The notes below the pieces were generated by a model, which saw only the letters and a program-made list of their open reading frames with translations, had not been told where the DNA came from and did no database searches. From an uncultured Candidatus Melainabacteria bacterium (GTDB lineage Bacteria > Cyanobacteriota > Vampirovibrionia > Gastranaerophilales > Gastranaerophilaceae): 51,783 bases of DNA. The stretch spans positions 1-51,783 of the forward strand of contig CAMDYM010000006.1 of the NCBI GenBank assembly GCA_945910425.1, written 5' to 3'. Both the position numbers and the translations under genes were made by a program. Positions 1 through 51,783 of this stretch are shown here, one piece after another (the first letter of the stretch is position 1; each line of letters begins with the position of its first letter).

Positions 1-72
1 AACGGAATAACATGCGCCCTAAAAGCAAAAAACGACCCTGAATATTTTAACAAACTTGTCAAAAAACATTAA
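1..72 (+). CDS. 3' end of an unidentified protein gene (cut by the window edge)
   Basis: The first 23 codons form an open frame ending in TAA at 70-72, with residues ending in FNKLVKKH. The composition (charged, Lys-rich C-terminus) is typical of a real protein tail, but too little is present to name a family. The next gene on the same strand starts about 100 bases later. Confidence 0.45.
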   Translation, partial: NGITCALKAKNDPEYFNKLVKKH

Positions 73-169
73 TTTGACATTTCCCAAATAATCCTTAAAC
101 CTTTTGGAGGATACACAGAAAACAAAATTAAAGTAGAATGATAGTGTAATATGGGAGGCAGGTAAGAGC

Positions 170-931
170 ATGTTCTCTGAAATGATACAAGGATTATTAA
201 ATTCAGGCGGTAAGGCTGCTGCAATGCAGAGGGCTTCACAAATAAATAATTATGTAAAAAACGTTGACAGACAATTAAACCCACAAGCAAGAGCAAACAA
301 TGCACTTGATACAATTTATCCGCCAAGTGCTGAGAATGTACAATCCTTTGAAAAAGTTTTATCAAACTCCAAAAATGTTAACTTTGGCTCATTATTACTT
401 AATCCGAGCGCTTTAAACGTTAACGGAAATATTTATAACGACAATGATATTTCAACCGACAATATTACTAATGCAACGCTAAGACGTGCTATTCAGGAAG
501 TAAATGATGCAACAAGGGTATACAATCCCGACGCTGTAAATGCTTCAACAAACAAAAAATCACAACTTATAAATATGATAAACCAAGTTGCTAATAAACA
601 TGGCGTTGATGAAAGACTGGTACAAGCACTTATAAAACAAGAATCAGGATTTAATCCGAACGCTAAATCAAAAGCAGGAGCCTTAGGTTTAATGCAGTTG
701 ATGCCATCAACTGCAAAAGCATTAGGAGTAGCAGATCCGCTTAACCCGACCCAAAACGTAGAAGGCGGAGTAAAATACCTAAAATCTATGCTAAACAAAT
801 ATAACGGCAATGTAATTTTAGCACTTGCCGCATACAACGCAGGACCAAACGCGGTTGACAGATACTCAGGGGTTCCACCGTACAAAGAAACCCAAAATTA
901 TGTTAAAAATATCCTTGCAAACTATTTGTAA
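170..931 (+). CDS. Lytic transglycosylase (SLT domain)
   Basis: Predicted to cleave the MurNAc-GlcNAc bond of peptidoglycan, forming 1,6-anhydro-MurNAc. The SLT catalytic domain occupies about residues 133-253: the catalytic Glu is E158 in KQESGF, followed by ALGLMQLMP and the AYNAGPNAVD motif, all hallmarks of the soluble lytic transglycosylase family. Residues 1-130 are Asn/Ala-rich and match nothing I recognise. There is no hydrophobic Sec signal peptide, which is odd for an enzyme acting on the wall. The start is supported by GGAGG at 154-158, 11 bases before the ATG. It stands alone on the plus strand, convergent with the PLP-enzyme operon. The fold is certain; the export route and biological role (growth, lysis, secretion-system assembly) are not. 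Confidence 0.9.
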   Translation: MFSEMIQGLLNSGGKAAAMQRASQINNYVKNVDRQLNPQARANNALDTIYPPSAENVQSFEKVLSNSKNVNFGSLLLNPSALNVNGNIYNDNDISTDNITNATLRRAIQEVNDATRVYNPDAVNASTNKKSQLINMINQVANKHGVDERLVQALIKQESGFNPNAKSKAGALGLMQLMPSTAKALGVADPLNPTQNVEGGVKYLKSMLNKYNGNVILALAAYNAGPNAVDRYSGVPPYKETQNYVKNILANYL

Positions 932-953
932 GGAGAAGAAATAACTGTTATAC

Positions 954-979
954 GTCATTCCGGACTTGAGCTGGAATCA
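954..979. repeat. Dispersed palindromic repeat, copy 1 (GTCATTCCGGACTTGAGC...GGAATCA)
   Basis: The 26-base element has imperfect inverted ends ATTCCGG and CTGGAAT. The same core, GTCATTCnGAacTtgattCnGAATC, recurs inside the atp operon near 23118 and twice at 39228-39322. It lies between convergent genes here. This type of short dispersed palindrome is common in many bacterial genomes. Confidence 0.7.
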
Positions 980-1013
980 GTCATTATTAGGTTGTTCTGT
1001 TAGAGTTTGCTAC

Positions 1014-2051
1014 TTAAAACTTTGACAATGCATGTTGTAATTTATCAATCTTTTTATTATCCGTACCTATTCCGCATAACAGCATTGTTGATTTACTGTT
1101 TGTTTTTTCATCTTCGATATTAAAATCATCATAGAGAATTTGAGAAAGCTCTTCCCCGCTTAAGCCCGGGACTTTTACAAGAACTTTTGTCGGGTCATCT
1201 CCGAAAAATTCACAGCCTTTGCATTTAATACGCATATTATCGAGTCGATTGATAAGATTATCTATTTCTCTTTCGCCTTCATAAGAATCCAGATAATTTA
1301 TATTAGCCTCAATAGACGCCAATAAAGGATAAGAAGGTGAAGTTGTCATAAACATATCCAAAGCAGGTCTTACATCAATATCACAATTTGTATGTAATAA
1401 AGCTGTAGGATTTAACCCTCCTGCTGTTTTATGAAGCGACTGAACCGTAAAATCCGCAATATTAACAGCTGATAACGGTAATTGTTCCGAAAACGGATAC
1501 AAAGCTCCGTGCGCTTCATCCACAATCAAAAAAGCCTCATAACGTTCACATATTGCCTTAATTTCTTCAATATCTGAAATTATACCTTCATAAGTCGGAG
1601 AGGTTATAATAACTGTACTTATATTATAACGGCTCAAATAATACTCAATCACTTCGGGTTTAGTTTCTAACGGAACTCCCCAATCAGGATCAATTTCTAA
1701 ATCGTAAGTCAAAGCTCTGGCTCCTGCAAGCCTTACCGCATTAAAATGGCACGGATGAGAATTTGAAGCAATTAAAACCTTATCCCCAACATGTGTACAC
1801 GATAACACAGCAGCGATAATACCGCTTGTTGAGCCGTTAGTCAAAAAAGTTGTTGATGCGGTATGATAAACAGCCCGTGCTCGTAACTGGGCACGTTCAA
1901 GAGCTTCTTGCGGGTTTTGACATTCGGTTTCCGAGATATCATACCTATAAACATCTCGAAACGGCACAAATATCACTTTCTTTTGTCCGTGAGAAGGTGT
2001 AGTAAAACAAGTTTTATTATTTCTTTCTGATAAAAGCCTTAATAAACTCAT
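1014..2051 (-). CDS. PLP-dependent aminotransferase-fold enzyme of the Orn/Lys/Arg decarboxylase major-domain type
   Basis: Fold-type I pyridoxal-phosphate enzyme, 345 residues. An N-terminal TTPSHGQ motif resembles the TPGHK opening of Orn/Lys/Arg decarboxylases. DEAHG (178-182) supplies the Asp that contacts the pyridine nitrogen, and SLHKTAGG (205-212) contains the predicted Schiff-base lysine K208. It is much shorter than classical inducible decarboxylases (about 700 residues) and lacks their N-terminal wing and most of the C-terminal domain. It resembles the short arginine/lysine decarboxylase-like proteins seen in cyanobacteria and Firmicutes. The substrate cannot be read from sequence. 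It follows the PilZ gene by 8 bases, so they probably share a transcript. TTTTTATTC-rich bases just upstream show no strong independent Shine-Dalgarno; the ATG at 2051 is the first in frame after the PilZ stop. Confidence 0.8.
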   Translation of the reverse strand: MSLLRLLSERNNKTCFTTPSHGQKKVIFVPFRDVYRYDISETECQNPQEALERAQLRARAVYHTASTTFLTNGSTSGIIAAVLSCTHVGDKVLIASNSHPCHFNAVRLAGARALTYDLEIDPDWGVPLETKPEVIEYYLSRYNISTVIITSPTYEGIISDIEEIKAICERYEAFLIVDEAHGALYPFSEQLPLSAVNIADFTVQSLHKTAGGLNPTALLHTNCDIDVRPALDMFMTTSPSYPLLASIEANINYLDSYEGEREIDNLINRLDNMRIKCKGCEFFGDDPTKVLVKVPGLSGEELSQILYDDFNIEDEKTNSKSTMLLCGIGTDNKKIDKLQHALSKF

Positions 2052-2059
2052 CTGTCTGC

Positions 2060-2647
2060 CTATTTATTCTTGATTTCAACACTTCTTTTTGCACAGAACT
2101 GAGTTACAAACATCCTGTCAGCACTTGTATTAAACACAAATTGTCCTGATACAGTATAACCTTGTTGAGCTTTTTCAATTCTGATAGGCTGGAATGAACA
2201 ACTGATTGAAACTTCGTCAGTCAAAGGAAGGTTTAGTGCATAATTTCCTTCAATATTAAGGTTTTCAGCTGTTTTAAACTTCATACCACCTGCTGATATA
2301 TCAAGAGTAGAAATTTTATAAGATTTATTATCAAAAGCAATTTCCATATCAGTCATATATTTTATACGGGTATATTGACGTCTTTGCAGGAACTTATGTT
2401 TTGCAGGGCTTGCAATTACAAGAGTTTTGCCGTTGATTTCCTTTGCATAAGAATCAAAATGCAATTTACCATGACTTGTTTGAGTAAAAAATTCGCAGTA
2501 AGTATTTTCTAAAATCCCGTCAGGTTCATAATCAAGCTCCAATGTAAAATCGCCTGCTCTGACTTCTTTTACTCTGCCTTTATTTACAAACTTGTAATTT
2601 TGCGGAATCATTAAAATTTCCTGATTTTCAACAACTAATTCTCTCAT
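2060..2647 (-). CDS. PilZ-domain protein, YcgR-like c-di-GMP effector
   Basis: Predicted cyclic-di-GMP receptor of 195 residues. The C-terminal PilZ domain begins near residue 88 and carries both binding motifs, RRQYTR (89-94, RxxxR type) and DISAGG (116-121, D/NxSxxG type). The N-terminal 85 residues form a beta-rich region in the position of the YcgR/flagellar-brake N domain (PilZN). No membrane segment is present, so it is cytoplasmic. It heads a two-gene unit with the PLP enzyme. A TATAAT hexamer on the minus strand at 2687-2682 would put transcription start about 28 bases before the ATG, downstream of a strong terminator at 2722-2758. The output (motility, pilus, polysaccharide) is not evident. 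Confidence 0.85.
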   Translation of the reverse strand: MRELVVENQEILMIPQNYKFVNKGRVKEVRAGDFTLELDYEPDGILENTYCEFFTQTSHGKLHFDSYAKEINGKTLVIASPAKHKFLQRRQYTRIKYMTDMEIAFDNKSYKISTLDISAGGMKFKTAENLNIEGNYALNLPLTDEVSISCSFQPIRIEKAQQGYTVSGQFVFNTSADRMFVTQFCAKRSVEIKNK

Positions 2648-2721
2648 CTTTGCCCTTTCAAAAATATAACTATATAATGAAATTATACACCAACAAAAAT
2701 TTTAAGGCATAATGTTAAGAA

Positions 2722-2758
2722 ATAAAAAAAAAGCCCCTCCTTAAACAAAGAGAGGCAA
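2722..2758 (-). terminator. Rho-independent terminator (minus strand)
   Basis: Read on the minus strand, GCCTCTCTTTG pairs with AAGGAGGGGC (including G-U pairs) and is followed by nine T. No minus-strand protein gene precedes it, so it ends either a small RNA or an attenuated leader. Confidence 0.8.
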
Positions 2759-2847
2759 GCTGAGCAATCAGAAGAGTTGAGGATTTACATGTTTATAATA
2801 AATATTTTTTTTCACTGTTTCATTAGCTGAAATAGTAATCCTCAATA
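2722..2847 (-). ncRNA. Candidate structured small RNA upstream of the PilZ gene
   Basis: About 125 bases on the minus strand with no coding frame. The 5' part, GAGGATTAC (2843-2835), pairs with GTAAATCCTC (near 2788-2779), enclosing a small hairpin TTTCA-GCTAA-TGAAA. A single-stranded C/U-rich stretch follows, and the RNA ends at the strong terminator. I do not recognise a named RNA family; 6S RNA or a terminating leader of the PilZ gene are alternatives. Confidence 0.4.
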
Positions 2848-2926
2848 AAAAATATTAACTTAAAGCAGTATTTATTGATTTTTTGGCTAAATATATGATA
2901 ATATAATATAAAAGGAGTTTAAGATT

Positions 2927-3238
2927 ATGAAAAAGATTTTATTATTAACCGCAATTTTCGTAATGGGAACAGGAATAGCTAACGCATTTGAATATCTCGG
3001 ACCTATAAATGAAGGTAACAGAAATTTCGCACCGCTAAAACAACACCAGTTTGAAAAACAAGAAACCCTTGATTTTGTTAATAACCCGAATGAATACAAG
3101 GTAAAAAGAGAGAAAAAAGATGCTTATCTTGATCATCAGGAAGGGAAACAACAAATAAACAATAATCGTCCGACACAAGCGCCTATGGAATTTACAAAAG
3201 GTGAAGACGGGCAGATAAGAATACAAGGAATTAAATAA
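2927..3238 (+). CDS. Small exported protein of unknown function
   Basis: A 103-residue protein with a clear Sec signal peptide: MKK start, a hydrophobic core LLLTAIFVMGTGI and a likely cleavage after ANA (about residue 20). The mature part is hydrophilic, rich in Lys, Gln, Glu and Asn, with no membrane segment or Cys, so it is probably periplasmic or secreted. AAAAGGAG at about 2911-2918 gives a good ribosome binding site. It is a single-gene unit closed by a strong terminator at 3249-3286. No family is recognised. Confidence 0.8.
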   Translation: MKKILLLTAIFVMGTGIANAFEYLGPINEGNRNFAPLKQHQFEKQETLDFVNNPNEYKVKREKKDAYLDHQEGKQQINNNRPTQAPMEFTKGEDGQIRIQGIK

Positions 3239-3248
3239 GGTAAGTTAT

Positions 3249-3286
3249 GAAGGCGGTTTTGATAAATCAAAACCGCCTCATTTTTT
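3249..3286 (+). terminator. Rho-independent terminator
   Basis: GGCGGTTTTGAT pairs with ATCAAAACCGCC, followed by TCATTTTTT. It ends the small exported-protein gene and separates it from the convergent histidine kinase gene, whose stop lies within the T run. Confidence 0.9.
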
Positions 3287-4574
3287 AAAGCGTAACAGCC
3301 TCAAGTTGTTCTTCGTCAAATCTTTTCGGGTTAACAGGAATAATAAACCCAAAAGTATTTGATTGAGTTTTTAAACTTTCCGCTATAATTTCACCACCAT
3401 GAGCTTCTATTATTTTTTTAGACAAATACAATCCTAATCCGATACCGACTTTATTATACTTTTGAGAGTGAGAAACGTATTTTCTAAATAGCCCAAGCAT
3501 CACTTCAGGCTCTATATACGGACTGGAATTTATTACTCTAAATTCAAAATTATTCATATCGGATTTTAATTCAACACGAACAATAGTTCCTGAAAAAGCA
3601 TAACTAATCGCGTTAGAAAGAAGGTTTATAATAACCCGTTTTAATTCAATTTTATCCGCATTTACCCAATAATTTTTATCATTAAGTATACATTCGATAT
3701 TAATAGAATTTTCCCGAGCAAGGTTAGAAATTTCATTTATGCTTTCATGCAGTAATTCAAACATGTTAACCTTGCTGTAATTCAATTTTACTGCTCCGCT
3801 TTCAAACTCGCAGGTTGATATCAGGGTATAAACCATATCGTACATATAATGACAAGAATCCAGAGTCAAATTAAGCATTTCTTTTTGCGGTTCGTTAAAT
3901 TCACCCATCTGTCCGCTTAATAAAAGTTCCAAAGCCCTGACTTGAGCTATTGCAGGAGTCTTCAAATCATGGCTTAACGTTGCAATATAGGTTTCTCTTT
4001 GCTCTTGTATTCGTTTTTCCGCATCGATATTTCTTGAAAAAGTTGCTATAGCATAAATTTCCCCGTTTTTACTTTTCAACGGAGTTTTATGAACACTATA
4101 CCGGCTGTAATCACCGTTTTTAAGTTTTATAGTTTTTTCTATCTGGTAACATTTACCTGATGTTAAAACCTTATCAAGCTCTTTTAACTCTTCTTCTTTT
4201 AATATTTCAGGCGATATTTCAATATATTTTCCGTCGATTGTAACATCTATTCCTGTATTAAAAAACTTTTGAGCTCTTGCATTTCCAAATAAAAACTGCC
4301 CCTTTTTATCCTGGACATAAGATAACATTGGAGCATTATTTATTAAATCATATAAATGAGCATTATCATTAGTACTTTGATTTAGTAATACATACGCAAA
4401 AAGCAACTTTAACAATAGCAAAACCAATAAAAAGCCTAAGGCTAAATGAGTTGAAAGTAATGTATTATCTTTAACCAGACAGTATAAAAGAAATACAAAG
4501 ACCAAAACTGCTGCGCAATGTAAAAAATAAATCTTAAAATTTTTCATAACGCAGTTAAATTTAAACCATGTCAT
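3285..4574 (-). CDS. Membrane sensor histidine kinase with PAS domain
   Basis: Two-component sensor kinase, 429 residues. Two membrane segments (about 15-34 and 43-64) are separated by a very short loop, so it lacks a real periplasmic sensor. A cytoplasmic PAS domain follows at about 72-185 (YVQDKKGQFLFGNARA...), then the HisKA domain with phosphoacceptor H202 in LSHDLKTP. The HATPase_c domain has an N box (NLLSNAISYA) and a G box (GIGLGLYLSKKIIEAHGG). Sensing is therefore probably by PAS or within the membrane. The start is supported by GAGGTG 8-10 bases upstream and overlaps the end of the response regulator gene by 14 bases, implying translational coupling. An alternative ATG nine codons later has no ribosome binding site. 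Confidence 0.9.
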   Translation of the reverse strand: MTWFKFNCVMKNFKIYFLHCAAVLVFVFLLYCLVKDNTLLSTHLALGFLLVLLLLKLLFAYVLLNQSTNDNAHLYDLINNAPMLSYVQDKKGQFLFGNARAQKFFNTGIDVTIDGKYIEISPEILKEEELKELDKVLTSGKCYQIEKTIKLKNGDYSRYSVHKTPLKSKNGEIYAIATFSRNIDAEKRIQEQRETYIATLSHDLKTPAIAQVRALELLLSGQMGEFNEPQKEMLNLTLDSCHYMYDMVYTLISTCEFESGAVKLNYSKVNMFELLHESINEISNLARENSINIECILNDKNYWVNADKIELKRVIINLLSNAISYAFSGTIVRVELKSDMNNFEFRVINSSPYIEPEVMLGLFRKYVSHSQKYNKVGIGLGLYLSKKIIEAHGGEIIAESLKTQSNTFGFIIPVNPKRFDEEQLEAVTL

Positions 4575-5214
4575 ATTTTACACACCTCAACATTTGTTCT
4601 GCCATATCGGTTTTTGCAAGTTTTTTCAATATCGAATTAATATAAACATACAAATCCATTACTCCAATATTCAAAGAAAGTGCAATATCTTCTTTGCCAA
4701 CCCCTTGTAAAACCAAGCTTATAACATTAAGCTCGATTGGAGTCAAAACCTCTTTCAGATAATAATAATCCGTTTTTGGCAGAATACCGACTAACTTAAA
4801 AATCGTATGTAAAAACCTGAAATCAAACCAGTATCCGCCGTTAAAAACTATATTCATAATCTTTTCAAAATGATGAACATCTAAATCATTCAACGCAAAA
4901 GCATCAACATTTGCAAAAATAGAACCCAAAATCCCCTGTTCATGCAAATTTGGAACAACCATTATGATTTTCAATTCAGGATTAGCCCTTTTTAAGATAT
5001 TTGAAGCCTCAATACCGTTCATTTTTGGAAGCCACATATCTAAAAGGACCATATCAACTTTATTTTTAGAGATATATGCCAAAGCATCTTCCGCATTATC
5101 AAAATCCGCCCCGACTTTTACATTATTAATCATTTGACACATATATCTTTCTACTGTTCGTGTAAGGTTATAATCATCGACTATAACGACATTAATATCT
5201 TTTGATATTTCCAT
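4561..5214 (-). CDS. Response regulator, REC plus LuxR/NarL-type HTH, with atypical receiver
   Basis: DNA-binding response regulator of 217 residues and the obvious partner of the downstream kinase. The receiver (about 6-125) has the acidic pair D13-D14 and phosphoacceptor D59 in VLLDMWLPKMNG. However, the usual Thr/Ser after beta-4 is replaced by Val (V86/V87) and the usual Lys after beta-5 by Asn (ALND, N109). The C-terminal HTH (about 150-210) contains LTPIELNVISLVLQGVGKEDIA, matching the LuxR/FixJ type. Loss of the switch Thr/Ser and Lys suggests altered phosphorylation or switching. The targets are unknown. Confidence 0.85.
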   Translation of the reverse strand: MEISKDINVVIVDDYNLTRTVERYMCQMINNVKVGADFDNAEDALAYISKNKVDMVLLDMWLPKMNGIEASNILKRANPELKIIMVVPNLHEQGILGSIFANVDAFALNDLDVHHFEKIMNIVFNGGYWFDFRFLHTIFKLVGILPKTDYYYLKEVLTPIELNVISLVLQGVGKEDIALSLNIGVMDLYVYINSILKKLAKTDMAEQMLRCVKYDMV

Positions 5215-5325
5215 TTCTTCCAGCCTTTCAGGACTATAGTATTATTAAACACTAATTGTTTAATAAAAAAAATTGCCGAAGTTACCAATATAAAAATAGC
5301 CCGATTGTCATATGTAAAAAATAAA

Positions 5326-6378
5326 CTATTCTTGTTCGATTTGACAAGAAAAATCAGGACATTGTTTCATTTTATCTAAAATTTCATCAAAAGTCAGCAA
5401 TCCCGCAGTTGCACCAAATTCAGAAACCACACCGGCTGAATTAATAGACGCAGCAACAAGCGACTTTTCAATATTTGCATTAAATTTATACAACGCAGCA
5501 CAAAAAGTTGAAGCAAAAGCATCCCCTGCCCCTAATGTTGAAGTTACAGGAGAGTCAAAACAAGGACAATAATAGTAATTCTTACCATCGTAAGCATAAG
5601 CTCCTGCTCCGCCGTCTGTGATTACAATTATCTGATAATCACAAACCTTCAATTTATGAAACATCGATTTTAAATCAGGATGTACAAGCATATTTGAAAA
5701 CTTAACATCTTTCGTATCAGGACGAAGTTTAATTCCTGTTGCCATTGAAGCTTCTTCTTTATTTAAGACTACAATTTGAGCATACTCTAATATCTTTTTC
5801 AAATAATTAAAGCCTTTTTTAATACCTGTAGTTCCCGCATTAAAACATACATAAGTTTCGTTTTCTCTTGCAAATTTCACAATATCATCCAAAACTTTGT
5901 TACTGTCACCGTTTAGCGGTGCAATATATAATAATTTAGCTTTCTTAATCGCGTCAAAATCAATCTCTGATTTTTTAATATGCGCATTAGCACCTCTGTG
6001 AGCCAAAACAGTTCTATCGCCTTCAAAACTTGTTAAAATTATTGAAAAGCCCGTAGAATCATCCTTATCTTGGATTACGGAAGATAATTTTACATCAGTA
6101 TGCTTAAAAAATTCAAAAATACCGTTTGAGTAAATATCATCACCGACTTTAAATATAGCTCCTGTTTTGAAACCGAGATTAGCAAAGTTTGTTGCAGTAT
6201 TAACCCCTCCGCCTCCGACTTGAGATGCAAAATCTGTTATCTCAATCTTTGATCCGTACGGGTAACTCATAAAATCAGAACAACTGTCCTTCTTTCTGAC
6301 AGATACAATATTTGCATCATCACACTCTACAAAAACATCCATTGTTGCACTTCCGATTGTTATGATATCACTGCTCAT
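5326..6378 (-). CDS. PfkB-family carbohydrate/nucleoside kinase
   Basis: ATP-dependent kinase of the ribokinase/PfkB family, 350 residues. The N-terminal signature QVGGGGVNTATNFANLG (53-69) binds the sugar. The C-terminal signature TLGAGDAFAS (281-290) holds the catalytic Asp D286 and the GAGD anion hole. The overall length is slightly above typical ribokinases. The substrate (ribose, fructose, adenosine or similar) cannot be assigned. GGGAG ten bases upstream of the ATG supports the start. It appears to be a single gene, divergent from the large unknown gene at 6506. Confidence 0.9.
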   Translation of the reverse strand: MSSDIITIGSATMDVFVECDDANIVSVRKKDSCSDFMSYPYGSKIEITDFASQVGGGGVNTATNFANLGFKTGAIFKVGDDIYSNGIFEFFKHTDVKLSSVIQDKDDSTGFSIILTSFEGDRTVLAHRGANAHIKKSEIDFDAIKKAKLLYIAPLNGDSNKVLDDIVKFARENETYVCFNAGTTGIKKGFNYLKKILEYAQIVVLNKEEASMATGIKLRPDTKDVKFSNMLVHPDLKSMFHKLKVCDYQIIVITDGGAGAYAYDGKNYYYCPCFDSPVTSTLGAGDAFASTFCAALYKFNANIEKSLVAASINSAGVVSEFGATAGLLTFDEILDKMKQCPDFSCQIEQE

Positions 6379-6505
6379 AATTTATACTCCCTTTTCTTTG
6401 ATATTTTAACATAAAATATTAAATTATGTGAATTATTTATAAAACCAATAGCAAAAAAGAATCTTGAGAGAGCTTAGAACAAAGGACCAAAATAAGGAAA
6501 TTATA

Positions 6506-8977
6506 ATGAAAATACAATTTAACCCTCAAATCTACTCTTCTTACAATAAAAAACCATTATTAACAAAACAACAAATACCATCCCCACAAATAGCAAATTC
6601 TATAACCTACAACCCGATAACCTATAAAGATTTTAATATAAGTTTTGGCGCAAGAACCCCTGAGGACTTTTATGAATTTAACGCACAAAGTATGCCGTAT
6701 TCAATGAGAAATTACCTTAATTATAACAAAGAAGAGCGTAAACACATTCCGCCGGAACAAATAATGAACGAAGTTTTCAAATATCTTGATGATGCTAACG
6801 ATTTTGAAGATGTTAAAAAGAACTATTACCCTAATGAAGATTTATTTGCTAACCTGCATCCGCTAAGAAAAAATTCAAGAAAAGGTATTCTATCTGAAAT
6901 TAAAGTAGCAAGAGATTTAAGTGACACTCCGCTTTTGAAAAACGGCTCGGATGACTTTGGAATGTATCTTTTGAAAAAAATTTATAAAGAAGGCAAAACC
7001 CTTAAAGAAATAAATAAGGATTTCCTTGAAAAAGATATCAACGAAGAATATAAAGGCTTTATCACAGAACCTGTCACCTATGATACAACCGGCGCATACG
7101 GAATAAAATTCCCAAATATCGGATTTTGGCACTCTTTTATTGCAACCAGAGATGAATATAAAAAATTCTTCGTAAACCTTCCCAAAAATATGGTAGACCC
7201 AAACAGAACAGAAGCCAATTCAAAATCATCAAGCTCAAAAACAACATCAAAAGGACAAGAAACTGAAAAAGGTGAAACCAAAAGGACACCGAGAAAATAT
7301 AAAATAAAAGACTATCAGAAAAAACAACTGCAAAACGATATCAAAAAAACTAACGGCGATATTGATTCAACAACCGTTGAAAAAGCAGTAAGACGAAGAT
7401 TCAGCAAAGATGACCCTGAAGCATCTTTTATCATTAAATACTTAAGCCCGATAATGACCGTTGCAGCAGACAAGGTTCATTTGTCAGAAGAAATGAGATA
7501 TTTTAACGAATTTGATTCTAACCCGACAATGAAAAGATTTTGGAGTTCAAATCAGGAACTTTTAGACAACTACACCACAGCAATTACAGATACAATGGAA
7601 TTATTCGAAGATGTTTTTGGTGGAGGCGGGCTTATTCCAATAAACAATAACTATGAACAAATCACACCAAAAACAGAAAACCAAAAACCTATAGATTTTG
7701 TAACCCCTGAATTTATTGAGCTTCTGGATTATACTCAAACAATTAAACCAAACCGCGATAAACGATACGCAGAATACGATGAAATGCAAAAACAGTGGGA
7801 ACAACATTTTCTTGAGCGATACGGAGAAGTAAAAGAAGACGAAGTTATAAATAAATCCGCAACAAACGAGCCAAGTAATAATGAACCACATGAATTATCT
7901 TTTTCAGAAGTATTAGCTCAAAACCCGACAGCAAAAATATATTCATATAACATATGTGATACAGATGTAAAAATTGCTATAGACTCAAAAGAAATATTTG
8001 AGAAAAGTATTATTAACGAAGAACACCAAAATACACCTAAAAGTTATAGCGAAAAATTCGCAAGATTTGCGCTAAAACACCCTAAACTGACAGAAGATAT
8101 ACTATTAGGTTATGCAATTAATGTAAAAGACTTAATGCAAGGTAGTCTTTATTTCCCTAATGGTGTAAAGCGCACGGAAGAAGAACAAGAATTATTTAAC
8201 CAAAAAATCAAATCTGAAATAAAATCACAACTACCTTCCCAAGACGAAATTTTCGATGTCCTGACAGAAATACACGAAGACTTTGAAAAGAAATATCCTC
8301 AATTTACTAAAAGAGTAAAACAAGCAATCAGAGAATATTCTACCACCTTAAAAACTCCAAGCAAAGAATATTTAAAAACTCTGGTAGAAGAACGAATCCG
8401 CACTTTGAAAGAAGCAGGAATGCTTGACGAAAATGTCAGTGAAGAAGAAAAAATCCAAACAACAAAAAGAATGTATGAACGAGTAACAGAAAATATCAGA
8501 AATATGAAAAACCATGTGATAGGTTATATGGATATCAATGAACTTGAAGCAGGAATTTGGTTCTTAAAAATAGGAAGAGATAAAGAAAATACCGCTGAAA
8601 TAATGGATAATATATTACAAAAATATAATACCCCTTTGACAAAAAAAGAACAGATAAATATTCTTAACAAGTTTTTCAACATTATGGTAAATATGAATCC
8701 GGAAGATACAGAATATTACAATGCTCCTAACGTATCTCAAAGTTATCGAAGAACAATGAACGGTCTAAAATTAAAAGAAAATGCTAAAATAAAGAAAAAC
8801 ATAATTGAAATAATCTCTAAAAATATAATTACAAATGACAATACAACATTAAGATACCTTCTTGATGAAAATGGAGATAAAAATTTGCAAGAATCAATTG
8901 TAGAAACAGAAATAATTCCAATATTCCGTTATGAAAATCTTAGATTATTAGCTCAAGTAACAAATCATGATTTATAA
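6506..8977 (+). CDS. Large protein of unknown function with N-terminal ISFGA tag
   Basis: No family recognised, 823 residues. The frame is open from 6464, but ATG 6506 is chosen because AAGGAAA lies just before it and because MKI-type starts recur in tag-bearing neighbours. Residues 1-44 are polar and Asn/Gln/Tyr-rich, followed by ISFGA at 45-49, the motif seen in seven other proteins here. The rest is strongly charged (Lys/Glu) and probably helical, with a Ser/Thr/Lys-rich linker near residues 235-275. No membrane segment, signal peptide or Cys cluster is evident. The late part contains several EEE/KK-rich helices that may form coiled coils. It is monocistronic, ended by the bidirectional terminator at 8984-9015. 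Confidence 0.75.
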   Translation: MKIQFNPQIYSSYNKKPLLTKQQIPSPQIANSITYNPITYKDFNISFGARTPEDFYEFNAQSMPYSMRNYLNYNKEERKHIPPEQIMNEVFKYLDDANDFEDVKKNYYPNEDLFANLHPLRKNSRKGILSEIKVARDLSDTPLLKNGSDDFGMYLLKKIYKEGKTLKEINKDFLEKDINEEYKGFITEPVTYDTTGAYGIKFPNIGFWHSFIATRDEYKKFFVNLPKNMVDPNRTEANSKSSSSKTTSKGQETEKGETKRTPRKYKIKDYQKKQLQNDIKKTNGDIDSTTVEKAVRRRFSKDDPEASFIIKYLSPIMTVAADKVHLSEEMRYFNEFDSNPTMKRFWSSNQELLDNYTTAITDTMELFEDVFGGGGLIPINNNYEQITPKTENQKPIDFVTPEFIELLDYTQTIKPNRDKRYAEYDEMQKQWEQHFLERYGEVKEDEVINKSATNEPSNNEPHELSFSEVLAQNPTAKIYSYNICDTDVKIAIDSKEIFEKSIINEEHQNTPKSYSEKFARFALKHPKLTEDILLGYAINVKDLMQGSLYFPNGVKRTEEEQELFNQKIKSEIKSQLPSQDEIFDVLTEIHEDFEKKYPQFTKRVKQAIREYSTTLKTPSKEYLKTLVEERIRTLKEAGMLDENVSEEEKIQTTKRMYERVTENIRNMKNHVIGYMDINELEAGIWFLKIGRDKENTAEIMDNILQKYNTPLTKKEQINILNKFFNIMVNMNPEDTEYYNAPNVSQSYRRTMNGLKLKENAKIKKNIIEIISKNIITNDNTTLRYLLDENGDKNLQESIVETEIIPIFRYENLRLLAQVTNHDL

Positions 8978-8983
8978 AAAAAC

Positions 8984-9015
8984 AAAGAAACGGGAAAATC
9001 TTCCCGTTTCTTTTT
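8984..9015. terminator. Bidirectional Rho-independent terminator
   Basis: AAGAAACGGGAA pairs with TTCCCGTTTCTT around AATC, with T runs on both strands. It serves the convergent large unknown gene (+) and pnp (-). Confidence 0.9.
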
Positions 9016-9037
9016 ATCTGTTTAACCTATTAAAGAC

Positions 9038-11176
9038 TTACTGAGCTTTAGCTCTGTCTTCATCGGTTACACCTTTGATAGTCAAGTTTACACGACCTTT
9101 TTCGTCGATTTTAATAACTTTAACTACAACTTCCTGACCAATAGTCAAATGAGGTTCAATAGTTTCAATTCTTTCGTTGCAAACTTGAGAAATGTGAACC
9201 ATTCCGTCTTTGCCTCCGCCTAATTCAACGAAAGCACCAATAGGAATAATTCTTACAACTTTGCCTTTAACAACCATTCCGACTTCCGGTTTGAAGGTCA
9301 AATCTTTAATCATCTTAATAGCGATTTGAGCACCTTCCTGGTCGTTAGAAGTAATAGTTACCACACCTGAATCCTGAATATCAATTTCAGCACCTGAAGC
9401 ATCAATAATTGCACGGATTTGTTTTCCGCCGGGTCCGATAACTGTTCCGATATCTTCTGTCGGAATAGTCATTGTTGTAATGCTTGGTGCAAACGGTGAC
9501 ATAGGTCCGGGTTCAGTAATTGCTTCTCTCATTTTACCTAAGATATGTAATCTGCCTTCTTTAGCTTGAGCTAAAGCTCTTCTTAATGTGGCATTTGCAA
9601 TACCTTTAGCTTTCATATCCATTTGAAGAGCGGTAATTCCTGTATCATTACCTGTAACTTTAAAGTCCATATCGCCCAAGAAATCTTCAATACCTTGAAT
9701 ATCAGTTAAGACAACAGGTTCTTTGCCTTCTTCGGTAATCATACCCATAGCAACCCCGCCAATCATACATTTAACAGGAACACCAGCGTTCATCAAAGCC
9801 ATTGAAGAACCGCAAGTTGAAGCCATAGAGGTTGAACCGTTTGATTCTAAGACATCTGATGTTACACGAATTGTGTATCCGAACTCTTCTTGAGAAGGAA
9901 GTGCAGGAACATTAGCTCTTTCAGCTAAAGCACCGTGACCAACTTCACGACGTCCCGGACCTCTTAGAGGTTTTACTTCACCTACAGAAAATCCAGGGAA
10001 GATGTATTTATGCATGTAAGTTTTTTCAGTTTCAGGGTCAACACCGTCAAGTTCTTGCTTCATAGCAGGACCTGCAAGAGTTGCAACTGATAATACCTGA
10101 GTTTGACCTCTTGTAAACACAGCTGAACCGTGAGCACGAGGAATAACACCAACTTCACACCAAATTGGACGAACTTCGGTTGGTTTTCTGCCATCTGCTC
10201 TAACACCTTCATCAAGAATCATTGTTCTCATAATTTTCTTTTCAGCGTTTTTAAATTCTTCTGCTACAAAGTCAATGCCTGTTTCTTCGATAATTTGCTT
10301 GATGTAATGGTCATCAGGCAAAGCATCGATTTTTTCTTTAACAAGTTTTTTAGCTTCTTCCAATTTCTCCTGACGATAAGTTCTGTCAAAATTATGGTAA
10401 GCATCAAAAATCATATCATGTGCGGTTTCATTGATAATATTTTTTAACTCGGTTGTATCGTAAGGGTTTACAAACACTTCTTTTTCAACACCGCAAAGTT
10501 TTGCAAATTCAACCTGAGCTTCGCATTGTTTTTTAATTTCTTCTTGAGCGAACTCAACAGCAGCCATAATATCGTCTTCTGTAACGAATTTACATCCTGC
10601 TTCAACCATGATTACAGAATCATGTGTACCTGCTACAACGATATCAAGGTCAGATTCTTTAGCTTGTCTGTGAGTAGGGTTAGCAATTAAGTTACCTTCG
10701 CTGTCGCGAGAAACTCTTACTGCACCAATTGGTCCTTCAAAAGGAGCTCCAGAAAGCATCAAAGCACAAGAAGCACCTAACATTGCTAATGTATCAGGTT
10801 GGTTTTCCTGGTCATAACTAAACAATTGAGCTACGATTTGAATATCATTTCTATAACCTTTAGGGAATAAAGGTCTGATAGGTCTGTCTATCAATCTTGA
10901 GATAAGGATAGCTTTATCACTTGCTTTACCTTCTGAACGGTTGTAACCGCCGGGAATTCTGCCGATTGAAGACATTCTTTCTTCATAATCAATTAATAGA
11001 GGGAAAAAGTCTATACCAACTCTTGGTTCTTTTGATACAACACAGTGAACAAATAACATTGTATCACCACATCTTACAGTAACAGAACCGTTAGTAGATT
11101 GACCATACTTCCCTGTTTCAATAGTAACGGTTTTACCACCGATTTCTAATTGAAAAGATTTTGTTTCAGGTTTCAT
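9038..11176 (-). CDS. pnp: Polyribonucleotide nucleotidyltransferase (PNPase)
   Basis: Phosphorolytic 3'-5' exoribonuclease of 712 residues, the usual length. It degrades RNA to nucleoside diphosphates with phosphate and normally acts as a trimer in the degradosome. Domains in order: RNase PH-like 1 (about 10-145), helical linker (240-320), RNase PH-like 2 (325-550) with the catalytic GDMDFK at 501-506, KH domain with the GxxG loop GPGG (581-584), and S1 domain (about 633-702). The start is supported by AAAAGG upstream of the ATG at 11176. It is single, convergent with the unknown gene, and shares its terminator. A second phosphorolytic RNase, rph, lies at 36035. Confidence 0.98.
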   Translation of the reverse strand: MKPETKSFQLEIGGKTVTIETGKYGQSTNGSVTVRCGDTMLFVHCVVSKEPRVGIDFFPLLIDYEERMSSIGRIPGGYNRSEGKASDKAILISRLIDRPIRPLFPKGYRNDIQIVAQLFSYDQENQPDTLAMLGASCALMLSGAPFEGPIGAVRVSRDSEGNLIANPTHRQAKESDLDIVVAGTHDSVIMVEAGCKFVTEDDIMAAVEFAQEEIKKQCEAQVEFAKLCGVEKEVFVNPYDTTELKNIINETAHDMIFDAYHNFDRTYRQEKLEEAKKLVKEKIDALPDDHYIKQIIEETGIDFVAEEFKNAEKKIMRTMILDEGVRADGRKPTEVRPIWCEVGVIPRAHGSAVFTRGQTQVLSVATLAGPAMKQELDGVDPETEKTYMHKYIFPGFSVGEVKPLRGPGRREVGHGALAERANVPALPSQEEFGYTIRVTSDVLESNGSTSMASTCGSSMALMNAGVPVKCMIGGVAMGMITEEGKEPVVLTDIQGIEDFLGDMDFKVTGNDTGITALQMDMKAKGIANATLRRALAQAKEGRLHILGKMREAITEPGPMSPFAPSITTMTIPTEDIGTVIGPGGKQIRAIIDASGAEIDIQDSGVVTITSNDQEGAQIAIKMIKDLTFKPEVGMVVKGKVVRIIPIGAFVELGGGKDGMVHISQVCNERIETIEPHLTIGQEVVVKVIKIDEKGRVNLTIKGVTDEDRAKAQ

Positions 11177-11359
11177 AGTAAATTACCTTTTCTTTCTGCG
11201 CACTATCTTTGCGCCTTTAAGTTATACACTTCCGTTTACAGTTTTTATTATACCTCAAACAGAGGTAAATGAAACACAAAAATAAAATTTTAACTGTTTT
11301 ATTAAAGTTTTCAGAAAAAATACCGTTAAATAAAAAGTAAAGAAAATAGGAGAAAAAAT

Positions 11360-12190
11360 ATGTCAAGTTATAGAAAAACCACACCTAACATATGTCGCCA
11401 AGATGCTATTAAATCAAAAGAAGTAATCATTAATAAACGACCTCAAACTTCAACCCCGCAAAAGGTTGCACCAAACTCTGTATTTAGTGCAGATACAACA
11501 AAGAATAACAATATGAAAATTGTTCATAGCACAAATATGGGAAGAACAATGCAAAGTTTAATCGGGCAAACTGAAAATAACGGACATGCACCTGCATTCA
11601 TAACGGGTAAAGCATACACAAATCAACAATGGTGTGCTTATACAATATCCTATGCCATAGATAAAATTACAAAAGCTAAAGGTATAAAAAATCCGACAAA
11701 AGGATTTTATGCTGTAAGCCAATATAGGGATTGGGGGAGAAAATCAGGCAGATATAAACCAATAGCAACACAAAACGTATCAAAAGATAATTTTCAAAAA
11801 GATAGAGCCGCAAGAGAAAAAGAAATAAAAGCCCAACTTCCAAAAATGAAAGAAGGGGATTTAATCATTTGGAAATCCGAATATTACGCAAAAGCCTTTG
11901 AAAACGGAAAGGGTACAATGAAACACTTTACAAGCAGTCACATTGGTATGATTGAAAAAGTAGAGGGTGATTATGTATATGTAATAGAAGGAAACGCGAA
12001 TGAAGCAAAAAGTGATAACAACTATGAAAGGTATATAAATTCAACAGATTCAATCATTGGCAATCAAAAAGCCGGAGAAATTGTAGAAATTAATCAAAAT
12101 GACGGAGTAATAAGGAAGAGATATTCTATATCAGATTTAGCAAAATTCGGATATAGCGGCTTCATCGACATGAAAGGTTTATCAGATTAA
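11360..12190 (+). CDS. CHAP-domain cysteine peptidase/amidase-like protein
   Basis: Predicted peptidoglycan amidase or endopeptidase, 276 residues. The CHAP domain spans about 85-270, with nucleophile C92 in QQWCAYTISYAID, general base H194 in TSSHIGMIEKV and the third polar residue around E210-N212 (IEGNANE). GDLIIWK before the His is typical of the family. Residues 1-80 are basic and Thr/Asn-rich with no hydrophobic Sec signal. It is homologous to the CHAP protein at 13574 (shared WCA, GF..S..WG...GR, GD.IIxK, SH.G, IEGN). AGGAG sits just upstream of the ATG. A tRNA-Arg follows 64 bases downstream. The substrate bond is not known. Confidence 0.8.
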   Translation: MSSYRKTTPNICRQDAIKSKEVIINKRPQTSTPQKVAPNSVFSADTTKNNNMKIVHSTNMGRTMQSLIGQTENNGHAPAFITGKAYTNQQWCAYTISYAIDKITKAKGIKNPTKGFYAVSQYRDWGRKSGRYKPIATQNVSKDNFQKDRAAREKEIKAQLPKMKEGDLIIWKSEYYAKAFENGKGTMKHFTSSHIGMIEKVEGDYVYVIEGNANEAKSDNNYERYINSTDSIIGNQKAGEIVEINQNDGVIRKRYSISDLAKFGYSGFIDMKGLSD

Positions 12191-12210
12191 AAGTACACAT
12201 TTAAAGTATT

Positions 12211-12232
12211 TATGTGTTAATATATACACATA
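12211..12232. repeat. Inverted repeat TATGTGT...ACACATA
   Basis: Perfect 7-base arms around TAATATAT, between the CHAP gene and the tRNA. There is no T run, so a terminator is unlikely; it may be an operator or promoter-associated palindrome for the tRNA. Confidence 0.35.
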
Positions 12233-12253
12233 CAACATGAATATTTTTTAAAT

Positions 12254-12327
12254 GGCTTCGTAGCTCAGCAGGATAGAGCAGTGGTTTCCTAAACCAAAGA
12301 TCGCGCGTTCGAATCGCGCCGGGGCCA
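12254..12327 (+). tRNA. tRNA-Arg (anticodon CCT)
   Basis: A 74-base cloverleaf: acceptor GGCTTCG/CGGGGCC with wobble pairs, D stem GCTC/GAGC, anticodon loop TTCCTAA with CCT at positions 34-36, and T arm GCGCG-TTCGAAT-CGCGC. The discriminator is A and CCA is not encoded. The first anticodon-stem pair is a G-A mismatch. The last 15 bases are duplicated at 12497-12511. Confidence 0.9.
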
Positions 12328-12561
12328 TTTTTGTTTTGTTAAAAATAATCATACCTGCGCGATGAGAACGCACAATGCGAAAGCATTGTTTGTCGTTCGA
12401 GCGCGAGTGAGCTGAGTGCGGAGGCGTTTTCTTTGGAGCAAGCTATGCTTGTGAAAAGAAAATCCGTAGACACGTTAAACGCGAACGAGCAAGACAATCG
12501 CGCCGGGGCCATTTTATTTTGTGAAAACATTTATAGTCACGCGATGAGAACGCACAATGCG
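12313..12561. repeat. Tandem duplication (about 183-base period) starting in the tRNA 3' end
   Basis: ATCGCGCCGGGGCCATTTT at 12313 recurs at 12497, followed in both copies by TTTTGT and then CGCGATGAGAACGCACAATG (12358 and 12540). Copy 1 is complete (12313-12496); copy 2 stops near 12561 after GCGAAA. The unit is GC-richer than the surroundings and contains short hairpins (AATGCGAAAGCATT; CAAGCTATGCTTG). Two short open frames cross it, but they have no ribosome binding sites or protein-like composition. It looks like an integration or slippage scar at a tRNA. Confidence 0.75.
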
Positions 12562-12698
12562 AAATTTAGCACAAAGATATCTTCAATATATCTTAATATT
12601 TATCTGTTTATTCTACTAACTTTCAGATGTTTCTGCTATTATTGCTGAAATAATTAAACATTATGTAAAAATTTTATTCAGACAGGGGTACAAATAAC
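12562..12698. other. AT-rich spacer between the repeat and adk
   Basis: No gene or clear structure seen. It must contain the adk promoter, but no convincing -35/-10 pair stands out. AGGGG at about 12686 is the adk ribosome binding site. Confidence 0.4.
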
Positions 12699-13424
12699 AT
12701 GAAAATCAATCCAATTAATTGTACAAATCAGTACAACAAAAATGACGTATCATTTAACGGTGGAATTCCGAGGAAAATAGTATGTTTCGGTCCACCTGCA
12801 AGCGGTAAAGGAACACAAACAAGCCATTTATCAAAAGAGTTAGGGTTACCGCATGTTGATATGGGCTCACTTTTGAGAAGTACAATAGCTTCAGGCAGTG
12901 AAGAAGGTCAACTTGCCAAATCTTTTATAGAAAAAGGACAACTTGTTCCGACTAAATTAATTGCAAAAATAATAGAAAACATGCTTGCAAGTTCAAAATG
13001 TAAAGACGGTTACATCTTAGACGGTTTTCCACGAAACCTTGAACAAGCACACTTACTTGAAGGTATCAACCAAAGAATTGAAGCAGGCAAAAAAACAATA
13101 TTTCAGGCAATTAACTTTGAAGTAAGCCCAAAACTTCTTTTGGAAAGAATCGTTAATCGCAGATCCTGCCCTCAGTGCGGAGAAATTTATAATACAAAAT
13201 TCAAAGCACCAAAAATTGAAAACGAATGTGATATTTGCCATATTCCGCTAAGACAAAGAGCTGACGATACAGCAGAAATTGCTCAGGCTCGTTTTAAAAC
13301 TTATGATGAACAAACCGCACCGCTTATAAATTATTACAAAGAACAGGGGACTTTAAGCTCAATTGACGCAAACGGTTCAATCGAAGAAGTTTGGGAAAGA
13401 CTTTTTTCCGTAATTAAACACTAA
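12699..13424 (+). CDS. adk: Adenylate kinase with N-terminal tag extension
   Basis: Catalyses ATP + AMP = 2 ADP in the cytoplasm, 241 residues. The P-loop GPPASGKGT is at 31-39, the AMP-binding and DGFPR (108-112) motifs are present, and the LID is a Cys4 zinc type (C157, C160, C177, C180). This is a long-LID bacterial Adk. What is odd is the start. Typical Adk begins a few residues before the first beta strand, but here about 24 residues precede it: a polar Asn-rich stretch plus VSFNGG (17-22), the tag seen in other proteins in this window. No in-frame Met lies between residue 1 and the P-loop, and AGGGG precedes the ATG, so the extension appears to be translated. A terminator follows at 13447. 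Confidence 0.95.
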   Translation: MKINPINCTNQYNKNDVSFNGGIPRKIVCFGPPASGKGTQTSHLSKELGLPHVDMGSLLRSTIASGSEEGQLAKSFIEKGQLVPTKLIAKIIENMLASSKCKDGYILDGFPRNLEQAHLLEGINQRIEAGKKTIFQAINFEVSPKLLLERIVNRRSCPQCGEIYNTKFKAPKIENECDICHIPLRQRADDTAEIAQARFKTYDEQTAPLINYYKEQGTLSSIDANGSIEEVWERLFSVIKH

Positions 13425-13446
13425 AAAATAAAAGATATTAATATTT

Positions 13447-13482
13447 AATACCCGTGTTATCAAAACTAATACGGGTATTTTT
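13447..13482 (+). terminator. Rho-independent terminator after adk
   Basis: AATACCCGT pairs with ACGGGTATT around a 13-base loop, followed by TTTTG. Confidence 0.8.
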
Positions 13483-13573
13483 GTTACAAAATGTTAACAT
13501 TCATTATATCTAAAGCAATTATAAAGAATATACAAACTTTATATATATAAAGGATATTAAGGGGAAAATAAAT

Positions 13574-14341
13574 ATGCTACAAGGATTAACGCCTGCCGGC
13601 TCTTATCGTTCGTCAGGAAGCGGTAACATTTTTAGTAAAGCTACAAAATCGACAAGCAACGGGTACACAATTTATTCAATTGCAGGAATAGGTTATGGAA
13701 CAATAGACTACAGCACTCCAATAAACTTTACCGTGCCTAAAATAACAATTCCACCGATAACTCTTCCAAAAATTTCTGTAAGCACACCAAAAACAAACAG
13801 AGCAACAAACTCAAGCAGTTCTGAAGGACAGGGGATTTTCAGCACATTTGGCTCCTGGATTAAAAAAGGCTGGGATTATATAACTAACCTTGGTAAGGGA
13901 ATCATATCAACCGCGGCAAAATATTTGGGATTCAATGAAAGAAACGGTTCTTATAAGAAATTTACAAATGGACGAACAGAGGCATGGTGCGCAGATTTCG
14001 TAACCTATGTTGTTAAAGAAACATTTAGACTAATGGGTAAAGCAATACCTCGCGGATTTGGTTCGGCGTCCGTATCAGGCTTAATGGCTTGGGGTAAACA
14101 AAACGGACGATGGGTTCAAACAGCAGGAAAAGGTAATAAAGCAAGTATTATCAAGCAAAACGTCAAACCCGGAGATATAATAATATTCAAAAACGGCGGA
14201 GCATCTCACACAGGTATTGTTGAATCAATAGCCGCAGACGGTACAATCCATACAATTGAAGGTAACACATCTGACCGAGTTGCACGGAGACGATACTCAC
14301 CAAATAAAGCAACAATAACAGGATTTATAAAAATGGCATAA
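13574..14341 (+). CDS. CHAP-domain cysteine peptidase/amidase-like protein (paralogue)
   Basis: Predicted wall-active amidase/endopeptidase, 255 residues. The N-terminal 80 residues are Ser/Thr/Pro-rich with a repeated P-K-I-T-I-P-P-I-T-L-P-type segment (about 55-67), resembling an extended linker. The CHAP domain occupies about 125-253 with C139 in EAWCADFVTYVV, H212 in GGASHTGIVES and E229/N231 in TIEGNTSD. No hydrophobic signal peptide. AAGGGG ten bases before the ATG supports the start. It is related to the CHAP protein at 11360 and, like it, lies directly beside a tRNA-Arg. A strong bidirectional terminator follows. Confidence 0.82.
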   Translation: MLQGLTPAGSYRSSGSGNIFSKATKSTSNGYTIYSIAGIGYGTIDYSTPINFTVPKITIPPITLPKISVSTPKTNRATNSSSSEGQGIFSTFGSWIKKGWDYITNLGKGIISTAAKYLGFNERNGSYKKFTNGRTEAWCADFVTYVVKETFRLMGKAIPRGFGSASVSGLMAWGKQNGRWVQTAGKGNKASIIKQNVKPGDIIIFKNGGASHTGIVESIAADGTIHTIEGNTSDRVARRRYSPNKATITGFIKMA

Positions 14342-14348
14342 TGAAAGT

Positions 14349-14390
14349 AAAAGGGTCGGGATTGCTAAATAGCAATCCCGACCCTTTTTT
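14349..14390. terminator. Strong bidirectional terminator between CHAP gene and tRNA-Arg
   Basis: AAAAGGGTCGGGATTGCTA pairs with TAGCAATCCCGACCCTTTT (18-19 bp stem), with T-rich flanks on both strands. It serves the CHAP gene (+) and the tRNA (-). Confidence 0.95.
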
Positions 14391-14398
14391 ATAAAACT

Positions 14399-14472
14399 TG
14401 TGCCCGGGGGGATTCAAACCCCCGACCTTGAGCTTCGGAGACTCACGCTCTATTCAACTGAGCTACGAGCAC
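14399..14472 (-). tRNA. tRNA-Arg (anticodon CCG)
   Basis: A 74-base minus-strand cloverleaf: acceptor GTGCTCG/CGGGCAC, D stem GCTC/GAGC, anticodon loop CTCCGAA (CCG at 34-36), T arm GGGGG-TTTGAAT-CCCCC, discriminator A and no encoded CCA. It lies directly after the terminator of the lemA operon. Confidence 0.95.
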
Positions 14473-14474
14473 AT

Positions 14475-14504
14475 AAAAAGGTCAGACATTTGCCCGACCT
14501 TTTT
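14475..14504 (-). terminator. Terminator of the LCP-DUF3137-lemA operon
   Basis: On the minus strand, AAAAAGGTCGGGC pairs with GTCTGACCTTTTT, ending in five T. It separates lemA from tRNA-Arg(CCG). Confidence 0.8.
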
Positions 14505-14514
14505 AAAGCTTGAT

Positions 14515-15090
14515 TTATTTTTTAAAATAATCTGACGCATCAACTCTTTGCTTAGCAATTTCAGGAGCTTCATAGAACGGACACTGGGTAATCCCTACCA
14601 TTGCAGCAACAAGAGAGCTTGGGAAGATTTCAACAGCATTATTAAGTTCTTTAACTGCACTGTTATAAAATCTTCTTGCTGCAGCAATATGTTCCTCAAC
14701 TTCAGAGTATGTTTGCATAGCTTGAATCATTGTTTGGTCTGATTTTAATTGCGGATAATTTTCCACATTAACCATTAACTGACCCATTTTGGTAGCTATT
14801 GCATTATCAAGATTGATTTTTTCAGAAATTGTTTCAGGATTTGATCTTAAACCGGCAGCTTGTGTTCTTAATTTGGTAATTTCATCCATCAAGCCTCTTT
14901 CGTGCTCCATGAATTTATTTGCAATAACCAATATATTAGGGATTAAGTCGTAACGTTTGTTCAATTGAACGTCAACTCCGCCCATAGCTTCTTTTACGTT
15001 GTTTTTCTTTTTAATAAGCGCAACATAAAGGTTGTATAAGCCTAATAAGATTGCCAAAACAACAACACCAATAATTCCATACATTAACAT
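14515..15090 (-). CDS. lemA: LemA family protein
   Basis: Membrane-anchored LemA protein, 191 residues, the usual size. One N-terminal membrane segment (about 4-25) is followed by a helical domain with the family signatures KKKNNVKEAMGGVDVQLNKRYDLIPNI and the later KxxAARRFYN-like stretch (IAAARRFYNSAVKELNN). The topology is N-out with the body most likely outside. GAGGATG upstream supports the ATG. The function in bacteria is unresolved; LemA often sits beside DUF3137, exactly as here, suggesting they act together at the envelope. It is the last gene of a four-gene minus-strand unit. Confidence 0.93.
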   Translation of the reverse strand: MLMYGIIGVVVLAILLGLYNLYVALIKKKNNVKEAMGGVDVQLNKRYDLIPNILVIANKFMEHERGLMDEITKLRTQAAGLRSNPETISEKINLDNAIATKMGQLMVNVENYPQLKSDQTMIQAMQTYSEVEEHIAAARRFYNSAVKELNNAVEIFPSSLVAAMVGITQCPFYEAPEIAKQRVDASDYFKK

Positions 15091-15144
15091 TTTTCATCCT
15101 CGCTTTCGCTAAACATTTAATATTATAACATATTTTTCACGGGT

Positions 15145-16275
15145 TTACAATCCCAACTTTTTATCAAGCTTGAAGTAATCAACCAGTTCAAGTATTGAGA
15201 CAAACTCTTCAAATAAAGTAGTAAATTGTTCGTGATTATCAACGGGTTTTACCAAAGAACATAACGAGAACAAATCAGCACCCGTATGCGGAGCAATATA
15301 AACAGAATCTCCGTAAAAAGAACAGGAAATATGTTCTGCGTTAAATGCTAACTGAATACGTTTCAATCTTTCCATAAAAGCAGTTGTAATCAAATAACGA
15401 GATTCAATTTGGTCAGTTGCAAAAACTAAATAGTTCTTTTCAAACTCAGGATCTTCAAGATGAACTTCATTCAATTTATATTTTTTAACCAAATCTTTTT
15501 TATCTTTATTGTAAGCTTTTTTAGAACGGATTAAAGTCAGTCCTTCAAAATCTTTATTCATTTTTATACGAATAACAACTCCTTGAAATACTGTTGTTGA
15601 ATTATTTCCGCCGCCAATTTCATACTCACATTCTGAAATTGCAACAGGAACTTTTCTATATTCACCTATAAAGCAATCATCAAAAGTTTTTCCACATTTA
15701 TCTGCAACAGGAATAATTTTACAAGCACTAATATCTTTTTCTGTCACAGGCGGAGTTTGCTGCCAATAAAAACCCGGAATTGCACGCATTAAAATCGGTA
15801 AAACTTTCTTTTTAATCTTGTTTTCAAAATTTTTCTTAAGCATATGCCAAACTATAAAAATCAAAGCAATACAAAGCCCTGAAAGCTTACCTGTACCACT
15901 GCTGTTTGGACCGAATATAAAAATTAAAACAGCAAGAACAGCCAAAATAACGGCAGCCGTAACTGCACCCGTTAAGCGTTTTTTACGTTCACCCTCGTAT
16001 TGCTGTAATTCAGGTAAAATACGGTTTACAACCATGTTTTCATAATCGGCTCTAAATTGTTCAATACTGTACTCTTTTTTTTCAGTACTTTGTTCTGTTT
16101 TGACTTCTTCTTGAACTTGTACAGTTTCTTGCGCAACAGGCACAGACGTAAGTTCATCAGCAGGCGTCGGTGTAGCCTGCGGAACTTCAACAGGGTTAAC
16201 TTGAGGAACAGAATTATTAATATGAATCTTATTCAAACTGTTTCCGCCGTTACCTCCAAGACTTGGAATTGTCAT
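15145..16275 (-). CDS. DUF3137 membrane protein (LemA partner)
   Basis: A 376-residue protein. Residues 1-75 are a Pro/Gln/Thr/Val-rich disordered tail. Two adjacent membrane segments lie at about 104-122 and 129-147, and a large soluble C-terminal domain follows (150-376), matching the DUF3137 layout (KKNFENKIKKKVLP, FxGVVIRIKMNKDFEGLTLIR, late phylloquinone-like HTGADLFSL region). AGGAGAG before the ATG supports the start. It sits between a nitroreductase and lemA; the DUF3137-lemA pairing is a known recurring neighbourhood. The biochemical role is unknown. Confidence 0.8.
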   Translation of the reverse strand: MTIPSLGGNGGNSLNKIHINNSVPQVNPVEVPQATPTPADELTSVPVAQETVQVQEEVKTEQSTEKKEYSIEQFRADYENMVVNRILPELQQYEGERKKRLTGAVTAAVILAVLAVLIFIFGPNSSGTGKLSGLCIALIFIVWHMLKKNFENKIKKKVLPILMRAIPGFYWQQTPPVTEKDISACKIIPVADKCGKTFDDCFIGEYRKVPVAISECEYEIGGGNNSTTVFQGVVIRIKMNKDFEGLTLIRSKKAYNKDKKDLVKKYKLNEVHLEDPEFEKNYLVFATDQIESRYLITTAFMERLKRIQLAFNAEHISCSFYGDSVYIAPHTGADLFSLCSLVKPVDNHEQFTTLFEEFVSILELVDYFKLDKKLGL

Positions 16276-16290
16276 ACTTAACTCTCCTTC

Positions 16291-16932
16291 TTATTTTATT
16301 GTTTCGTAAAAAACAACTTCTTCTACAGCTTTTCTTAATTTTTTTGTTTGTACCGAATTTTCTTCATAACCAAGAATTAACAAATTCACAAGTACCTGCA
16401 TGTTATTTAACCCAAGTTTTTCTTTTACTTTTTGAGCCATCTCATCTGATGTTTTTGTTAATTCATTAGCCATAGCGCCGACAACACAACATCCGATACC
16501 TTGTTCTTCGGCTTCCAAAGTCATATAAGAAACAGCATAAGTCAGTTGTTCAACACTTCTTAGCAAAGTTTCATATTCACCCAAAGTTGAAGGATTTAAA
16601 AGTTTTGAAGTTACAATACCGTCAATTGTAGATTCATCCAAACCTTTTTGAGCTAAAACTTTACCAAAATGAGTTTTATTCCAAGAATCTAAATCTGCTA
16701 CGCAACAAATAACCACCTGAGCATTTTTAACCTGATTTTGCCCGCCGCAAGCTTCACAAAGTAAGTCTTTTGTTTCTTGAGATTTTACGACAACAAATTT
16801 CCAAGGCTGAACATTGACCCAAGACGGAGCAAGTCTTCCCGCCTCCAAAATTTTTTCTAAAACAGAATCCTCAATTTGTCTATCTGAATATTTTCTGACA
16901 CTTTTTCTGTTTAAAATTGCATTCATAACCAT
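16291..16932 (-). CDS. Nitroreductase-family FMN oxidoreductase
   Basis: NAD(P)H-dependent flavin enzyme of the nitroreductase family, 213 residues from the chosen start. RKSVRKYSDRQI near the N-terminus supplies the FMN-phosphate contacts, APSWVNVQPWKFVVV (35-49) is the family core, and LEAEEQGIGCCVVGA is the later glycine motif. The frame extends upstream to 16977 inside the LCP gene, but AGGAG lies ten bases before ATG 16932, which fits the family length. The natural substrate is unknown. It is third-party cargo in an envelope operon, so an envelope role is only a guess. Confidence 0.88.
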   Translation of the reverse strand: MVMNAILNRKSVRKYSDRQIEDSVLEKILEAGRLAPSWVNVQPWKFVVVKSQETKDLLCEACGGQNQVKNAQVVICCVADLDSWNKTHFGKVLAQKGLDESTIDGIVTSKLLNPSTLGEYETLLRSVEQLTYAVSYMTLEAEEQGIGCCVVGAMANELTKTSDEMAQKVKEKLGLNNMQVLVNLLILGYEENSVQTKKLRKAVEEVVFYETIK

Positions 16933-16954
16933 ATAAACTCTTCTCCTAATTTTT

Positions 16955-18331
16955 TTATAAATTTTCACCTGCAACAACTACGGTAAAATCAGTTGAGGCA
17001 CACATAAATGTTGACGGATCATAAACAAATTGTCTTGATTTCACTTCAGGAACCTGTTTTTTTAATTCTGAATAATAATCTGTTGTAACATATTTTGAAT
17101 GAGCAATAAACTGAGAATGAGCAGAACGTAAAGTTCCTGAACATCTGACTTCAATTCCTGCTGATTCTAAAGCTTTTTTCAATTGAGCCGCTTCAGTTGC
17201 TCTGTCGGGTGAACTCATAATACTTGCACTATATGATTCCTTTTTCCCGTCAAGCTTATTTCTATATATTAATCTATCTACGACTTCTTGAGTTTTTTCA
17301 GGATCCAAAATCCAATAACTTATATAACCATGCTTATTTGGAGCACCCGGAAGCATTGCAATCTCAACATTTTCCATATTAAGACCTTTTGCAAACGATG
17401 CATACTGAGTCATTTCATATAAAGACATATCGGTTTTTACATACTTATGAGCAACAGAAATAACCTTTGGAAGTTTTGCGATTGTTTCAGGCTTTTTCAA
17501 ATCAGCCAACAAGCCTCTCAAGAACCATTGTTGACGCTGAGTTCTACCGATATCACCCAAAGCATCATGTCTAAATCTCAAATACTCAACCGCATCTTTT
17601 TCGGTTAAATGATGATTACCTTTTTGAAAGTTAATATGAAGATTACCGGCATTGTCGTTATATCTCATATTTTTCTCAACATAAATATCAATTCCGCCTA
17701 AAGCCCCGACAATAGCCCTGACAGCATCATCATGAAACATTACATATTTATCAACATGAACACCTAAAGTATCTTCCACTGTTTTAATTGTCATTTCAAC
17801 ACCGCCGATAGCATGAGCTGCGTTAATTTTCTGTACCCCCATACCTTTTGGCAAATATACTTTACTGTCACGAGGAATTGAAATAGCGTTAACCGTTTTT
17901 GTTTTCGGATCAATATTCATTAAAATCATGGTATCTGTACGGGTACCAACCCATAAATCAGAATCCGCACCATTTGAATCCACCCCCAAAAGTAAGATAT
18001 TTTGACGTCTTAACCCGAACGGAAGGTTAAATTCAGGTTTTTCTTTTGAATTATTACCTAAAGACAACTTAGATAAAAAAGACGATACAACAGAATTTTT
18101 ACCCAATGTTTCATCTATAAACTCTCTGTTATTTGCAAATAACAAAATTGCAAGAATTGCAGTCAAAAAAACTATCGTCATCAGCGTTAAAACTTTACGA
18201 AAAGAAGACTGCCCGCGTCCTCTGTCTTCGGCATATCTCTCAAACGGATTATCCGCTGAACCGTTTGAATATCTTTTTACCCTTCGACCTGTTTTTGTAT
18301 ATCCTCGTTTGCGTTCTTTCATTTTTACCAT
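16955..18331 (-). CDS. LytR-CpsA-Psr (LCP) family glycopolymer transferase with LytR C-terminal domain
   Basis: Predicted to transfer undecaprenyl-linked glycopolymers to peptidoglycan or to another carrier. 458 residues: a basic cytoplasmic tail (1-45), one membrane segment (about 46-66), the extracytoplasmic LCP domain (about 105-280) with RTDTMILMNI, ISIPRDSKV and RFRHDALGDIGRTQRQQ providing the acidic and arginine residues that bind polyprenyl pyrophosphate, and a LytR_C-like domain near 360-455. It heads the operon nitroreductase-DUF3137-lemA. Two starts are possible (18331 or three codons later); AAGG lies before both. In a Gram-negative-like lineage the acceptor polymer is uncertain. 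Confidence 0.9.
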   Translation of the reverse strand: MVKMKERKRGYTKTGRRVKRYSNGSADNPFERYAEDRGRGQSSFRKVLTLMTIVFLTAILAILLFANNREFIDETLGKNSVVSSFLSKLSLGNNSKEKPEFNLPFGLRRQNILLLGVDSNGADSDLWVGTRTDTMILMNIDPKTKTVNAISIPRDSKVYLPKGMGVQKINAAHAIGGVEMTIKTVEDTLGVHVDKYVMFHDDAVRAIVGALGGIDIYVEKNMRYNDNAGNLHINFQKGNHHLTEKDAVEYLRFRHDALGDIGRTQRQQWFLRGLLADLKKPETIAKLPKVISVAHKYVKTDMSLYEMTQYASFAKGLNMENVEIAMLPGAPNKHGYISYWILDPEKTQEVVDRLIYRNKLDGKKESYSASIMSSPDRATEAAQLKKALESAGIEVRCSGTLRSAHSQFIAHSKYVTTDYYSELKKQVPEVKSRQFVYDPSTFMCASTDFTVVVAGENL

Positions 18332-18744
18332 TTCTTTTATTTACCTTACTCAATGAATAAATATATTTTATAATAAAATACTCAGGAATATATACTATAA
18401 AATATGTATTTACTTGAGGTAATATTTTAAAAGTTTATCAAATCACATTACGATTATGACCTAAAAACAGCCTTAATATCTAAAACTTAACAAAATTTTA
18501 CAAAAAATTTTTATTAAATTTTTAACAAAAAAATGCATTTTTTGATAAAAATTTAGTGTTTTTTGTACATTTTTAAATAAAAATTAAGTTAAAGAACCCT
18601 ATTTTTATAAAATTATGCAAAAATTCATCTTTACATTAATTTTACATTTGAGCATTTGCGCGCAATTTTTTTTCTTGAGGACTTTTCAATAAAGTGTGCT
18701 TTGGTTATAATAAGAACATTCGGCATATATAGTTATAAAAAATT
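18332..18744. other. Very AT-rich intergenic region (413 bases)
   Basis: No coding potential seen. It separates divergent transcription units, the LCP operon (-) and the paralogue pair (+). A perfect 16-base palindrome AAAAAATGCATTTTTT lies at 18528-18543, within runs of A and T likely to be bent DNA. The plus-strand promoter probably lies near 18675-18711. Confidence 0.6.
18675..18711 (+). promoter_or_regulatory. Possible promoter for the 18745-22154 gene pair
   Basis: TATAAT at 18706-18711 lies about 34 bases before the first ATG. TTGAGG at 18675 is too far for a standard -35 (25 bases); TTTCAA at 18684 has better spacing (16) but a weak match. Low certainty. Confidence 0.3.
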
Positions 18745-20454
18745 ATGATAAATAAAGTTGAATTAGGTAGTGTAAATAGTAAGAATAAACCCCAAATGCA
18801 ATATAATATTGCACAAAATAAGGGTCAAATGTCTTTTACAGGTTTTGGAAATGTTGTCGTTCAAAAAGCGGTAAAAGGAATCCAGAAGTGTGAAGAATCT
18901 CCAATGCTTAATGTTACCGTACTTGATTTGTCAACAGCGATTATTCCGAGAACAATTTTTGAAACGGTTATCGGCTCAAAGAAAAAAGAGAACTCTAATA
19001 AAGAACAGGAAGAAAAACCTAAAAGAAAATTTAACTTTGTCGGAGGTTTTGAAGCCCTAAGACGTGAAGGTTCAGGACTTTTAATTAACTGTATTATTCC
19101 AAGCTATGTTGTATATGGTGTTGCAAAATTACTTCAACGCCCTGTAATGGGTATGTTTAAGAAATCAAGCCTTGCAAGAAGCTGGGCTAACAGCGATACA
19201 ATAAATCAGGTACAAGCTCACTTTAACCAAGCAACAGGTGCAACAAAAGAAGAACGTGTATTTAATACTCTAAAAACAATGTTTGATAATATTGAAGGTG
19301 TTGACGGAGATGTTTCAAACGGCGGATTAAAGAAATTCAGCGACATTTTTGCAAACAAAAAAGAATACAAAAACGCAATCAAAAAAATGACTCAACAAAT
19401 CTTAAGCGACAATCCTAAAAAAGGCTACGCAACAGATATGTACAGGTATTTGGTTGAAACAAGCGGAATTTCTGAAAATATAAGATTTAAAGGCGATAAA
19501 AAATTCTTCTCAAGCAGTTTAAGCCATCTTTGTGAAAGCGCAGGAGATATTCTTCACGGCGCCGCACAAGAAGGTTTAATAAAAGACGGAACACAAAATC
19601 TGGACGAATTTGCAAAATACTTATCAAAAGCTAAAAAGCTTGTTAACTGGAAAAGTGTTTCAGGTCTGGGTTTAATCATCCCGCTTGCAATAGCAGCACA
19701 GCCTATCAACAGATGGATTACCCATAAAGTTGCAGGTAAAAAAGGCGCACCGATTTACAATGATGACAAAGAAAGAACTTTAACACCTGAAGAAAAACAT
19801 AAGCTTACCGCAAAAAAATTCGTTGCCGTACCTTTAATGTGGGCAACAGCAGGCTTGTCAATGCTTATGGAAAGACCAAGCCTTAAGATGTTCCAATTTA
19901 AGAACATCTTCCCGACAATGGATCAGGCAAGATTAATTTCAGCTGCAACCTTCTCCAGCAGACTTGCAGCCTCAGAAGACTCTAACGAATTAACAGAAAG
20001 CACAATAAGAGATATCGCAACATTCTCAAGCTTCTATTTCTTAGGTGATTATGCTGCTAAAGGTATCGCAACTTACCTTGAAAAAACAAACAAAGACGGT
20101 ATTAAGTTCATTAACGAACTGACTCCGAAAAAAGCCGGTGCAAATGTTCTTCAAAAATTCTGGCACTGGGCTAAACATACTAAAATGAAATCAACAGATG
20201 AATTAAGTGCTATTGCAAACGAAGCAACAAGAATAAAAGCAAGAAACTTAAGAGCAATTTGCCAGTTAGGAAGTATGGCATTCTCACTATTGTCACTTGG
20301 GGTATTTATTCCGATTTACACAAGAACCCAATCAAATAAAAAAGAACAAAAACTTCAAGAAAAACTTGCCACACAACCACAAACCTTTGGCGGCTCGTTT
20401 ACCCAAAAGATGATAAAAGAAAACTCACAAGCATTTAAACAATTTTTCAACTAA
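18745..20454 (+). CDS. Unknown protein with FTG tag and IPRT motif (paralogue A)
   Basis: A 569-residue protein of a family I cannot name. Polar residues 1-28 are followed by MSFTGF (29-34), then VLDLSTAIIPRTIF (about 59-72) and GGFEALRREGSGL. Several moderately hydrophobic segments (for example INCIIPSYVVYGVAKLL, GLIIPLAIAAQP, FVAVPLMWATAGLSML, SMAFSLLSLGVFIPIY) suggest membrane association. It is clearly homologous to the next gene: both have DL...IPRT, GFE..RREG.G, AQP.N..IT.K and SR..S..(D/N)NEL.EST I.D. The C-terminus has FGGSFTQKMI, a second tag-like element. There is no strong Shine-Dalgarno at the ATG. It is the first of a two-gene unit (26-base gap). Confidence 0.75.
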   Translation: MINKVELGSVNSKNKPQMQYNIAQNKGQMSFTGFGNVVVQKAVKGIQKCEESPMLNVTVLDLSTAIIPRTIFETVIGSKKKENSNKEQEEKPKRKFNFVGGFEALRREGSGLLINCIIPSYVVYGVAKLLQRPVMGMFKKSSLARSWANSDTINQVQAHFNQATGATKEERVFNTLKTMFDNIEGVDGDVSNGGLKKFSDIFANKKEYKNAIKKMTQQILSDNPKKGYATDMYRYLVETSGISENIRFKGDKKFFSSSLSHLCESAGDILHGAAQEGLIKDGTQNLDEFAKYLSKAKKLVNWKSVSGLGLIIPLAIAAQPINRWITHKVAGKKGAPIYNDDKERTLTPEEKHKLTAKKFVAVPLMWATAGLSMLMERPSLKMFQFKNIFPTMDQARLISAATFSSRLAASEDSNELTESTIRDIATFSSFYFLGDYAAKGIATYLEKTNKDGIKFINELTPKKAGANVLQKFWHWAKHTKMKSTDELSAIANEATRIKARNLRAICQLGSMAFSLLSLGVFIPIYTRTQSNKKEQKLQEKLATQPQTFGGSFTQKMIKENSQAFKQFFN

Positions 20455-20480
20455 AACAGAAATATAAAGGCAGAATATAA

Positions 20481-22154
20481 ATGAAAATAGAAAACGACAT
20501 TAAACCTCAATTTAACATAAAGCAAATCCAACGTAAGAACAATCAAAACGGATTAACAGTAACTCCTGCGAAAACTCAAAGTTTCACAGGGTTCAGTCCC
20601 GTTCCGCTTCTTAACTTTTTGGATACAAACCAAGCATGGGGTGCGTGTGCGGTAGATTTAGGTTTTATGGTCATTCCAAGAACGGCTACAGACTTCGGAA
20701 GAGGAGCTGATGCAGGTTTTGAAACAATGCGCAGAGAAGGTTTAGGTACAACAAACCATTCTTGCGTAGGCTTATACGGAACAGCCGCAGGTATGGCTCT
20801 TGCCGCTGCACTTAATCACACTTACGGATTAGGTAAAGGCAGTATAAAAGCTCATTCTATTTTTGCAGATACCGAAACTCTTGATATGCAGGGAAAAATC
20901 TTTACAGAAGCAATCAAGAAACCTAATCCGCTTGAAGAACATTTAACACAAGTTCTTTCAAGATATCAGGTGCAAACTGCTGACGGAAGCTGGAAAGGTT
21001 TTGGAGCTGACGAAATCAAAAAAGCAGCACAAATTCTTGAAAATGAAATCAGAACCGGCGGAAAGAAAATCAGCAAAGAAGCAGATTATAATGTAAGGAG
21101 TATTTTAAGATCATCAGTTGAAGGTATTGGAAATAACTTTAGAATAATATCTGAAGATGGTGCTAAAGAACATACTTCACGTTATTCTATTGACTATATC
21201 GTTGAAAATGCTTACAAACTGACAAAAATATTCATTAAAGATAAAGTTAAAGAAACATTTGAAAATACAGCCGATTATGCTCAAAACGCATTCTTAAAAT
21301 CTATCAAAACAATGAACAAAAACCGTTCACTTGTCGGTATAGGTATCGCATCAGCAGTTGGTGTTTCAGCTCAACCACTTAATATGTACATTACCAAAAA
21401 GAAAACAGGTAACACTGGTTTTGTAGGCGGCGGTGAAGAAGATAAATCTGCAAAATTCAAAGCAAAAAAAGCGGTTTTTGCTACATTATTTGGTGCCGGT
21501 GTTCTTTCAACCATTGAAAATCCGCTCAAACTTATCAAAAATCCTAAATTATTAGGAGATGCACTTCTATTTAAAGGATTTTCACCGACAATTAAACAAT
21601 TTAAGTTTATCTACGGTATAACAATTATGTCCAGATTCTTATCATCAAGAAACGATAATGAACTGAAAGAATCTACAATAAAAGATACATTAGGATTTGC
21701 TAACTGGTTAATCTTAGGTAACTTTGTACAAAAACTTGTTGCTCAAGGTTTGGATAAGACCTTGGTTAAACGTGACGGTAGAGGCATAGTTAACTGGTTG
21801 AAAAACTCAACATTAAAAACCAGAGAAGAAGTACTTCACTCAGCTTTAGGTAAAAAGGCATTCAAAAACGGTAAAGCCTTAAGCTTAATGGAAATGATAA
21901 AAGAATTACCAAAAGGTCATGCAGCAAGAAAACAATTAGGATTCCTAACACTTGCACAACTTGCAGGATACGCATACTCAGGTATCGTTTTAGGAACAGG
22001 TATTCCAAAACTTAACATTTACCTGACAAAACGTCGTATGGCTAAACAAAACGCTCAACAGCAAGATAATGCAACTGCAAATGATAACAAACAGGCTGTA
22101 GCTTATGCAAAAAGCTTAAACAACTTTACAGGCTATAAAATGATTCACCAGTAA
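20481..22154 (+). CDS. Unknown protein with FTG tag and IPRT motif (paralogue B)
   Basis: 557 residues, tandem paralogue of the previous gene. An Asn/Gln/Lys-rich leader is followed by QSFTGF (33-38), VDLGFMVIPRTATDF, GFETMRREGLGT, ASAVGVSAQPLNMYITKK, SRNDNELKESTIKD and a hydrophobic segment GYAYSGIVLGTGIP. Near the C-terminus it has NNFTGYKMI, echoing the N-terminal tag. Gly/Ala-rich hydrophobic stretches (YGTAAGMALAAAL; VFATLFGAGVLS) suggest membrane insertion. AAAGGCAG lies before the ATG. The stop codon directly abuts the stop codon of the convergent atpG. No function is inferred from sequence. Confidence 0.75.
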   Translation: MKIENDIKPQFNIKQIQRKNNQNGLTVTPAKTQSFTGFSPVPLLNFLDTNQAWGACAVDLGFMVIPRTATDFGRGADAGFETMRREGLGTTNHSCVGLYGTAAGMALAAALNHTYGLGKGSIKAHSIFADTETLDMQGKIFTEAIKKPNPLEEHLTQVLSRYQVQTADGSWKGFGADEIKKAAQILENEIRTGGKKISKEADYNVRSILRSSVEGIGNNFRIISEDGAKEHTSRYSIDYIVENAYKLTKIFIKDKVKETFENTADYAQNAFLKSIKTMNKNRSLVGIGIASAVGVSAQPLNMYITKKKTGNTGFVGGGEEDKSAKFKAKKAVFATLFGAGVLSTIENPLKLIKNPKLLGDALLFKGFSPTIKQFKFIYGITIMSRFLSSRNDNELKESTIKDTLGFANWLILGNFVQKLVAQGLDKTLVKRDGRGIVNWLKNSTLKTREEVLHSALGKKAFKNGKALSLMEMIKELPKGHAARKQLGFLTLAQLAGYAYSGIVLGTGIPKLNIYLTKRRMAKQNAQQQDNATANDNKQAVAYAKSLNNFTGYKMIHQ

Positions 22155-23084
22155 TTAACTCAATGAATTAGCGCCTGAAACGACCTCAATAATTTCCTGC
22201 GTAATTGCGGTTTGTCGGGTTTTGTTATACTGAATTGACAAATCATGTATCATTTTTTCCGCATTTGTTGTCGCGGCAGACATCGCAGTCATTCGAGAAG
22301 CCAGCTCGCTTGCCTGAGCTTCTAACAGTGCTTGATAAAAAATATTTGTCATATACATCGGAACAATTTTTTGTACAATATGGTGCATATCCGGATAGAA
22401 TTCCATCAACGGCTCTAATATTTCATCGGCTATTCTGTCGTGGATGTCAACAACCCCGACAACAGGCAACACTTGCCAATCTTCAACAAAATATGTCATC
22501 ATATTTTTAAACCTTGTTGTAACGATTTCGACTTTATCAATTTTCTTATTAACATAGTATTCAGCCATATCCTCGGCAATTTCTCTAGCTTCCATCGGAG
22601 ATGGTGTATCAACGGCAGAATAATATTTTTTTACAATAGGACAACCAAGAATTTGGCATTTTTTCCTTAACGCCGAAATTCCTTTTTGACCTGCTAAAAA
22701 CAGATAAGTTTCAATACCTTGCTCTTTATATTCTTTAATCCTTTTTAAAGTATCTCGAACAACGTTTGCATTATACGCTCCTGCAAGTCCTTTATTAGAA
22801 GTTATCACAAGAATACCGACATTTTTTATCTCTCGTTTATCTAAAAGTGCGGGATAATCATCAATTGCAGATTTTATCTTAAGTGTTTCTTTACTGTATT
22901 CAGTAACTGAATTTAAGAGTTTTTGAAACATTCCGACAAGTTCTCTTGTATACGGACGAGCAGATTTTACAGCATTTTCGGATTTTTTAACCTTCGCAGC
23001 TGCAACCATTTTCATTGCCCGTGTGATTTTTTTAGTACTTTCGACACTCTGTATTCTGTTTTTTATATCTCTTAAATTTGCCAT
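22155..23084 (-). CDS. atpG: ATP synthase gamma subunit
   Basis: Central stalk subunit of F1, 309 residues from the chosen start. The N-terminal ANLRDIKNRIQSVESTKKITRAMKMVAAAKV and the C-terminal helix MTAMSAATTNAEKMIHDLSIQYNKTRQTAITQEIIEVVSGA are diagnostic. The frame runs eight codons further upstream into a repeat, but AAAGG precedes ATG 23084 and the family starts with this MANLRDIK-type sequence. It is the last gene of the atp operon here; beta and epsilon genes are absent, as in cyanobacterial atp1 operons. No terminator separates it from the convergent gene. Confidence 0.97.
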   Translation of the reverse strand: MANLRDIKNRIQSVESTKKITRAMKMVAAAKVKKSENAVKSARPYTRELVGMFQKLLNSVTEYSKETLKIKSAIDDYPALLDKREIKNVGILVITSNKGLAGAYNANVVRDTLKRIKEYKEQGIETYLFLAGQKGISALRKKCQILGCPIVKKYYSAVDTPSPMEAREIAEDMAEYYVNKKIDKVEIVTTRFKNMMTYFVEDWQVLPVVGVVDIHDRIADEILEPLMEFYPDMHHIVQKIVPMYMTNIFYQALLEAQASELASRMTAMSAATTNAEKMIHDLSIQYNKTRQTAITQEIIEVVSGANSLS

Positions 23085-23104
23085 TGATTTTACCTTTGAA
23101 ACAT

Positions 23105-23151
23105 ACAAAACTTTTAAGATTCTGAATCCAGTTCAGAATGACAAAACTTTT
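23105..23151. repeat. Dispersed palindromic repeat, copy 2, flanked by 11-base direct repeats
   Basis: The palindromic core AGATTCTGAATCCAGTTCAG... (to 23140) lies between two copies of ACAAAACTTTT (23105-23115 and 23141-23151), in the atpA-atpG gap. The core matches copies at 954 and 39297. The flanking direct repeat looks like a target-site duplication or a recombination scar. Confidence 0.7.
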
Positions 23152-23155
23152 GTAT

Positions 23156-24667
23156 TTAGAATGTACTTTTAAAACTTGCAAGTCCGTCTGCTAAAACTTT
23201 CCTATCATCATCTGATAAAGCAGAACCCTCATTCAAGTGTTTAGCTAAATCAGAGAAGTTTGCATTAAAGTATACAAACCATTCTTTCTTAAACCTTGCA
23301 ATATTTGAATTATCAATATCATCTAATACACCTTCATTTGCAGCAAACAAGATTGAAACTTGTTCTGCCACACTCAATGGATTATATTGAGGTTGTTTAA
23401 GAACTTCAGTAAGTTTTTGACCTCTTAACAGTTGTTTTTTTGTTGAAGCATCCAAATCTGAAGCAAATTGAGCAAAAGCTTCAAGTTCACGATATTGAGC
23501 AAGGTCAAGACGAAGTTTACCTGCAACCTGTTTAATAGCTTTTGTTTGCGCAGCACCGCCAACACGGGAAACTGAAATCCCCGCATTAATTGCAGGTCTT
23601 ACACCTGCATTAAACGCATTTGATTCTAAGAAAATCTGTCCGTCGGTAATTGAAATAACATTTGTCGGAATGTACGCTGAAACATCACCTGCTTGGGTTT
23701 CAATAATCGGTAATGCTGTAATACTGCCACCGCCCAATTCATCATTTAACTTAACCGCGCGTTCTAATAATCTTGAATGTAAATAGAATACATCTCCCGG
23801 GTAAGCTTCACGTCCAGGCGGTCTTTTAAGAAGCAAACTCATAGCTCGATATGCTTGAGCGTGTTTTGATAAGTCATCATAAACAATTAAAACCGATTTA
23901 CCCTGTTCCATAAATTCTTCACCGATTGCAACCCCAGCAAACGGAGCAATATACTGTAAAGGAGCTGACTCATTAGCAGTTGAAGATACAATTATTGAAT
24001 AAGCCATAGCGCCGTGATCTTCCAAAGTTTTTGCAAGATGCGCTACAGTAGATGCTTTTTGACCGATTGCAACATAGATACAAATAACATCTTTACCTTT
24101 TTGGTTGATAATCGTATCAATCGCAATAGCAGTTTTACCTGTCTGCCTGTCGCCAATAATAAGTTCTCTCTGCCCTCTGCCGATTGGAGTTAGGGCATCA
24201 ATCGCGGTTAAACCTGTTTGAAGAGGTTCATGAACTGATTTTCTTGTAACAATCCCGGGAGCTACTCTTTCAATCGGCCTTATTTTAGAATAAGGAATTT
24301 CTCCTTTACCGTCTAACGGCTTACCCGTTGGGTCTACAATTCTTCCTATAAGCCCATCACCAACAGGAACTGATGCGATTTTACCTGTTGTTTTAACAAT
24401 TGTACCTTCTTTTATTTGCATACATTCGCCAAGTACAACGACGCCGACATTATCTTCTTCAAGGTTCATCGCAATACCAAGGGTTCCCAAACCGTCTTCA
24501 AATTGGACAAGCTCATTTGCCATAACATTACGCAATCCGTAAACCCTTGTTATACCGTCACCTACTTCAAGTACGGTACCTGTATTTGAAACTTCTGTTT
24601 GAAGTTCGTAGTTATCTATTTTATTTTTTATTATTGAGCTGATTTCATCTGGTTTTATCAATACCAT
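23156..24667 (-). CDS. atpA: ATP synthase alpha subunit
   Basis: Regulatory nucleotide-binding subunit of F1, 503 residues, the normal length. The Walker A motif GDRQTGKT is at 172-179, and the [29 protein letters not shown] signature and the C-terminal DELSEED-like region helix are present. GGGGA ten bases before the ATG supports the start. It lies between atpH (18-base gap) and atpG (71-base gap, which carries the repeat). Confidence 0.99.
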
Positions 24668-24685
24668 AATGTAAATTCCCCTTCT

Positions 24686-25237
24686 TTATCTTGTAATATT
24701 TTTTTCTAAATCTTTTAATTTTGCTTTTATACTTGTATCAATAACCGTATCATCAAATTTAAATGCAAGTCCTGCAATCAAAGATTCATCTATCTTCCAA
24801 ACAGGAACGACTTCACACCCAAGCTTATGTTCCAATTTGAATAATACATTTGACTTATTTTCAAAATTTAACTTAATAGGAGAAAAGACTTCAACAACTT
24901 TTAAGTTAGCTTTTTGTGCAAATTTTTCATCATATGCTCTATATATTGATGCTAAATCTCCAAATCGTCCTTTTTCTAGTAAAATTATCAAAAAGTTTAA
25001 CAATTTTTCATCAATTTTCCCGCCAAAAACGACTTTAAATATTTCTATTTTCTTAAACAGCGAAATTGATGAGTTTGCGGCAACAATTCGCAAATCTTCG
25101 GATGAATCCAAAACTTCAAGAACTTGAGCAAGTTGATTTTTAAAAAGTTCAAACGAACCGTTTTCGGCTGCCGTTTGAAAAAGAGCATCCGCATAAATTT
25201 TTGAAATTGTTGATATTTTTGTTGAGTCTTTAATCAT
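24686..25237 (-). CDS. atpH: ATP synthase delta subunit
   Basis: Peripheral stalk subunit linking F1 to b/b', 183 residues, OSCP/delta family. Recognised from ISKIYADALFQTA at the N-terminus, the LNFLIILLEKGRFGDLASIYRAY core and the C-terminal DESLIAGLAFKFDDTVIDTSIKAKLKDLEKNI. Its start codon overlaps the atpF stop by one base; AAGGTG precedes it. Confidence 0.95.
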   Translation of the reverse strand: MIKDSTKISTISKIYADALFQTAAENGSFELFKNQLAQVLEVLDSSEDLRIVAANSSISLFKKIEIFKVVFGGKIDEKLLNFLIILLEKGRFGDLASIYRAYDEKFAQKANLKVVEVFSPIKLNFENKSNVLFKLEHKLGCEVVPVWKIDESLIAGLAFKFDDTVIDTSIKAKLKDLEKNITR

Positions 25238-25746
25238 TATAAATTCACCTTATCAAGTTCATCCAAACTATCCATAATAAATTTATTATGAAGGTCAGGA
25301 TTTTCTTTCAATAATTTTTGTATTTGAATCCCTGATAATTCAATAGAAGCAGCTATGGTTTTATCAGTCATGACATTAGAGATTTTCTTTTCTTCAACCT
25401 CTATGGTTCTATTAATATTTTTTTCTAAACCTAAAATGGATTTTTGAGCATTATCTTCAATTTCTGATTTAAAGATTTCACCTTTTTCTTGCGCTGACTT
25501 TTTAAGCTTGGTAATATCTTCAGGAAGTTTGTCAATTAAACTTTTCGCTTTATCTAAATTCTTTTTGGCGTTATTTTTTTCACTATCGGATTTTTTTATT
25601 CCGTTTTCTACTGCCAATACTGACTCGTCAAAAGATTTATTTAAATTAAGCTTTTTAACACACCAGGCAAGAACTATCAACATTAAAATAAAATTGATAA
25701 CATTTGACTGTAGTATATATTTTAAAATAGAAATAAATTCTTGCAT
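25237..25746 (-). CDS. atpF: ATP synthase subunit b
   Basis: Peripheral stalk b subunit, 169 residues: one N-terminal membrane helix (about 14-33) followed by a long Lys/Glu-rich amphipathic helix. It ends in a delta-binding C-terminus. Sequence is divergent, as is usual for b. Gene order (after a second b-like gene, before atpH) makes the call. GGATT lies six bases before the ATG. Confidence 0.88.
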   Translation of the reverse strand: MQEFISILKYILQSNVINFILMLIVLAWCVKKLNLNKSFDESVLAVENGIKKSDSEKNNAKKNLDKAKSLIDKLPEDITKLKKSAQEKGEIFKSEIEDNAQKSILGLEKNINRTIEVEEKKISNVMTDKTIAASIELSGIQIQKLLKENPDLHNKFIMDSLDELDKVNL

Positions 25747-25748
25747 AA

Positions 25749-26222
25749 CTAATCCATTACTTTGTTTATTGTTTCACTGTCAAAATCATTTAGACTGACG
25801 TCTTGTCCAAGAAGTTTTGAAGTAATTTTTGAAGCTAAATCTCTGACTACAGTATCTTTTACCGTAGCTTTAAGATTATCGCCTTCATTCATCAGAGCTT
25901 CTTTTTTTTCTCTGATTATATTTTTAGTATTTTCTCTTGCCACACTAATTTTATCATTAGCTTTGTTATGAGCTTCAGATACAATTTGTCTGATATCATG
26001 CCTGCATTCTTTTTGAGTTTGTTCAAGTTTTGCACTGCGGGTATCGGTAAACTCTTTAGCCGACGCATCAAATCGTTTTGCATCCTCGTAATTTGAATTT
26101 ACATAATCCTCGCGCTGTCTGATAATTCTTAAAATAGGATTGTAAAATATTGCATTCATAATAAAAATGAATACAACAAAACTGAACATTGCAATTAAAA
26201 ATGTGGCATTAAATTCTAACAT
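25749..26222 (-). CDS. atpF': ATP synthase subunit b' (second b-type subunit)
   Basis: A 157-residue b-type stalk protein: an N-terminal membrane helix (about 6-28, FLIAMFSFVVFIFIMNAIF) followed by YNPILRIIRQRED, a good match to b/b' proteins, then a long charged helix. Duplicated b and b' genes side by side between atpE and atpF are typical of cyanobacteria and other photosynthetic lineages; here they support a cyanobacterial affiliation. AAGGA precedes the ATG. Confidence 0.9.
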   Translation of the reverse strand: MLEFNATFLIAMFSFVVFIFIMNAIFYNPILRIIRQREDYVNSNYEDAKRFDASAKEFTDTRSAKLEQTQKECRHDIRQIVSEAHNKANDKISVARENTKNIIREKKEALMNEGDNLKATVKDTVVRDLASKITSKLLGQDVSLNDFDSETINKVMD

Positions 26223-26231
26223 TTTATATCC

Positions 26232-26477
26232 TTATTTAACAAAGATTAATAACAACGCGATAAGTAAAGCATAAATTGCAGTAGCTTCTGCAAGACCTGC
26301 ACCTAAAATAAAGTTTTTGAAAGCTTCATCTTTAATTTCAGGCTGACGAGCGATAGCATCCAAAACTCCTTTTGTTGCAATACCTAAGCCTAAACCTCCG
26401 CCAATAGCACCAAAACCTATTGCAATACCTGCACCTAACTTTGCTAAATCTAATGTTGCTAATTGTTCAACTGTCAT
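26232..26477 (-). CDS. atpE: ATP synthase subunit c (proteolipid)
   Basis: An 81-residue membrane hairpin that forms the rotor ring. The glycine-rich first helix (GAGIAIGFGAIGGGLGLGIA), polar loop ARQPE (43-47) and second helix with the ion-carrying Glu E64 in GLAEATAIY are all present. Two residues that complete the Na+ site in Ilyobacter-type rings are different: Leu31 where Gln is expected and Ala65 where Ser is expected. This favours proton coupling (inference). AAGGAG precedes the ATG. Confidence 0.97.
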   Translation of the reverse strand: MTVEQLATLDLAKLGAGIAIGFGAIGGGLGLGIATKGVLDAIARQPEIKDEAFKNFILGAGLAEATAIYALLIALLLIFVK

Positions 26478-26554
26478 AATTTTTCTCCTTATATTTAATT
26501 AATGTATATTCGTCAAATTTACCGGGCAAGGTACGACTGACTATATTTACCCCT

Positions 26555-27247
26555 TTACCCCTCTTCTTTAACTGCCATAGAAATGTATGTTGTTGATAAA
26601 AGCGTAAATACAAGTGCCTGAATTAATGCAACAAACAACTCAAAAAGCATGAAAGGCAGAGGAAATGCAACAGCTGCAAGACTTAAAATCGTTGCAACCA
26701 GAACTTCTCCTGCAAAAATATTTGCAAAAAGTCGCAGAGCCAAAGAAAACGGTCTTACAAAAAGTTCCAGTGTATCAACTAAGGTAATAATAATTCCGTC
26801 AAGACTAAACCCTTTGAAAAAGAATTTAAACCCGTTACGTTTAACTCCGTAGAATATATAATAAATTGAAACAACTATAGCCATAGCTGCCGTCATATTT
26901 ATATCGTTATTAGGGGAAGCCAATTCACCCGTATGAAGATGAATAAGTTTCCAAGGAAGCTGACCGACAAGATTAGCAGTTAAAATAAACATAAATAAAG
27001 TCAAAATAATTGCAATATGTTTTTGAGCTTCATCATTACCCATACTTGACTTTGCAATACCGTTAAAATACTTAACGATATTTTCACCAATTAATTGTAA
27101 TTTACCCGGAACCATTGTAAGTTTTCTTGTTGTACATAAAGCCAGCACAATAAGTATGAGCATGGAAAGCCACATTGTAATAAGTGTATCAAGATTAAAT
27201 GATACATTATGTCCTAAGATACTTGTCGTATAAACCCAATGTTCCAT
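26555..27247 (-). CDS. atpB: ATP synthase subunit a
   Basis: Membrane stator subunit that forms the ion half-channels, 230 residues with about five hydrophobic helices. The essential arginine is R172 in SLALRLFANIFAGE. FNLDTLITMWLSM and the C-terminal ELFVALIQALVFTLLSTTYISMA are typical. GAGGGAG precedes the ATG. It is the first gene of the operon; no atpI is seen just upstream. The order a-c-b'-b-delta-alpha-gamma follows. Confidence 0.96.
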   Translation of the reverse strand: MEHWVYTTSILGHNVSFNLDTLITMWLSMLILIVLALCTTRKLTMVPGKLQLIGENIVKYFNGIAKSSMGNDEAQKHIAIILTLFMFILTANLVGQLPWKLIHLHTGELASPNNDINMTAAMAIVVSIYYIFYGVKRNGFKFFFKGFSLDGIIITLVDTLELFVRPFSLALRLFANIFAGEVLVATILSLAAVAFPLPFMLFELFVALIQALVFTLLSTTYISMAVKEEG

Positions 27248-27306
27248 TTTTCTCCCTCTTCAGTTTTAGATTATAACAAAAAATATTTTTTCGCAAATAT
27301 TATTTA

Positions 27307-27894
27307 TTACCAGGTCAGCTCATCAAAGTCGGCAATTTTTACATCTGTAAATATTCGATTTACGGCATTTTCCACGCTGCCAAAGACCTTTGTATCTGAT
27401 ATTATATCCAAAAGTTTATTTCCGATAAGCCACTCATCTTTAACAGAATCATATGATAAATGGTTTTCAAAATCCCCACCCTTAAACTTTGAATAAGGGA
27501 TATTTAACTTTTTCAAAACACCTTCCAAAAATTCAAATAAGCCTGTACTTCGAGGAGAAGATATATTATCCCGTTTTGAACCCAGAATAAGAGCTTGCAT
27601 ATTTTCAGGATTAAGCTTTTCTCTGACATTTTCCATAATATATTTTTCTAGCTTTGACCAATTATCGTTTTGAGGAATATTAGGACAAAGATGCAAAAAT
27701 AAGACTTCATGTCCGTCATTTATCCCCAGAGCAGTGCAATCATAAACACCTTCAGTAAAGGCTTTATTGGCACAAACTGTTTGCTTAACAGTCCAGGGGT
27801 AAACAACATTGTTACGGCATCTTTTTATACTTTGCTTAAAAGCACTTTCGGGGACTAGTCTTATCCTTGATTGAAAAGAGATATTATTGTTCAT
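27307..27894 (-). CDS. Unknown protein with N-terminal ISFQS tag
   Basis: A 195-residue protein, family not recognised. It opens MNNNISFQSR, matching the tag motif (hydrophobic-S-F-Q-S). The body is mixed alpha/beta with conserved-looking stretches ALGINDGHEVLFLHLCP and ALILGSKRDNISSPRSTGLFEFLEGVL, which could form a small enzyme-like domain (a weak resemblance to CheD-type glutamine deamidases is only an impression). No signal peptide or membrane helix. It lies between atpB and the divergent birA. Confidence 0.65.
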   Translation of the reverse strand: MNNNISFQSRIRLVPESAFKQSIKRCRNNVVYPWTVKQTVCANKAFTEGVYDCTALGINDGHEVLFLHLCPNIPQNDNWSKLEKYIMENVREKLNPENMQALILGSKRDNISSPRSTGLFEFLEGVLKKLNIPYSKFKGGDFENHLSYDSVKDEWLIGNKLLDIISDTKVFGSVENAVNRIFTDVKIADFDELTW

Positions 27895-27958
27895 ACAATT
27901 TTATAAACCCAAACATAATAAAATTTGTCAAAAACAGATTTATATTTTTTGTTTATTG

Positions 27959-27964
27959 TATAAT
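27959..27964 (+). promoter_or_regulatory. Possible -10 element for birA-oad operon
   Basis: TATAAT at 27959-27964, 35 bases before the birA ATG, has no good -35 at 17 bases. A palindrome TACACGTGTA follows at 27971-27980 in the predicted leader and could bind a regulator. Confidence 0.35.
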
Positions 27965-27998
27965 AAACTTACACGTGTATATTACCTCAGGGGAGAAC

Positions 27999-28721
27999 AT
28001 GAAAATAATAGGGTTAGAAGAGACAGATTCCACGAATAACTATGCCAAAATCAATATTGATACATTGGCTGACAGAACAGTTATTCATGCCAAACGCCAA
28101 AATGCAGGGCGCGGAAGATTAAACCGTAAATGGGTTGATTTAGGCGAAGGTAATCTTTTTATGTCTTTAGTTTTAAAACCATCAAATTCTTTTAATGAAA
28201 TTTACCCGAATATTACACAATATTTATCCGTTGTATTATGTAAAGTTCTTGAATCTTACGGGTTAAAACCTCAAATCAAATGGCCGAATGATGTTTTAAT
28301 TGACGGTAAAAAAATTGCAGGAATCCTATCTGAAACAATCATGCAGGGAAGTATTTTTAAAGGTTTGGTTTTAGGTATCGGGGTTAATCTTAACGCTAAA
28401 CAAGCTGATGTGGACTCAATTCCTGACAAAATTGTTACTTCTCTGAATCTTGAACTTAAAACCAATATTAATTTAGAAGAATTTAGAAATAAGCTTACAG
28501 ATGAATTTTTCAAAAATTACGACAAATTTTTAGAAAACGGATTTGTGATGATAAAAAACGAATATATTAATAGAAACTGTTTTCTAAACAAAGAATTAAA
28601 TGTGCAATTATTTAATAATATAGAAAGCGGGTTTGCTAAAGGAATAACGGATAAAGGCGCTTTAGTATTGCAAACCGCACACAATGAGGAATTAGTACTT
28701 ACAATAGGAGATATTTTATGA
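27999..28721 (+). CDS. birA: Biotin-[acetyl-CoA-carboxylase/Oad] ligase, catalytic-only BirA
   Basis: Attaches biotin to carrier lysines through biotinyl-AMP. 240 residues: GRGRLNRKW (37-45) is the biotin/AMP loop, KWPNDVL (94-100) and KKIAGILSE (104-112) the active site, with a C-terminal SH3-like domain (about 195-240). The N-terminal DNA-binding domain of E. coli BirA is missing, so it should not act as a repressor. ATG 27999 is chosen over longer in-frame starts because GGGGAG precedes it and it matches the family N-terminus. It overlaps oadG by 4 bases and is the first gene of birA-oadG-oadA-oadB; its obvious substrate is the oadA product. Confidence 0.95.
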   Translation: MKIIGLEETDSTNNYAKINIDTLADRTVIHAKRQNAGRGRLNRKWVDLGEGNLFMSLVLKPSNSFNEIYPNITQYLSVVLCKVLESYGLKPQIKWPNDVLIDGKKIAGILSETIMQGSIFKGLVLGIGVNLNAKQADVDSIPDKIVTSLNLELKTNINLEEFRNKLTDEFFKNYDKFLENGFVMIKNEYINRNCFLNKELNVQLFNNIESGFAKGITDKGALVLQTAHNEELVLTIGDIL

Positions 28722-28957
28722 GTGGAAATTTATCAAACGGGTTAGTATTACTCGGCATGGGCATGGGATTTGTACTATGCTTTTTGACAATCTTAATTTT
28801 TGCAATGTTTATTTTAAAACATGTAGTTGCTTACTTGAACAAACTGTTCCCTGAAGCTGTGGAAGAAGTAAAAACAACAGCGAAAAAGGTAAGCACAAAC
28901 GTAGATGAAGCAATAGCAGTAGCTTTAGCCGTAATCGCTGCAAAAAGAAGAGGTTAA
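28718..28957 (+). CDS. oadG: Oxaloacetate decarboxylase gamma chain
   Basis: A 79-residue single-span membrane protein. GLVLLGMGMGFVLCFLTILIFAMFIL (about 8-33) is the OadG membrane segment; a short charged tail follows. In Na+-pumping decarboxylases the gamma chain joins the biotinylated alpha subunit to the membrane beta subunit. The C-terminal tail lacks the His-rich zinc-binding end described in some OadG proteins. Start overlaps birA (ATGA-type overlap). Confidence 0.9.
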   Translation: MSGNLSNGLVLLGMGMGFVLCFLTILIFAMFILKHVVAYLNKLFPEAVEEVKTTAKKVSTNVDEAIAVALAVIAAKRRG

Positions 28958-28989
28958 AAACAATAATTATTAAATGAAAGGAAAAATAT

Positions 28990-30777
28990 ATGAGTAAAAA
29001 ACTTATTAAAGTTATGGACACATCTTTTAGAGATGGTTTCCAATCAGTATACGGAGCAAGAGTCTTCGTTGATGATTTCATTCCTGCTTTAAAATCAGCA
29101 GTTGATGCAGGTATCAGACACTTTGAAGTTGCAGGCGGTGCAAGATTTCAATCACCGATTTTCTACTGTAGAGAAAACGCATTTGAAACAATGGACAAAA
29201 TCAGAGCTGCAGTAGGTCCTGATATCAACTTACAATCATTATCAAGAGGTGTTAACGTTGTAGGTCTTGATTCTCAACCTCGTGACGTTATTGACCTTCA
29301 CGCTAAAATGTTTGCTAAACACGGCGTTACAACAATCAGAAACTTTGATGCTTTAAACGATGTTAACAACTTGTTATACTCAAGCCAATGTATCAAAAAA
29401 CACGGTTTAAAACATGAAGTTACAATCACAATGATGGAACTTCCAATCGGTTGTACAGGGGCACATGATGTTGAATTTTATGAAAAAGTTCTTCGTTCAA
29501 TTTTAGATGCCGGTATCGAATTTGATTCATTAGCATTCAAAGACGCATCAGGAACATCAGCTCCTCGCAAAGTATTTGAAACAATCAAAAGAACTCGTGA
29601 AATCTTAGGTGCTGATGCGGATATCAGATTCCACTCTCATGAAACAGCAGGTACAGGCTTATCAGCATACTTAGCAGCATTAGAAGGCGGAGCTAACTGT
29701 ATCGACTTATCTATGAAACCTGTTTCAGGCGGAACAGCTCAACCTGATATTGTTTCTATGTGGCACGCATTAAAAGGAACCGAATACGATTTAGGTATTG
29801 ATGTTGAAAAAATCCTTAAAACAGAAGAAATATTTAAAGAATGTATGAAAGATTACTTCTTACCACCTGAAGCACTTGCAGTTAACCCTCAAATCATTCA
29901 ATCACCATTACCTGGCGGAGCTTTAACCGCTAACACTCAAATGCTTCGTGATAACAACTTAATGGATAAATATCCTGAAGTTGTTGCCGCTATGAAAGAA
30001 GTTGTAGAAAAAGGCGGTTTCGGAACATCTGTAACTCCTGTTTCACAATTCTACTTCCAACAAGCATTCAATAACGTAATGTTTGGCAAATGGAAGAAAA
30101 TTGCTGAAGGTTACGGAAAAATGGTTCTTGGTTACTTTGGTAAAACGCCTTGTGAACCTGATGCTGAAGTTATTAAAATTGCAGAAGAACAACTAGGTCT
30201 TCAACCGACAACAGAAACTGTAGTTGATCTTAACGACAAAGACGAAACAAAAGGTCTTAAAGTTGCACAAAAAAGACTTGAAGACGCAGGTCTTGAAGTT
30301 AATGACGAAAACTTATTCATATCAGCAGCTTGTAAAGAAAAAGGTATCTTATTCTTACAAGGCAAAGGAACAATCGGAGTTCGTAAAAACGAAAATAAAT
30401 CAGAAACTCCAAGTTCTTGTGAACCGGCAGGAAACGGTTACACCGTTACAGTTAACGGTAAAAAATACGCAGTAGCATTAGAAGGCGGAAAAGCAACAGT
30501 TAACGGTAAATTATACGACTTCAACGTAAAAGAAGGTATTGAAGCAAAAGCAGCAACAGGTGACGGAACACCAATTAAAGCAGCATTACCTGGTAACGTA
30601 TTAAAAGTATTGGTATCAGAAGGTGATACAATTGCAGAAGGCGATGTTATCGCTGTTGTTGAAGCTATGAAAATGGAAACAGAAATTAAATCACCTGTCG
30701 CAGGTACTGTAAAATCTGTTGATATTGAAGTAGGTAACAAAGTTCAAACAGGTCAAGTACTGGTAACTGTAGGTTAG
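28990..30777 (+). CDS. oadA: Oxaloacetate decarboxylase alpha chain (carboxyltransferase + biotin carrier)
   Basis: Transfers CO2 from oxaloacetate to biotin, yielding pyruvate. 595 residues. The TIM-barrel carboxyltransferase occupies about 1-300 with [10 protein letters not shown] (10-19), the carboxylated-lysine candidate K184 (FKDASG) and metal ligands H215/H217 (FHSHETAG). The conserved PYC/Oad association domain follows, then an Ala/Gly linker and the C-terminal biotinyl domain with EAMKMET, biotin on K561. The opening [10 protein letters not shown] differs from the more usual LRDAHQS. AAAGGA precedes the ATG. It could also serve other biotin-dependent decarboxylases, but oadG and oadB beside it fix the assignment. 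Confidence 0.95.
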
Positions 30778-30793
30778 TCGGGAGGTAAGAAAA

Positions 30794-31999
30794 ATGATAT
30801 TATCAGAAGGATTAATGCAGTTGTGGCAATCAACAGGCATTTATAACATGATAGAAAAAGCAGATCCCGCTATTACAAGCGGATTTGAACAATTCCTACA
30901 CCAATTCGGACACCCGATAATGCTTGTTATCTGTTTGTTCTTACTTTGGTTAGGTATAAAAAAACAATATGAACCGTTATTATTGGTTCCTATCGCATTT
31001 GGCGGTTTGTTATCAAACATTCCTATGGCAGGCATTGCAGACCCGACAGGGTTCTTAGGAATAATTTATGAAGCAGGTATTCATAAAGGTTTATTCCCAT
31101 TAATTATCTTTATGGGAGTTGGCGCAATGACAGACTTCGGGCCGTTGATTGCTAATCCAAAGACTGCACTATTAGGTGGAGCTGCTCAATTTGGTATATT
31201 TGGAGCGCTTTTACTTGCTCTTTGCTGTTTTGGATTTACTCTGCCTCAATCAGGTGCTATCGGTATCATCGGAGGTGCTGACGGTCCGACTTCAATTTAT
31301 GTAACTTCAAAACTTGCTCCTGAATTATTAGGTGCAATCGCTGTTGCCGCATATTCATATATGGCATTGGTTCCTGTTATTCAACCGCCTATTATGAAAC
31401 TTTTAACAACCGATAAAGAACGTCAAATTCAAATGGATCAATTAAGACAAGTTTCAAAAAGAGAAAAAATCATATTCCCTCTTGTAGTATTAGGGTTATG
31501 TATAATCTTCTTGCCTGATGCTTGTCCGTTAGTTGGGGCTTTGACATTCGGTAATCTTTGTAAAGAATGCGGAGTTGTTGACAGATTATCTGATACAATG
31601 CAAAACGCTTTAATCAATATTGTTACTATATTTTTAGGGTTGTCTGTCGGTTCTAAACTTTCAGCAGAACAATTCCTAACTGTTCAGACATTATTTATTC
31701 TTGTATTAGGTATTATTGCATTTTCATTTGCAACAGCCGCAGGAGTGTTAATGGCAAAATTGATGAATGTTTGTACAAATGTTATCAGTAAAATTACAGG
31801 CAAAGAAATTAAACCTATCAACCCGTTAATCGGTTCAGCAGGAGTTTCTGCAGTTCCAATGGCGGCTCGTGTTTCAAATAAGGTAGGACTTGAATACAAT
31901 AATCAAAACTACTTGTTAATGCACGCAATGGGACCAAATGTTGCAGGTGTAATCGGTTCTGCGGTTGCAGCCGGTGTATTGCTTGCACTTTGCCACTAG
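30794..31999 (+). CDS. oadB: Oxaloacetate decarboxylase beta chain, Na+ pump
   Basis: Integral membrane subunit of 401 residues that decarboxylates carboxybiotin and exports Na+. [16 protein letters not shown] (107-122) and [11 protein letters not shown] (160-170, with D163 the counterpart of the essential Asp in Klebsiella/Salmonella OadB) are diagnostic; the C-terminal [14 protein letters not shown] and [16 protein letters not shown] motifs are also present. About nine membrane helices. GGGAGG lies directly before the ATG. It ends the operon at a strong terminator. Confidence 0.97.
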
Positions 32000-32024
32000 T
32001 AAACAGAAAAATCCAAGACGTTAA

Positions 32025-32055
32025 CAAAAAGCTCCTAAAACTAGGAGCTTTTTTT
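32025..32055. terminator. Bidirectional terminator after oadB
   Basis: AAAAAGCTCCTA pairs with TAGGAGCTTTTT around AAAC, with T runs on both strands. It also overlaps the stop codon of the minus-strand gene ending at 32041. Confidence 0.95.
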
Positions 32056-32358
32056 GTTAAATAAAATAAAACTTTCTAAACCCTCTATAAGATTTTTGTT
32101 ACGAATTTTAAAACTTTGATTAGTTCTTACATTATCAACTACAAAATATTTCTCAAATTGAGTTAACTCAAGAACATCATCTTTGTTATCATTTGCTACT
32201 CTTGAAATGAAACTGTCAAAATAATCTTCAAAACCTTTTTTCTCTGAAACAGCTCTATTTAAAGCATTTAATGCCCTTTTTGTCTGGTAAATATTTGTAT
32301 TAAATCTTGAGGTAAAATTTAAATTATTATTATATTGTTGAGTATTATAAATTTTCAT
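32041..32358 (-). CDS. Small unknown protein with NFTSR tag
   Basis: A 105-residue protein, family unknown. It starts MKIYNTQQYNNN and then LNFTSRF (13-19), the tag motif. The remainder is charged and helical with no Cys or membrane segment. ATG 32358 is chosen: AGGA lies ten bases upstream, in the end of the preceding gene, and the alternative TTG three codons earlier is too close to it. It overlaps the upstream gene's stop (ATG lies inside the last codons), so the pair is probably co-translated. Confidence 0.6.
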   Translation of the reverse strand: MKIYNTQQYNNNLNFTSRFNTNIYQTKRALNALNRAVSEKKGFEDYFDSFISRVANDNKDDVLELTQFEKYFVVDNVRTNQSFKIRNKNLIEGLESFILFNKKSS

Positions 32359-32773
32359 ATTTATCAAGTCCTAACTCTTTTAAAGAAAGTTTTTCCAATT
32401 CAATTTCCTTAATTTTCAAATTTTTAACTTCGTAATCAAGAAACGTAGAAATTATTCGGCGGATCAAAGTTTCACCTTTAGCATCAAACATTCTGTTTTC
32501 ATTTAGCAAATCACAAAGAATTTTTATTCTGTCAGCCGAATGAGCAATTTCAGGGAAGCGTTCCCTTATAACATTCCGAACCCCTCTAAGCCCGTCAACA
32601 AGCTGACCGGTATACATTTTGTTTACATCTAAGCCTGAAAGATCTTCTAACAGCTTATTTTGTCGTGGATTTGAGATTTTTGCATCCTCAAAAAAACAAC
32701 CGGTTGCACTTTCTATTGCAACTTTTACGGGAATTTTTATACCAAATGACGGTGAATACGAATTTATTTTCAT
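32345..32773 (-). CDS. Small unknown protein with SFGIK tag
   Basis: A 142-residue protein, family unknown. It opens MKINSYSPSFGIKIP, again the tag (PSFG at 8-11). The body is helical and charged with one Cys pair region (TGCFF; IKILCDLL). No signal peptide. A short AGG lies just before the ATG. It forms a two-gene unit with the downstream small tag protein; both are convergent with oadB and divergent from the formyltransferase-like gene. Confidence 0.65.
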   Translation of the reverse strand: MKINSYSPSFGIKIPVKVAIESATGCFFEDAKISNPRQNKLLEDLSGLDVNKMYTGQLVDGLRGVRNVIRERFPEIAHSADRIKILCDLLNENRMFDAKGETLIRRIISTFLDYEVKNLKIKEIELEKLSLKELGLDKYENL

Positions 32774-32829
32774 ATTACCTATAAATCTTCTGAATTTTAT
32801 TTTTTGCCTTTTTGTAATAAAATTTTAAT

Positions 32830-33309
32830 ATGCAAAAGAAACTATCATTACAAATAAACAATGAAAAAATTAAAGAATCCGTAGAAAAATACTTTAAAGA
32901 TTTAGATATTGAAATTTGTGATATGAAAAATGCAGACCTTATCGCACTTTACGATAGTGATTGCAAGGTCAATACAAAAACAATAAACCTTCATCCTTCA
33001 CTTTTACCCTCATTCAAAAGTCACGATGCAATAAAAGAAGCTTTTCTTGAAGGGGTAAAAGTCAGCGGAATTACAGTTCACCAAGTTGAAGAAAACAATT
33101 TCTACGGCAAAATTCTTGCTCAAATTCCTGTACTGATAGGAAATGATACACATTTTGATGAATTTGAAGCAGAAATTATAAATCTCGCTACAAAGATTTA
33201 CCCAAAAGTTATAGAAAAAATCATAAATGAAGAAGTTTTTGATTTTGATGATTTATTTAAAAACAATTGCAGCGGGAGCTGTTCAAATTGCGGCGAATGC
33301 AGTCATTAG
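32830..33309 (+). CDS. Truncated PurN-like formyltransferase with C-terminal Cys cluster
   Basis: A 159-residue protein related to the C-terminal half of glycinamide ribonucleotide formyltransferase. NLHPSLLPSFKSHDA (53-67) keeps the Asn and His of the formyl-transfer site, and GVKVSGITVHQVEENNFYGKILAQIPV aligns with the following core. Two features argue against normal activity: the N-terminal phosphoribosyl-binding half is nearly absent, and the catalytic Asp position (LDxGP in PurN) is Phe-Tyr. The tail has four cysteines, C147, C151, C154 and C157 (CSGSCSNCGEC), a probable metal site. No Shine-Dalgarno is seen. It overlaps a small convergent frame by 3 bases. A metal-binding derivative or a decaying gene are both possible. 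Confidence 0.7.
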   Translation: MQKKLSLQINNEKIKESVEKYFKDLDIEICDMKNADLIALYDSDCKVNTKTINLHPSLLPSFKSHDAIKEAFLEGVKVSGITVHQVEENNFYGKILAQIPVLIGNDTHFDEFEAEIINLATKIYPKVIEKIINEEVFDFDDLFKNNCSGSCSNCGECSH

Positions 33310-33470
33310 ACTTTATCTTGAGTATTTATATTAAGTTTATTCATAACAGAATTAAAGAAAGCTTTTTTCTTCTTATCTGAAACTTTATCAGGCAAAATCA
33401 CGGCAGGATTGATTATTCGCTGTTTTGAGGAATAAAGCGTCTTTATCTCTTGTATTTGTGATTTTCTCAT
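33306..33470 (-). CDS. Possible 54-residue small protein
   Basis: The minus frame ATG 33470 to TAA 33306 encodes a basic peptide starting MRKSQIQEIKTLYSSKQR and ending NINTQDKV. AGAGG lies about 11 bases before the ATG. It sits 68 bases after ilvB on the same strand. No family is recognised; the composition is protein-like (basic, with NPAVILPDKV), but conservation was not tested. Confidence 0.45.
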   Translation of the reverse strand: MRKSQIQEIKTLYSSKQRIINPAVILPDKVSDKKKKAFFNSVMNKLNINTQDKV

Positions 33471-33511
33471 TATTGTTCAAGCCTCTTAATTCTAAAAATA
33501 GGGTATAAACT

Positions 33512-33537
33512 TTTTATCAAAATGGGGTTTGATAAAA
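33512..33537 (-). repeat. AT-rich hairpin directly after ilvB
   Basis: TTTTATCAAA and TTTGATAAAA (10 bp) enclose a six-base loop. It lacks a clean T run, so it could be a weak terminator or a processing/stability hairpin between ilvB and the small frame. Confidence 0.5.
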
Positions 33538-35169
33538 CTATAAAAGCTCCATTGGTTCAACAACGAAATCGATTATAAATGTTCCGTCTGTTGAAAAAGC
33601 TTTAGAAAGAGCAGCTTCAATCTCATCAATTGATGAAACTCTAACTGCATTCACTCCGTAACTTTTTGCCAGCGTCAAAAAGTCAGGATTAGAAATTTTT
33701 GTTTGAGAATATCTGCCATCACACAACTTTTCTTGAAGTTGTCTAACCATCCCAAGGTATCCGTTATTTAAAATCATAATTTTTATATTTAAATTATTCT
33801 CAACACAAGTTGCAAGTTCATGTAATCCCATTTGGAATGACCCGTCACCTGCAATACAAATAATATTTTTATCAGGACAAGCAACAGATGCACCTATTGC
33901 AGCAGGGAACCCGAATCCCATAGTTCCTGAACCGCCTGACATTAAAATTTGTCTGTCTTTACAAAATGTCAGATTTCTGGCAGCCCATAGTTGGTGCTGA
34001 CCGACTTCTGATGTAAATATTACGTTCTTATCTTTTGTAAATTCATCAATTTTACTGATAACTTCAAAAGAGTGAAGCTGATTTGTAGTTTTTTTGTTAG
34101 GTGTATTTAAAGCTTTCAATTCTTGAGCAAATTCAAGCCATTTAGAAAAATTCCGGTTAGTTTTTGAATTTAATTGTACCAATAATTCTTTTATATCCGC
34201 CACTACAAACTCAGACGCTTGAATATTTTTAGAAATTTCATCAGGATTAATATCAACCTGTACAAATTTTTCTGATAAATCAACATCTTTAAACATACAG
34301 GTTATTCGGTCATTAAACCTTGCCCCAAGCGACAAAATTAAATCAGCATCTTTTAAAATCTGATTAGCAGACTTATCACCAAAGATTCCTATCATTCCAA
34401 AATAATTTTCATCACTTTGAGGATAAGTTCCAAGCCCCATCATAGTATCAACAACAGGGATTTTTATCTTTTTAGCAAACTCAAAAAGTTCAGACTCGGC
34501 TCTTGAGTGTTTAACCCCGCCGCCTGAAACTATAACCGGCTTTGAGGAAGCTTCAAGTCTTGATATAATTCCATCAATATTTGGTAAAGCAGATTTATTA
34601 TCAATTATAGATAATTCATCCAACTTCTCAAATTCAACATCTTGAGAAAAAATATCTTTCACCAAATCAACGACAACAGGACCTTTTTTACCGCTCATAG
34701 CTGTTTTAATTGCATGCTGAAGGGTTGATTGAATCTCTTCAGCCGAAGTTATTTGATAAGTTTTTTTAGTACAAGATTTTGTAATATCACAAATATCAGC
34801 TTCCTGGAAAGCATCTTTACCGATTAAACCTTTCATAACCTGACCTGTCAAGACAATCAACGGATACCCGTCAAGATAAGCATTAACAAGTCCTGTAACT
34901 GTATTTGTAGCACCGGGACCTGAGGTAACAAGGACTACACCGCATTTCCCGCTGACTCTTGCGTAACCTTCGGCAGCATGGACGGCTGATTGTTCATGGC
35001 GAACCAATACATGCTTAATTTCAGGACAGTCGTATAATTCGTTATATAAATCTAAAACAATTCCCCCGGGATATCCAAAAATCGTATCAACACCTAAACT
35101 CTTAAGTGTTTCGATAAGAATTTTTGCTCCTTTTTTAGTTTTAGTTTTAATTTTATTTTCGACTATCAT
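33538..35169 (-). CDS. ilvB: Acetolactate synthase large (catalytic) subunit
   Basis: ThDP-dependent enzyme joining two pyruvates (or pyruvate and 2-ketobutyrate) in branched-chain amino acid synthesis. 543 residues. The catalytic Glu is E59 in VRHEQSAVHAAEGYAR, the FAD/central domain has SGGGVKHSRAE and DINPDEI, and the C-terminal ThDP motif runs GDGSFQMGLHELATC to the NN about 27 residues later. A weak GGGAAA lies before the ATG. No small regulatory subunit (ilvH/ilvN) is adjacent, so it would be supplied elsewhere or the enzyme may act as a catabolic acetolactate synthase; FAD-type features favour ilvB. Confidence 0.93.
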   Translation of the reverse strand: MIVENKIKTKTKKGAKILIETLKSLGVDTIFGYPGGIVLDLYNELYDCPEIKHVLVRHEQSAVHAAEGYARVSGKCGVVLVTSGPGATNTVTGLVNAYLDGYPLIVLTGQVMKGLIGKDAFQEADICDITKSCTKKTYQITSAEEIQSTLQHAIKTAMSGKKGPVVVDLVKDIFSQDVEFEKLDELSIIDNKSALPNIDGIISRLEASSKPVIVSGGGVKHSRAESELFEFAKKIKIPVVDTMMGLGTYPQSDENYFGMIGIFGDKSANQILKDADLILSLGARFNDRITCMFKDVDLSEKFVQVDINPDEISKNIQASEFVVADIKELLVQLNSKTNRNFSKWLEFAQELKALNTPNKKTTNQLHSFEVISKIDEFTKDKNVIFTSEVGQHQLWAARNLTFCKDRQILMSGGSGTMGFGFPAAIGASVACPDKNIICIAGDGSFQMGLHELATCVENNLNIKIMILNNGYLGMVRQLQEKLCDGRYSQTKISNPDFLTLAKSYGVNAVRVSSIDEIEAALSKAFSTDGTFIIDFVVEPMELL

Positions 35170-35261
35170 GAATAAATGTATTTCCCTTATCTGACTTGTT
35201 TTATAATATCACGGATATTTTTTGATATCAAGAAATAAGGCTGATTTTTACAATGAAAAAC

Positions 35262-35296
35262 AAAACAAGGCAAAGAATCTTCCTTGCCTTGTTTTT
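35262..35296 (-). terminator. Terminator of the rph cluster
   Basis: AAACAAGGCAAGGAAG pairs with CTTTGCCTTGTTT on the minus strand, followed by TGTTTTTCA. T-rich flanks occur on both sides. It isolates the cluster from ilvB. Confidence 0.85.
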
Positions 35297-35324
35297 GGTC
35301 TTTACATATCACAGATTATAAAAC

Positions 35325-35669
35325 TTACTTACCGATTAAAGTATTCCAAGCATCTTTTTTCTTTTGAACTTCTTTTTGTCTGGCTTTTTGTCTTGCTTGG
35401 GCGTCTTTTTTAGCTTGGGCTTGTTTTTTCTCCCAATCTTTTTTCCTTTGCTCAACTGCTTTTTGGTTAGCTTCTCTTTGCTTTTGAATTTCTTTTTCTC
35501 TTGCTTTTTGTCTTGCTTGAGCATCTTTTTGAGCTTGAGTCATATTACTTTCAGCTTTATTAACCTTATTTGCAGCATTATTTAAAGCATTTGAAATTGA
35601 ACCTGCAAATGATGCTGAACCAAGTGCAACAATGCTTAATGCCATCAATGATACTAATAATTTTTTCAT
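35325..35669 (-). CDS. Small exported coiled-coil protein with internal repeat
   Basis: 114 residues. Signal peptide MKKLLVSLMALSIVALGSASFAG with likely cleavage near SFA. The mature chain is almost pure Lys/Gln/Ala/Glu/Arg helix. A unit of about 38 residues is repeated: DAQARQKAREKEIQK and DAQARQKARQKEVQK with matching spacers. It starts inside the previous gene through an ATGA overlap, so the two are translationally coupled. The charged periplasmic coil suggests a chaperone-like or adaptor role, but no family is recognised. Confidence 0.75.
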   Translation of the reverse strand: MKKLLVSLMALSIVALGSASFAGSISNALNNAANKVNKAESNMTQAQKDAQARQKAREKEIQKQREANQKAVEQRKKDWEKKQAQAKKDAQARQKARQKEVQKKKDAWNTLIGK

Positions 35670-36013
35670 TCGTCTTCTCCTTTTTCTTCTTCAGAACCTA
35701 AAGATTCTAATTTTTGTTTTTTCAACTCTAACCTAAACTCTAAGTATTCTAATTCTTTTTCTTTATGTAACCTTCTAATGTCATGCCTTAGCATTTTTTT
35801 CTTAAGTTTTATATATTCATTAGAACGATTTTGACGTTCTTTTTGTTCATTTTTATCTTCTTTTGAAGGCTCGGAAGTTTTAAGGTTTTGTTCTGTTGTA
35901 CTTTCAAGTCCTTGAGTTGATTGAACGGGAACTTCAGACTTTTTCGTTCTGCAATCCGCGCTAAGCCCTGAAAATAATACTAAAACCAATAAATACAATC
36001 CAAAATTCTGCAT
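35666..36013 (-). CDS. Small exported charged protein
   Basis: 115 residues. The hydrophobic N-terminus (MQNFGLYLLVLVLFSGLSADC) is a signal peptide; Cys21 in SADC resembles a lipobox, though Asp before Cys is unusual. The remainder is Ser/Thr/Glu/Lys-rich, then a charged coiled-coil (about 65-110). It overlaps the next small exported gene by four bases. Weak AGAG lies before the ATG. It probably works with the 114-residue coiled-coil protein. Confidence 0.7.
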   Translation of the reverse strand: MQNFGLYLLVLVLFSGLSADCRTKKSEVPVQSTQGLESTTEQNLKTSEPSKEDKNEQKERQNRSNEYIKLKKKMLRHDIRRLHKEKELEYLEFRLELKKQKLESLGSEEEKGEDE

Positions 36014-36034
36014 AGCAAGAGCATACTCTAAAAA

Positions 36035-36730
36035 CTAATATTTTGCAATAATTTCGTTTATGCCTTTTTGAGCAACATTAAAGATTTCAATCATTTTATC
36101 AAACTCATAAGGCTCGCCTTCTGCTGTTGTTTGAAACTCAATAATTTTACCGCTTTTTGTTAAAACAACATTAGAATCCACTTGAGCATGAGAATCTTCT
36201 GCGTAATTCAAGTCTAATCGAACATCGTCTTCAACTATTCCTGCTGAAATCGCCGCAACAGGTTCAATTATCGGATTTTCTTTTAAAGTTCCGTCAGCTA
36301 AGAGCTTTTCAACAGCATCAGATAACGCAACAAACCCGCCGCAAATACTTGCGGTTCTTGTACCGCCGTCAGCCTGGATTACATCAGCATCAATCGTAAT
36401 AGTTAAATCTGGCATTTTTTCTAAATCAACACAAGCTCTTAAGCTTCTGCCAATAAGTCTTTGAATTTCTTGGGTTCTGCCTGAGATTTTGGTACGTTCC
36501 CTTTGGCATCTTGTAGCAGTTGAAGACGGTAAAAGTGAATACTCGGCAGTCAGCCAGCCTCTGTTATCTTCTTTATCCATCCATTTTGGTTTACCTGTTT
36601 CAACCGATGCAGTTGTTATAACCTTTGTATCCCCAAACTCAACCAAAACCGACCCGAGTGCGTGTTTGGTATAGTTTCTTGTGAATTTAATTTCACGAGT
36701 TTCATTATTTTGTCTGTTTTCTAATCTCAT
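36035..36730 (-). CDS. rph: Ribonuclease PH
   Basis: Phosphorolytic tRNA 3'-end processing enzyme, 231 residues. GSVLVEFGDTKVITTASVE, the RxxGRTQEIQRLIGRSLRA signature and TITIDADVIQADGGTRTASICGG (catalytic Asp pair region) are diagnostic. ATG 36730 is chosen because GGGGG lies just before it and because this gives the family's MR...N..R start; the frame stays open to 36796 inside the upstream gene. It belongs to a five-gene minus-strand cluster that begins at 37880. Confidence 0.96.
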   Translation of the reverse strand: MRLENRQNNETREIKFTRNYTKHALGSVLVEFGDTKVITTASVETGKPKWMDKEDNRGWLTAEYSLLPSSTATRCQRERTKISGRTQEIQRLIGRSLRACVDLEKMPDLTITIDADVIQADGGTRTASICGGFVALSDAVEKLLADGTLKENPIIEPVAAISAGIVEDDVRLDLNYAEDSHAQVDSNVVLTKSGKIIEFQTTAEGEPYEFDKMIEIFNVAQKGINEIIAKY

Positions 36731-36731
36731 A

Positions 36732-36956
36732 TTACAACCCCCTTTCGTAATCCCATATATAAATCTGTCCGCAGTATCTGCACACAGCGTGTTCATTCAT
36801 AAATTGCAAATCAGGCACAAATACATACCCGTCAACCGAGATTTCTATTTCGCCTTTTTCGTTATAACGTTTTGAAAAATTCTTCTCACCCGTGTAATCA
36901 GGAGAAAACATCAGTTCAAATTTATCAACGGATTTACAATTTTTGCATACAAACAT
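36732..36956 (-). CDS. Zinc-ribbon-like small protein
   Basis: 74 residues with two CxxC pairs: CKNC at the N-terminus (C4, C7) and CRYC near the C-terminus. The spacing fits a four-cysteine zinc site. Between them is a beta-rich stretch, EISVDGYVFVPDLQF. GGAGG at the end of the preceding gene is its ribosome binding site. Stop lies one base before the rph start. It may bind nucleic acid or protein; no family is assigned. Confidence 0.75.
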   Translation of the reverse strand: MFVCKNCKSVDKFELMFSPDYTGEKNFSKRYNEKGEIEISVDGYVFVPDLQFMNEHAVCRYCGQIYIWDYERGL

Positions 36957-36959
36957 TGA

Positions 36960-37880
36960 TTATTCCTCCGCTTTAACCCTCTTTTTTCTAATCGGAACCT
37001 CTTTTTTCCTGTTCAAATCAGAAAGATTTACGTACCACAGCGTCCAACAAATACTTCTAATAGGAAGTGTTAAACCCATTATGATTGATGAAAGTATCGT
37101 GTAAAATATAGATTTTGAAATCATATCAGGCGTTATTATCGGATAATGGAAATATGTAAGAACTTTATTTGTAAAATCAAGCGGAATTATATTTGTTACA
37201 AAATTAAAAAGTGAACAAATTTTATCTGTTAAATTCAAATAATCAAAAACGACACTTACTCCAAGTGTGATTATATGAATTGAGAAAAACCATAAAATTG
37301 CAAGGATTATCACAGTTCTGAGCCAGTTTCCGCGAACAAGCGCAAAACTTCGTTTAAAACAATCAACAATACCTAAGTCCTGTTCAAAAGTAAATACCTG
37401 ATAAACAAGTATAAAATAAATCCAAAGAATAAACCCCGGAATCATAAGTAAAACATTACTTGCAAGAGCGCTTAAAATTCCGACAGAAGCCAAAAACATG
37501 ACGTATTTAAAAGTTCTTCTTGTTGCAACTTCGTTATGGGATTGAAAATCATAAACTTTTCCCGTACTTATTGCACCTTCTGTCATTGAGTTAAGCGCAA
37601 CATAAGCAACCATAAAATCCCAGAATGCTTTAGCAAAAATCAACAGCCCCGGAAGTGCCAGCAGAATAATCAACAGCAAAGCATGCGAAACACTATCAAC
37701 TCTTTGAGCTATTTTTTCGCCAAACCCTAATGATAATCCGAACGCAAGCGCTATACCAAGAAGCTGTCCGAACACAGGGAATAACATATACACTACAAAC
37801 TTATCAATATTTGTAAAATAAATCTTTATACTCTCAGCTAAAACAACCCAGATGCTATTTTTTATTTCATACTTGGACAT
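36960..37880 (-). CDS. Multi-span membrane protein of unknown function
   Basis: 306 residues with about six membrane segments (around 28-55, 68-95, 122-140, 148-165, 192-215, 260-290) and a basic C-terminal tail ending RKKRVKAEE. The pattern of long helices with SFALVRGNWLRT between segments resembles the glycerophosphodiester-phosphodiesterase membrane-domain / DUF975-type families; this is a low-confidence likeness. AAAGGAGG precedes the ATG. It is the first gene of the rph cluster. Confidence 0.7.
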   Translation of the reverse strand: MSKYEIKNSIWVVLAESIKIYFTNIDKFVVYMLFPVFGQLLGIALAFGLSLGFGEKIAQRVDSVSHALLLIILLALPGLLIFAKAFWDFMVAYVALNSMTEGAISTGKVYDFQSHNEVATRRTFKYVMFLASVGILSALASNVLLMIPGFILWIYFILVYQVFTFEQDLGIVDCFKRSFALVRGNWLRTVIILAILWFFSIHIITLGVSVVFDYLNLTDKICSLFNFVTNIIPLDFTNKVLTYFHYPIITPDMISKSIFYTILSSIIMGLTLPIRSICWTLWYVNLSDLNRKKEVPIRKKRVKAEE

Positions 37881-37926
37881 AAAGCCTCCTTTGTAATATA
37901 ATTTTATTACAAATAGGGCTTTTTAG

Positions 37927-38553
37927 ATGAAAAATTATAAAGAACTGATAAAATCTTTTACAAAAGATGATTATAAAACAGGAAAAGTGAATTTACATAT
38001 TCACTCAACTTATTCAGATGGGAAAGCTGAGTTTACATCTATCGCCGCTCAAGCCCGTGAAAAAAATCTGAAAGCCTTTGCAATATCTGATCATAACACG
38101 GTTCAAGGTCATATTGATAATCCTGATTCAGGCGCAATTCCCGCTGTGGAATTTGATGTTTGGTATAAATACATATTCCTGCACTTATTAGCCTACGGGA
38201 TTGATGTTAATAATGAAGAATTAAAACCTTTCCTTGCAAAGAATAAAAAGGAAACAGAAGCGGATATTGTAAGAATTTTTGCCAAAAGGAACCTTAAAGA
38301 GCTTATAAAAGCAATCCACGCCTCAAGTGGAATAGCAGTTCTGGCACATCCTGCCTGCTGTTGGGCGCTGAGTCTTGATGATTTTGTAAAAGACCTTATT
38401 GATATAGGCTTAGACGGAATTGAGGTATATTATCCTTACCCGAGGTGGAGAAAATATATAAAATTCTCCAACCCCGAGCAGGTAGAAATCATTGCCGACA
38501 AATATAACCTTATTAAAACAGGCGGAACAGACTGCCACGAACTGTTTATTTAA
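37927..38553 (+). CDS. PHP-domain phosphoesterase
   Basis: A 208-residue metal-dependent phosphoesterase of the PHP family. HIHSTYSDG (24-32) gives two His and Asp, ISDHN (53-57) a further Asp/His, AVEFDV a Glu, then LHLLAYG, LAHPAC and GGTDCHE near the C-terminus. Together these provide the trinuclear site. It is shorter than YciV/RNase AM (about 290), missing part of the middle insertion. A substrate such as 3',5'-bisphosphate nucleotides or short 5' RNA ends is possible but not shown. Its 3' end overlaps the convergent pilin gene by 8 bases. Confidence 0.85.
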   Translation: MKNYKELIKSFTKDDYKTGKVNLHIHSTYSDGKAEFTSIAAQAREKNLKAFAISDHNTVQGHIDNPDSGAIPAVEFDVWYKYIFLHLLAYGIDVNNEELKPFLAKNKKETEADIVRIFAKRNLKELIKAIHASSGIAVLAHPACCWALSLDDFVKDLIDIGLDGIEVYYPYPRWRKYIKFSNPEQVEIIADKYNLIKTGGTDCHELFI

Positions 38554-39232
38554 CGTTTTTAACAACCCATTTAAAATACTCGGTATCAGTTTTTGCCTTA
38601 TGAGCGCAAGCAATACCGTTTAACTCCTCAGAACTTGTTAAAGAACAATATTGCTCCAAATTCGAATACTTGGTACCTGAGCTTCCCATTGTCCGAAGTT
38701 CACCGTCTTTAAACTCAAAAACAAAAAGGTCATACCCCATTCGGTTAGGAGGGTTTTGAGCACCGTTTAAGTCTGCCATAACCCAAACCCACCCACTACG
38801 TGAAGGGCTATCAACATTTATAAACGTACCGTCAGGCAATATAAACTGATAATCATCAAAATAAAAAGGAACAATCTCGGCACTACCTGTTAAATTCTTA
38901 TAAGTCAAAGAGTGAATTCCTCTATAATTATAACAGGGAGTAGTCAGTTTAAACATATTACAAATCGTTATTCCTCTGAAATAATTTTTGAAAGTCAGAT
39001 AAAACGGATTAGCATACCTGTCATAAGTTGAAGGATCTAAAGACAAATCATCGGCTTCCATTTGCTTAAACGCCTGCTGAACAACCGAATAAGTTTTTAA
39101 AAACCTTGAGCGTAACTGGTGAGCCTTGTAAGCAGTCATAAGCCCAGGAATAGTAATCGCAGCAACAACACCGATTATACCAAGGGTGATCAAGACTTCT
39201 GCCAGTGTAAATCCTGCTATCTTTATAATCAT
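38546..39232 (-). CDS. Type IV pilin-like (pseudopilin) protein, start altered by repeat
   Basis: 228 residues from ATG 39232. The prepilin signature IAG-FTLAEVLITLGIIGVVAAITI gives cleavage after G7, methylation of Phe8 and Glu at +5. The N-terminal helix is followed by a globular domain with four or more Cys. The GGAG-like site and the start codon itself (GGAATG) belong to an inserted palindromic repeat (39228-39322). Upstream, the same frame continues past 39355, while an excellent AGGAGG-ATG at 39435 reads into a G8 tract in the wrong frame. The gene may therefore be displaced from its own leader or phase-variable. It is last in the smc-scpA-scpB-protease unit. Confidence 0.8.
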   Translation of the reverse strand: MIIKIAGFTLAEVLITLGIIGVVAAITIPGLMTAYKAHQLRSRFLKTYSVVQQAFKQMEADDLSLDPSTYDRYANPFYLTFKNYFRGITICNMFKLTTPCYNYRGIHSLTYKNLTGSAEIVPFYFDDYQFILPDGTFINVDSPSRSGWVWVMADLNGAQNPPNRMGYDLFVFEFKDGELRTMGSSGTKYSNLEQYCSLTSSEELNGIACAHKAKTDTEYFKWVVKNVK

Positions 39233-39322
39233 TCCGTGCTCCGACACGGAATCTATCAATGTTAATTCTTCCCGTAAGGGGTAATTGGCATGGATAGACT
39301 CTGAATCAAGTTCAGAGTGACA
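39228..39322. repeat. Composite repeat: two inverted copies of the dispersed palindrome
   Basis: TCATTCCGTGCTCCGACACGGAATCTATC at the left and TAGACTCTGAATCAAGTTCAGAGTGACAG at the right are opposite-facing copies of the same element seen at 954 and 23118, with about 40 bases between. The composite has a MITE-like appearance and reads HSELDSESI in the pilin frame, a peptide often produced by such repeats. Confidence 0.7.
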
Positions 39323-39398
39323 GAATTTCTGAGCTGCCCAGCCGCTTAGATACATTAATACACCCGCAAATCCGTTCAGGAGAAAGCTTAAAGTGTTA

Positions 39399-39406
39399 CC
39401 CCCCCC
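39399..39406. repeat. Poly-G tract (8 bases on the minus strand)
   Basis: G8 on the minus strand, 11 codons into the frame that starts at 39435 behind AGGAGG. G8 is exceptional in this AT-rich sequence and is a potential slippage site; nine or six G would join the frame to the pilin. Confidence 0.8.
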
Positions 39407-39435
39407 GAAATCCTAACTATAGCTTGATTTTTCAT
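39407..39435 (-). promoter_or_regulatory. Strong ribosome binding site and start of a short interrupted frame
   Basis: AGGAGG is eight bases before ATG 39435; the frame reads MKNQAIVRIS and stops after 15 codons past the G tract. It lies directly behind the metalloprotease stop, where the pilin start would be expected. Confidence 0.6.
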
Positions 39436-39436
39436 A

Positions 39437-40720
39437 CTATTTTCCTCCTGTTAAATTTTCAATTTCTGAAATTAATTCATCAATTCCCTGATTACTTTTT
39501 ATAGATTTTGCTCTGTTTGCATACTCTGTTGCCAATTTATATTCCTGAGTATTAAAATACAAAACTGCTTTATTATAGTTTATTAAATACTTCTCATCAT
39601 CATTATTTACCAGCTTTTCGGCTTGATTTAGAAGTTTTAGGGTAGAGTCAAAATCGCCTAAATCAGCATATACTGTCGCTAAATTTATGTATCCTGATGC
39701 TATATTCGGATACTGCTGAATGTATTTTTTATATTCTGTCAGCTTCTTTTGTAACCTGACTTCATCCCCTCCGATAATTAACGGAGCATAATAAAAATTC
39801 TCGCTTGATAAGTCTTTTACATTCGAAATTGTCGGCTTTAATCGATACAAAAGAGCCAAAGTTCTTAAATCCCGCATAGATAAAGAATGTAATGCAGAAT
39901 ACACGGTTATTTCACCATCTTTTGCCGCAAACATAATGTCTTTTGGATTTTCGCTATGTCCCATTATTCCAAGAGTATGTCCGATTTCATGGACTGCTGT
40001 ATTATAAATTTCTAAATTAGTAAAAGGTTTGTTTAAAGGATTGGTCTTATAAAAAGCTAAACTCATGTTTTGTAAGACATTATCTTTACCGACACTTGGC
40101 TCAGTGTAAGCTACAGAATACCTGCAAACACCACCGGAGCAAATATCACTCGGGATATCTTTAAACTTGATTAGAATATTCGCCCCATCCGATTTTTCAA
40201 CCAAATCAAATTTTACAAAATTTGTCCGTTCACTCCAAGCTTCAAGCGCTGTTTTAATTGCAGGATAATAATACTCGGGAACATCAGAAGAATGCTCAAT
40301 ATAAACCTTTAACGGAAAAGATTTAATATCCCACCTTAAAATATCATTACCCATTGCCGCATTATAAATATAATTATTATCAACACCATCCAATAATTTA
40401 TACCTTAAGGCTGATGTTTGAACTTTTGCAACCTTAGAAGCTTCATCCTGAGGCAAATTGATTGCCATTTCGTAAAGTTTTTTCTGCACAGAATATGTCG
40501 GTTTTGATTTAGACAAAGCCATTACATAATAATACCTTGCCTGAATTCCTTTATTATCTGCAAATAACGATTTTTCAAAATAAGGCAGTGACTGCTCATA
40601 TTTTCCGCCGTCATACATAGATTTTGCAATGTTATAATTAACCAACGCCGAAAATGGTGATTTATAAAACAAAGCAACCAACAATACAATAAAAAATATT
40701 CCAAGTAAAATCTTACGCAT
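39437..40720 (-). CDS. Matrixin-like zinc metalloprotease with TPR-type repeats
   Basis: Predicted exported metzincin protease, 427 residues. An N-terminal anchor or signal (5-22) is followed by a TPR-like pair (about 27-70), then the protease domain (about 130-285) with HEIGHTLGIMGH (244-255) and the Met-turn DIM (M263). The zinc ligands are H244, H248 and H254 or H255 and E245 is the catalytic base. C-terminal TPR repeats lie at about 340-415. This fits peptidase family M10/M12-like proteins fused to TPRs. It overlaps scpB by 8 bases. The substrate could be an envelope or pilus protein (inference from the downstream pilin). Confidence 0.85.
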   Translation of the reverse strand: MRKILLGIFFIVLLVALFYKSPFSALVNYNIAKSMYDGGKYEQSLPYFEKSLFADNKGIQARYYYVMALSKSKPTYSVQKKLYEMAINLPQDEASKVAKVQTSALRYKLLDGVDNNYIYNAAMGNDILRWDIKSFPLKVYIEHSSDVPEYYYPAIKTALEAWSERTNFVKFDLVEKSDGANILIKFKDIPSDICSGGVCRYSVAYTEPSVGKDNVLQNMSLAFYKTNPLNKPFTNLEIYNTAVHEIGHTLGIMGHSENPKDIMFAAKDGEITVYSALHSLSMRDLRTLALLYRLKPTISNVKDLSSENFYYAPLIIGGDEVRLQKKLTEYKKYIQQYPNIASGYINLATVYADLGDFDSTLKLLNQAEKLVNNDDEKYLINYNKAVLYFNTQEYKLATEYANRAKSIKSNQGIDELISEIENLTGGK

Positions 40721-41228
40721 CTGCTCTCTTTTCTTCCAAATCCATTTCTAATTGACGGGCTAAAGCTCTTGTATCACCTTTAAGCTTAAAGTATTCCGCA
40801 AATTTTGCTGTCGTTTTAACATTAATACTTCTGCCGTTTTTATCTTTTTGTTTTGCCACTAAACCTTTTTCTACAAGTTCTGCGACATGTTCATACGCAG
40901 CAGAGCGAAGTTTCACAAGCTCGGTTTGGCGTATAGGCTCTTTTAACGCAATAACAAGAAGGGTTCTTAACACCGCAGGCGACAAATCTATCGGACAAAT
41001 CTTTTCAACAATATCACTATACTCTTCTTTTACCTGCAAAATATAGCCGTTTTCATCATCAATTTCCAATGCTCCATCGCGGGAAGCGTAATCCATAATA
41101 AGCTCTAAAATAGCTTCTTCAACTTGTTCAGTTTCAACATCTAAATATGTGGCAATCTCTTCAACAGACAGAGCTTTTGCCGTTACAAACAAGACCGTTT
41201 CTATTCTAGACTTCAACTGCTGCGCCAT
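40713..41228 (-). CDS. scpB: Segregation and condensation protein B
   Basis: Winged-helix kleisin partner of the Smc complex, 171 residues. LKSRIETVLFVTAKALSVEEIATYL and the C-terminal PIRQTELVKLRSAAYEHVAELVEKGLV are ScpB signatures. The ATG at 41228 follows GGTGG; a GTG three codons earlier is possible. It overlaps the end of scpA by about 23 bases and the metalloprotease start by 8, so the genes are coupled. Confidence 0.95.
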   Translation of the reverse strand: MAQQLKSRIETVLFVTAKALSVEEIATYLDVETEQVEEAILELIMDYASRDGALEIDDENGYILQVKEEYSDIVEKICPIDLSPAVLRTLLVIALKEPIRQTELVKLRSAAYEHVAELVEKGLVAKQKDKNGRSINVKTTAKFAEYFKLKGDTRALARQLEMDLEEKRADA

Positions 41229-42036
41229 TTTTACCACCTTTTACAACGTATAAATCAGAATAAAATTCTTCCTGTTCCAATTCATAATCCGTATCTCTGC
41301 TTAAAAACAACAAAGCCAGATAAGCACTAATCTTATCCATACCGAGTATTGTTAACTCATTAAGTTCAATTTTATCCTGATTATTAAATATTTGTTCTAA
41401 ATTATCTTTCAACTTTAAGACAGATTCTTCAATATATTCTTCATGCGCCATTGAAACAATCTCATCGGGAGTTAACCGAGAGTAATTTCTCACATGGCGT
41501 TTTGCACGCTCATGAGCACTTTTCATTGAAGCTCTTTTTTCTAACTTTTCATAAAACTCCAATTGCTTAATCAAGTCTTTCAACGTAACAACACGGTTAC
41601 GATTCAAACGAATACTTGTACGGCGCTGTAAGGCTTCATCAAAACTTACAACGTTGCTTGTCGGAATAAATTCGGAGTTCTCATCAGCGTAATCAACAAT
41701 AAACCCGTCATCATCATAAATTATATCATTTTCGGGTTCATCCTGAAACTCTTCCAGCGTAAGCCCTGCCAGAACATTTGATTGTAAACGGCATAAAATA
41801 GAAGCAAACAAAAGGGTTCTTGACGCAACTCGTAAATTCAACGATTTTAATTCTATCATTCTTGCAAGATATTTTTCTGTTACATCAAGGATATCAATAT
41901 GCCACGGGTCAATTTTACCCTGTTTTGCCATATCAACTAAAATCCCGATACCGTCGTTGGCGTCAAACTCGCCTTGCGGGGAATAAATCGTATTTTCTAA
42001 GTCTTGAGAATTTATTAAATTATTATTCATTGTCAT
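41206..42036 (-). CDS. scpA: Segregation and condensation protein A (kleisin)
   Basis: Kleisin that bridges the two Smc heads, 276 residues. DGIGILVDMAKQGKIDPWHIDILDVTEKYL and LRVASRTLLFASILCRLQSNVL form the N-terminal Smc-neck binding domain; the C-terminal winged helix ends the protein. The middle (about 95-145) is an acidic linker. It overlaps smc by 14 bases. ATG 42036 or the ATG two codons later are both possible. Confidence 0.94.
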   Translation of the reverse strand: MTMNNNLINSQDLENTIYSPQGEFDANDGIGILVDMAKQGKIDPWHIDILDVTEKYLARMIELKSLNLRVASRTLLFASILCRLQSNVLAGLTLEEFQDEPENDIIYDDDGFIVDYADENSEFIPTSNVVSFDEALQRRTSIRLNRNRVVTLKDLIKQLEFYEKLEKRASMKSAHERAKRHVRNYSRLTPDEIVSMAHEEYIEESVLKLKDNLEQIFNNQDKIELNELTILGMDKISAYLALLFLSRDTDYELEQEEFYSDLYVVKGGKNGAAVEV

Positions 42037-45000
42037 CTTCTCTTAATTTTACACCTGTAACTTTTGTTTTACCTTTTTCTTTTTGGGTAACACCGATTGT
42101 TCTGTTTGCAGCTTCAATCATCGGTCTTCTGTGGCTTACGACTAAGAACTGGGTATCTGATGATTGTTTTTTAACCATTTCGGCAATTCTTTCAACGTTC
42201 ATTGTATCCAAACTTGCATCAACCTCGTCAAGCGCATAGAATGGCGCAGGCAGGTATTTTTGGATAGAAAATACCAAAGCTAATGCTGTTAGGGCTTTTT
42301 CTCCGCCTGATAGCGCCCCGAGTTTATTGTTTGTTGTTTTATCACGAGGTTTAGCCTCAATCGTCATGCCTGCTGATAGCGGATCTTTTTCGTTTTCTAA
42401 GATAAGCCGTCCTTCGCCCTCTGATAATTGATGATAAATATCTTTGAAGTTTTCGTTTATCGCCGTAAATGTTGTCATAAACGCTTCTTTTTTCTGTTGT
42501 TCAAACCCGTTCATCTTGTCTAATATTGACTGGCGTTCGGTTGAAAGCGTTTTTATTTGGGTATCAAGTTCTTCTTTTCTTGCGGCTTTTTCCTCGTAAG
42601 AAACAATAGCGCGCATGTTAACGTCGCCTAATTCTTGCATACGCTTATCTAAACGCTGAATTTTAGCGTTTAATTCATCAATTGAAATATCTACAGGTTC
42701 AAGTTTAGATATTTCAACGCCTGCATTTTCCAAGATTTCAGATGCTTCTTTCAACTGAGGTTCTAATTCTTTGCGTCTTAATTTGAACGACTCAATTTGT
42801 TCGTTAATTCTATCAATTTCTGACGCTTTAACAGCACTGTTAGTTTGTAAATCTACTAAACTTGTATGAATTTCTTCTTTTTGTTTCACAAGTTCACCTA
42901 TCTTTTCATCAATTACAGCAATTTTATCAGATAGGGCGGTTAATTGTTCCTCTAATTGTACGATTTCCGTCGCGTAAGTTTCTTTATCTTTTTCTAAAGA
43001 CTCATTATTTTTCGTAGTATTTTTAATATCGTCTTCTTTTGAGATAATAAGCTGTTCATTAAATTTAATCGTATTATTGTAACCGTTAATTTCGTTATTA
43101 ACCCCCATTAAACTGTTGTTTAAATGACGGATTTCATCTTCAATTCCTTGAGTTTTTTCTTTCAAGTCTTTTAAATCTTTATCGTTTAATAGAGCATCAA
43201 GTTCGGATAACTTATCCTGAGCCTCCTGAATACTATCTGATAGCTCAACCCTTTTTGCTTCTATTTTATCAAGTTCAGAGTTAAGTTTTTCGATTTTCGG
43301 TTCATTTTCTGAAACAAATGCCTTCTTGGTTTCCAAAAGATTTTGGCTGTTTTCAAATTGAGATGTCATATTTGAAAGCTCAATTTTTGCTTTTGAAAAC
43401 TCGGTAGAAGATGATGAGTAAGTAACTCTGATTTTATCAAGTTTATCTTCCAAAAGTTTTTTACGCTGAACCGCTTCATCATATTTTTTCTGTAAATCAT
43501 CTAATTTTGCTTTAGCATTTTCTAACTCTTTATCATCATTTTGCCCAAAGCCAAATATTGATTTTTTAACGTAACCGCCTGTGATAGCTGATGATTTTTC
43601 GTATAATTTACCGTCAAGCGTCACCATACGGAATTTACCCATTAAAGGCTCGGCAGACTCAGCGTCTTCTACAATTAATGTATCTCCTACAGCATAGAAA
43701 AACGCGTCTAAATACATATCATCAAAATCAACTAAATTTATTGCAAAATCTATTACCCCGCGATTTTTTGGTAATTGTAAGCGTCCGGGAGCCTTTTTAA
43801 CCTTGTTTAGAGGAATAAATGTTGCACGTCCTGCGCGGGAAGAATTTAGTAATTCCATTGCAACGTAAGCTGCATGAGTATCATCAACAACTATATGAGC
43901 TAATCTTCCGCCAAACGCGATATCTAAAGCAAGCGAATACTCTTCATCAACTGTTCCTAACTGCATTAAAGGAGCATGAACACCTTCTAAATGAGCATTC
44001 ATGACCGTTGTAATAGGAATGCTGGAGCCTGATGATGATACAGCTCTTCTTTGAGCTTCCATTTCCGTAAATTTACGATAAGCAACCTTAACATCATGGT
44101 CATAATCTTCTATTGCAGTCTTAGCATCATCTAATTCCTGCATGGTTTTTGTTTGAATCTCTTTCAATTCATCCATTTCTTTTTTAAGATTATCAACTTC
44201 AAGCTGCTTTAAAGATTTGTTATCACCAAAATTTGCCTTGGCGTTTTCCGCGCTTTCAATAAATTCTTTTGCTTCTTCTATTTCTTTTTTCAGGTTACGT
44301 AAATCGTTTTCCTTAGGCAAAGACTCTTTTAAAAGCTCGTTATCTTTATCTTTTAGAGTATCAAGGTTGCGTGAAACTTCGTTTCTTTCCTGAATATACT
44401 TATCTACAGTTGAACTTAACCCTGAAATATCAGCAAGTTTTTTTGAAAGTTCTTCTTTTTTCTCGGTTAATTGAGTTTCTAAAATCCCGATTTTATCGTG
44501 TGCAAGCTTGATATTAAGTCTTTCATCTTCGATTTTCTTTTTGTAGGACTCTATTCCGTTTTTCGCGTTCTCAATAGATTGCAAGCCTTTTTGAATTTGG
44601 GTTTGCGAGTAATCAATCGCATTTTTCTTCGTTTGAATACGAGCAGTTAAGTCGCTTTGAGAATCTTTTAACTTGTTACGCTCATCTTCCCCTTGCTCTT
44701 TTAGTTTTGTATCAAGTTCTTTATACTTTTCGTTAATAAGCTTAATTTTTTCATCTAAATCAGTCTTATTAGCCTGTTCTTCTTTCAATTTTTTATTGGA
44801 TTGAAGAATATTTTCATGCGCCATTTCTAAATTACGTTTCAAATCAAAGAACTTAACCGTACTGATTTGGGATTCCAAGCCTGATTTTTCTTCCTGTAAT
44901 TTTTTATACTTTAGCGCAACTTCGCGTTCTGATTTTAATTGTTCAAGAGTTTTCTCAACTTCCGATAAAATCAAAGCCGCGGCTTCAACACGCTGTTCAA

Positions 45001-45532
45001 CAGTTTTTAATTCCCCCGTTGCCTGGTCTATTCGACGGTCAAAATCAGCAACACCTGCGATTTCGTCAATAATTCCGCGGCGAACTTTTGAGGAGCACAT
45101 TACAATACTGTTAACATCACCCTGCATCATTACGTTATAGCTGTTTGGGGTAATATTGTACTTTTCTAAAATTCCTCTGATATTTGTTAAGGTATCAACC
45201 TTATCATTAAGATAGTATGTACTTGCAAACCCTTGATTAGTCTTTTTTATACGACGTCCGACCGAAAGCTCCTTATCCCCGTCAACATCGCCAAAAACGA
45301 CTTTAACCATTGCTTCGTTTTTGTTATTAAAAGTTGTAATAAAATCGGATAAATTCTCGATACGCAAAGCAGAACCCGTTCTAAGCCCAAGCGCAAACAT
45401 CACACTGTCAATAATATTACTTTTCCCTGAGCCGTTAGGACCTGAAACCGTCGTAAATCCTTTTAACAGCGGAATTTCCGATTTGTTGGCAAATGATTTA
45501 AAATTATCTATTTCTAATTGTTTTATGTACAT
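42023..45532 (-). CDS. smc: Chromosome segregation ATPase Smc
   Basis: 1169 residues, usual length. Walker A GPNGSGKS at 31-38, long coiled coils, a hinge near 500-660, the ABC signature LSGGEKALTALAL and Walker B FYALDEVDASLD near the C-terminus. With ScpA and ScpB it forms the bacterial condensin that compacts and segregates sister chromosomes. TAGG lies before the ATG. First gene of smc-scpA-scpB-metalloprotease-pilin, itself 75 bases after an Xre regulator gene. Confidence 0.99.
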   Translation of the reverse strand: MYIKQLEIDNFKSFANKSEIPLLKGFTTVSGPNGSGKSNIIDSVMFALGLRTGSALRIENLSDFITTFNNKNEAMVKVVFGDVDGDKELSVGRRIKKTNQGFASTYYLNDKVDTLTNIRGILEKYNITPNSYNVMMQGDVNSIVMCSSKVRRGIIDEIAGVADFDRRIDQATGELKTVEQRVEAAALILSEVEKTLEQLKSEREVALKYKKLQEEKSGLESQISTVKFFDLKRNLEMAHENILQSNKKLKEEQANKTDLDEKIKLINEKYKELDTKLKEQGEDERNKLKDSQSDLTARIQTKKNAIDYSQTQIQKGLQSIENAKNGIESYKKKIEDERLNIKLAHDKIGILETQLTEKKEELSKKLADISGLSSTVDKYIQERNEVSRNLDTLKDKDNELLKESLPKENDLRNLKKEIEEAKEFIESAENAKANFGDNKSLKQLEVDNLKKEMDELKEIQTKTMQELDDAKTAIEDYDHDVKVAYRKFTEMEAQRRAVSSSGSSIPITTVMNAHLEGVHAPLMQLGTVDEEYSLALDIAFGGRLAHIVVDDTHAAYVAMELLNSSRAGRATFIPLNKVKKAPGRLQLPKNRGVIDFAINLVDFDDMYLDAFFYAVGDTLIVEDAESAEPLMGKFRMVTLDGKLYEKSSAITGGYVKKSIFGFGQNDDKELENAKAKLDDLQKKYDEAVQRKKLLEDKLDKIRVTYSSSSTEFSKAKIELSNMTSQFENSQNLLETKKAFVSENEPKIEKLNSELDKIEAKRVELSDSIQEAQDKLSELDALLNDKDLKDLKEKTQGIEDEIRHLNNSLMGVNNEINGYNNTIKFNEQLIISKEDDIKNTTKNNESLEKDKETYATEIVQLEEQLTALSDKIAVIDEKIGELVKQKEEIHTSLVDLQTNSAVKASEIDRINEQIESFKLRRKELEPQLKEASEILENAGVEISKLEPVDISIDELNAKIQRLDKRMQELGDVNMRAIVSYEEKAARKEELDTQIKTLSTERQSILDKMNGFEQQKKEAFMTTFTAINENFKDIYHQLSEGEGRLILENEKDPLSAGMTIEAKPRDKTTNNKLGALSGGEKALTALALVFSIQKYLPAPFYALDEVDASLDTMNVERIAEMVKKQSSDTQFLVVSHRRPMIEAANRTIGVTQKEKGKTKVTGVKLREDDNE

Positions 45533-45606
45533 AATCTACCTAAGTATAGTCTTTTTACTTATTATGGCAGATAAGAACAGGTCATGTCAAAAATATTGAA
45601 TAATAT

Positions 45607-45831
45607 TTACAATTTAGAAATTCCCTTAAAAAACTCTTCCATAGGAACATTTAAAACACAAGACATTTTATAAAGCGCTAACGCTGTAGGAGATGTCAAT
45701 CCCTGTTCAAGCTTACTGACATAACTCACACTCATATCAATCAACTCCGCAAATTGTTCTTGAGTTATATCTTTTCGTAATCGCTCGGCTTTAATATTGC
45801 GACCAATTATATATTTAAAATCTTTTTCCAT
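45607..45831 (-). CDS. Xre-family transcriptional regulator
   Basis: A 74-residue single-domain Cro/CI-type helix-turn-helix protein: IGRNIKAERLRKDITQEQFAELIDMSVSYVSKLEQG spans the recognition helices (about 23-42). The longer frame opens at 45882, but the 74-residue form is typical of the family. It is divergent from the pilin at 45933; a 16-base palindrome (45887-45902) between them is the best operator candidate. It is also the gene directly upstream of smc. Confidence 0.85.
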   Translation of the reverse strand: MEKDFKYIIGRNIKAERLRKDITQEQFAELIDMSVSYVSKLEQGLTSPTALALYKMSCVLNVPMEEFFKGISKL

Positions 45832-45848
45832 TGCATGATTATATAACC

Positions 45849-45877
45849 TTGACAATTTTAGAATAAGTGAATATACT
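45849..45877 (+). promoter_or_regulatory. Strong sigma-70-type promoter of the pilin gene
   Basis: TTGACA at 45849-45854 and TATACT at 45872-45877 are separated by exactly 17 bases. Transcription would start near 45884, giving a leader of about 50 bases to ATG 45933. Confidence 0.75.
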
Positions 45878-45886
45878 GACATGTAG

Positions 45887-45902
45887 TATCAATATATTGA
45901 TA
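45887..45902. promoter_or_regulatory. Perfect palindrome, candidate Xre operator
   Basis: TATCAATATATTGATA is a 16-base perfect palindrome just downstream of the predicted pilin transcription start and upstream of the Xre gene. Binding there would block the pilin promoter's early transcript and could autoregulate xre. Confidence 0.6.
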
Positions 45903-45932
45903 GAATTATACATAATATTGACAGGAGAAAGT

Positions 45933-46679
45933 ATGAAAAGAGCATTTACTTTGGCTGAAACATTAATAACACTCGGTATAATCGGCATTGTAGCAGCTTT
46001 AACTATCCCTCACTTAAAAGCTTATTTATTTGAAAAACAATCAGTTAATAATTTTAAACAAAGTTACTCTATTATAAATAATGCAATCAGACTTATGGAA
46101 GAAGAGGAAGACTGTCAAGGCGAAGGATGTTATAATAAATTCAAAGCACCTGAAATTGAAGCTATTGCTTCAAATATAGATAAACACTTTAAGTATGCCG
46201 ATAAAAAATGTTATCCTGTAGGTCATAGAAAAGAAATATTAAGTTGGTTGCCTGAAAAGACTTATGCTTTAGACGGAAGACCTGCAAGCTACTCAACTTA
46301 TTCCATAGGTGCAAAACTTGGTGCTGATAACTCTGGTGTTTGTTATTACAAATTATATAACGGTGCTGTTGTAGCTTTTCCCAGAATGAATGCATTTAAT
46401 AATAGCGGAGTTTTAAATATAGTAATAGATTCTAACGGTAAATCAGGTCCTAACAGAGTAGGTAAAGATATGTTTCCTGTTACAAGCTTTGGAGATAATT
46501 ACACTTTGATGCCTTATTATAATATTCACTCTTGGGCTTCACCGGATTTTTATAAAGGTCTATGCAAGTATACAACAGCAAAATCATGTAAAATTGACGC
46601 CAAAAGTCCTGCTGCGTACGTATTAACAAATAACAAATTACCCGATTTAGAAAAAGCAGGCTTCCCTAAAAATCCATAA
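45933..46679 (+). CDS. Type IV pilin-like protein
   Basis: 248 residues. MKRA-FTLAETLITLGIIGIVAALTI is a class III/type IVa prepilin leader: cleavage before Phe5, Glu at +5 of the mature protein. A globular domain with several Cys (EDCQGEGC and later Cys) follows. ATG 45933 is chosen because AGGAG lies before it; the longer frame from 45867 has no support. It is convergent with the GntR-type regulator (6-base gap). Confidence 0.88.
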   Translation: MKRAFTLAETLITLGIIGIVAALTIPHLKAYLFEKQSVNNFKQSYSIINNAIRLMEEEEDCQGEGCYNKFKAPEIEAIASNIDKHFKYADKKCYPVGHRKEILSWLPEKTYALDGRPASYSTYSIGAKLGADNSGVCYYKLYNGAVVAFPRMNAFNNSGVLNIVIDSNGKSGPNRVGKDMFPVTSFGDNYTLMPYYNIHSWASPDFYKGLCKYTTAKSCKIDAKSPAAYVLTNNKLPDLEKAGFPKNP

Positions 46680-46685
46680 CTAATT

Positions 46686-47852
46686 TTATTGTTGTAATTC
46701 AGAATACTCTTTAGCAAATGCCGGATTAACAGCAAGCCACTTGAAAGTTTGAGCTTCGACTTCAGGAATATCAATCACAAATGTTCCGCCGTAACGCCCG
46801 CGTGAAAATACAAGATACCCCTCTTTTCCAAGATTATGGAATGCTTTTCTGATTGTGTTAGGACTTAAATCCAATGATTTTGACAATTCCTGAATAGACG
46901 GCAACTTATCACCGACTTCGTATTCTGTTGCTATCATTCGTTTTAAATAATTTTGAGTTTTTTCATAATGATAGAACGCAGTATCCTTAGCTGAAGCAAA
47001 GATTGAAGTTTCAGGCTTCATTGAAGGAATTTCACCGTTTGGCATTCTGATAACGGTTGTTCCGTATCTTCCTCTGCGGGCAAGAAGAATTCCTCTGTCT
47101 ATTAAAACTTTTAGGGCGTCATGAACGGTTTTCATACTTGCCTTTAATGATTTAGCTAAAGTTGCATGAGCAGGCATTCTGTCACCTGTTTTTAAATTCG
47201 CTGAAATATAATTTTCTAAATCTTTAACTACCATATCGACAAGAGTTTCGACTTTTGTTGAAGCGACCTGAGTTTCCACTTCAAAATCTGTTGTTATCAC
47301 AACCCAACCCTTATCTCTCGGGGTTCTGAAATCACGTTTTATAATCCCAAACGTTGCCAAATTTTCTAAAGCAAGTCTTGTAGTATTAGCGCCAAACCCG
47401 ATAATTGTTGATATCGTTCTTGAAGACGGAAGTAAAGAACCTGCTTTAAATCCGTCATTTAAAATATATCGCTTAATAGAATCTACTGCCATATCTCGTT
47501 TTGAGGTAAGTTTTCTTAATGTTGTTTTTGAACCCTCTACAGAACCTTTAACCAAAGTTCCGATACACTGCTTAGATTCAACATAGCCTAAATCTTCAAT
47601 ATAACGAAGAGCATTTTGCATTGTTCCGATACTAACGCCAAGCCTGTAGGCAAATTCAGCCTTTGACGGCAGGATATTATTAACACTGATTTTTCCTGAT
47701 TTTAAACTTGATTCAATCCAGCCGATAAGCCATTTTCCGATAACAACAGCCTTTGATTCGTCAGTATTTTTCAAATCGGGAAGCTGAATATCAACTTCTT
47801 CAATTCTTATTTTATGTAATTCGTTTTTCTTTGGAAACATGTAATCATTCAT
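46686..47852 (-). CDS. Regulator with four tandem GntR-type winged helices
   Basis: 388 residues that consist of four successive winged-helix modules with no visible effector domain: about 35-103, 118-187, 203-270 and 293-362. Each has an amphipathic first helix, an LPS/MP turn (ILPSKAEFAYRLGVS; LLPSSRTISTIIGFG; RMPAHATLAKSLKAS; KLPSIQELSKSLDLS), a recognition helix and a wing ending in RGRYGGT-type sequence. GntR regulators normally have one such domain plus an effector domain. It could bind a repeated operator or bridge DNA. It is divergent from the UmuC-like gene. No start ribosome binding site stands out. Confidence 0.85.
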   Translation of the reverse strand: MNDYMFPKKNELHKIRIEEVDIQLPDLKNTDESKAVVIGKWLIGWIESSLKSGKISVNNILPSKAEFAYRLGVSIGTMQNALRYIEDLGYVESKQCIGTLVKGSVEGSKTTLRKLTSKRDMAVDSIKRYILNDGFKAGSLLPSSRTISTIIGFGANTTRLALENLATFGIIKRDFRTPRDKGWVVITTDFEVETQVASTKVETLVDMVVKDLENYISANLKTGDRMPAHATLAKSLKASMKTVHDALKVLIDRGILLARRGRYGTTVIRMPNGEIPSMKPETSIFASAKDTAFYHYEKTQNYLKRMIATEYEVGDKLPSIQELSKSLDLSPNTIRKAFHNLGKEGYLVFSRGRYGGTFVIDIPEVEAQTFKWLAVNPAFAKEYSELQQ

Positions 47853-47923
47853 AAATTCTACCTGTCTTTTGCCTAATGATATACTATGTGTAAAAAAACA
47901 GCAAGATATTTTTTGCTACTATT

Positions 47924-47952
47924 TTTACATTTGTTACAAAAAGATATATAAT
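47924..47952 (+). promoter_or_regulatory. Promoter for the Y-family polymerase (possibly leaderless)
   Basis: TTTACA at 47924-47929, 17 bases, TATAAT at 47947-47952. The expected start is about 47959, exactly the A of the ATG, and no Shine-Dalgarno precedes it. A leaderless mRNA is likely. Confidence 0.6.
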
Positions 47953-47958
47953 GATACT

Positions 47959-49134
47959 ATGGTTAAGCAAAAATTTATAGCCTTAGTTGATTGTGACTCG
48001 TTTTTTGTATCGTGTGAGCAAAAGCGAGATATCACGTTAAAAAACAAACCCGTCTGCGTTCTTTCAAATAACGAAGGCTGTGTAATTTCTCGTTCTAAAG
48101 AGGCTAAGAAAATGGGGGTTCGAATGGGTGAACCGTATTTTATGTTAAAAAAAGAACACCCGCAAGCTATAGTAAAAATTGCAGACCATGAATATTATTC
48201 CTATGTATCAAAACAGGTTATGGCTATATTGAAAGATTTTAGCCCTTATGTGCAAATATACTCGGTAGATGAAGCTTTTGTAGACTTAACGGGACTCGTT
48301 AAACTTTACAAAAAGAATTATAAAAATCTTGCCCTTGCGTTGCGGGAAAAAATATTACAAGAAGTCGATATTCCTGTATCAATCGGGGTTAGTTCAACTA
48401 AAACGCTATCAAAACTTGCCTCAGATAAAGCAAAAAATTCTTCAAACGGAGTTTACTTAATCGGGAAACGTAAACTTCACAAAGAACTTAATAACACCCG
48501 AATAGAAGAAATATGGGGAATAGGCAGACGGCTTACCAAAAGTCTTAAACAATACGGAATACTCACAGCCTACGAACTTGTAAGCCGCTCAGATCCTTGG
48601 CTTGATTCAACAATTGGTATTCACGGATTAGAGATGAAACATGAACTATTAGGCGAAATGACTTCCCCCGTCACTAACGCTGAAAAACTTCCTAAATCTA
48701 TCCAAAATACGCGGGCTTTCGGAATATTTACATCAGACTTTAATTTTATCAAAAGCGAACTGAACCGACATATCCACACATCTTGCAGAAAACTTCGCTC
48801 ATATAACACAAAATGTTTGCAAATTGGAGTTATGCTTAGAACAAAAGATTTTAAAGTATACTATGCAAAAAAAGACTTACTGTCGCCTGTTGATTTTGAG
48901 CTTGAAATATCAAATATTGCAATAAAATTGTTAAAAAAAATCTACAACCCCAATATTTTATACCGAAGTACGGGAGTATTTCTTGAAAAAATCGGAGAGC
49001 AGGGAGTTGAGCAGTTATCACTTTACACCGACGGTTCAGATAGTATTAAAAAAGAAAAACTTGCAAAATGTTTTGACAAACTGGAATCAAAATTTGGCAA
49101 AAACATCATTCAAACGGGATTTGTAAAAAAATAG
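47959..49134 (+). CDS. umuC: Y-family (UmuC-like) DNA polymerase
   Basis: Translesion DNA polymerase, 391 residues. ALVDCDSFFVSCE (8-20) carries the first catalytic Asp, YSVDEAFVDLTG (101-112) the SVDE motif with D104 and E105; SNNEGCVISRSKEAKKMGV is a UmuC signature, followed by helix-hairpin-helix and little-finger domains. The C-terminus is shorter than E. coli UmuC (about 420). No umuD is nearby, so activation may differ; a mobile-element-type UmuC is also possible. ATG 47959 is placed at the predicted transcription start. Confidence 0.9.
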   Translation: MVKQKFIALVDCDSFFVSCEQKRDITLKNKPVCVLSNNEGCVISRSKEAKKMGVRMGEPYFMLKKEHPQAIVKIADHEYYSYVSKQVMAILKDFSPYVQIYSVDEAFVDLTGLVKLYKKNYKNLALALREKILQEVDIPVSIGVSSTKTLSKLASDKAKNSSNGVYLIGKRKLHKELNNTRIEEIWGIGRRLTKSLKQYGILTAYELVSRSDPWLDSTIGIHGLEMKHELLGEMTSPVTNAEKLPKSIQNTRAFGIFTSDFNFIKSELNRHIHTSCRKLRSYNTKCLQIGVMLRTKDFKVYYAKKDLLSPVDFELEISNIAIKLLKKIYNPNILYRSTGVFLEKIGEQGVEQLSLYTDGSDSIKKEKLAKCFDKLESKFGKNIIQTGFVKK

Positions 49135-49166
49135 CAAAAATTTTCCTGTTATGTTTTAATACAAAT

Positions 49167-49478
49167 ATGCAAGTAACAAAAATAAATAATACACACTTTA
49201 CATCAAACAAATCTGATTTCTTAGCAAAATTTCATGAAAAAACAAAAAATTCTGCCGATATGACAGATACAATTGTTGTTCCAAGAACAATATTTAAGGG
49301 TTATCTGGGGATTATGGGCGGAACAACTCTGTTAACTCTTGGCGGAATATTAAATAAACACGCTAAAACTTCAAAAACTCTAAGTATTGCAGGGCTTTTA
49401 ACTTCCCTGTACGGAACCTGGGCTTTTGTAAGACCTTTTATAGTTAAAGATGCTAAAGGCGTTGAAAGGGGTAAATAA
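49167..49478 (+). CDS. Short membrane protein with FTS tag and VPRT motif
   Basis: 103 residues. MQVTKINNTHFTSN (tag at 9-14) is followed by DTIVVPRTIFKG (34-45), matching DLSTAIIPRTIF in the 18745 protein, and two hydrophobic segments (about 48-63 and 74-92). It looks like a minimal relative of the large IPRT family. It lies 32 bases after umuC. Function unknown. Confidence 0.7.
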   Translation: MQVTKINNTHFTSNKSDFLAKFHEKTKNSADMTDTIVVPRTIFKGYLGIMGGTTLLTLGGILNKHAKTSKTLSIAGLLTSLYGTWAFVRPFIVKDAKGVERGK

Positions 49479-49479
49479 T

Positions 49480-49790
49480 TTATTTGATACCTGAATTTTT
49501 CATAAGATTTTGGTAATACTGTTCTTTGTATTCTAAAAGTTCTAAGCGTTTTTTATGTTCTTCCATTTGTTTAATAGCTTTTTATGAGTTTCTTTGATTA
49601 TTTCATAACGCTGTTCTATTGTAGAATCACCAATTATGCATAAATCAATATATTTTAAATATTTATTATCGAACCATTGTTTGTTAAGGTTAAACCTTCA
49701 TCCTCAACCCATAGTTTTGCTGTACTATGTTCACTAAGATCAATAGAGTCCAAACAGGCATGATTTTCAATAATAAATTTGACTAATATT
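49480..49790 (-). pseudogene. Broken MerR-family regulator remnant
   Basis: On the minus strand three short frames join into a MerR-like tail: IDLCIIGDSTIEQRYEIIKE, then KQMEEHKKRLELLEYKEQYYQ (stop at 49480-49482), with upstream AKLWVEDEGLTLTNN. The GDSTIEQR...LEYKEQYY pattern matches the helical dimerisation region of MerR regulators. At least two frameshifts and the lack of the N-terminal HTH show it is not functional. The region 49479-49813 holds nothing else seen. Confidence 0.6.
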
Positions 49791-49813
49791 TACTTATAAT
49801 TTATTATTAAACT

Positions 49814-51445
49814 ATGGAAAAGAAGAGTGAGTATGAACGCCTGCAAAAAAGAATTACCAAAGGTCCTATTTTTGAAAAAATAGCACTGGCAGATAAATTA
49901 TACAGTGAAGCTAAATACGATAACGCTATAGAAATCTTAAACGAAGCTCTAAAAATGACGGATAAGTCTTTTGAGTTTGATATCTGTGAAATGCACAGAA
50001 AACTCGGGAACTGTTATTATGCCCAAAGTAACCGAGATGAAGCACGAAAAGCTTACGAAAAAACTCTTGACTATTGCACAACAAATTCAAGTATTTACGC
50101 AATGCTGGCTTATCTTTATTATTACGTCGATAACGATATTGCAATAAAATATTATTCAAAAGTTTTGGAATTGAAACCAACAGATGAAATTTCACTTTCA
50201 GGCAAAGCTCTTACGATGCTAAAATCACATAATTACACTCAGCAACAGCTAAAAGAAGCTTTTGAATATGACATTGAGACATTTCGTTCAAACTACCAAC
50301 CATCAGAAGGAATTGAAACGTTTCAACATTCCCCTGAAAAGTTAAGAGAAAAGAAAAGATTACATATCGGCTATTTGTCTTCTGATTTTTGCTGTCATGC
50401 TATGATGCAATTTATCCTGCCGCTTCTTGAATATCATCATAAAGATAAATTTGACTTTTCTTTATTTTCCACAACCAAAAAGAGTGATTATGTCACAGAA
50501 AGAATTAAACAAACAGGTATGATTTGGAATGATTGTTCTAAAATGACAAACGAACAACTTGCAAAATTCATTTATTGTAATAACGTAGATATACTTGTTG
50601 ATTTAGGCGGATTTACTCACTGTCGGAGTTTTGCTCTTATTTATAAGCCTGCCCCGATTCAAATGCAATATCTGGGGTTTGTAAACACTTTAGGAATCCC
50701 TGAAATTGACTATATCTTTGCTGATGAATTTACAATTCCCAAAAGCTCGGCTAAAAACTATACCGAAAAACCGCTTTATCTGGGAACTTTTATGCAAAGA
50801 TTCTGCTTTAACAATAAAAATCAACAGCTGCCAAACTTAAACGAACTTCCGTATCACAAAAACGGTTATATAACTTTCGGAAGCTTCAATTGTACATCAA
50901 AACTAAATGATTATACTATTGAACTTTGGTCAAAACTCTTAAACAAAGTACCTAATTCAAAGCTTTTAGTATACCGAACCCAAATGACAACAAGTATTAT
51001 TGAAAGACTAAAAAACAAATTTGAAGCATTAGGAATCCCTTCAAGCAGATTAATTTTTAACAATATTCCATGTAAAGGTTCTCATTTCCAAGCCTACCAG
51101 CTTGCAGATATAGGACTTGATCCGACTCCGTTTAACGGACTTACAATTACAATAGAAGCAATTTCTATGGGCTTACCAATTTTAACCCTAACAGGTGAAA
51201 GCATGCAATCCCGAGGCTGCGCAAGAGTAAATAAAGCGCTAAAACTTGATAATCTTATTGCAGAAAACGAAAACGAGTATATTCAAAGAGGAATTAAACT
51301 TTCAAAAGATATCAAAAAGCTTGATTATTACCGAAAAAATTTACGCAATATACTATTTAAATCAGAATTAATGAAAGATTTAGACGGGTTTGCAACACAC
51401 GTTGAAAACGCATACCTAAAAGCCTGGAAAGAATATTGTATATAA
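49814..51445 (+). CDS. TPR-containing glycosyltransferase family 41 (OGT/SPINDLY-like)
   Basis: 543 residues. N-terminal TPRs (about 20-155) then the GT41 catalytic domain: IGYLSSDFCCHAMMQF (185-200) with H195, DILVDLGGFTHCRSFAL and PAPIQMQYLGFVNTLGIPEIDYIFAD (about 259-305), ITFGSFNCTSKLND and the C-terminal DPTPFNGLTITIEAISMGLPILTLTG. In the family these bind UDP- or GDP-sugar and add a sugar to Ser/Thr. The TPR block is short compared with eukaryotic OGT. Acceptor proteins are unknown; the tag-bearing proteins or exported coils of this window are only speculative candidates. No strong ribosome binding site is seen. Confidence 0.9.
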   Translation: MEKKSEYERLQKRITKGPIFEKIALADKLYSEAKYDNAIEILNEALKMTDKSFEFDICEMHRKLGNCYYAQSNRDEARKAYEKTLDYCTTNSSIYAMLAYLYYYVDNDIAIKYYSKVLELKPTDEISLSGKALTMLKSHNYTQQQLKEAFEYDIETFRSNYQPSEGIETFQHSPEKLREKKRLHIGYLSSDFCCHAMMQFILPLLEYHHKDKFDFSLFSTTKKSDYVTERIKQTGMIWNDCSKMTNEQLAKFIYCNNVDILVDLGGFTHCRSFALIYKPAPIQMQYLGFVNTLGIPEIDYIFADEFTIPKSSAKNYTEKPLYLGTFMQRFCFNNKNQQLPNLNELPYHKNGYITFGSFNCTSKLNDYTIELWSKLLNKVPNSKLLVYRTQMTTSIIERLKNKFEALGIPSSRLIFNNIPCKGSHFQAYQLADIGLDPTPFNGLTITIEAISMGLPILTLTGESMQSRGCARVNKALKLDNLIAENENEYIQRGIKLSKDIKKLDYYRKNLRNILFKSELMKDLDGFATHVENAYLKAWKEYCI

Positions 51446-51783
51446 TCTGATAGATAAATTTGAAAGAGAGAATATTGGTACAATTTAGGTGTTTTTTGAA
51501 ATTTACCCCTGCCCTAGATTTAAGAAAATTATCCTTTTTATCCTTTTCTTATCCTTAAATTTATCCTTTTTCCCTCTCGTTCTCTGCATTTTGCCCTCAA
51601 TCTCGCATGCTGTTTAGTGCGTAGTTTGGGCATACCTGCCCAATAAATAAATTTATTATTTTATATAACTTGACGGATAAATTTGAAATAGGGAAATGGG
51701 GTGTAATTTAGGTGTTGTTTGAATTTAAGGCACTTCCCTCAATTTAAGAAAAATTATCCTTTTTATCCTTTATTTATCCTTAG
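51446..51783. repeat. Direct repeats of about 115 bases with TTATCC clusters
   Basis: Copy 1 (51447-51565) and copy 2 (51672-51783, cut by the window end) share GATAAATTTGAAA, GTnnAATTTAGGTGTT, TTTAAGAAAA and ATTATCCTTTTTATCCTTT. Copy 1 has four TTATCC, copy 2 at least three. No coding potential is seen in this stretch. TTATCC resembles the core of DnaA boxes (TTATCCACA) but the following bases differ. Confidence 0.7.

Follow-up and report, generated by a model that had tools for sequence, protein, structure and literature searches.

Why should so many dissimilar proteins, encoded within a single window of a Gastranaerophilales (Melainabacteria) genome, begin with the same kind of short tag? 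By the window we mean the whole stretch of DNA analysed, 51,783 nucleotides long, in which the initial annotation had singled out eight unrelated proteins that start with a short polar leader followed by a motif built around a phenylalanine. On re-reading the window sequence, we recovered all eight genes, here designated by the position of their start, together with their N-terminal tags. The description of these tags has nevertheless to be amended in places. Genes 18745 and 20481 share about 24% identity and are paralogous, so that the families number seven, not eight, and it is these seven that are unrelated. The leader is not short throughout, the F of the motif lying between residues 7 and 47, with 6506 at residue 47. 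As for the strict motif [SN]F[TGKNQSR][GAS], it is present in six of the eight, while 32773 ends in I and 49167 has H. No description of the tag came up in the literature searched on this lineage.

The first of these tags (ISFGA; 6506 to 6652, forward strand) opens an 823-aa protein with the head MKI, a 45-residue leader and SFGA, and another gene of this genome, paralogous to it (L022, 4876-5550), also starts with MKI and continues through a diverged linker to VSFEAR. It is followed on the forward strand by the tag of a second adenylate kinase (VSFNG; 12699 to 12761), which reads MKINPINCTNQYNKNDVSFNG, by that of a 569-aa multi-span protein (MSFTG; 18745 to 18843), made of a MINKVELG head, a variable linker and SFTG, and by that of its 557-aa paralogue (QSFTG; 20481 to 20591), made of a MKIENDI head, a linker and SFTG. 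Three tags lie on the reverse strand: that of a 195-aa protein (MNNNISFQS; 27868 to 27894), of which NISFQSRIR is retained in two relatives (L077 and L078); that of a 105-aa protein (LNFTS; 32308 to 32358), reading MKIYNTQQYNNNLNFTS, whose L077 orthologue aligns only from residue 26; and the weaker tag of a 142-aa protein (PSFGI; 32738 to 32773), reading MKINSYSPSFGI, which falls outside the strict motif. The last one (THFTS; 49167 to 49205, forward strand), MQVTKINNTHFTS, belongs to a 103-aa protein with two hydrophobic segments, and its orthologue in L072 starts MKIQGIQSYTFKG.

The paralogous pair allows one to see which part of the tag is held constant. Indeed, the F and the G are invariant in 23 of the 23 aligned sequences of both families, whereas identity in the linker is 0.56-0.59. 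The invariant residues are F35 and G37 in 20481 (23/23 aligned) and F31 and G33 in 18745 (10/10 aligned, three of the 13 sequences of this family, L083, L086 and L088, being left out because the gene caller began them at residue 54). The alignment of orthologues that had been suggested thus singles out F and G as the fixed part of a diverging tail in two paralogous families. F-x-G was found in 29 of the 30 sequences of the 20481 family, and F-x-[GSA] occurs near the N-terminus in 14 of 16 distant homologues from families f3 and f9. In particular, the f3/f9 homologues whose match is limited to the C-terminal half of 20481 carry an N-terminal F-x-[GSA] of their own in 6/6 cases. In the structure model of 20481, the one protein modelled, residues 1-39 are disordered (pLDDT <50), that is, up to the motif; a fold search of the PDB with this model (best E 0.21) did not illuminate its function. 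Both large paralogues had also been said to end with a similar FTG/SFT element, which is true of 20481 (NNFTGYKMIHQ), where NFTG (22122 to 22133, forward strand) lies within a disordered tail of the model, but not of 18745, which has FTQ. A [NS]FT[GS] element is found near the C-terminus in 10/30 sequences of the 20481 family, our own included, and the motif is not enriched at C-termini in general (16/1247 vs 20.1 expected).

The adenylate kinase is the second copy of this gene in the genome. Its tag precedes the kinase domain and lid (12786 to 13349, forward strand; Pfam ADK 1.2e-42, ADK_lid 2.4e-13), and no further Met is found ahead of the P-loop. The tag is kept in the sister species (22/26 residues). 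All 28 other adk starts surveyed, namely the other copy of the same genome and 27 from relatives, are untagged; these relatives' genes, which at first sight speak against the tag, represent a different copy. As the survey left out the first matches of ten f1 genomes, the contig-cut L035 and the second matches in G004, G028 and G039, the tagged adk may reach beyond two genomes.

Further carriers include RtcB, PRPP synthetase, phosphoglucomutase, a NAPRT-like protein and weakly hydrophobic multi-span proteins. Many carriers look like cytosolic enzymes, which speaks against export. A strongly hydrophobic segment is absent from 9/9 hand-picked tagged multi-span proteins, in a comparison made with a simplified hydrophobicity scale and with the tagged L019 10781 counted among the untagged; low hydrophobicity also fits soluble proteins. 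A kinase-like protein (L010 11375) and a calpain-like one (L022 5781), both named by eye from motifs, obtained no usable support from Pfam, NCBIfam and PDB searches and are given no weight here. Judged by the composition of 19 leaders of this genome, the leaders are polar and have no Sec-type hydrophobic core, with Q at 3.4x, N at 2.9x and P at 1.9x, and E at 0.15x, D at 0.32x and L at 0.55x, a bias that comes in part from selection since these leaders were hand-picked. A small hydrophobic head is commoner among proteins with the motif than among those lacking it (20/111 motif proteins vs 130/1530 others, odds 2.4, P 0.0017). This head is thus present in a minority of the motif proteins, and head plus motif was set aside as one combined test, the effect being significant yet small.

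Most parts of a machinery that might read such a signal are encoded in the same genome, which has FlhA, FliE, FliF, FliH, FliO, FliP, FliQ and FliR, one FlgE/F/G-like protein and weak FliK- and FliJ-like proteins; no flagellin was found in it. Of 40 family genomes, 17 have flagellin, and these same 17, with no others, have an FlhA that scores >850 bits. Another FlhA (708-736 bits) is found in 22/23 of the flagellin-less family genomes and in 15/17 of the flagellin-bearing ones, and that of the window's genome, which is of this type, is 86-98% identical to that of 50 further f1 genomes. An export core that persists without flagellin (the same 22/23) is a trait of non-flagellar type III systems, and the FliE, FliO and FlgE/F/G-like genes point to an apparatus of flagellar type. 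The 20481 family, used as a marker, occurs in 64 of 146 genomes of the class, with an FlhA-family match in 64/64 vs 30/82 of those lacking it, a co-occurrence that is confounded by common descent; among the 64, G117 has a partial FlhA match (with FliP present), and the only match in G110 is of the other, 39% type. In families f2 and f7, the genomes listed have no FlhA match, and the four tested for FliP have none. The widespread FlhA also has a soluble FlhA-like relative. Tagged genes were not seen to cluster next to the apparatus in the own-genome stretches examined, and G068 alone has such a cluster, 3.6 kb from FlhA. FliE was considered as a tagged known substrate and rejected, as 18 of the 27 starts readable among 30 retrieved loci have L or M for F; the relaxed motif is found in five (L228, L229, L233, L234 and L235) and K-F-D in four more.

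The tag is most likely a short sorting signal. The initial annotation had favoured a targeting, docking or processing signal over common ancestry, and we concur, given the N-terminal enrichment, the adk tag kept in the sister species, the invariant F and G and the tags on separate genes for the C-terminal half. Nothing in the analysis supports cleavage, and among the three we favour targeting for export. The signal would be a short linear element in a disordered N-terminal tail, often with a small hydrophobic head at the extreme start (M-x-I/V-x-x-I/V), then a variable N/Q/K/P-rich linker with few acidic residues, and then the core, (polar)-F-x-G/A/S. The export gate of a flagellin-less, flagellar-type type III apparatus would read core and head in turn, and tagged proteins would pass through it to the envelope or out of the cell. 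We put this forward tentatively, with somewhat less than even confidence. More doubtful is a class-wide system, in which a filament-stripped and nearly unchanged flagellar machine would export unrelated proteins by the dozen in common gut bacteria, second copies of nucleotide and NAD-salvage enzymes among them, with a consensus N-terminal tag as the signal.

Could the recurrence be in part a coincidence, a loose motif drawn from the N/K/Q-rich disordered starts of AT-rich genes, the true motif being restricted to the 18745/20481 family? The bare motif is indeed only weakly enriched in N-terminal regions (31/782 vs 23.7 expected, P 0.08, in the sample of the window's genome; 28/614 vs 18.0, P 0.016, in non-flagellated relatives; 12/245 vs 6.7, P 0.037, in flagellated relatives), too weakly for this count to stand as proof by itself. 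When a polar leader is also required, the combination is commoner than expected outside the window, as the proposed scan of N-termini had sought to establish: 10/733 vs 3.1 expected in the own sample minus the window (nominal P 0.0015) and 21/1592 sampled proteins vs 7.1 in family f1 minus the window (nominal P 1.6e-5), these P values being nominal because the leader filter was devised after inspection of the data. These counts omit the window tag 18745, whose start the gene caller placed at 18829. Flagellated relatives alone are not significant (3/245 vs 1.4, nominal P 0.16), and some controls are enriched as well, with Y replacing F in non-flagellated relatives alone (7/614 vs 3.0, nominal P 0.034) and I replacing F in the f3 sample. 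Against this, the pooled f1 set outside the window is specific for F, since L, I, Y or V in its place, or the motif reversed, gave no enrichment. The retention of NISFQSRIR, the S-F-x-A-R of the 6506 paralogue and the tag kept by the adk pair also argue against chance, and so does the motif in the f3/f9 homologues, the f3 samples having 51% GC. We regard partial coincidence as improbable.

The main rival to export is an internal docking motif, with a common receptor or scaffold binding F-x-G in disordered tails and gathering enzymes and membrane proteins inside the cell. The tagging of ordinary enzymes fits it, adenylate kinase included, as do the C-terminal copies in a third of the 20481 family and the occasional doubling of the motif within one leader (L184 11658, L218 7568). 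A motif free of position would not require the C-half proteins of f3/f9 to be tagged again at their N-terminus, however, and docking comes without a receptor candidate. Encapsulin and microcompartment cargo proteins have in common a short terminal peptide on otherwise unrelated proteins, as here, but this genome, 94.55% complete, gave no match for microcompartment shell (PF00936) or encapsulin (PF04454), and such cargo was rejected. All in all, we hold docking to be unlikely, while giving it serious weight. A route to the envelope or through another exporter, whether an unknown system or a known one (type II, the type IV pilus or type IV secretion), is quite improbable. The strongest N-terminal enrichment in the own sample is that of type IV pilin-like patterns, but substrates of type II and pilus machineries normally carry Sec or pilin signals, from which the tag leaders are free. 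Type IV secretion was proposed for effector delivery in Vampirovibrio, a member of the class (PMC4451040); the VirB4 family gave no match in our genome, and a VirB4-type system was discarded.

As an export signal, the tag would offer a readable catalogue of exported proteins for a large and mostly uncultured group of gut bacteria, a role for the filament-less flagellar machine (compare Soo et al.) and a consensus type III signal, readable from sequence and amenable to residue-by-residue testing. As a docking motif, it would point to an undescribed internal organiser common to several families of one bacterial class.

How does the putative export signal compare with known ones? Type III effector signals are held to have no consensus. 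The tag resembles them by its polar, N/Q/P-rich and acid-poor N-terminus on unrelated proteins, and it differs from them by an F and a G that are invariant in two families. The traits of type III substrates found here are a signal located among the first tens of residues, a disordered tail (in the 20481 model only) and an apparatus in the genome, whose identified parts are flagellar in type. The low hydrophobicity of the membrane segments recalls what PMC6110835 reports of the weakly hydrophobic membrane substrates of type III systems. In early flagellar subunits, a hydrophobic signal at the N-terminus is combined with a gate recognition motif and with a signal at the C-terminus, and export of Salmonella FlgD stalled once the spacing between its two signals was shortened (PMC8983047 and PMC10936197). 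As in FlgD/FlgE-type signals, the tag may have hydrophobic residues near positions 2-6, seen with the motif in a minority of proteins, and it has a short motif downstream, and a C-terminal element exists in part of the members of one family. The minimum spacing between hydrophobic signal and gate motif is lacking in 27894, 32773 and 49167, where F is at residues 7, 10 and 11, which counts against the export reading. Unlike that of early subunits, the core F-x-G/A/S stands in a polar setting, with F anywhere at residues 7-47, and its carriers are enzymes and multi-span proteins rather than rod or hook subunits such as FlgD and FlgE.

All eight N-termini reported by the initial annotation, with a polar leader followed by a core of the F-x-G/A/S type, were found in the window at 6506, 12699 (adk), 18745, 20481, 27894(-), 32358(-), 32773(-) and 49167. 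Six of them fit [SN]F[TGKNQSR][GAS], while 32773 (PSFGI) and 49167 (THFTS) are loose fits; the claim that the tagged proteins are unrelated has to be narrowed, as 18745 is a paralogue of 20481. Only adk among the eight has a Pfam match at E up to 0.01. The source of the window, which is contig 6 of a 1.76-Mb assembly (94.55% complete), is a Gastranaerophilales-type gut bacterium, as judged from a protein search that gave 12 relatives. For the enrichment counts, stretches of relatives were added to an own-genome sample of 832,426 bases, and genes were called with a home-made caller; families inside the class are labelled f1 (own) to f9. Among the matches listed from the literature on this lineage, titles and abstract starts describe no tag of such kind, most subscription journals lying outside this scope.

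The conservation of the tag is the stronger evidence for it, compared with its enrichment. F35 and G37 are invariant across 23 aligned sequences of both paralogous families. In the 18745 family (10 sequences), mean identity is 0.96 in the head (residues 1-8), 0.59 in the linker between head and core, and 1.00 at F and G; the 20481 family (13 sequences) gives 0.67, 0.56 and 1.00. Across 30 loci of the latter, the own one included, N-terminal F-x-G is found in 29, the remaining one having F-G-D, and the position preceding F is occupied by S, N, K, R, T or Q. Of 16 homologues in f3 and f9, which share 22-41% identity in parts of their length, 14 have F-x-[GSA] following a leader that in these families is often P/Q/T/R-rich. 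At three f9 loci (L188, L196, L205) an adjoining gene pair matches the N- and C-terminal parts of 20481, and all six C-half-only proteins (L187, L188 1416, L189, L190, L196 3771, L205 652) have their own motif near the start, so that the tag recurs where the 20481 relative is divided. Elsewhere, NISFQSRIR of 27894 is preserved in both relatives found, S-F-x-A-R is present in a 6506 paralogue, and the 49167 orthologue has TFKG in place of HFTS.

The bare motif is weakly enriched at N-termini (31/782 vs 23.7 expected in the own sample, P 0.08; P 0.016 in non-flagellated and 0.037 in flagellated relatives), all enrichment P values being nominal. With a polar-leader filter (no hydrophobic stretch, few acidic residues), imposed after the match lists had been viewed, the own sample gives 15/782 vs 3.1 expected, and 10/733 vs 3.1 without the window (P 0.0015); non-flagellated relatives give 8/614 vs 2.6 (P 0.005) and flagellated ones 3/245 vs 1.4 (P 0.16). 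The N-terminal enrichment that the initial annotation had proposed to look for is present, with the same filter, in all f1 samples minus the window (21/1592 vs 7.1, P 1.6e-5). Pooled f1 controls gave, observed vs expected, 13 vs 22.6 with L for F, 19 vs 19.9 with I, 10 vs 7.1 with Y, 12 vs 14.2 with V, and 12 vs 14.6 for the reversed motif; as counter-evidence, the Y-for-F control is enriched among relatives without flagella (7 vs 3.0, P 0.034). The strict motif shows no enrichment in f3 (2/484 vs 1.2); a relaxed one does (15/484 vs 7.1, P 0.006), marginally so without locus L218 (12/461 vs 6.9, P 0.049); there, I for F is likewise enriched (P 0.006).

The window adk, whose domain and lid both match Pfam, is a second copy. 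No Met lies between its first codon and the P-loop, so the tag belongs to the protein. Such a tag is absent from the other own adk, on contig 16, and from 27/27 readable adks of relatives, other extensions being found on the adk of L028, L042 and the contig 16 copy. Among those matches that were read, the tagged form occurs only in the window's genome and in G007, with 22/26 tag residues identical. The contig 16 copy adjoins a gene resembling, by eye, methionine aminopeptidase. Two tRNA-Arg genes (12253-12328 and 14398-14473) flank the tagged adk and its neighbours, a possible insertion site. Three nearby genes resemble cell-wall hydrolases, at 170-931 (SLT by Pfam, with NFGS near residue 72), 11360-12190 (by eye) and 13574-14341 (CHAP by Pfam), with no obvious Sec signal by eye.

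If loose cores are admitted beside strict ones, the proteins that carry the tag outside the window are RtcB (L020 3957, SFNG), PRPP synthetase (L218 7568, HFAG), a NAPRT-like protein (L218 5738, LFSG; 184.7 bits vs a cut-off of 405), a DHH protein (L146 17060, SFQA), a phosphoglucomutase/phosphomannomutase (L181 882, SFSG), an M16 peptidase (L072 3962, KFTS), an HNH protein (L079 13579, SFTG) and many further proteins without a Pfam family. In L218, a 20-kb stretch of an f3 genome (G068), F-x-[GSA] stands behind a leader in 7/23 called genes, with three more near-fits; the stretch ends within the FlhA of this genome, which is of the widespread type and lies at a distance of 3.6 kb from the last tagged gene. 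Its tagged cluster (782-14381), near FlhA, holds the PRPP synthetase, the NAPRT-like protein and a weak nicotinamidase-like match, and from these matches looks like an NAD salvage set. At L022 4876-6551, a 6506 paralogue (reverse strand) adjoins a second tagged gene, in which a Cys motif of calpain type was recognised by eye and which has no match in database searches.

In 19 hand-picked leaders, Q, N and P are abundant and E, D, G and L scarce. The AlphaFold2 model of 20481 (23 sequences; mean pLDDT 76.9, pTM 0.70) is mostly helical between ends of pLDDT < 50 (1-39, 533-539, 541-557), which hold both motif copies, and has no counterpart among solved folds (best E 0.21). A strongly hydrophobic segment is absent from nine hand-picked tagged multi-span proteins, none of which falls below 0.9 on a simplified scale (0/9 vs 72/104 untagged proteins, the remaining 32 including plainly soluble enzymes).

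FlhA-family proteins occur in 39/40 family genomes and flagellin in 17/40. FlhA above 850 bits is found in exactly these 17, and another type (708-736 bits) is found in 15 of them and in 22/23 flagellin-free genomes, the exception being 63% complete. This second type is the only full-length FlhA of the window's genome, which also encodes FliE, FliF, FliH, FliO, FliP, FliQ, FliR and an FlgE/F/G-like protein, with weak FliK and FliJ matches. It is 86-98% identical to the FlhA of 50 further f1 genomes (51/52 with the own one; G117 has a partial match only), which is unlike a relic in decay. The genes are treated as flagellar, partly incomplete, by Di Rienzi et al. 2013 (PMC3787301) and by Soo et al. 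2014 (PMC4040986); 'type III' is absent from the main texts of these two and of PMC4451040, PMC5877343 and PMC9029806, and PMC5877343 reports a TXSScan search for secretion systems. A 493-residue protein of own contig 2 (L005 17495-18976) matches the FlhA cytoplasmic half over residues 140-482 (FHIPEP 310-653, E 1.2e-45) and is a possible receptor of the tag. Most of the 40 family genomes have comparable partial matches (roughly 142-178 bits). The own sample's most enriched N-terminal patterns are type IV pilin-like starts (FTLAEVLITLGIIG), and genes of this kind seem to be numerous in the genome.

An FlhA-family match is found in 64/64 class genomes with the 20481 family vs 30/82 without (among the 64, G117 has a partial match and FliP, and G110, 56% complete, only the other FlhA type), a co-occurrence that common descent could produce. 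In the mechanism we favour, the tag would be read in the way of the export signals of early flagellar subunits. According to PMC8983047 and PMC10936197, these subunits have a hydrophobic signal at the N-terminus, then a gate recognition motif, and a further signal at the C-terminus. The spacing needed in one such subunit, FlgD, exceeds that of three window tags, and FliE, tried as a tagged substrate, has the motif in only 5/27 readable starts, so that the likeness stays tentative. Elements of the tag would correspond to those of the early subunit signals, in the same order, and by this analogy the tag may work as they do.
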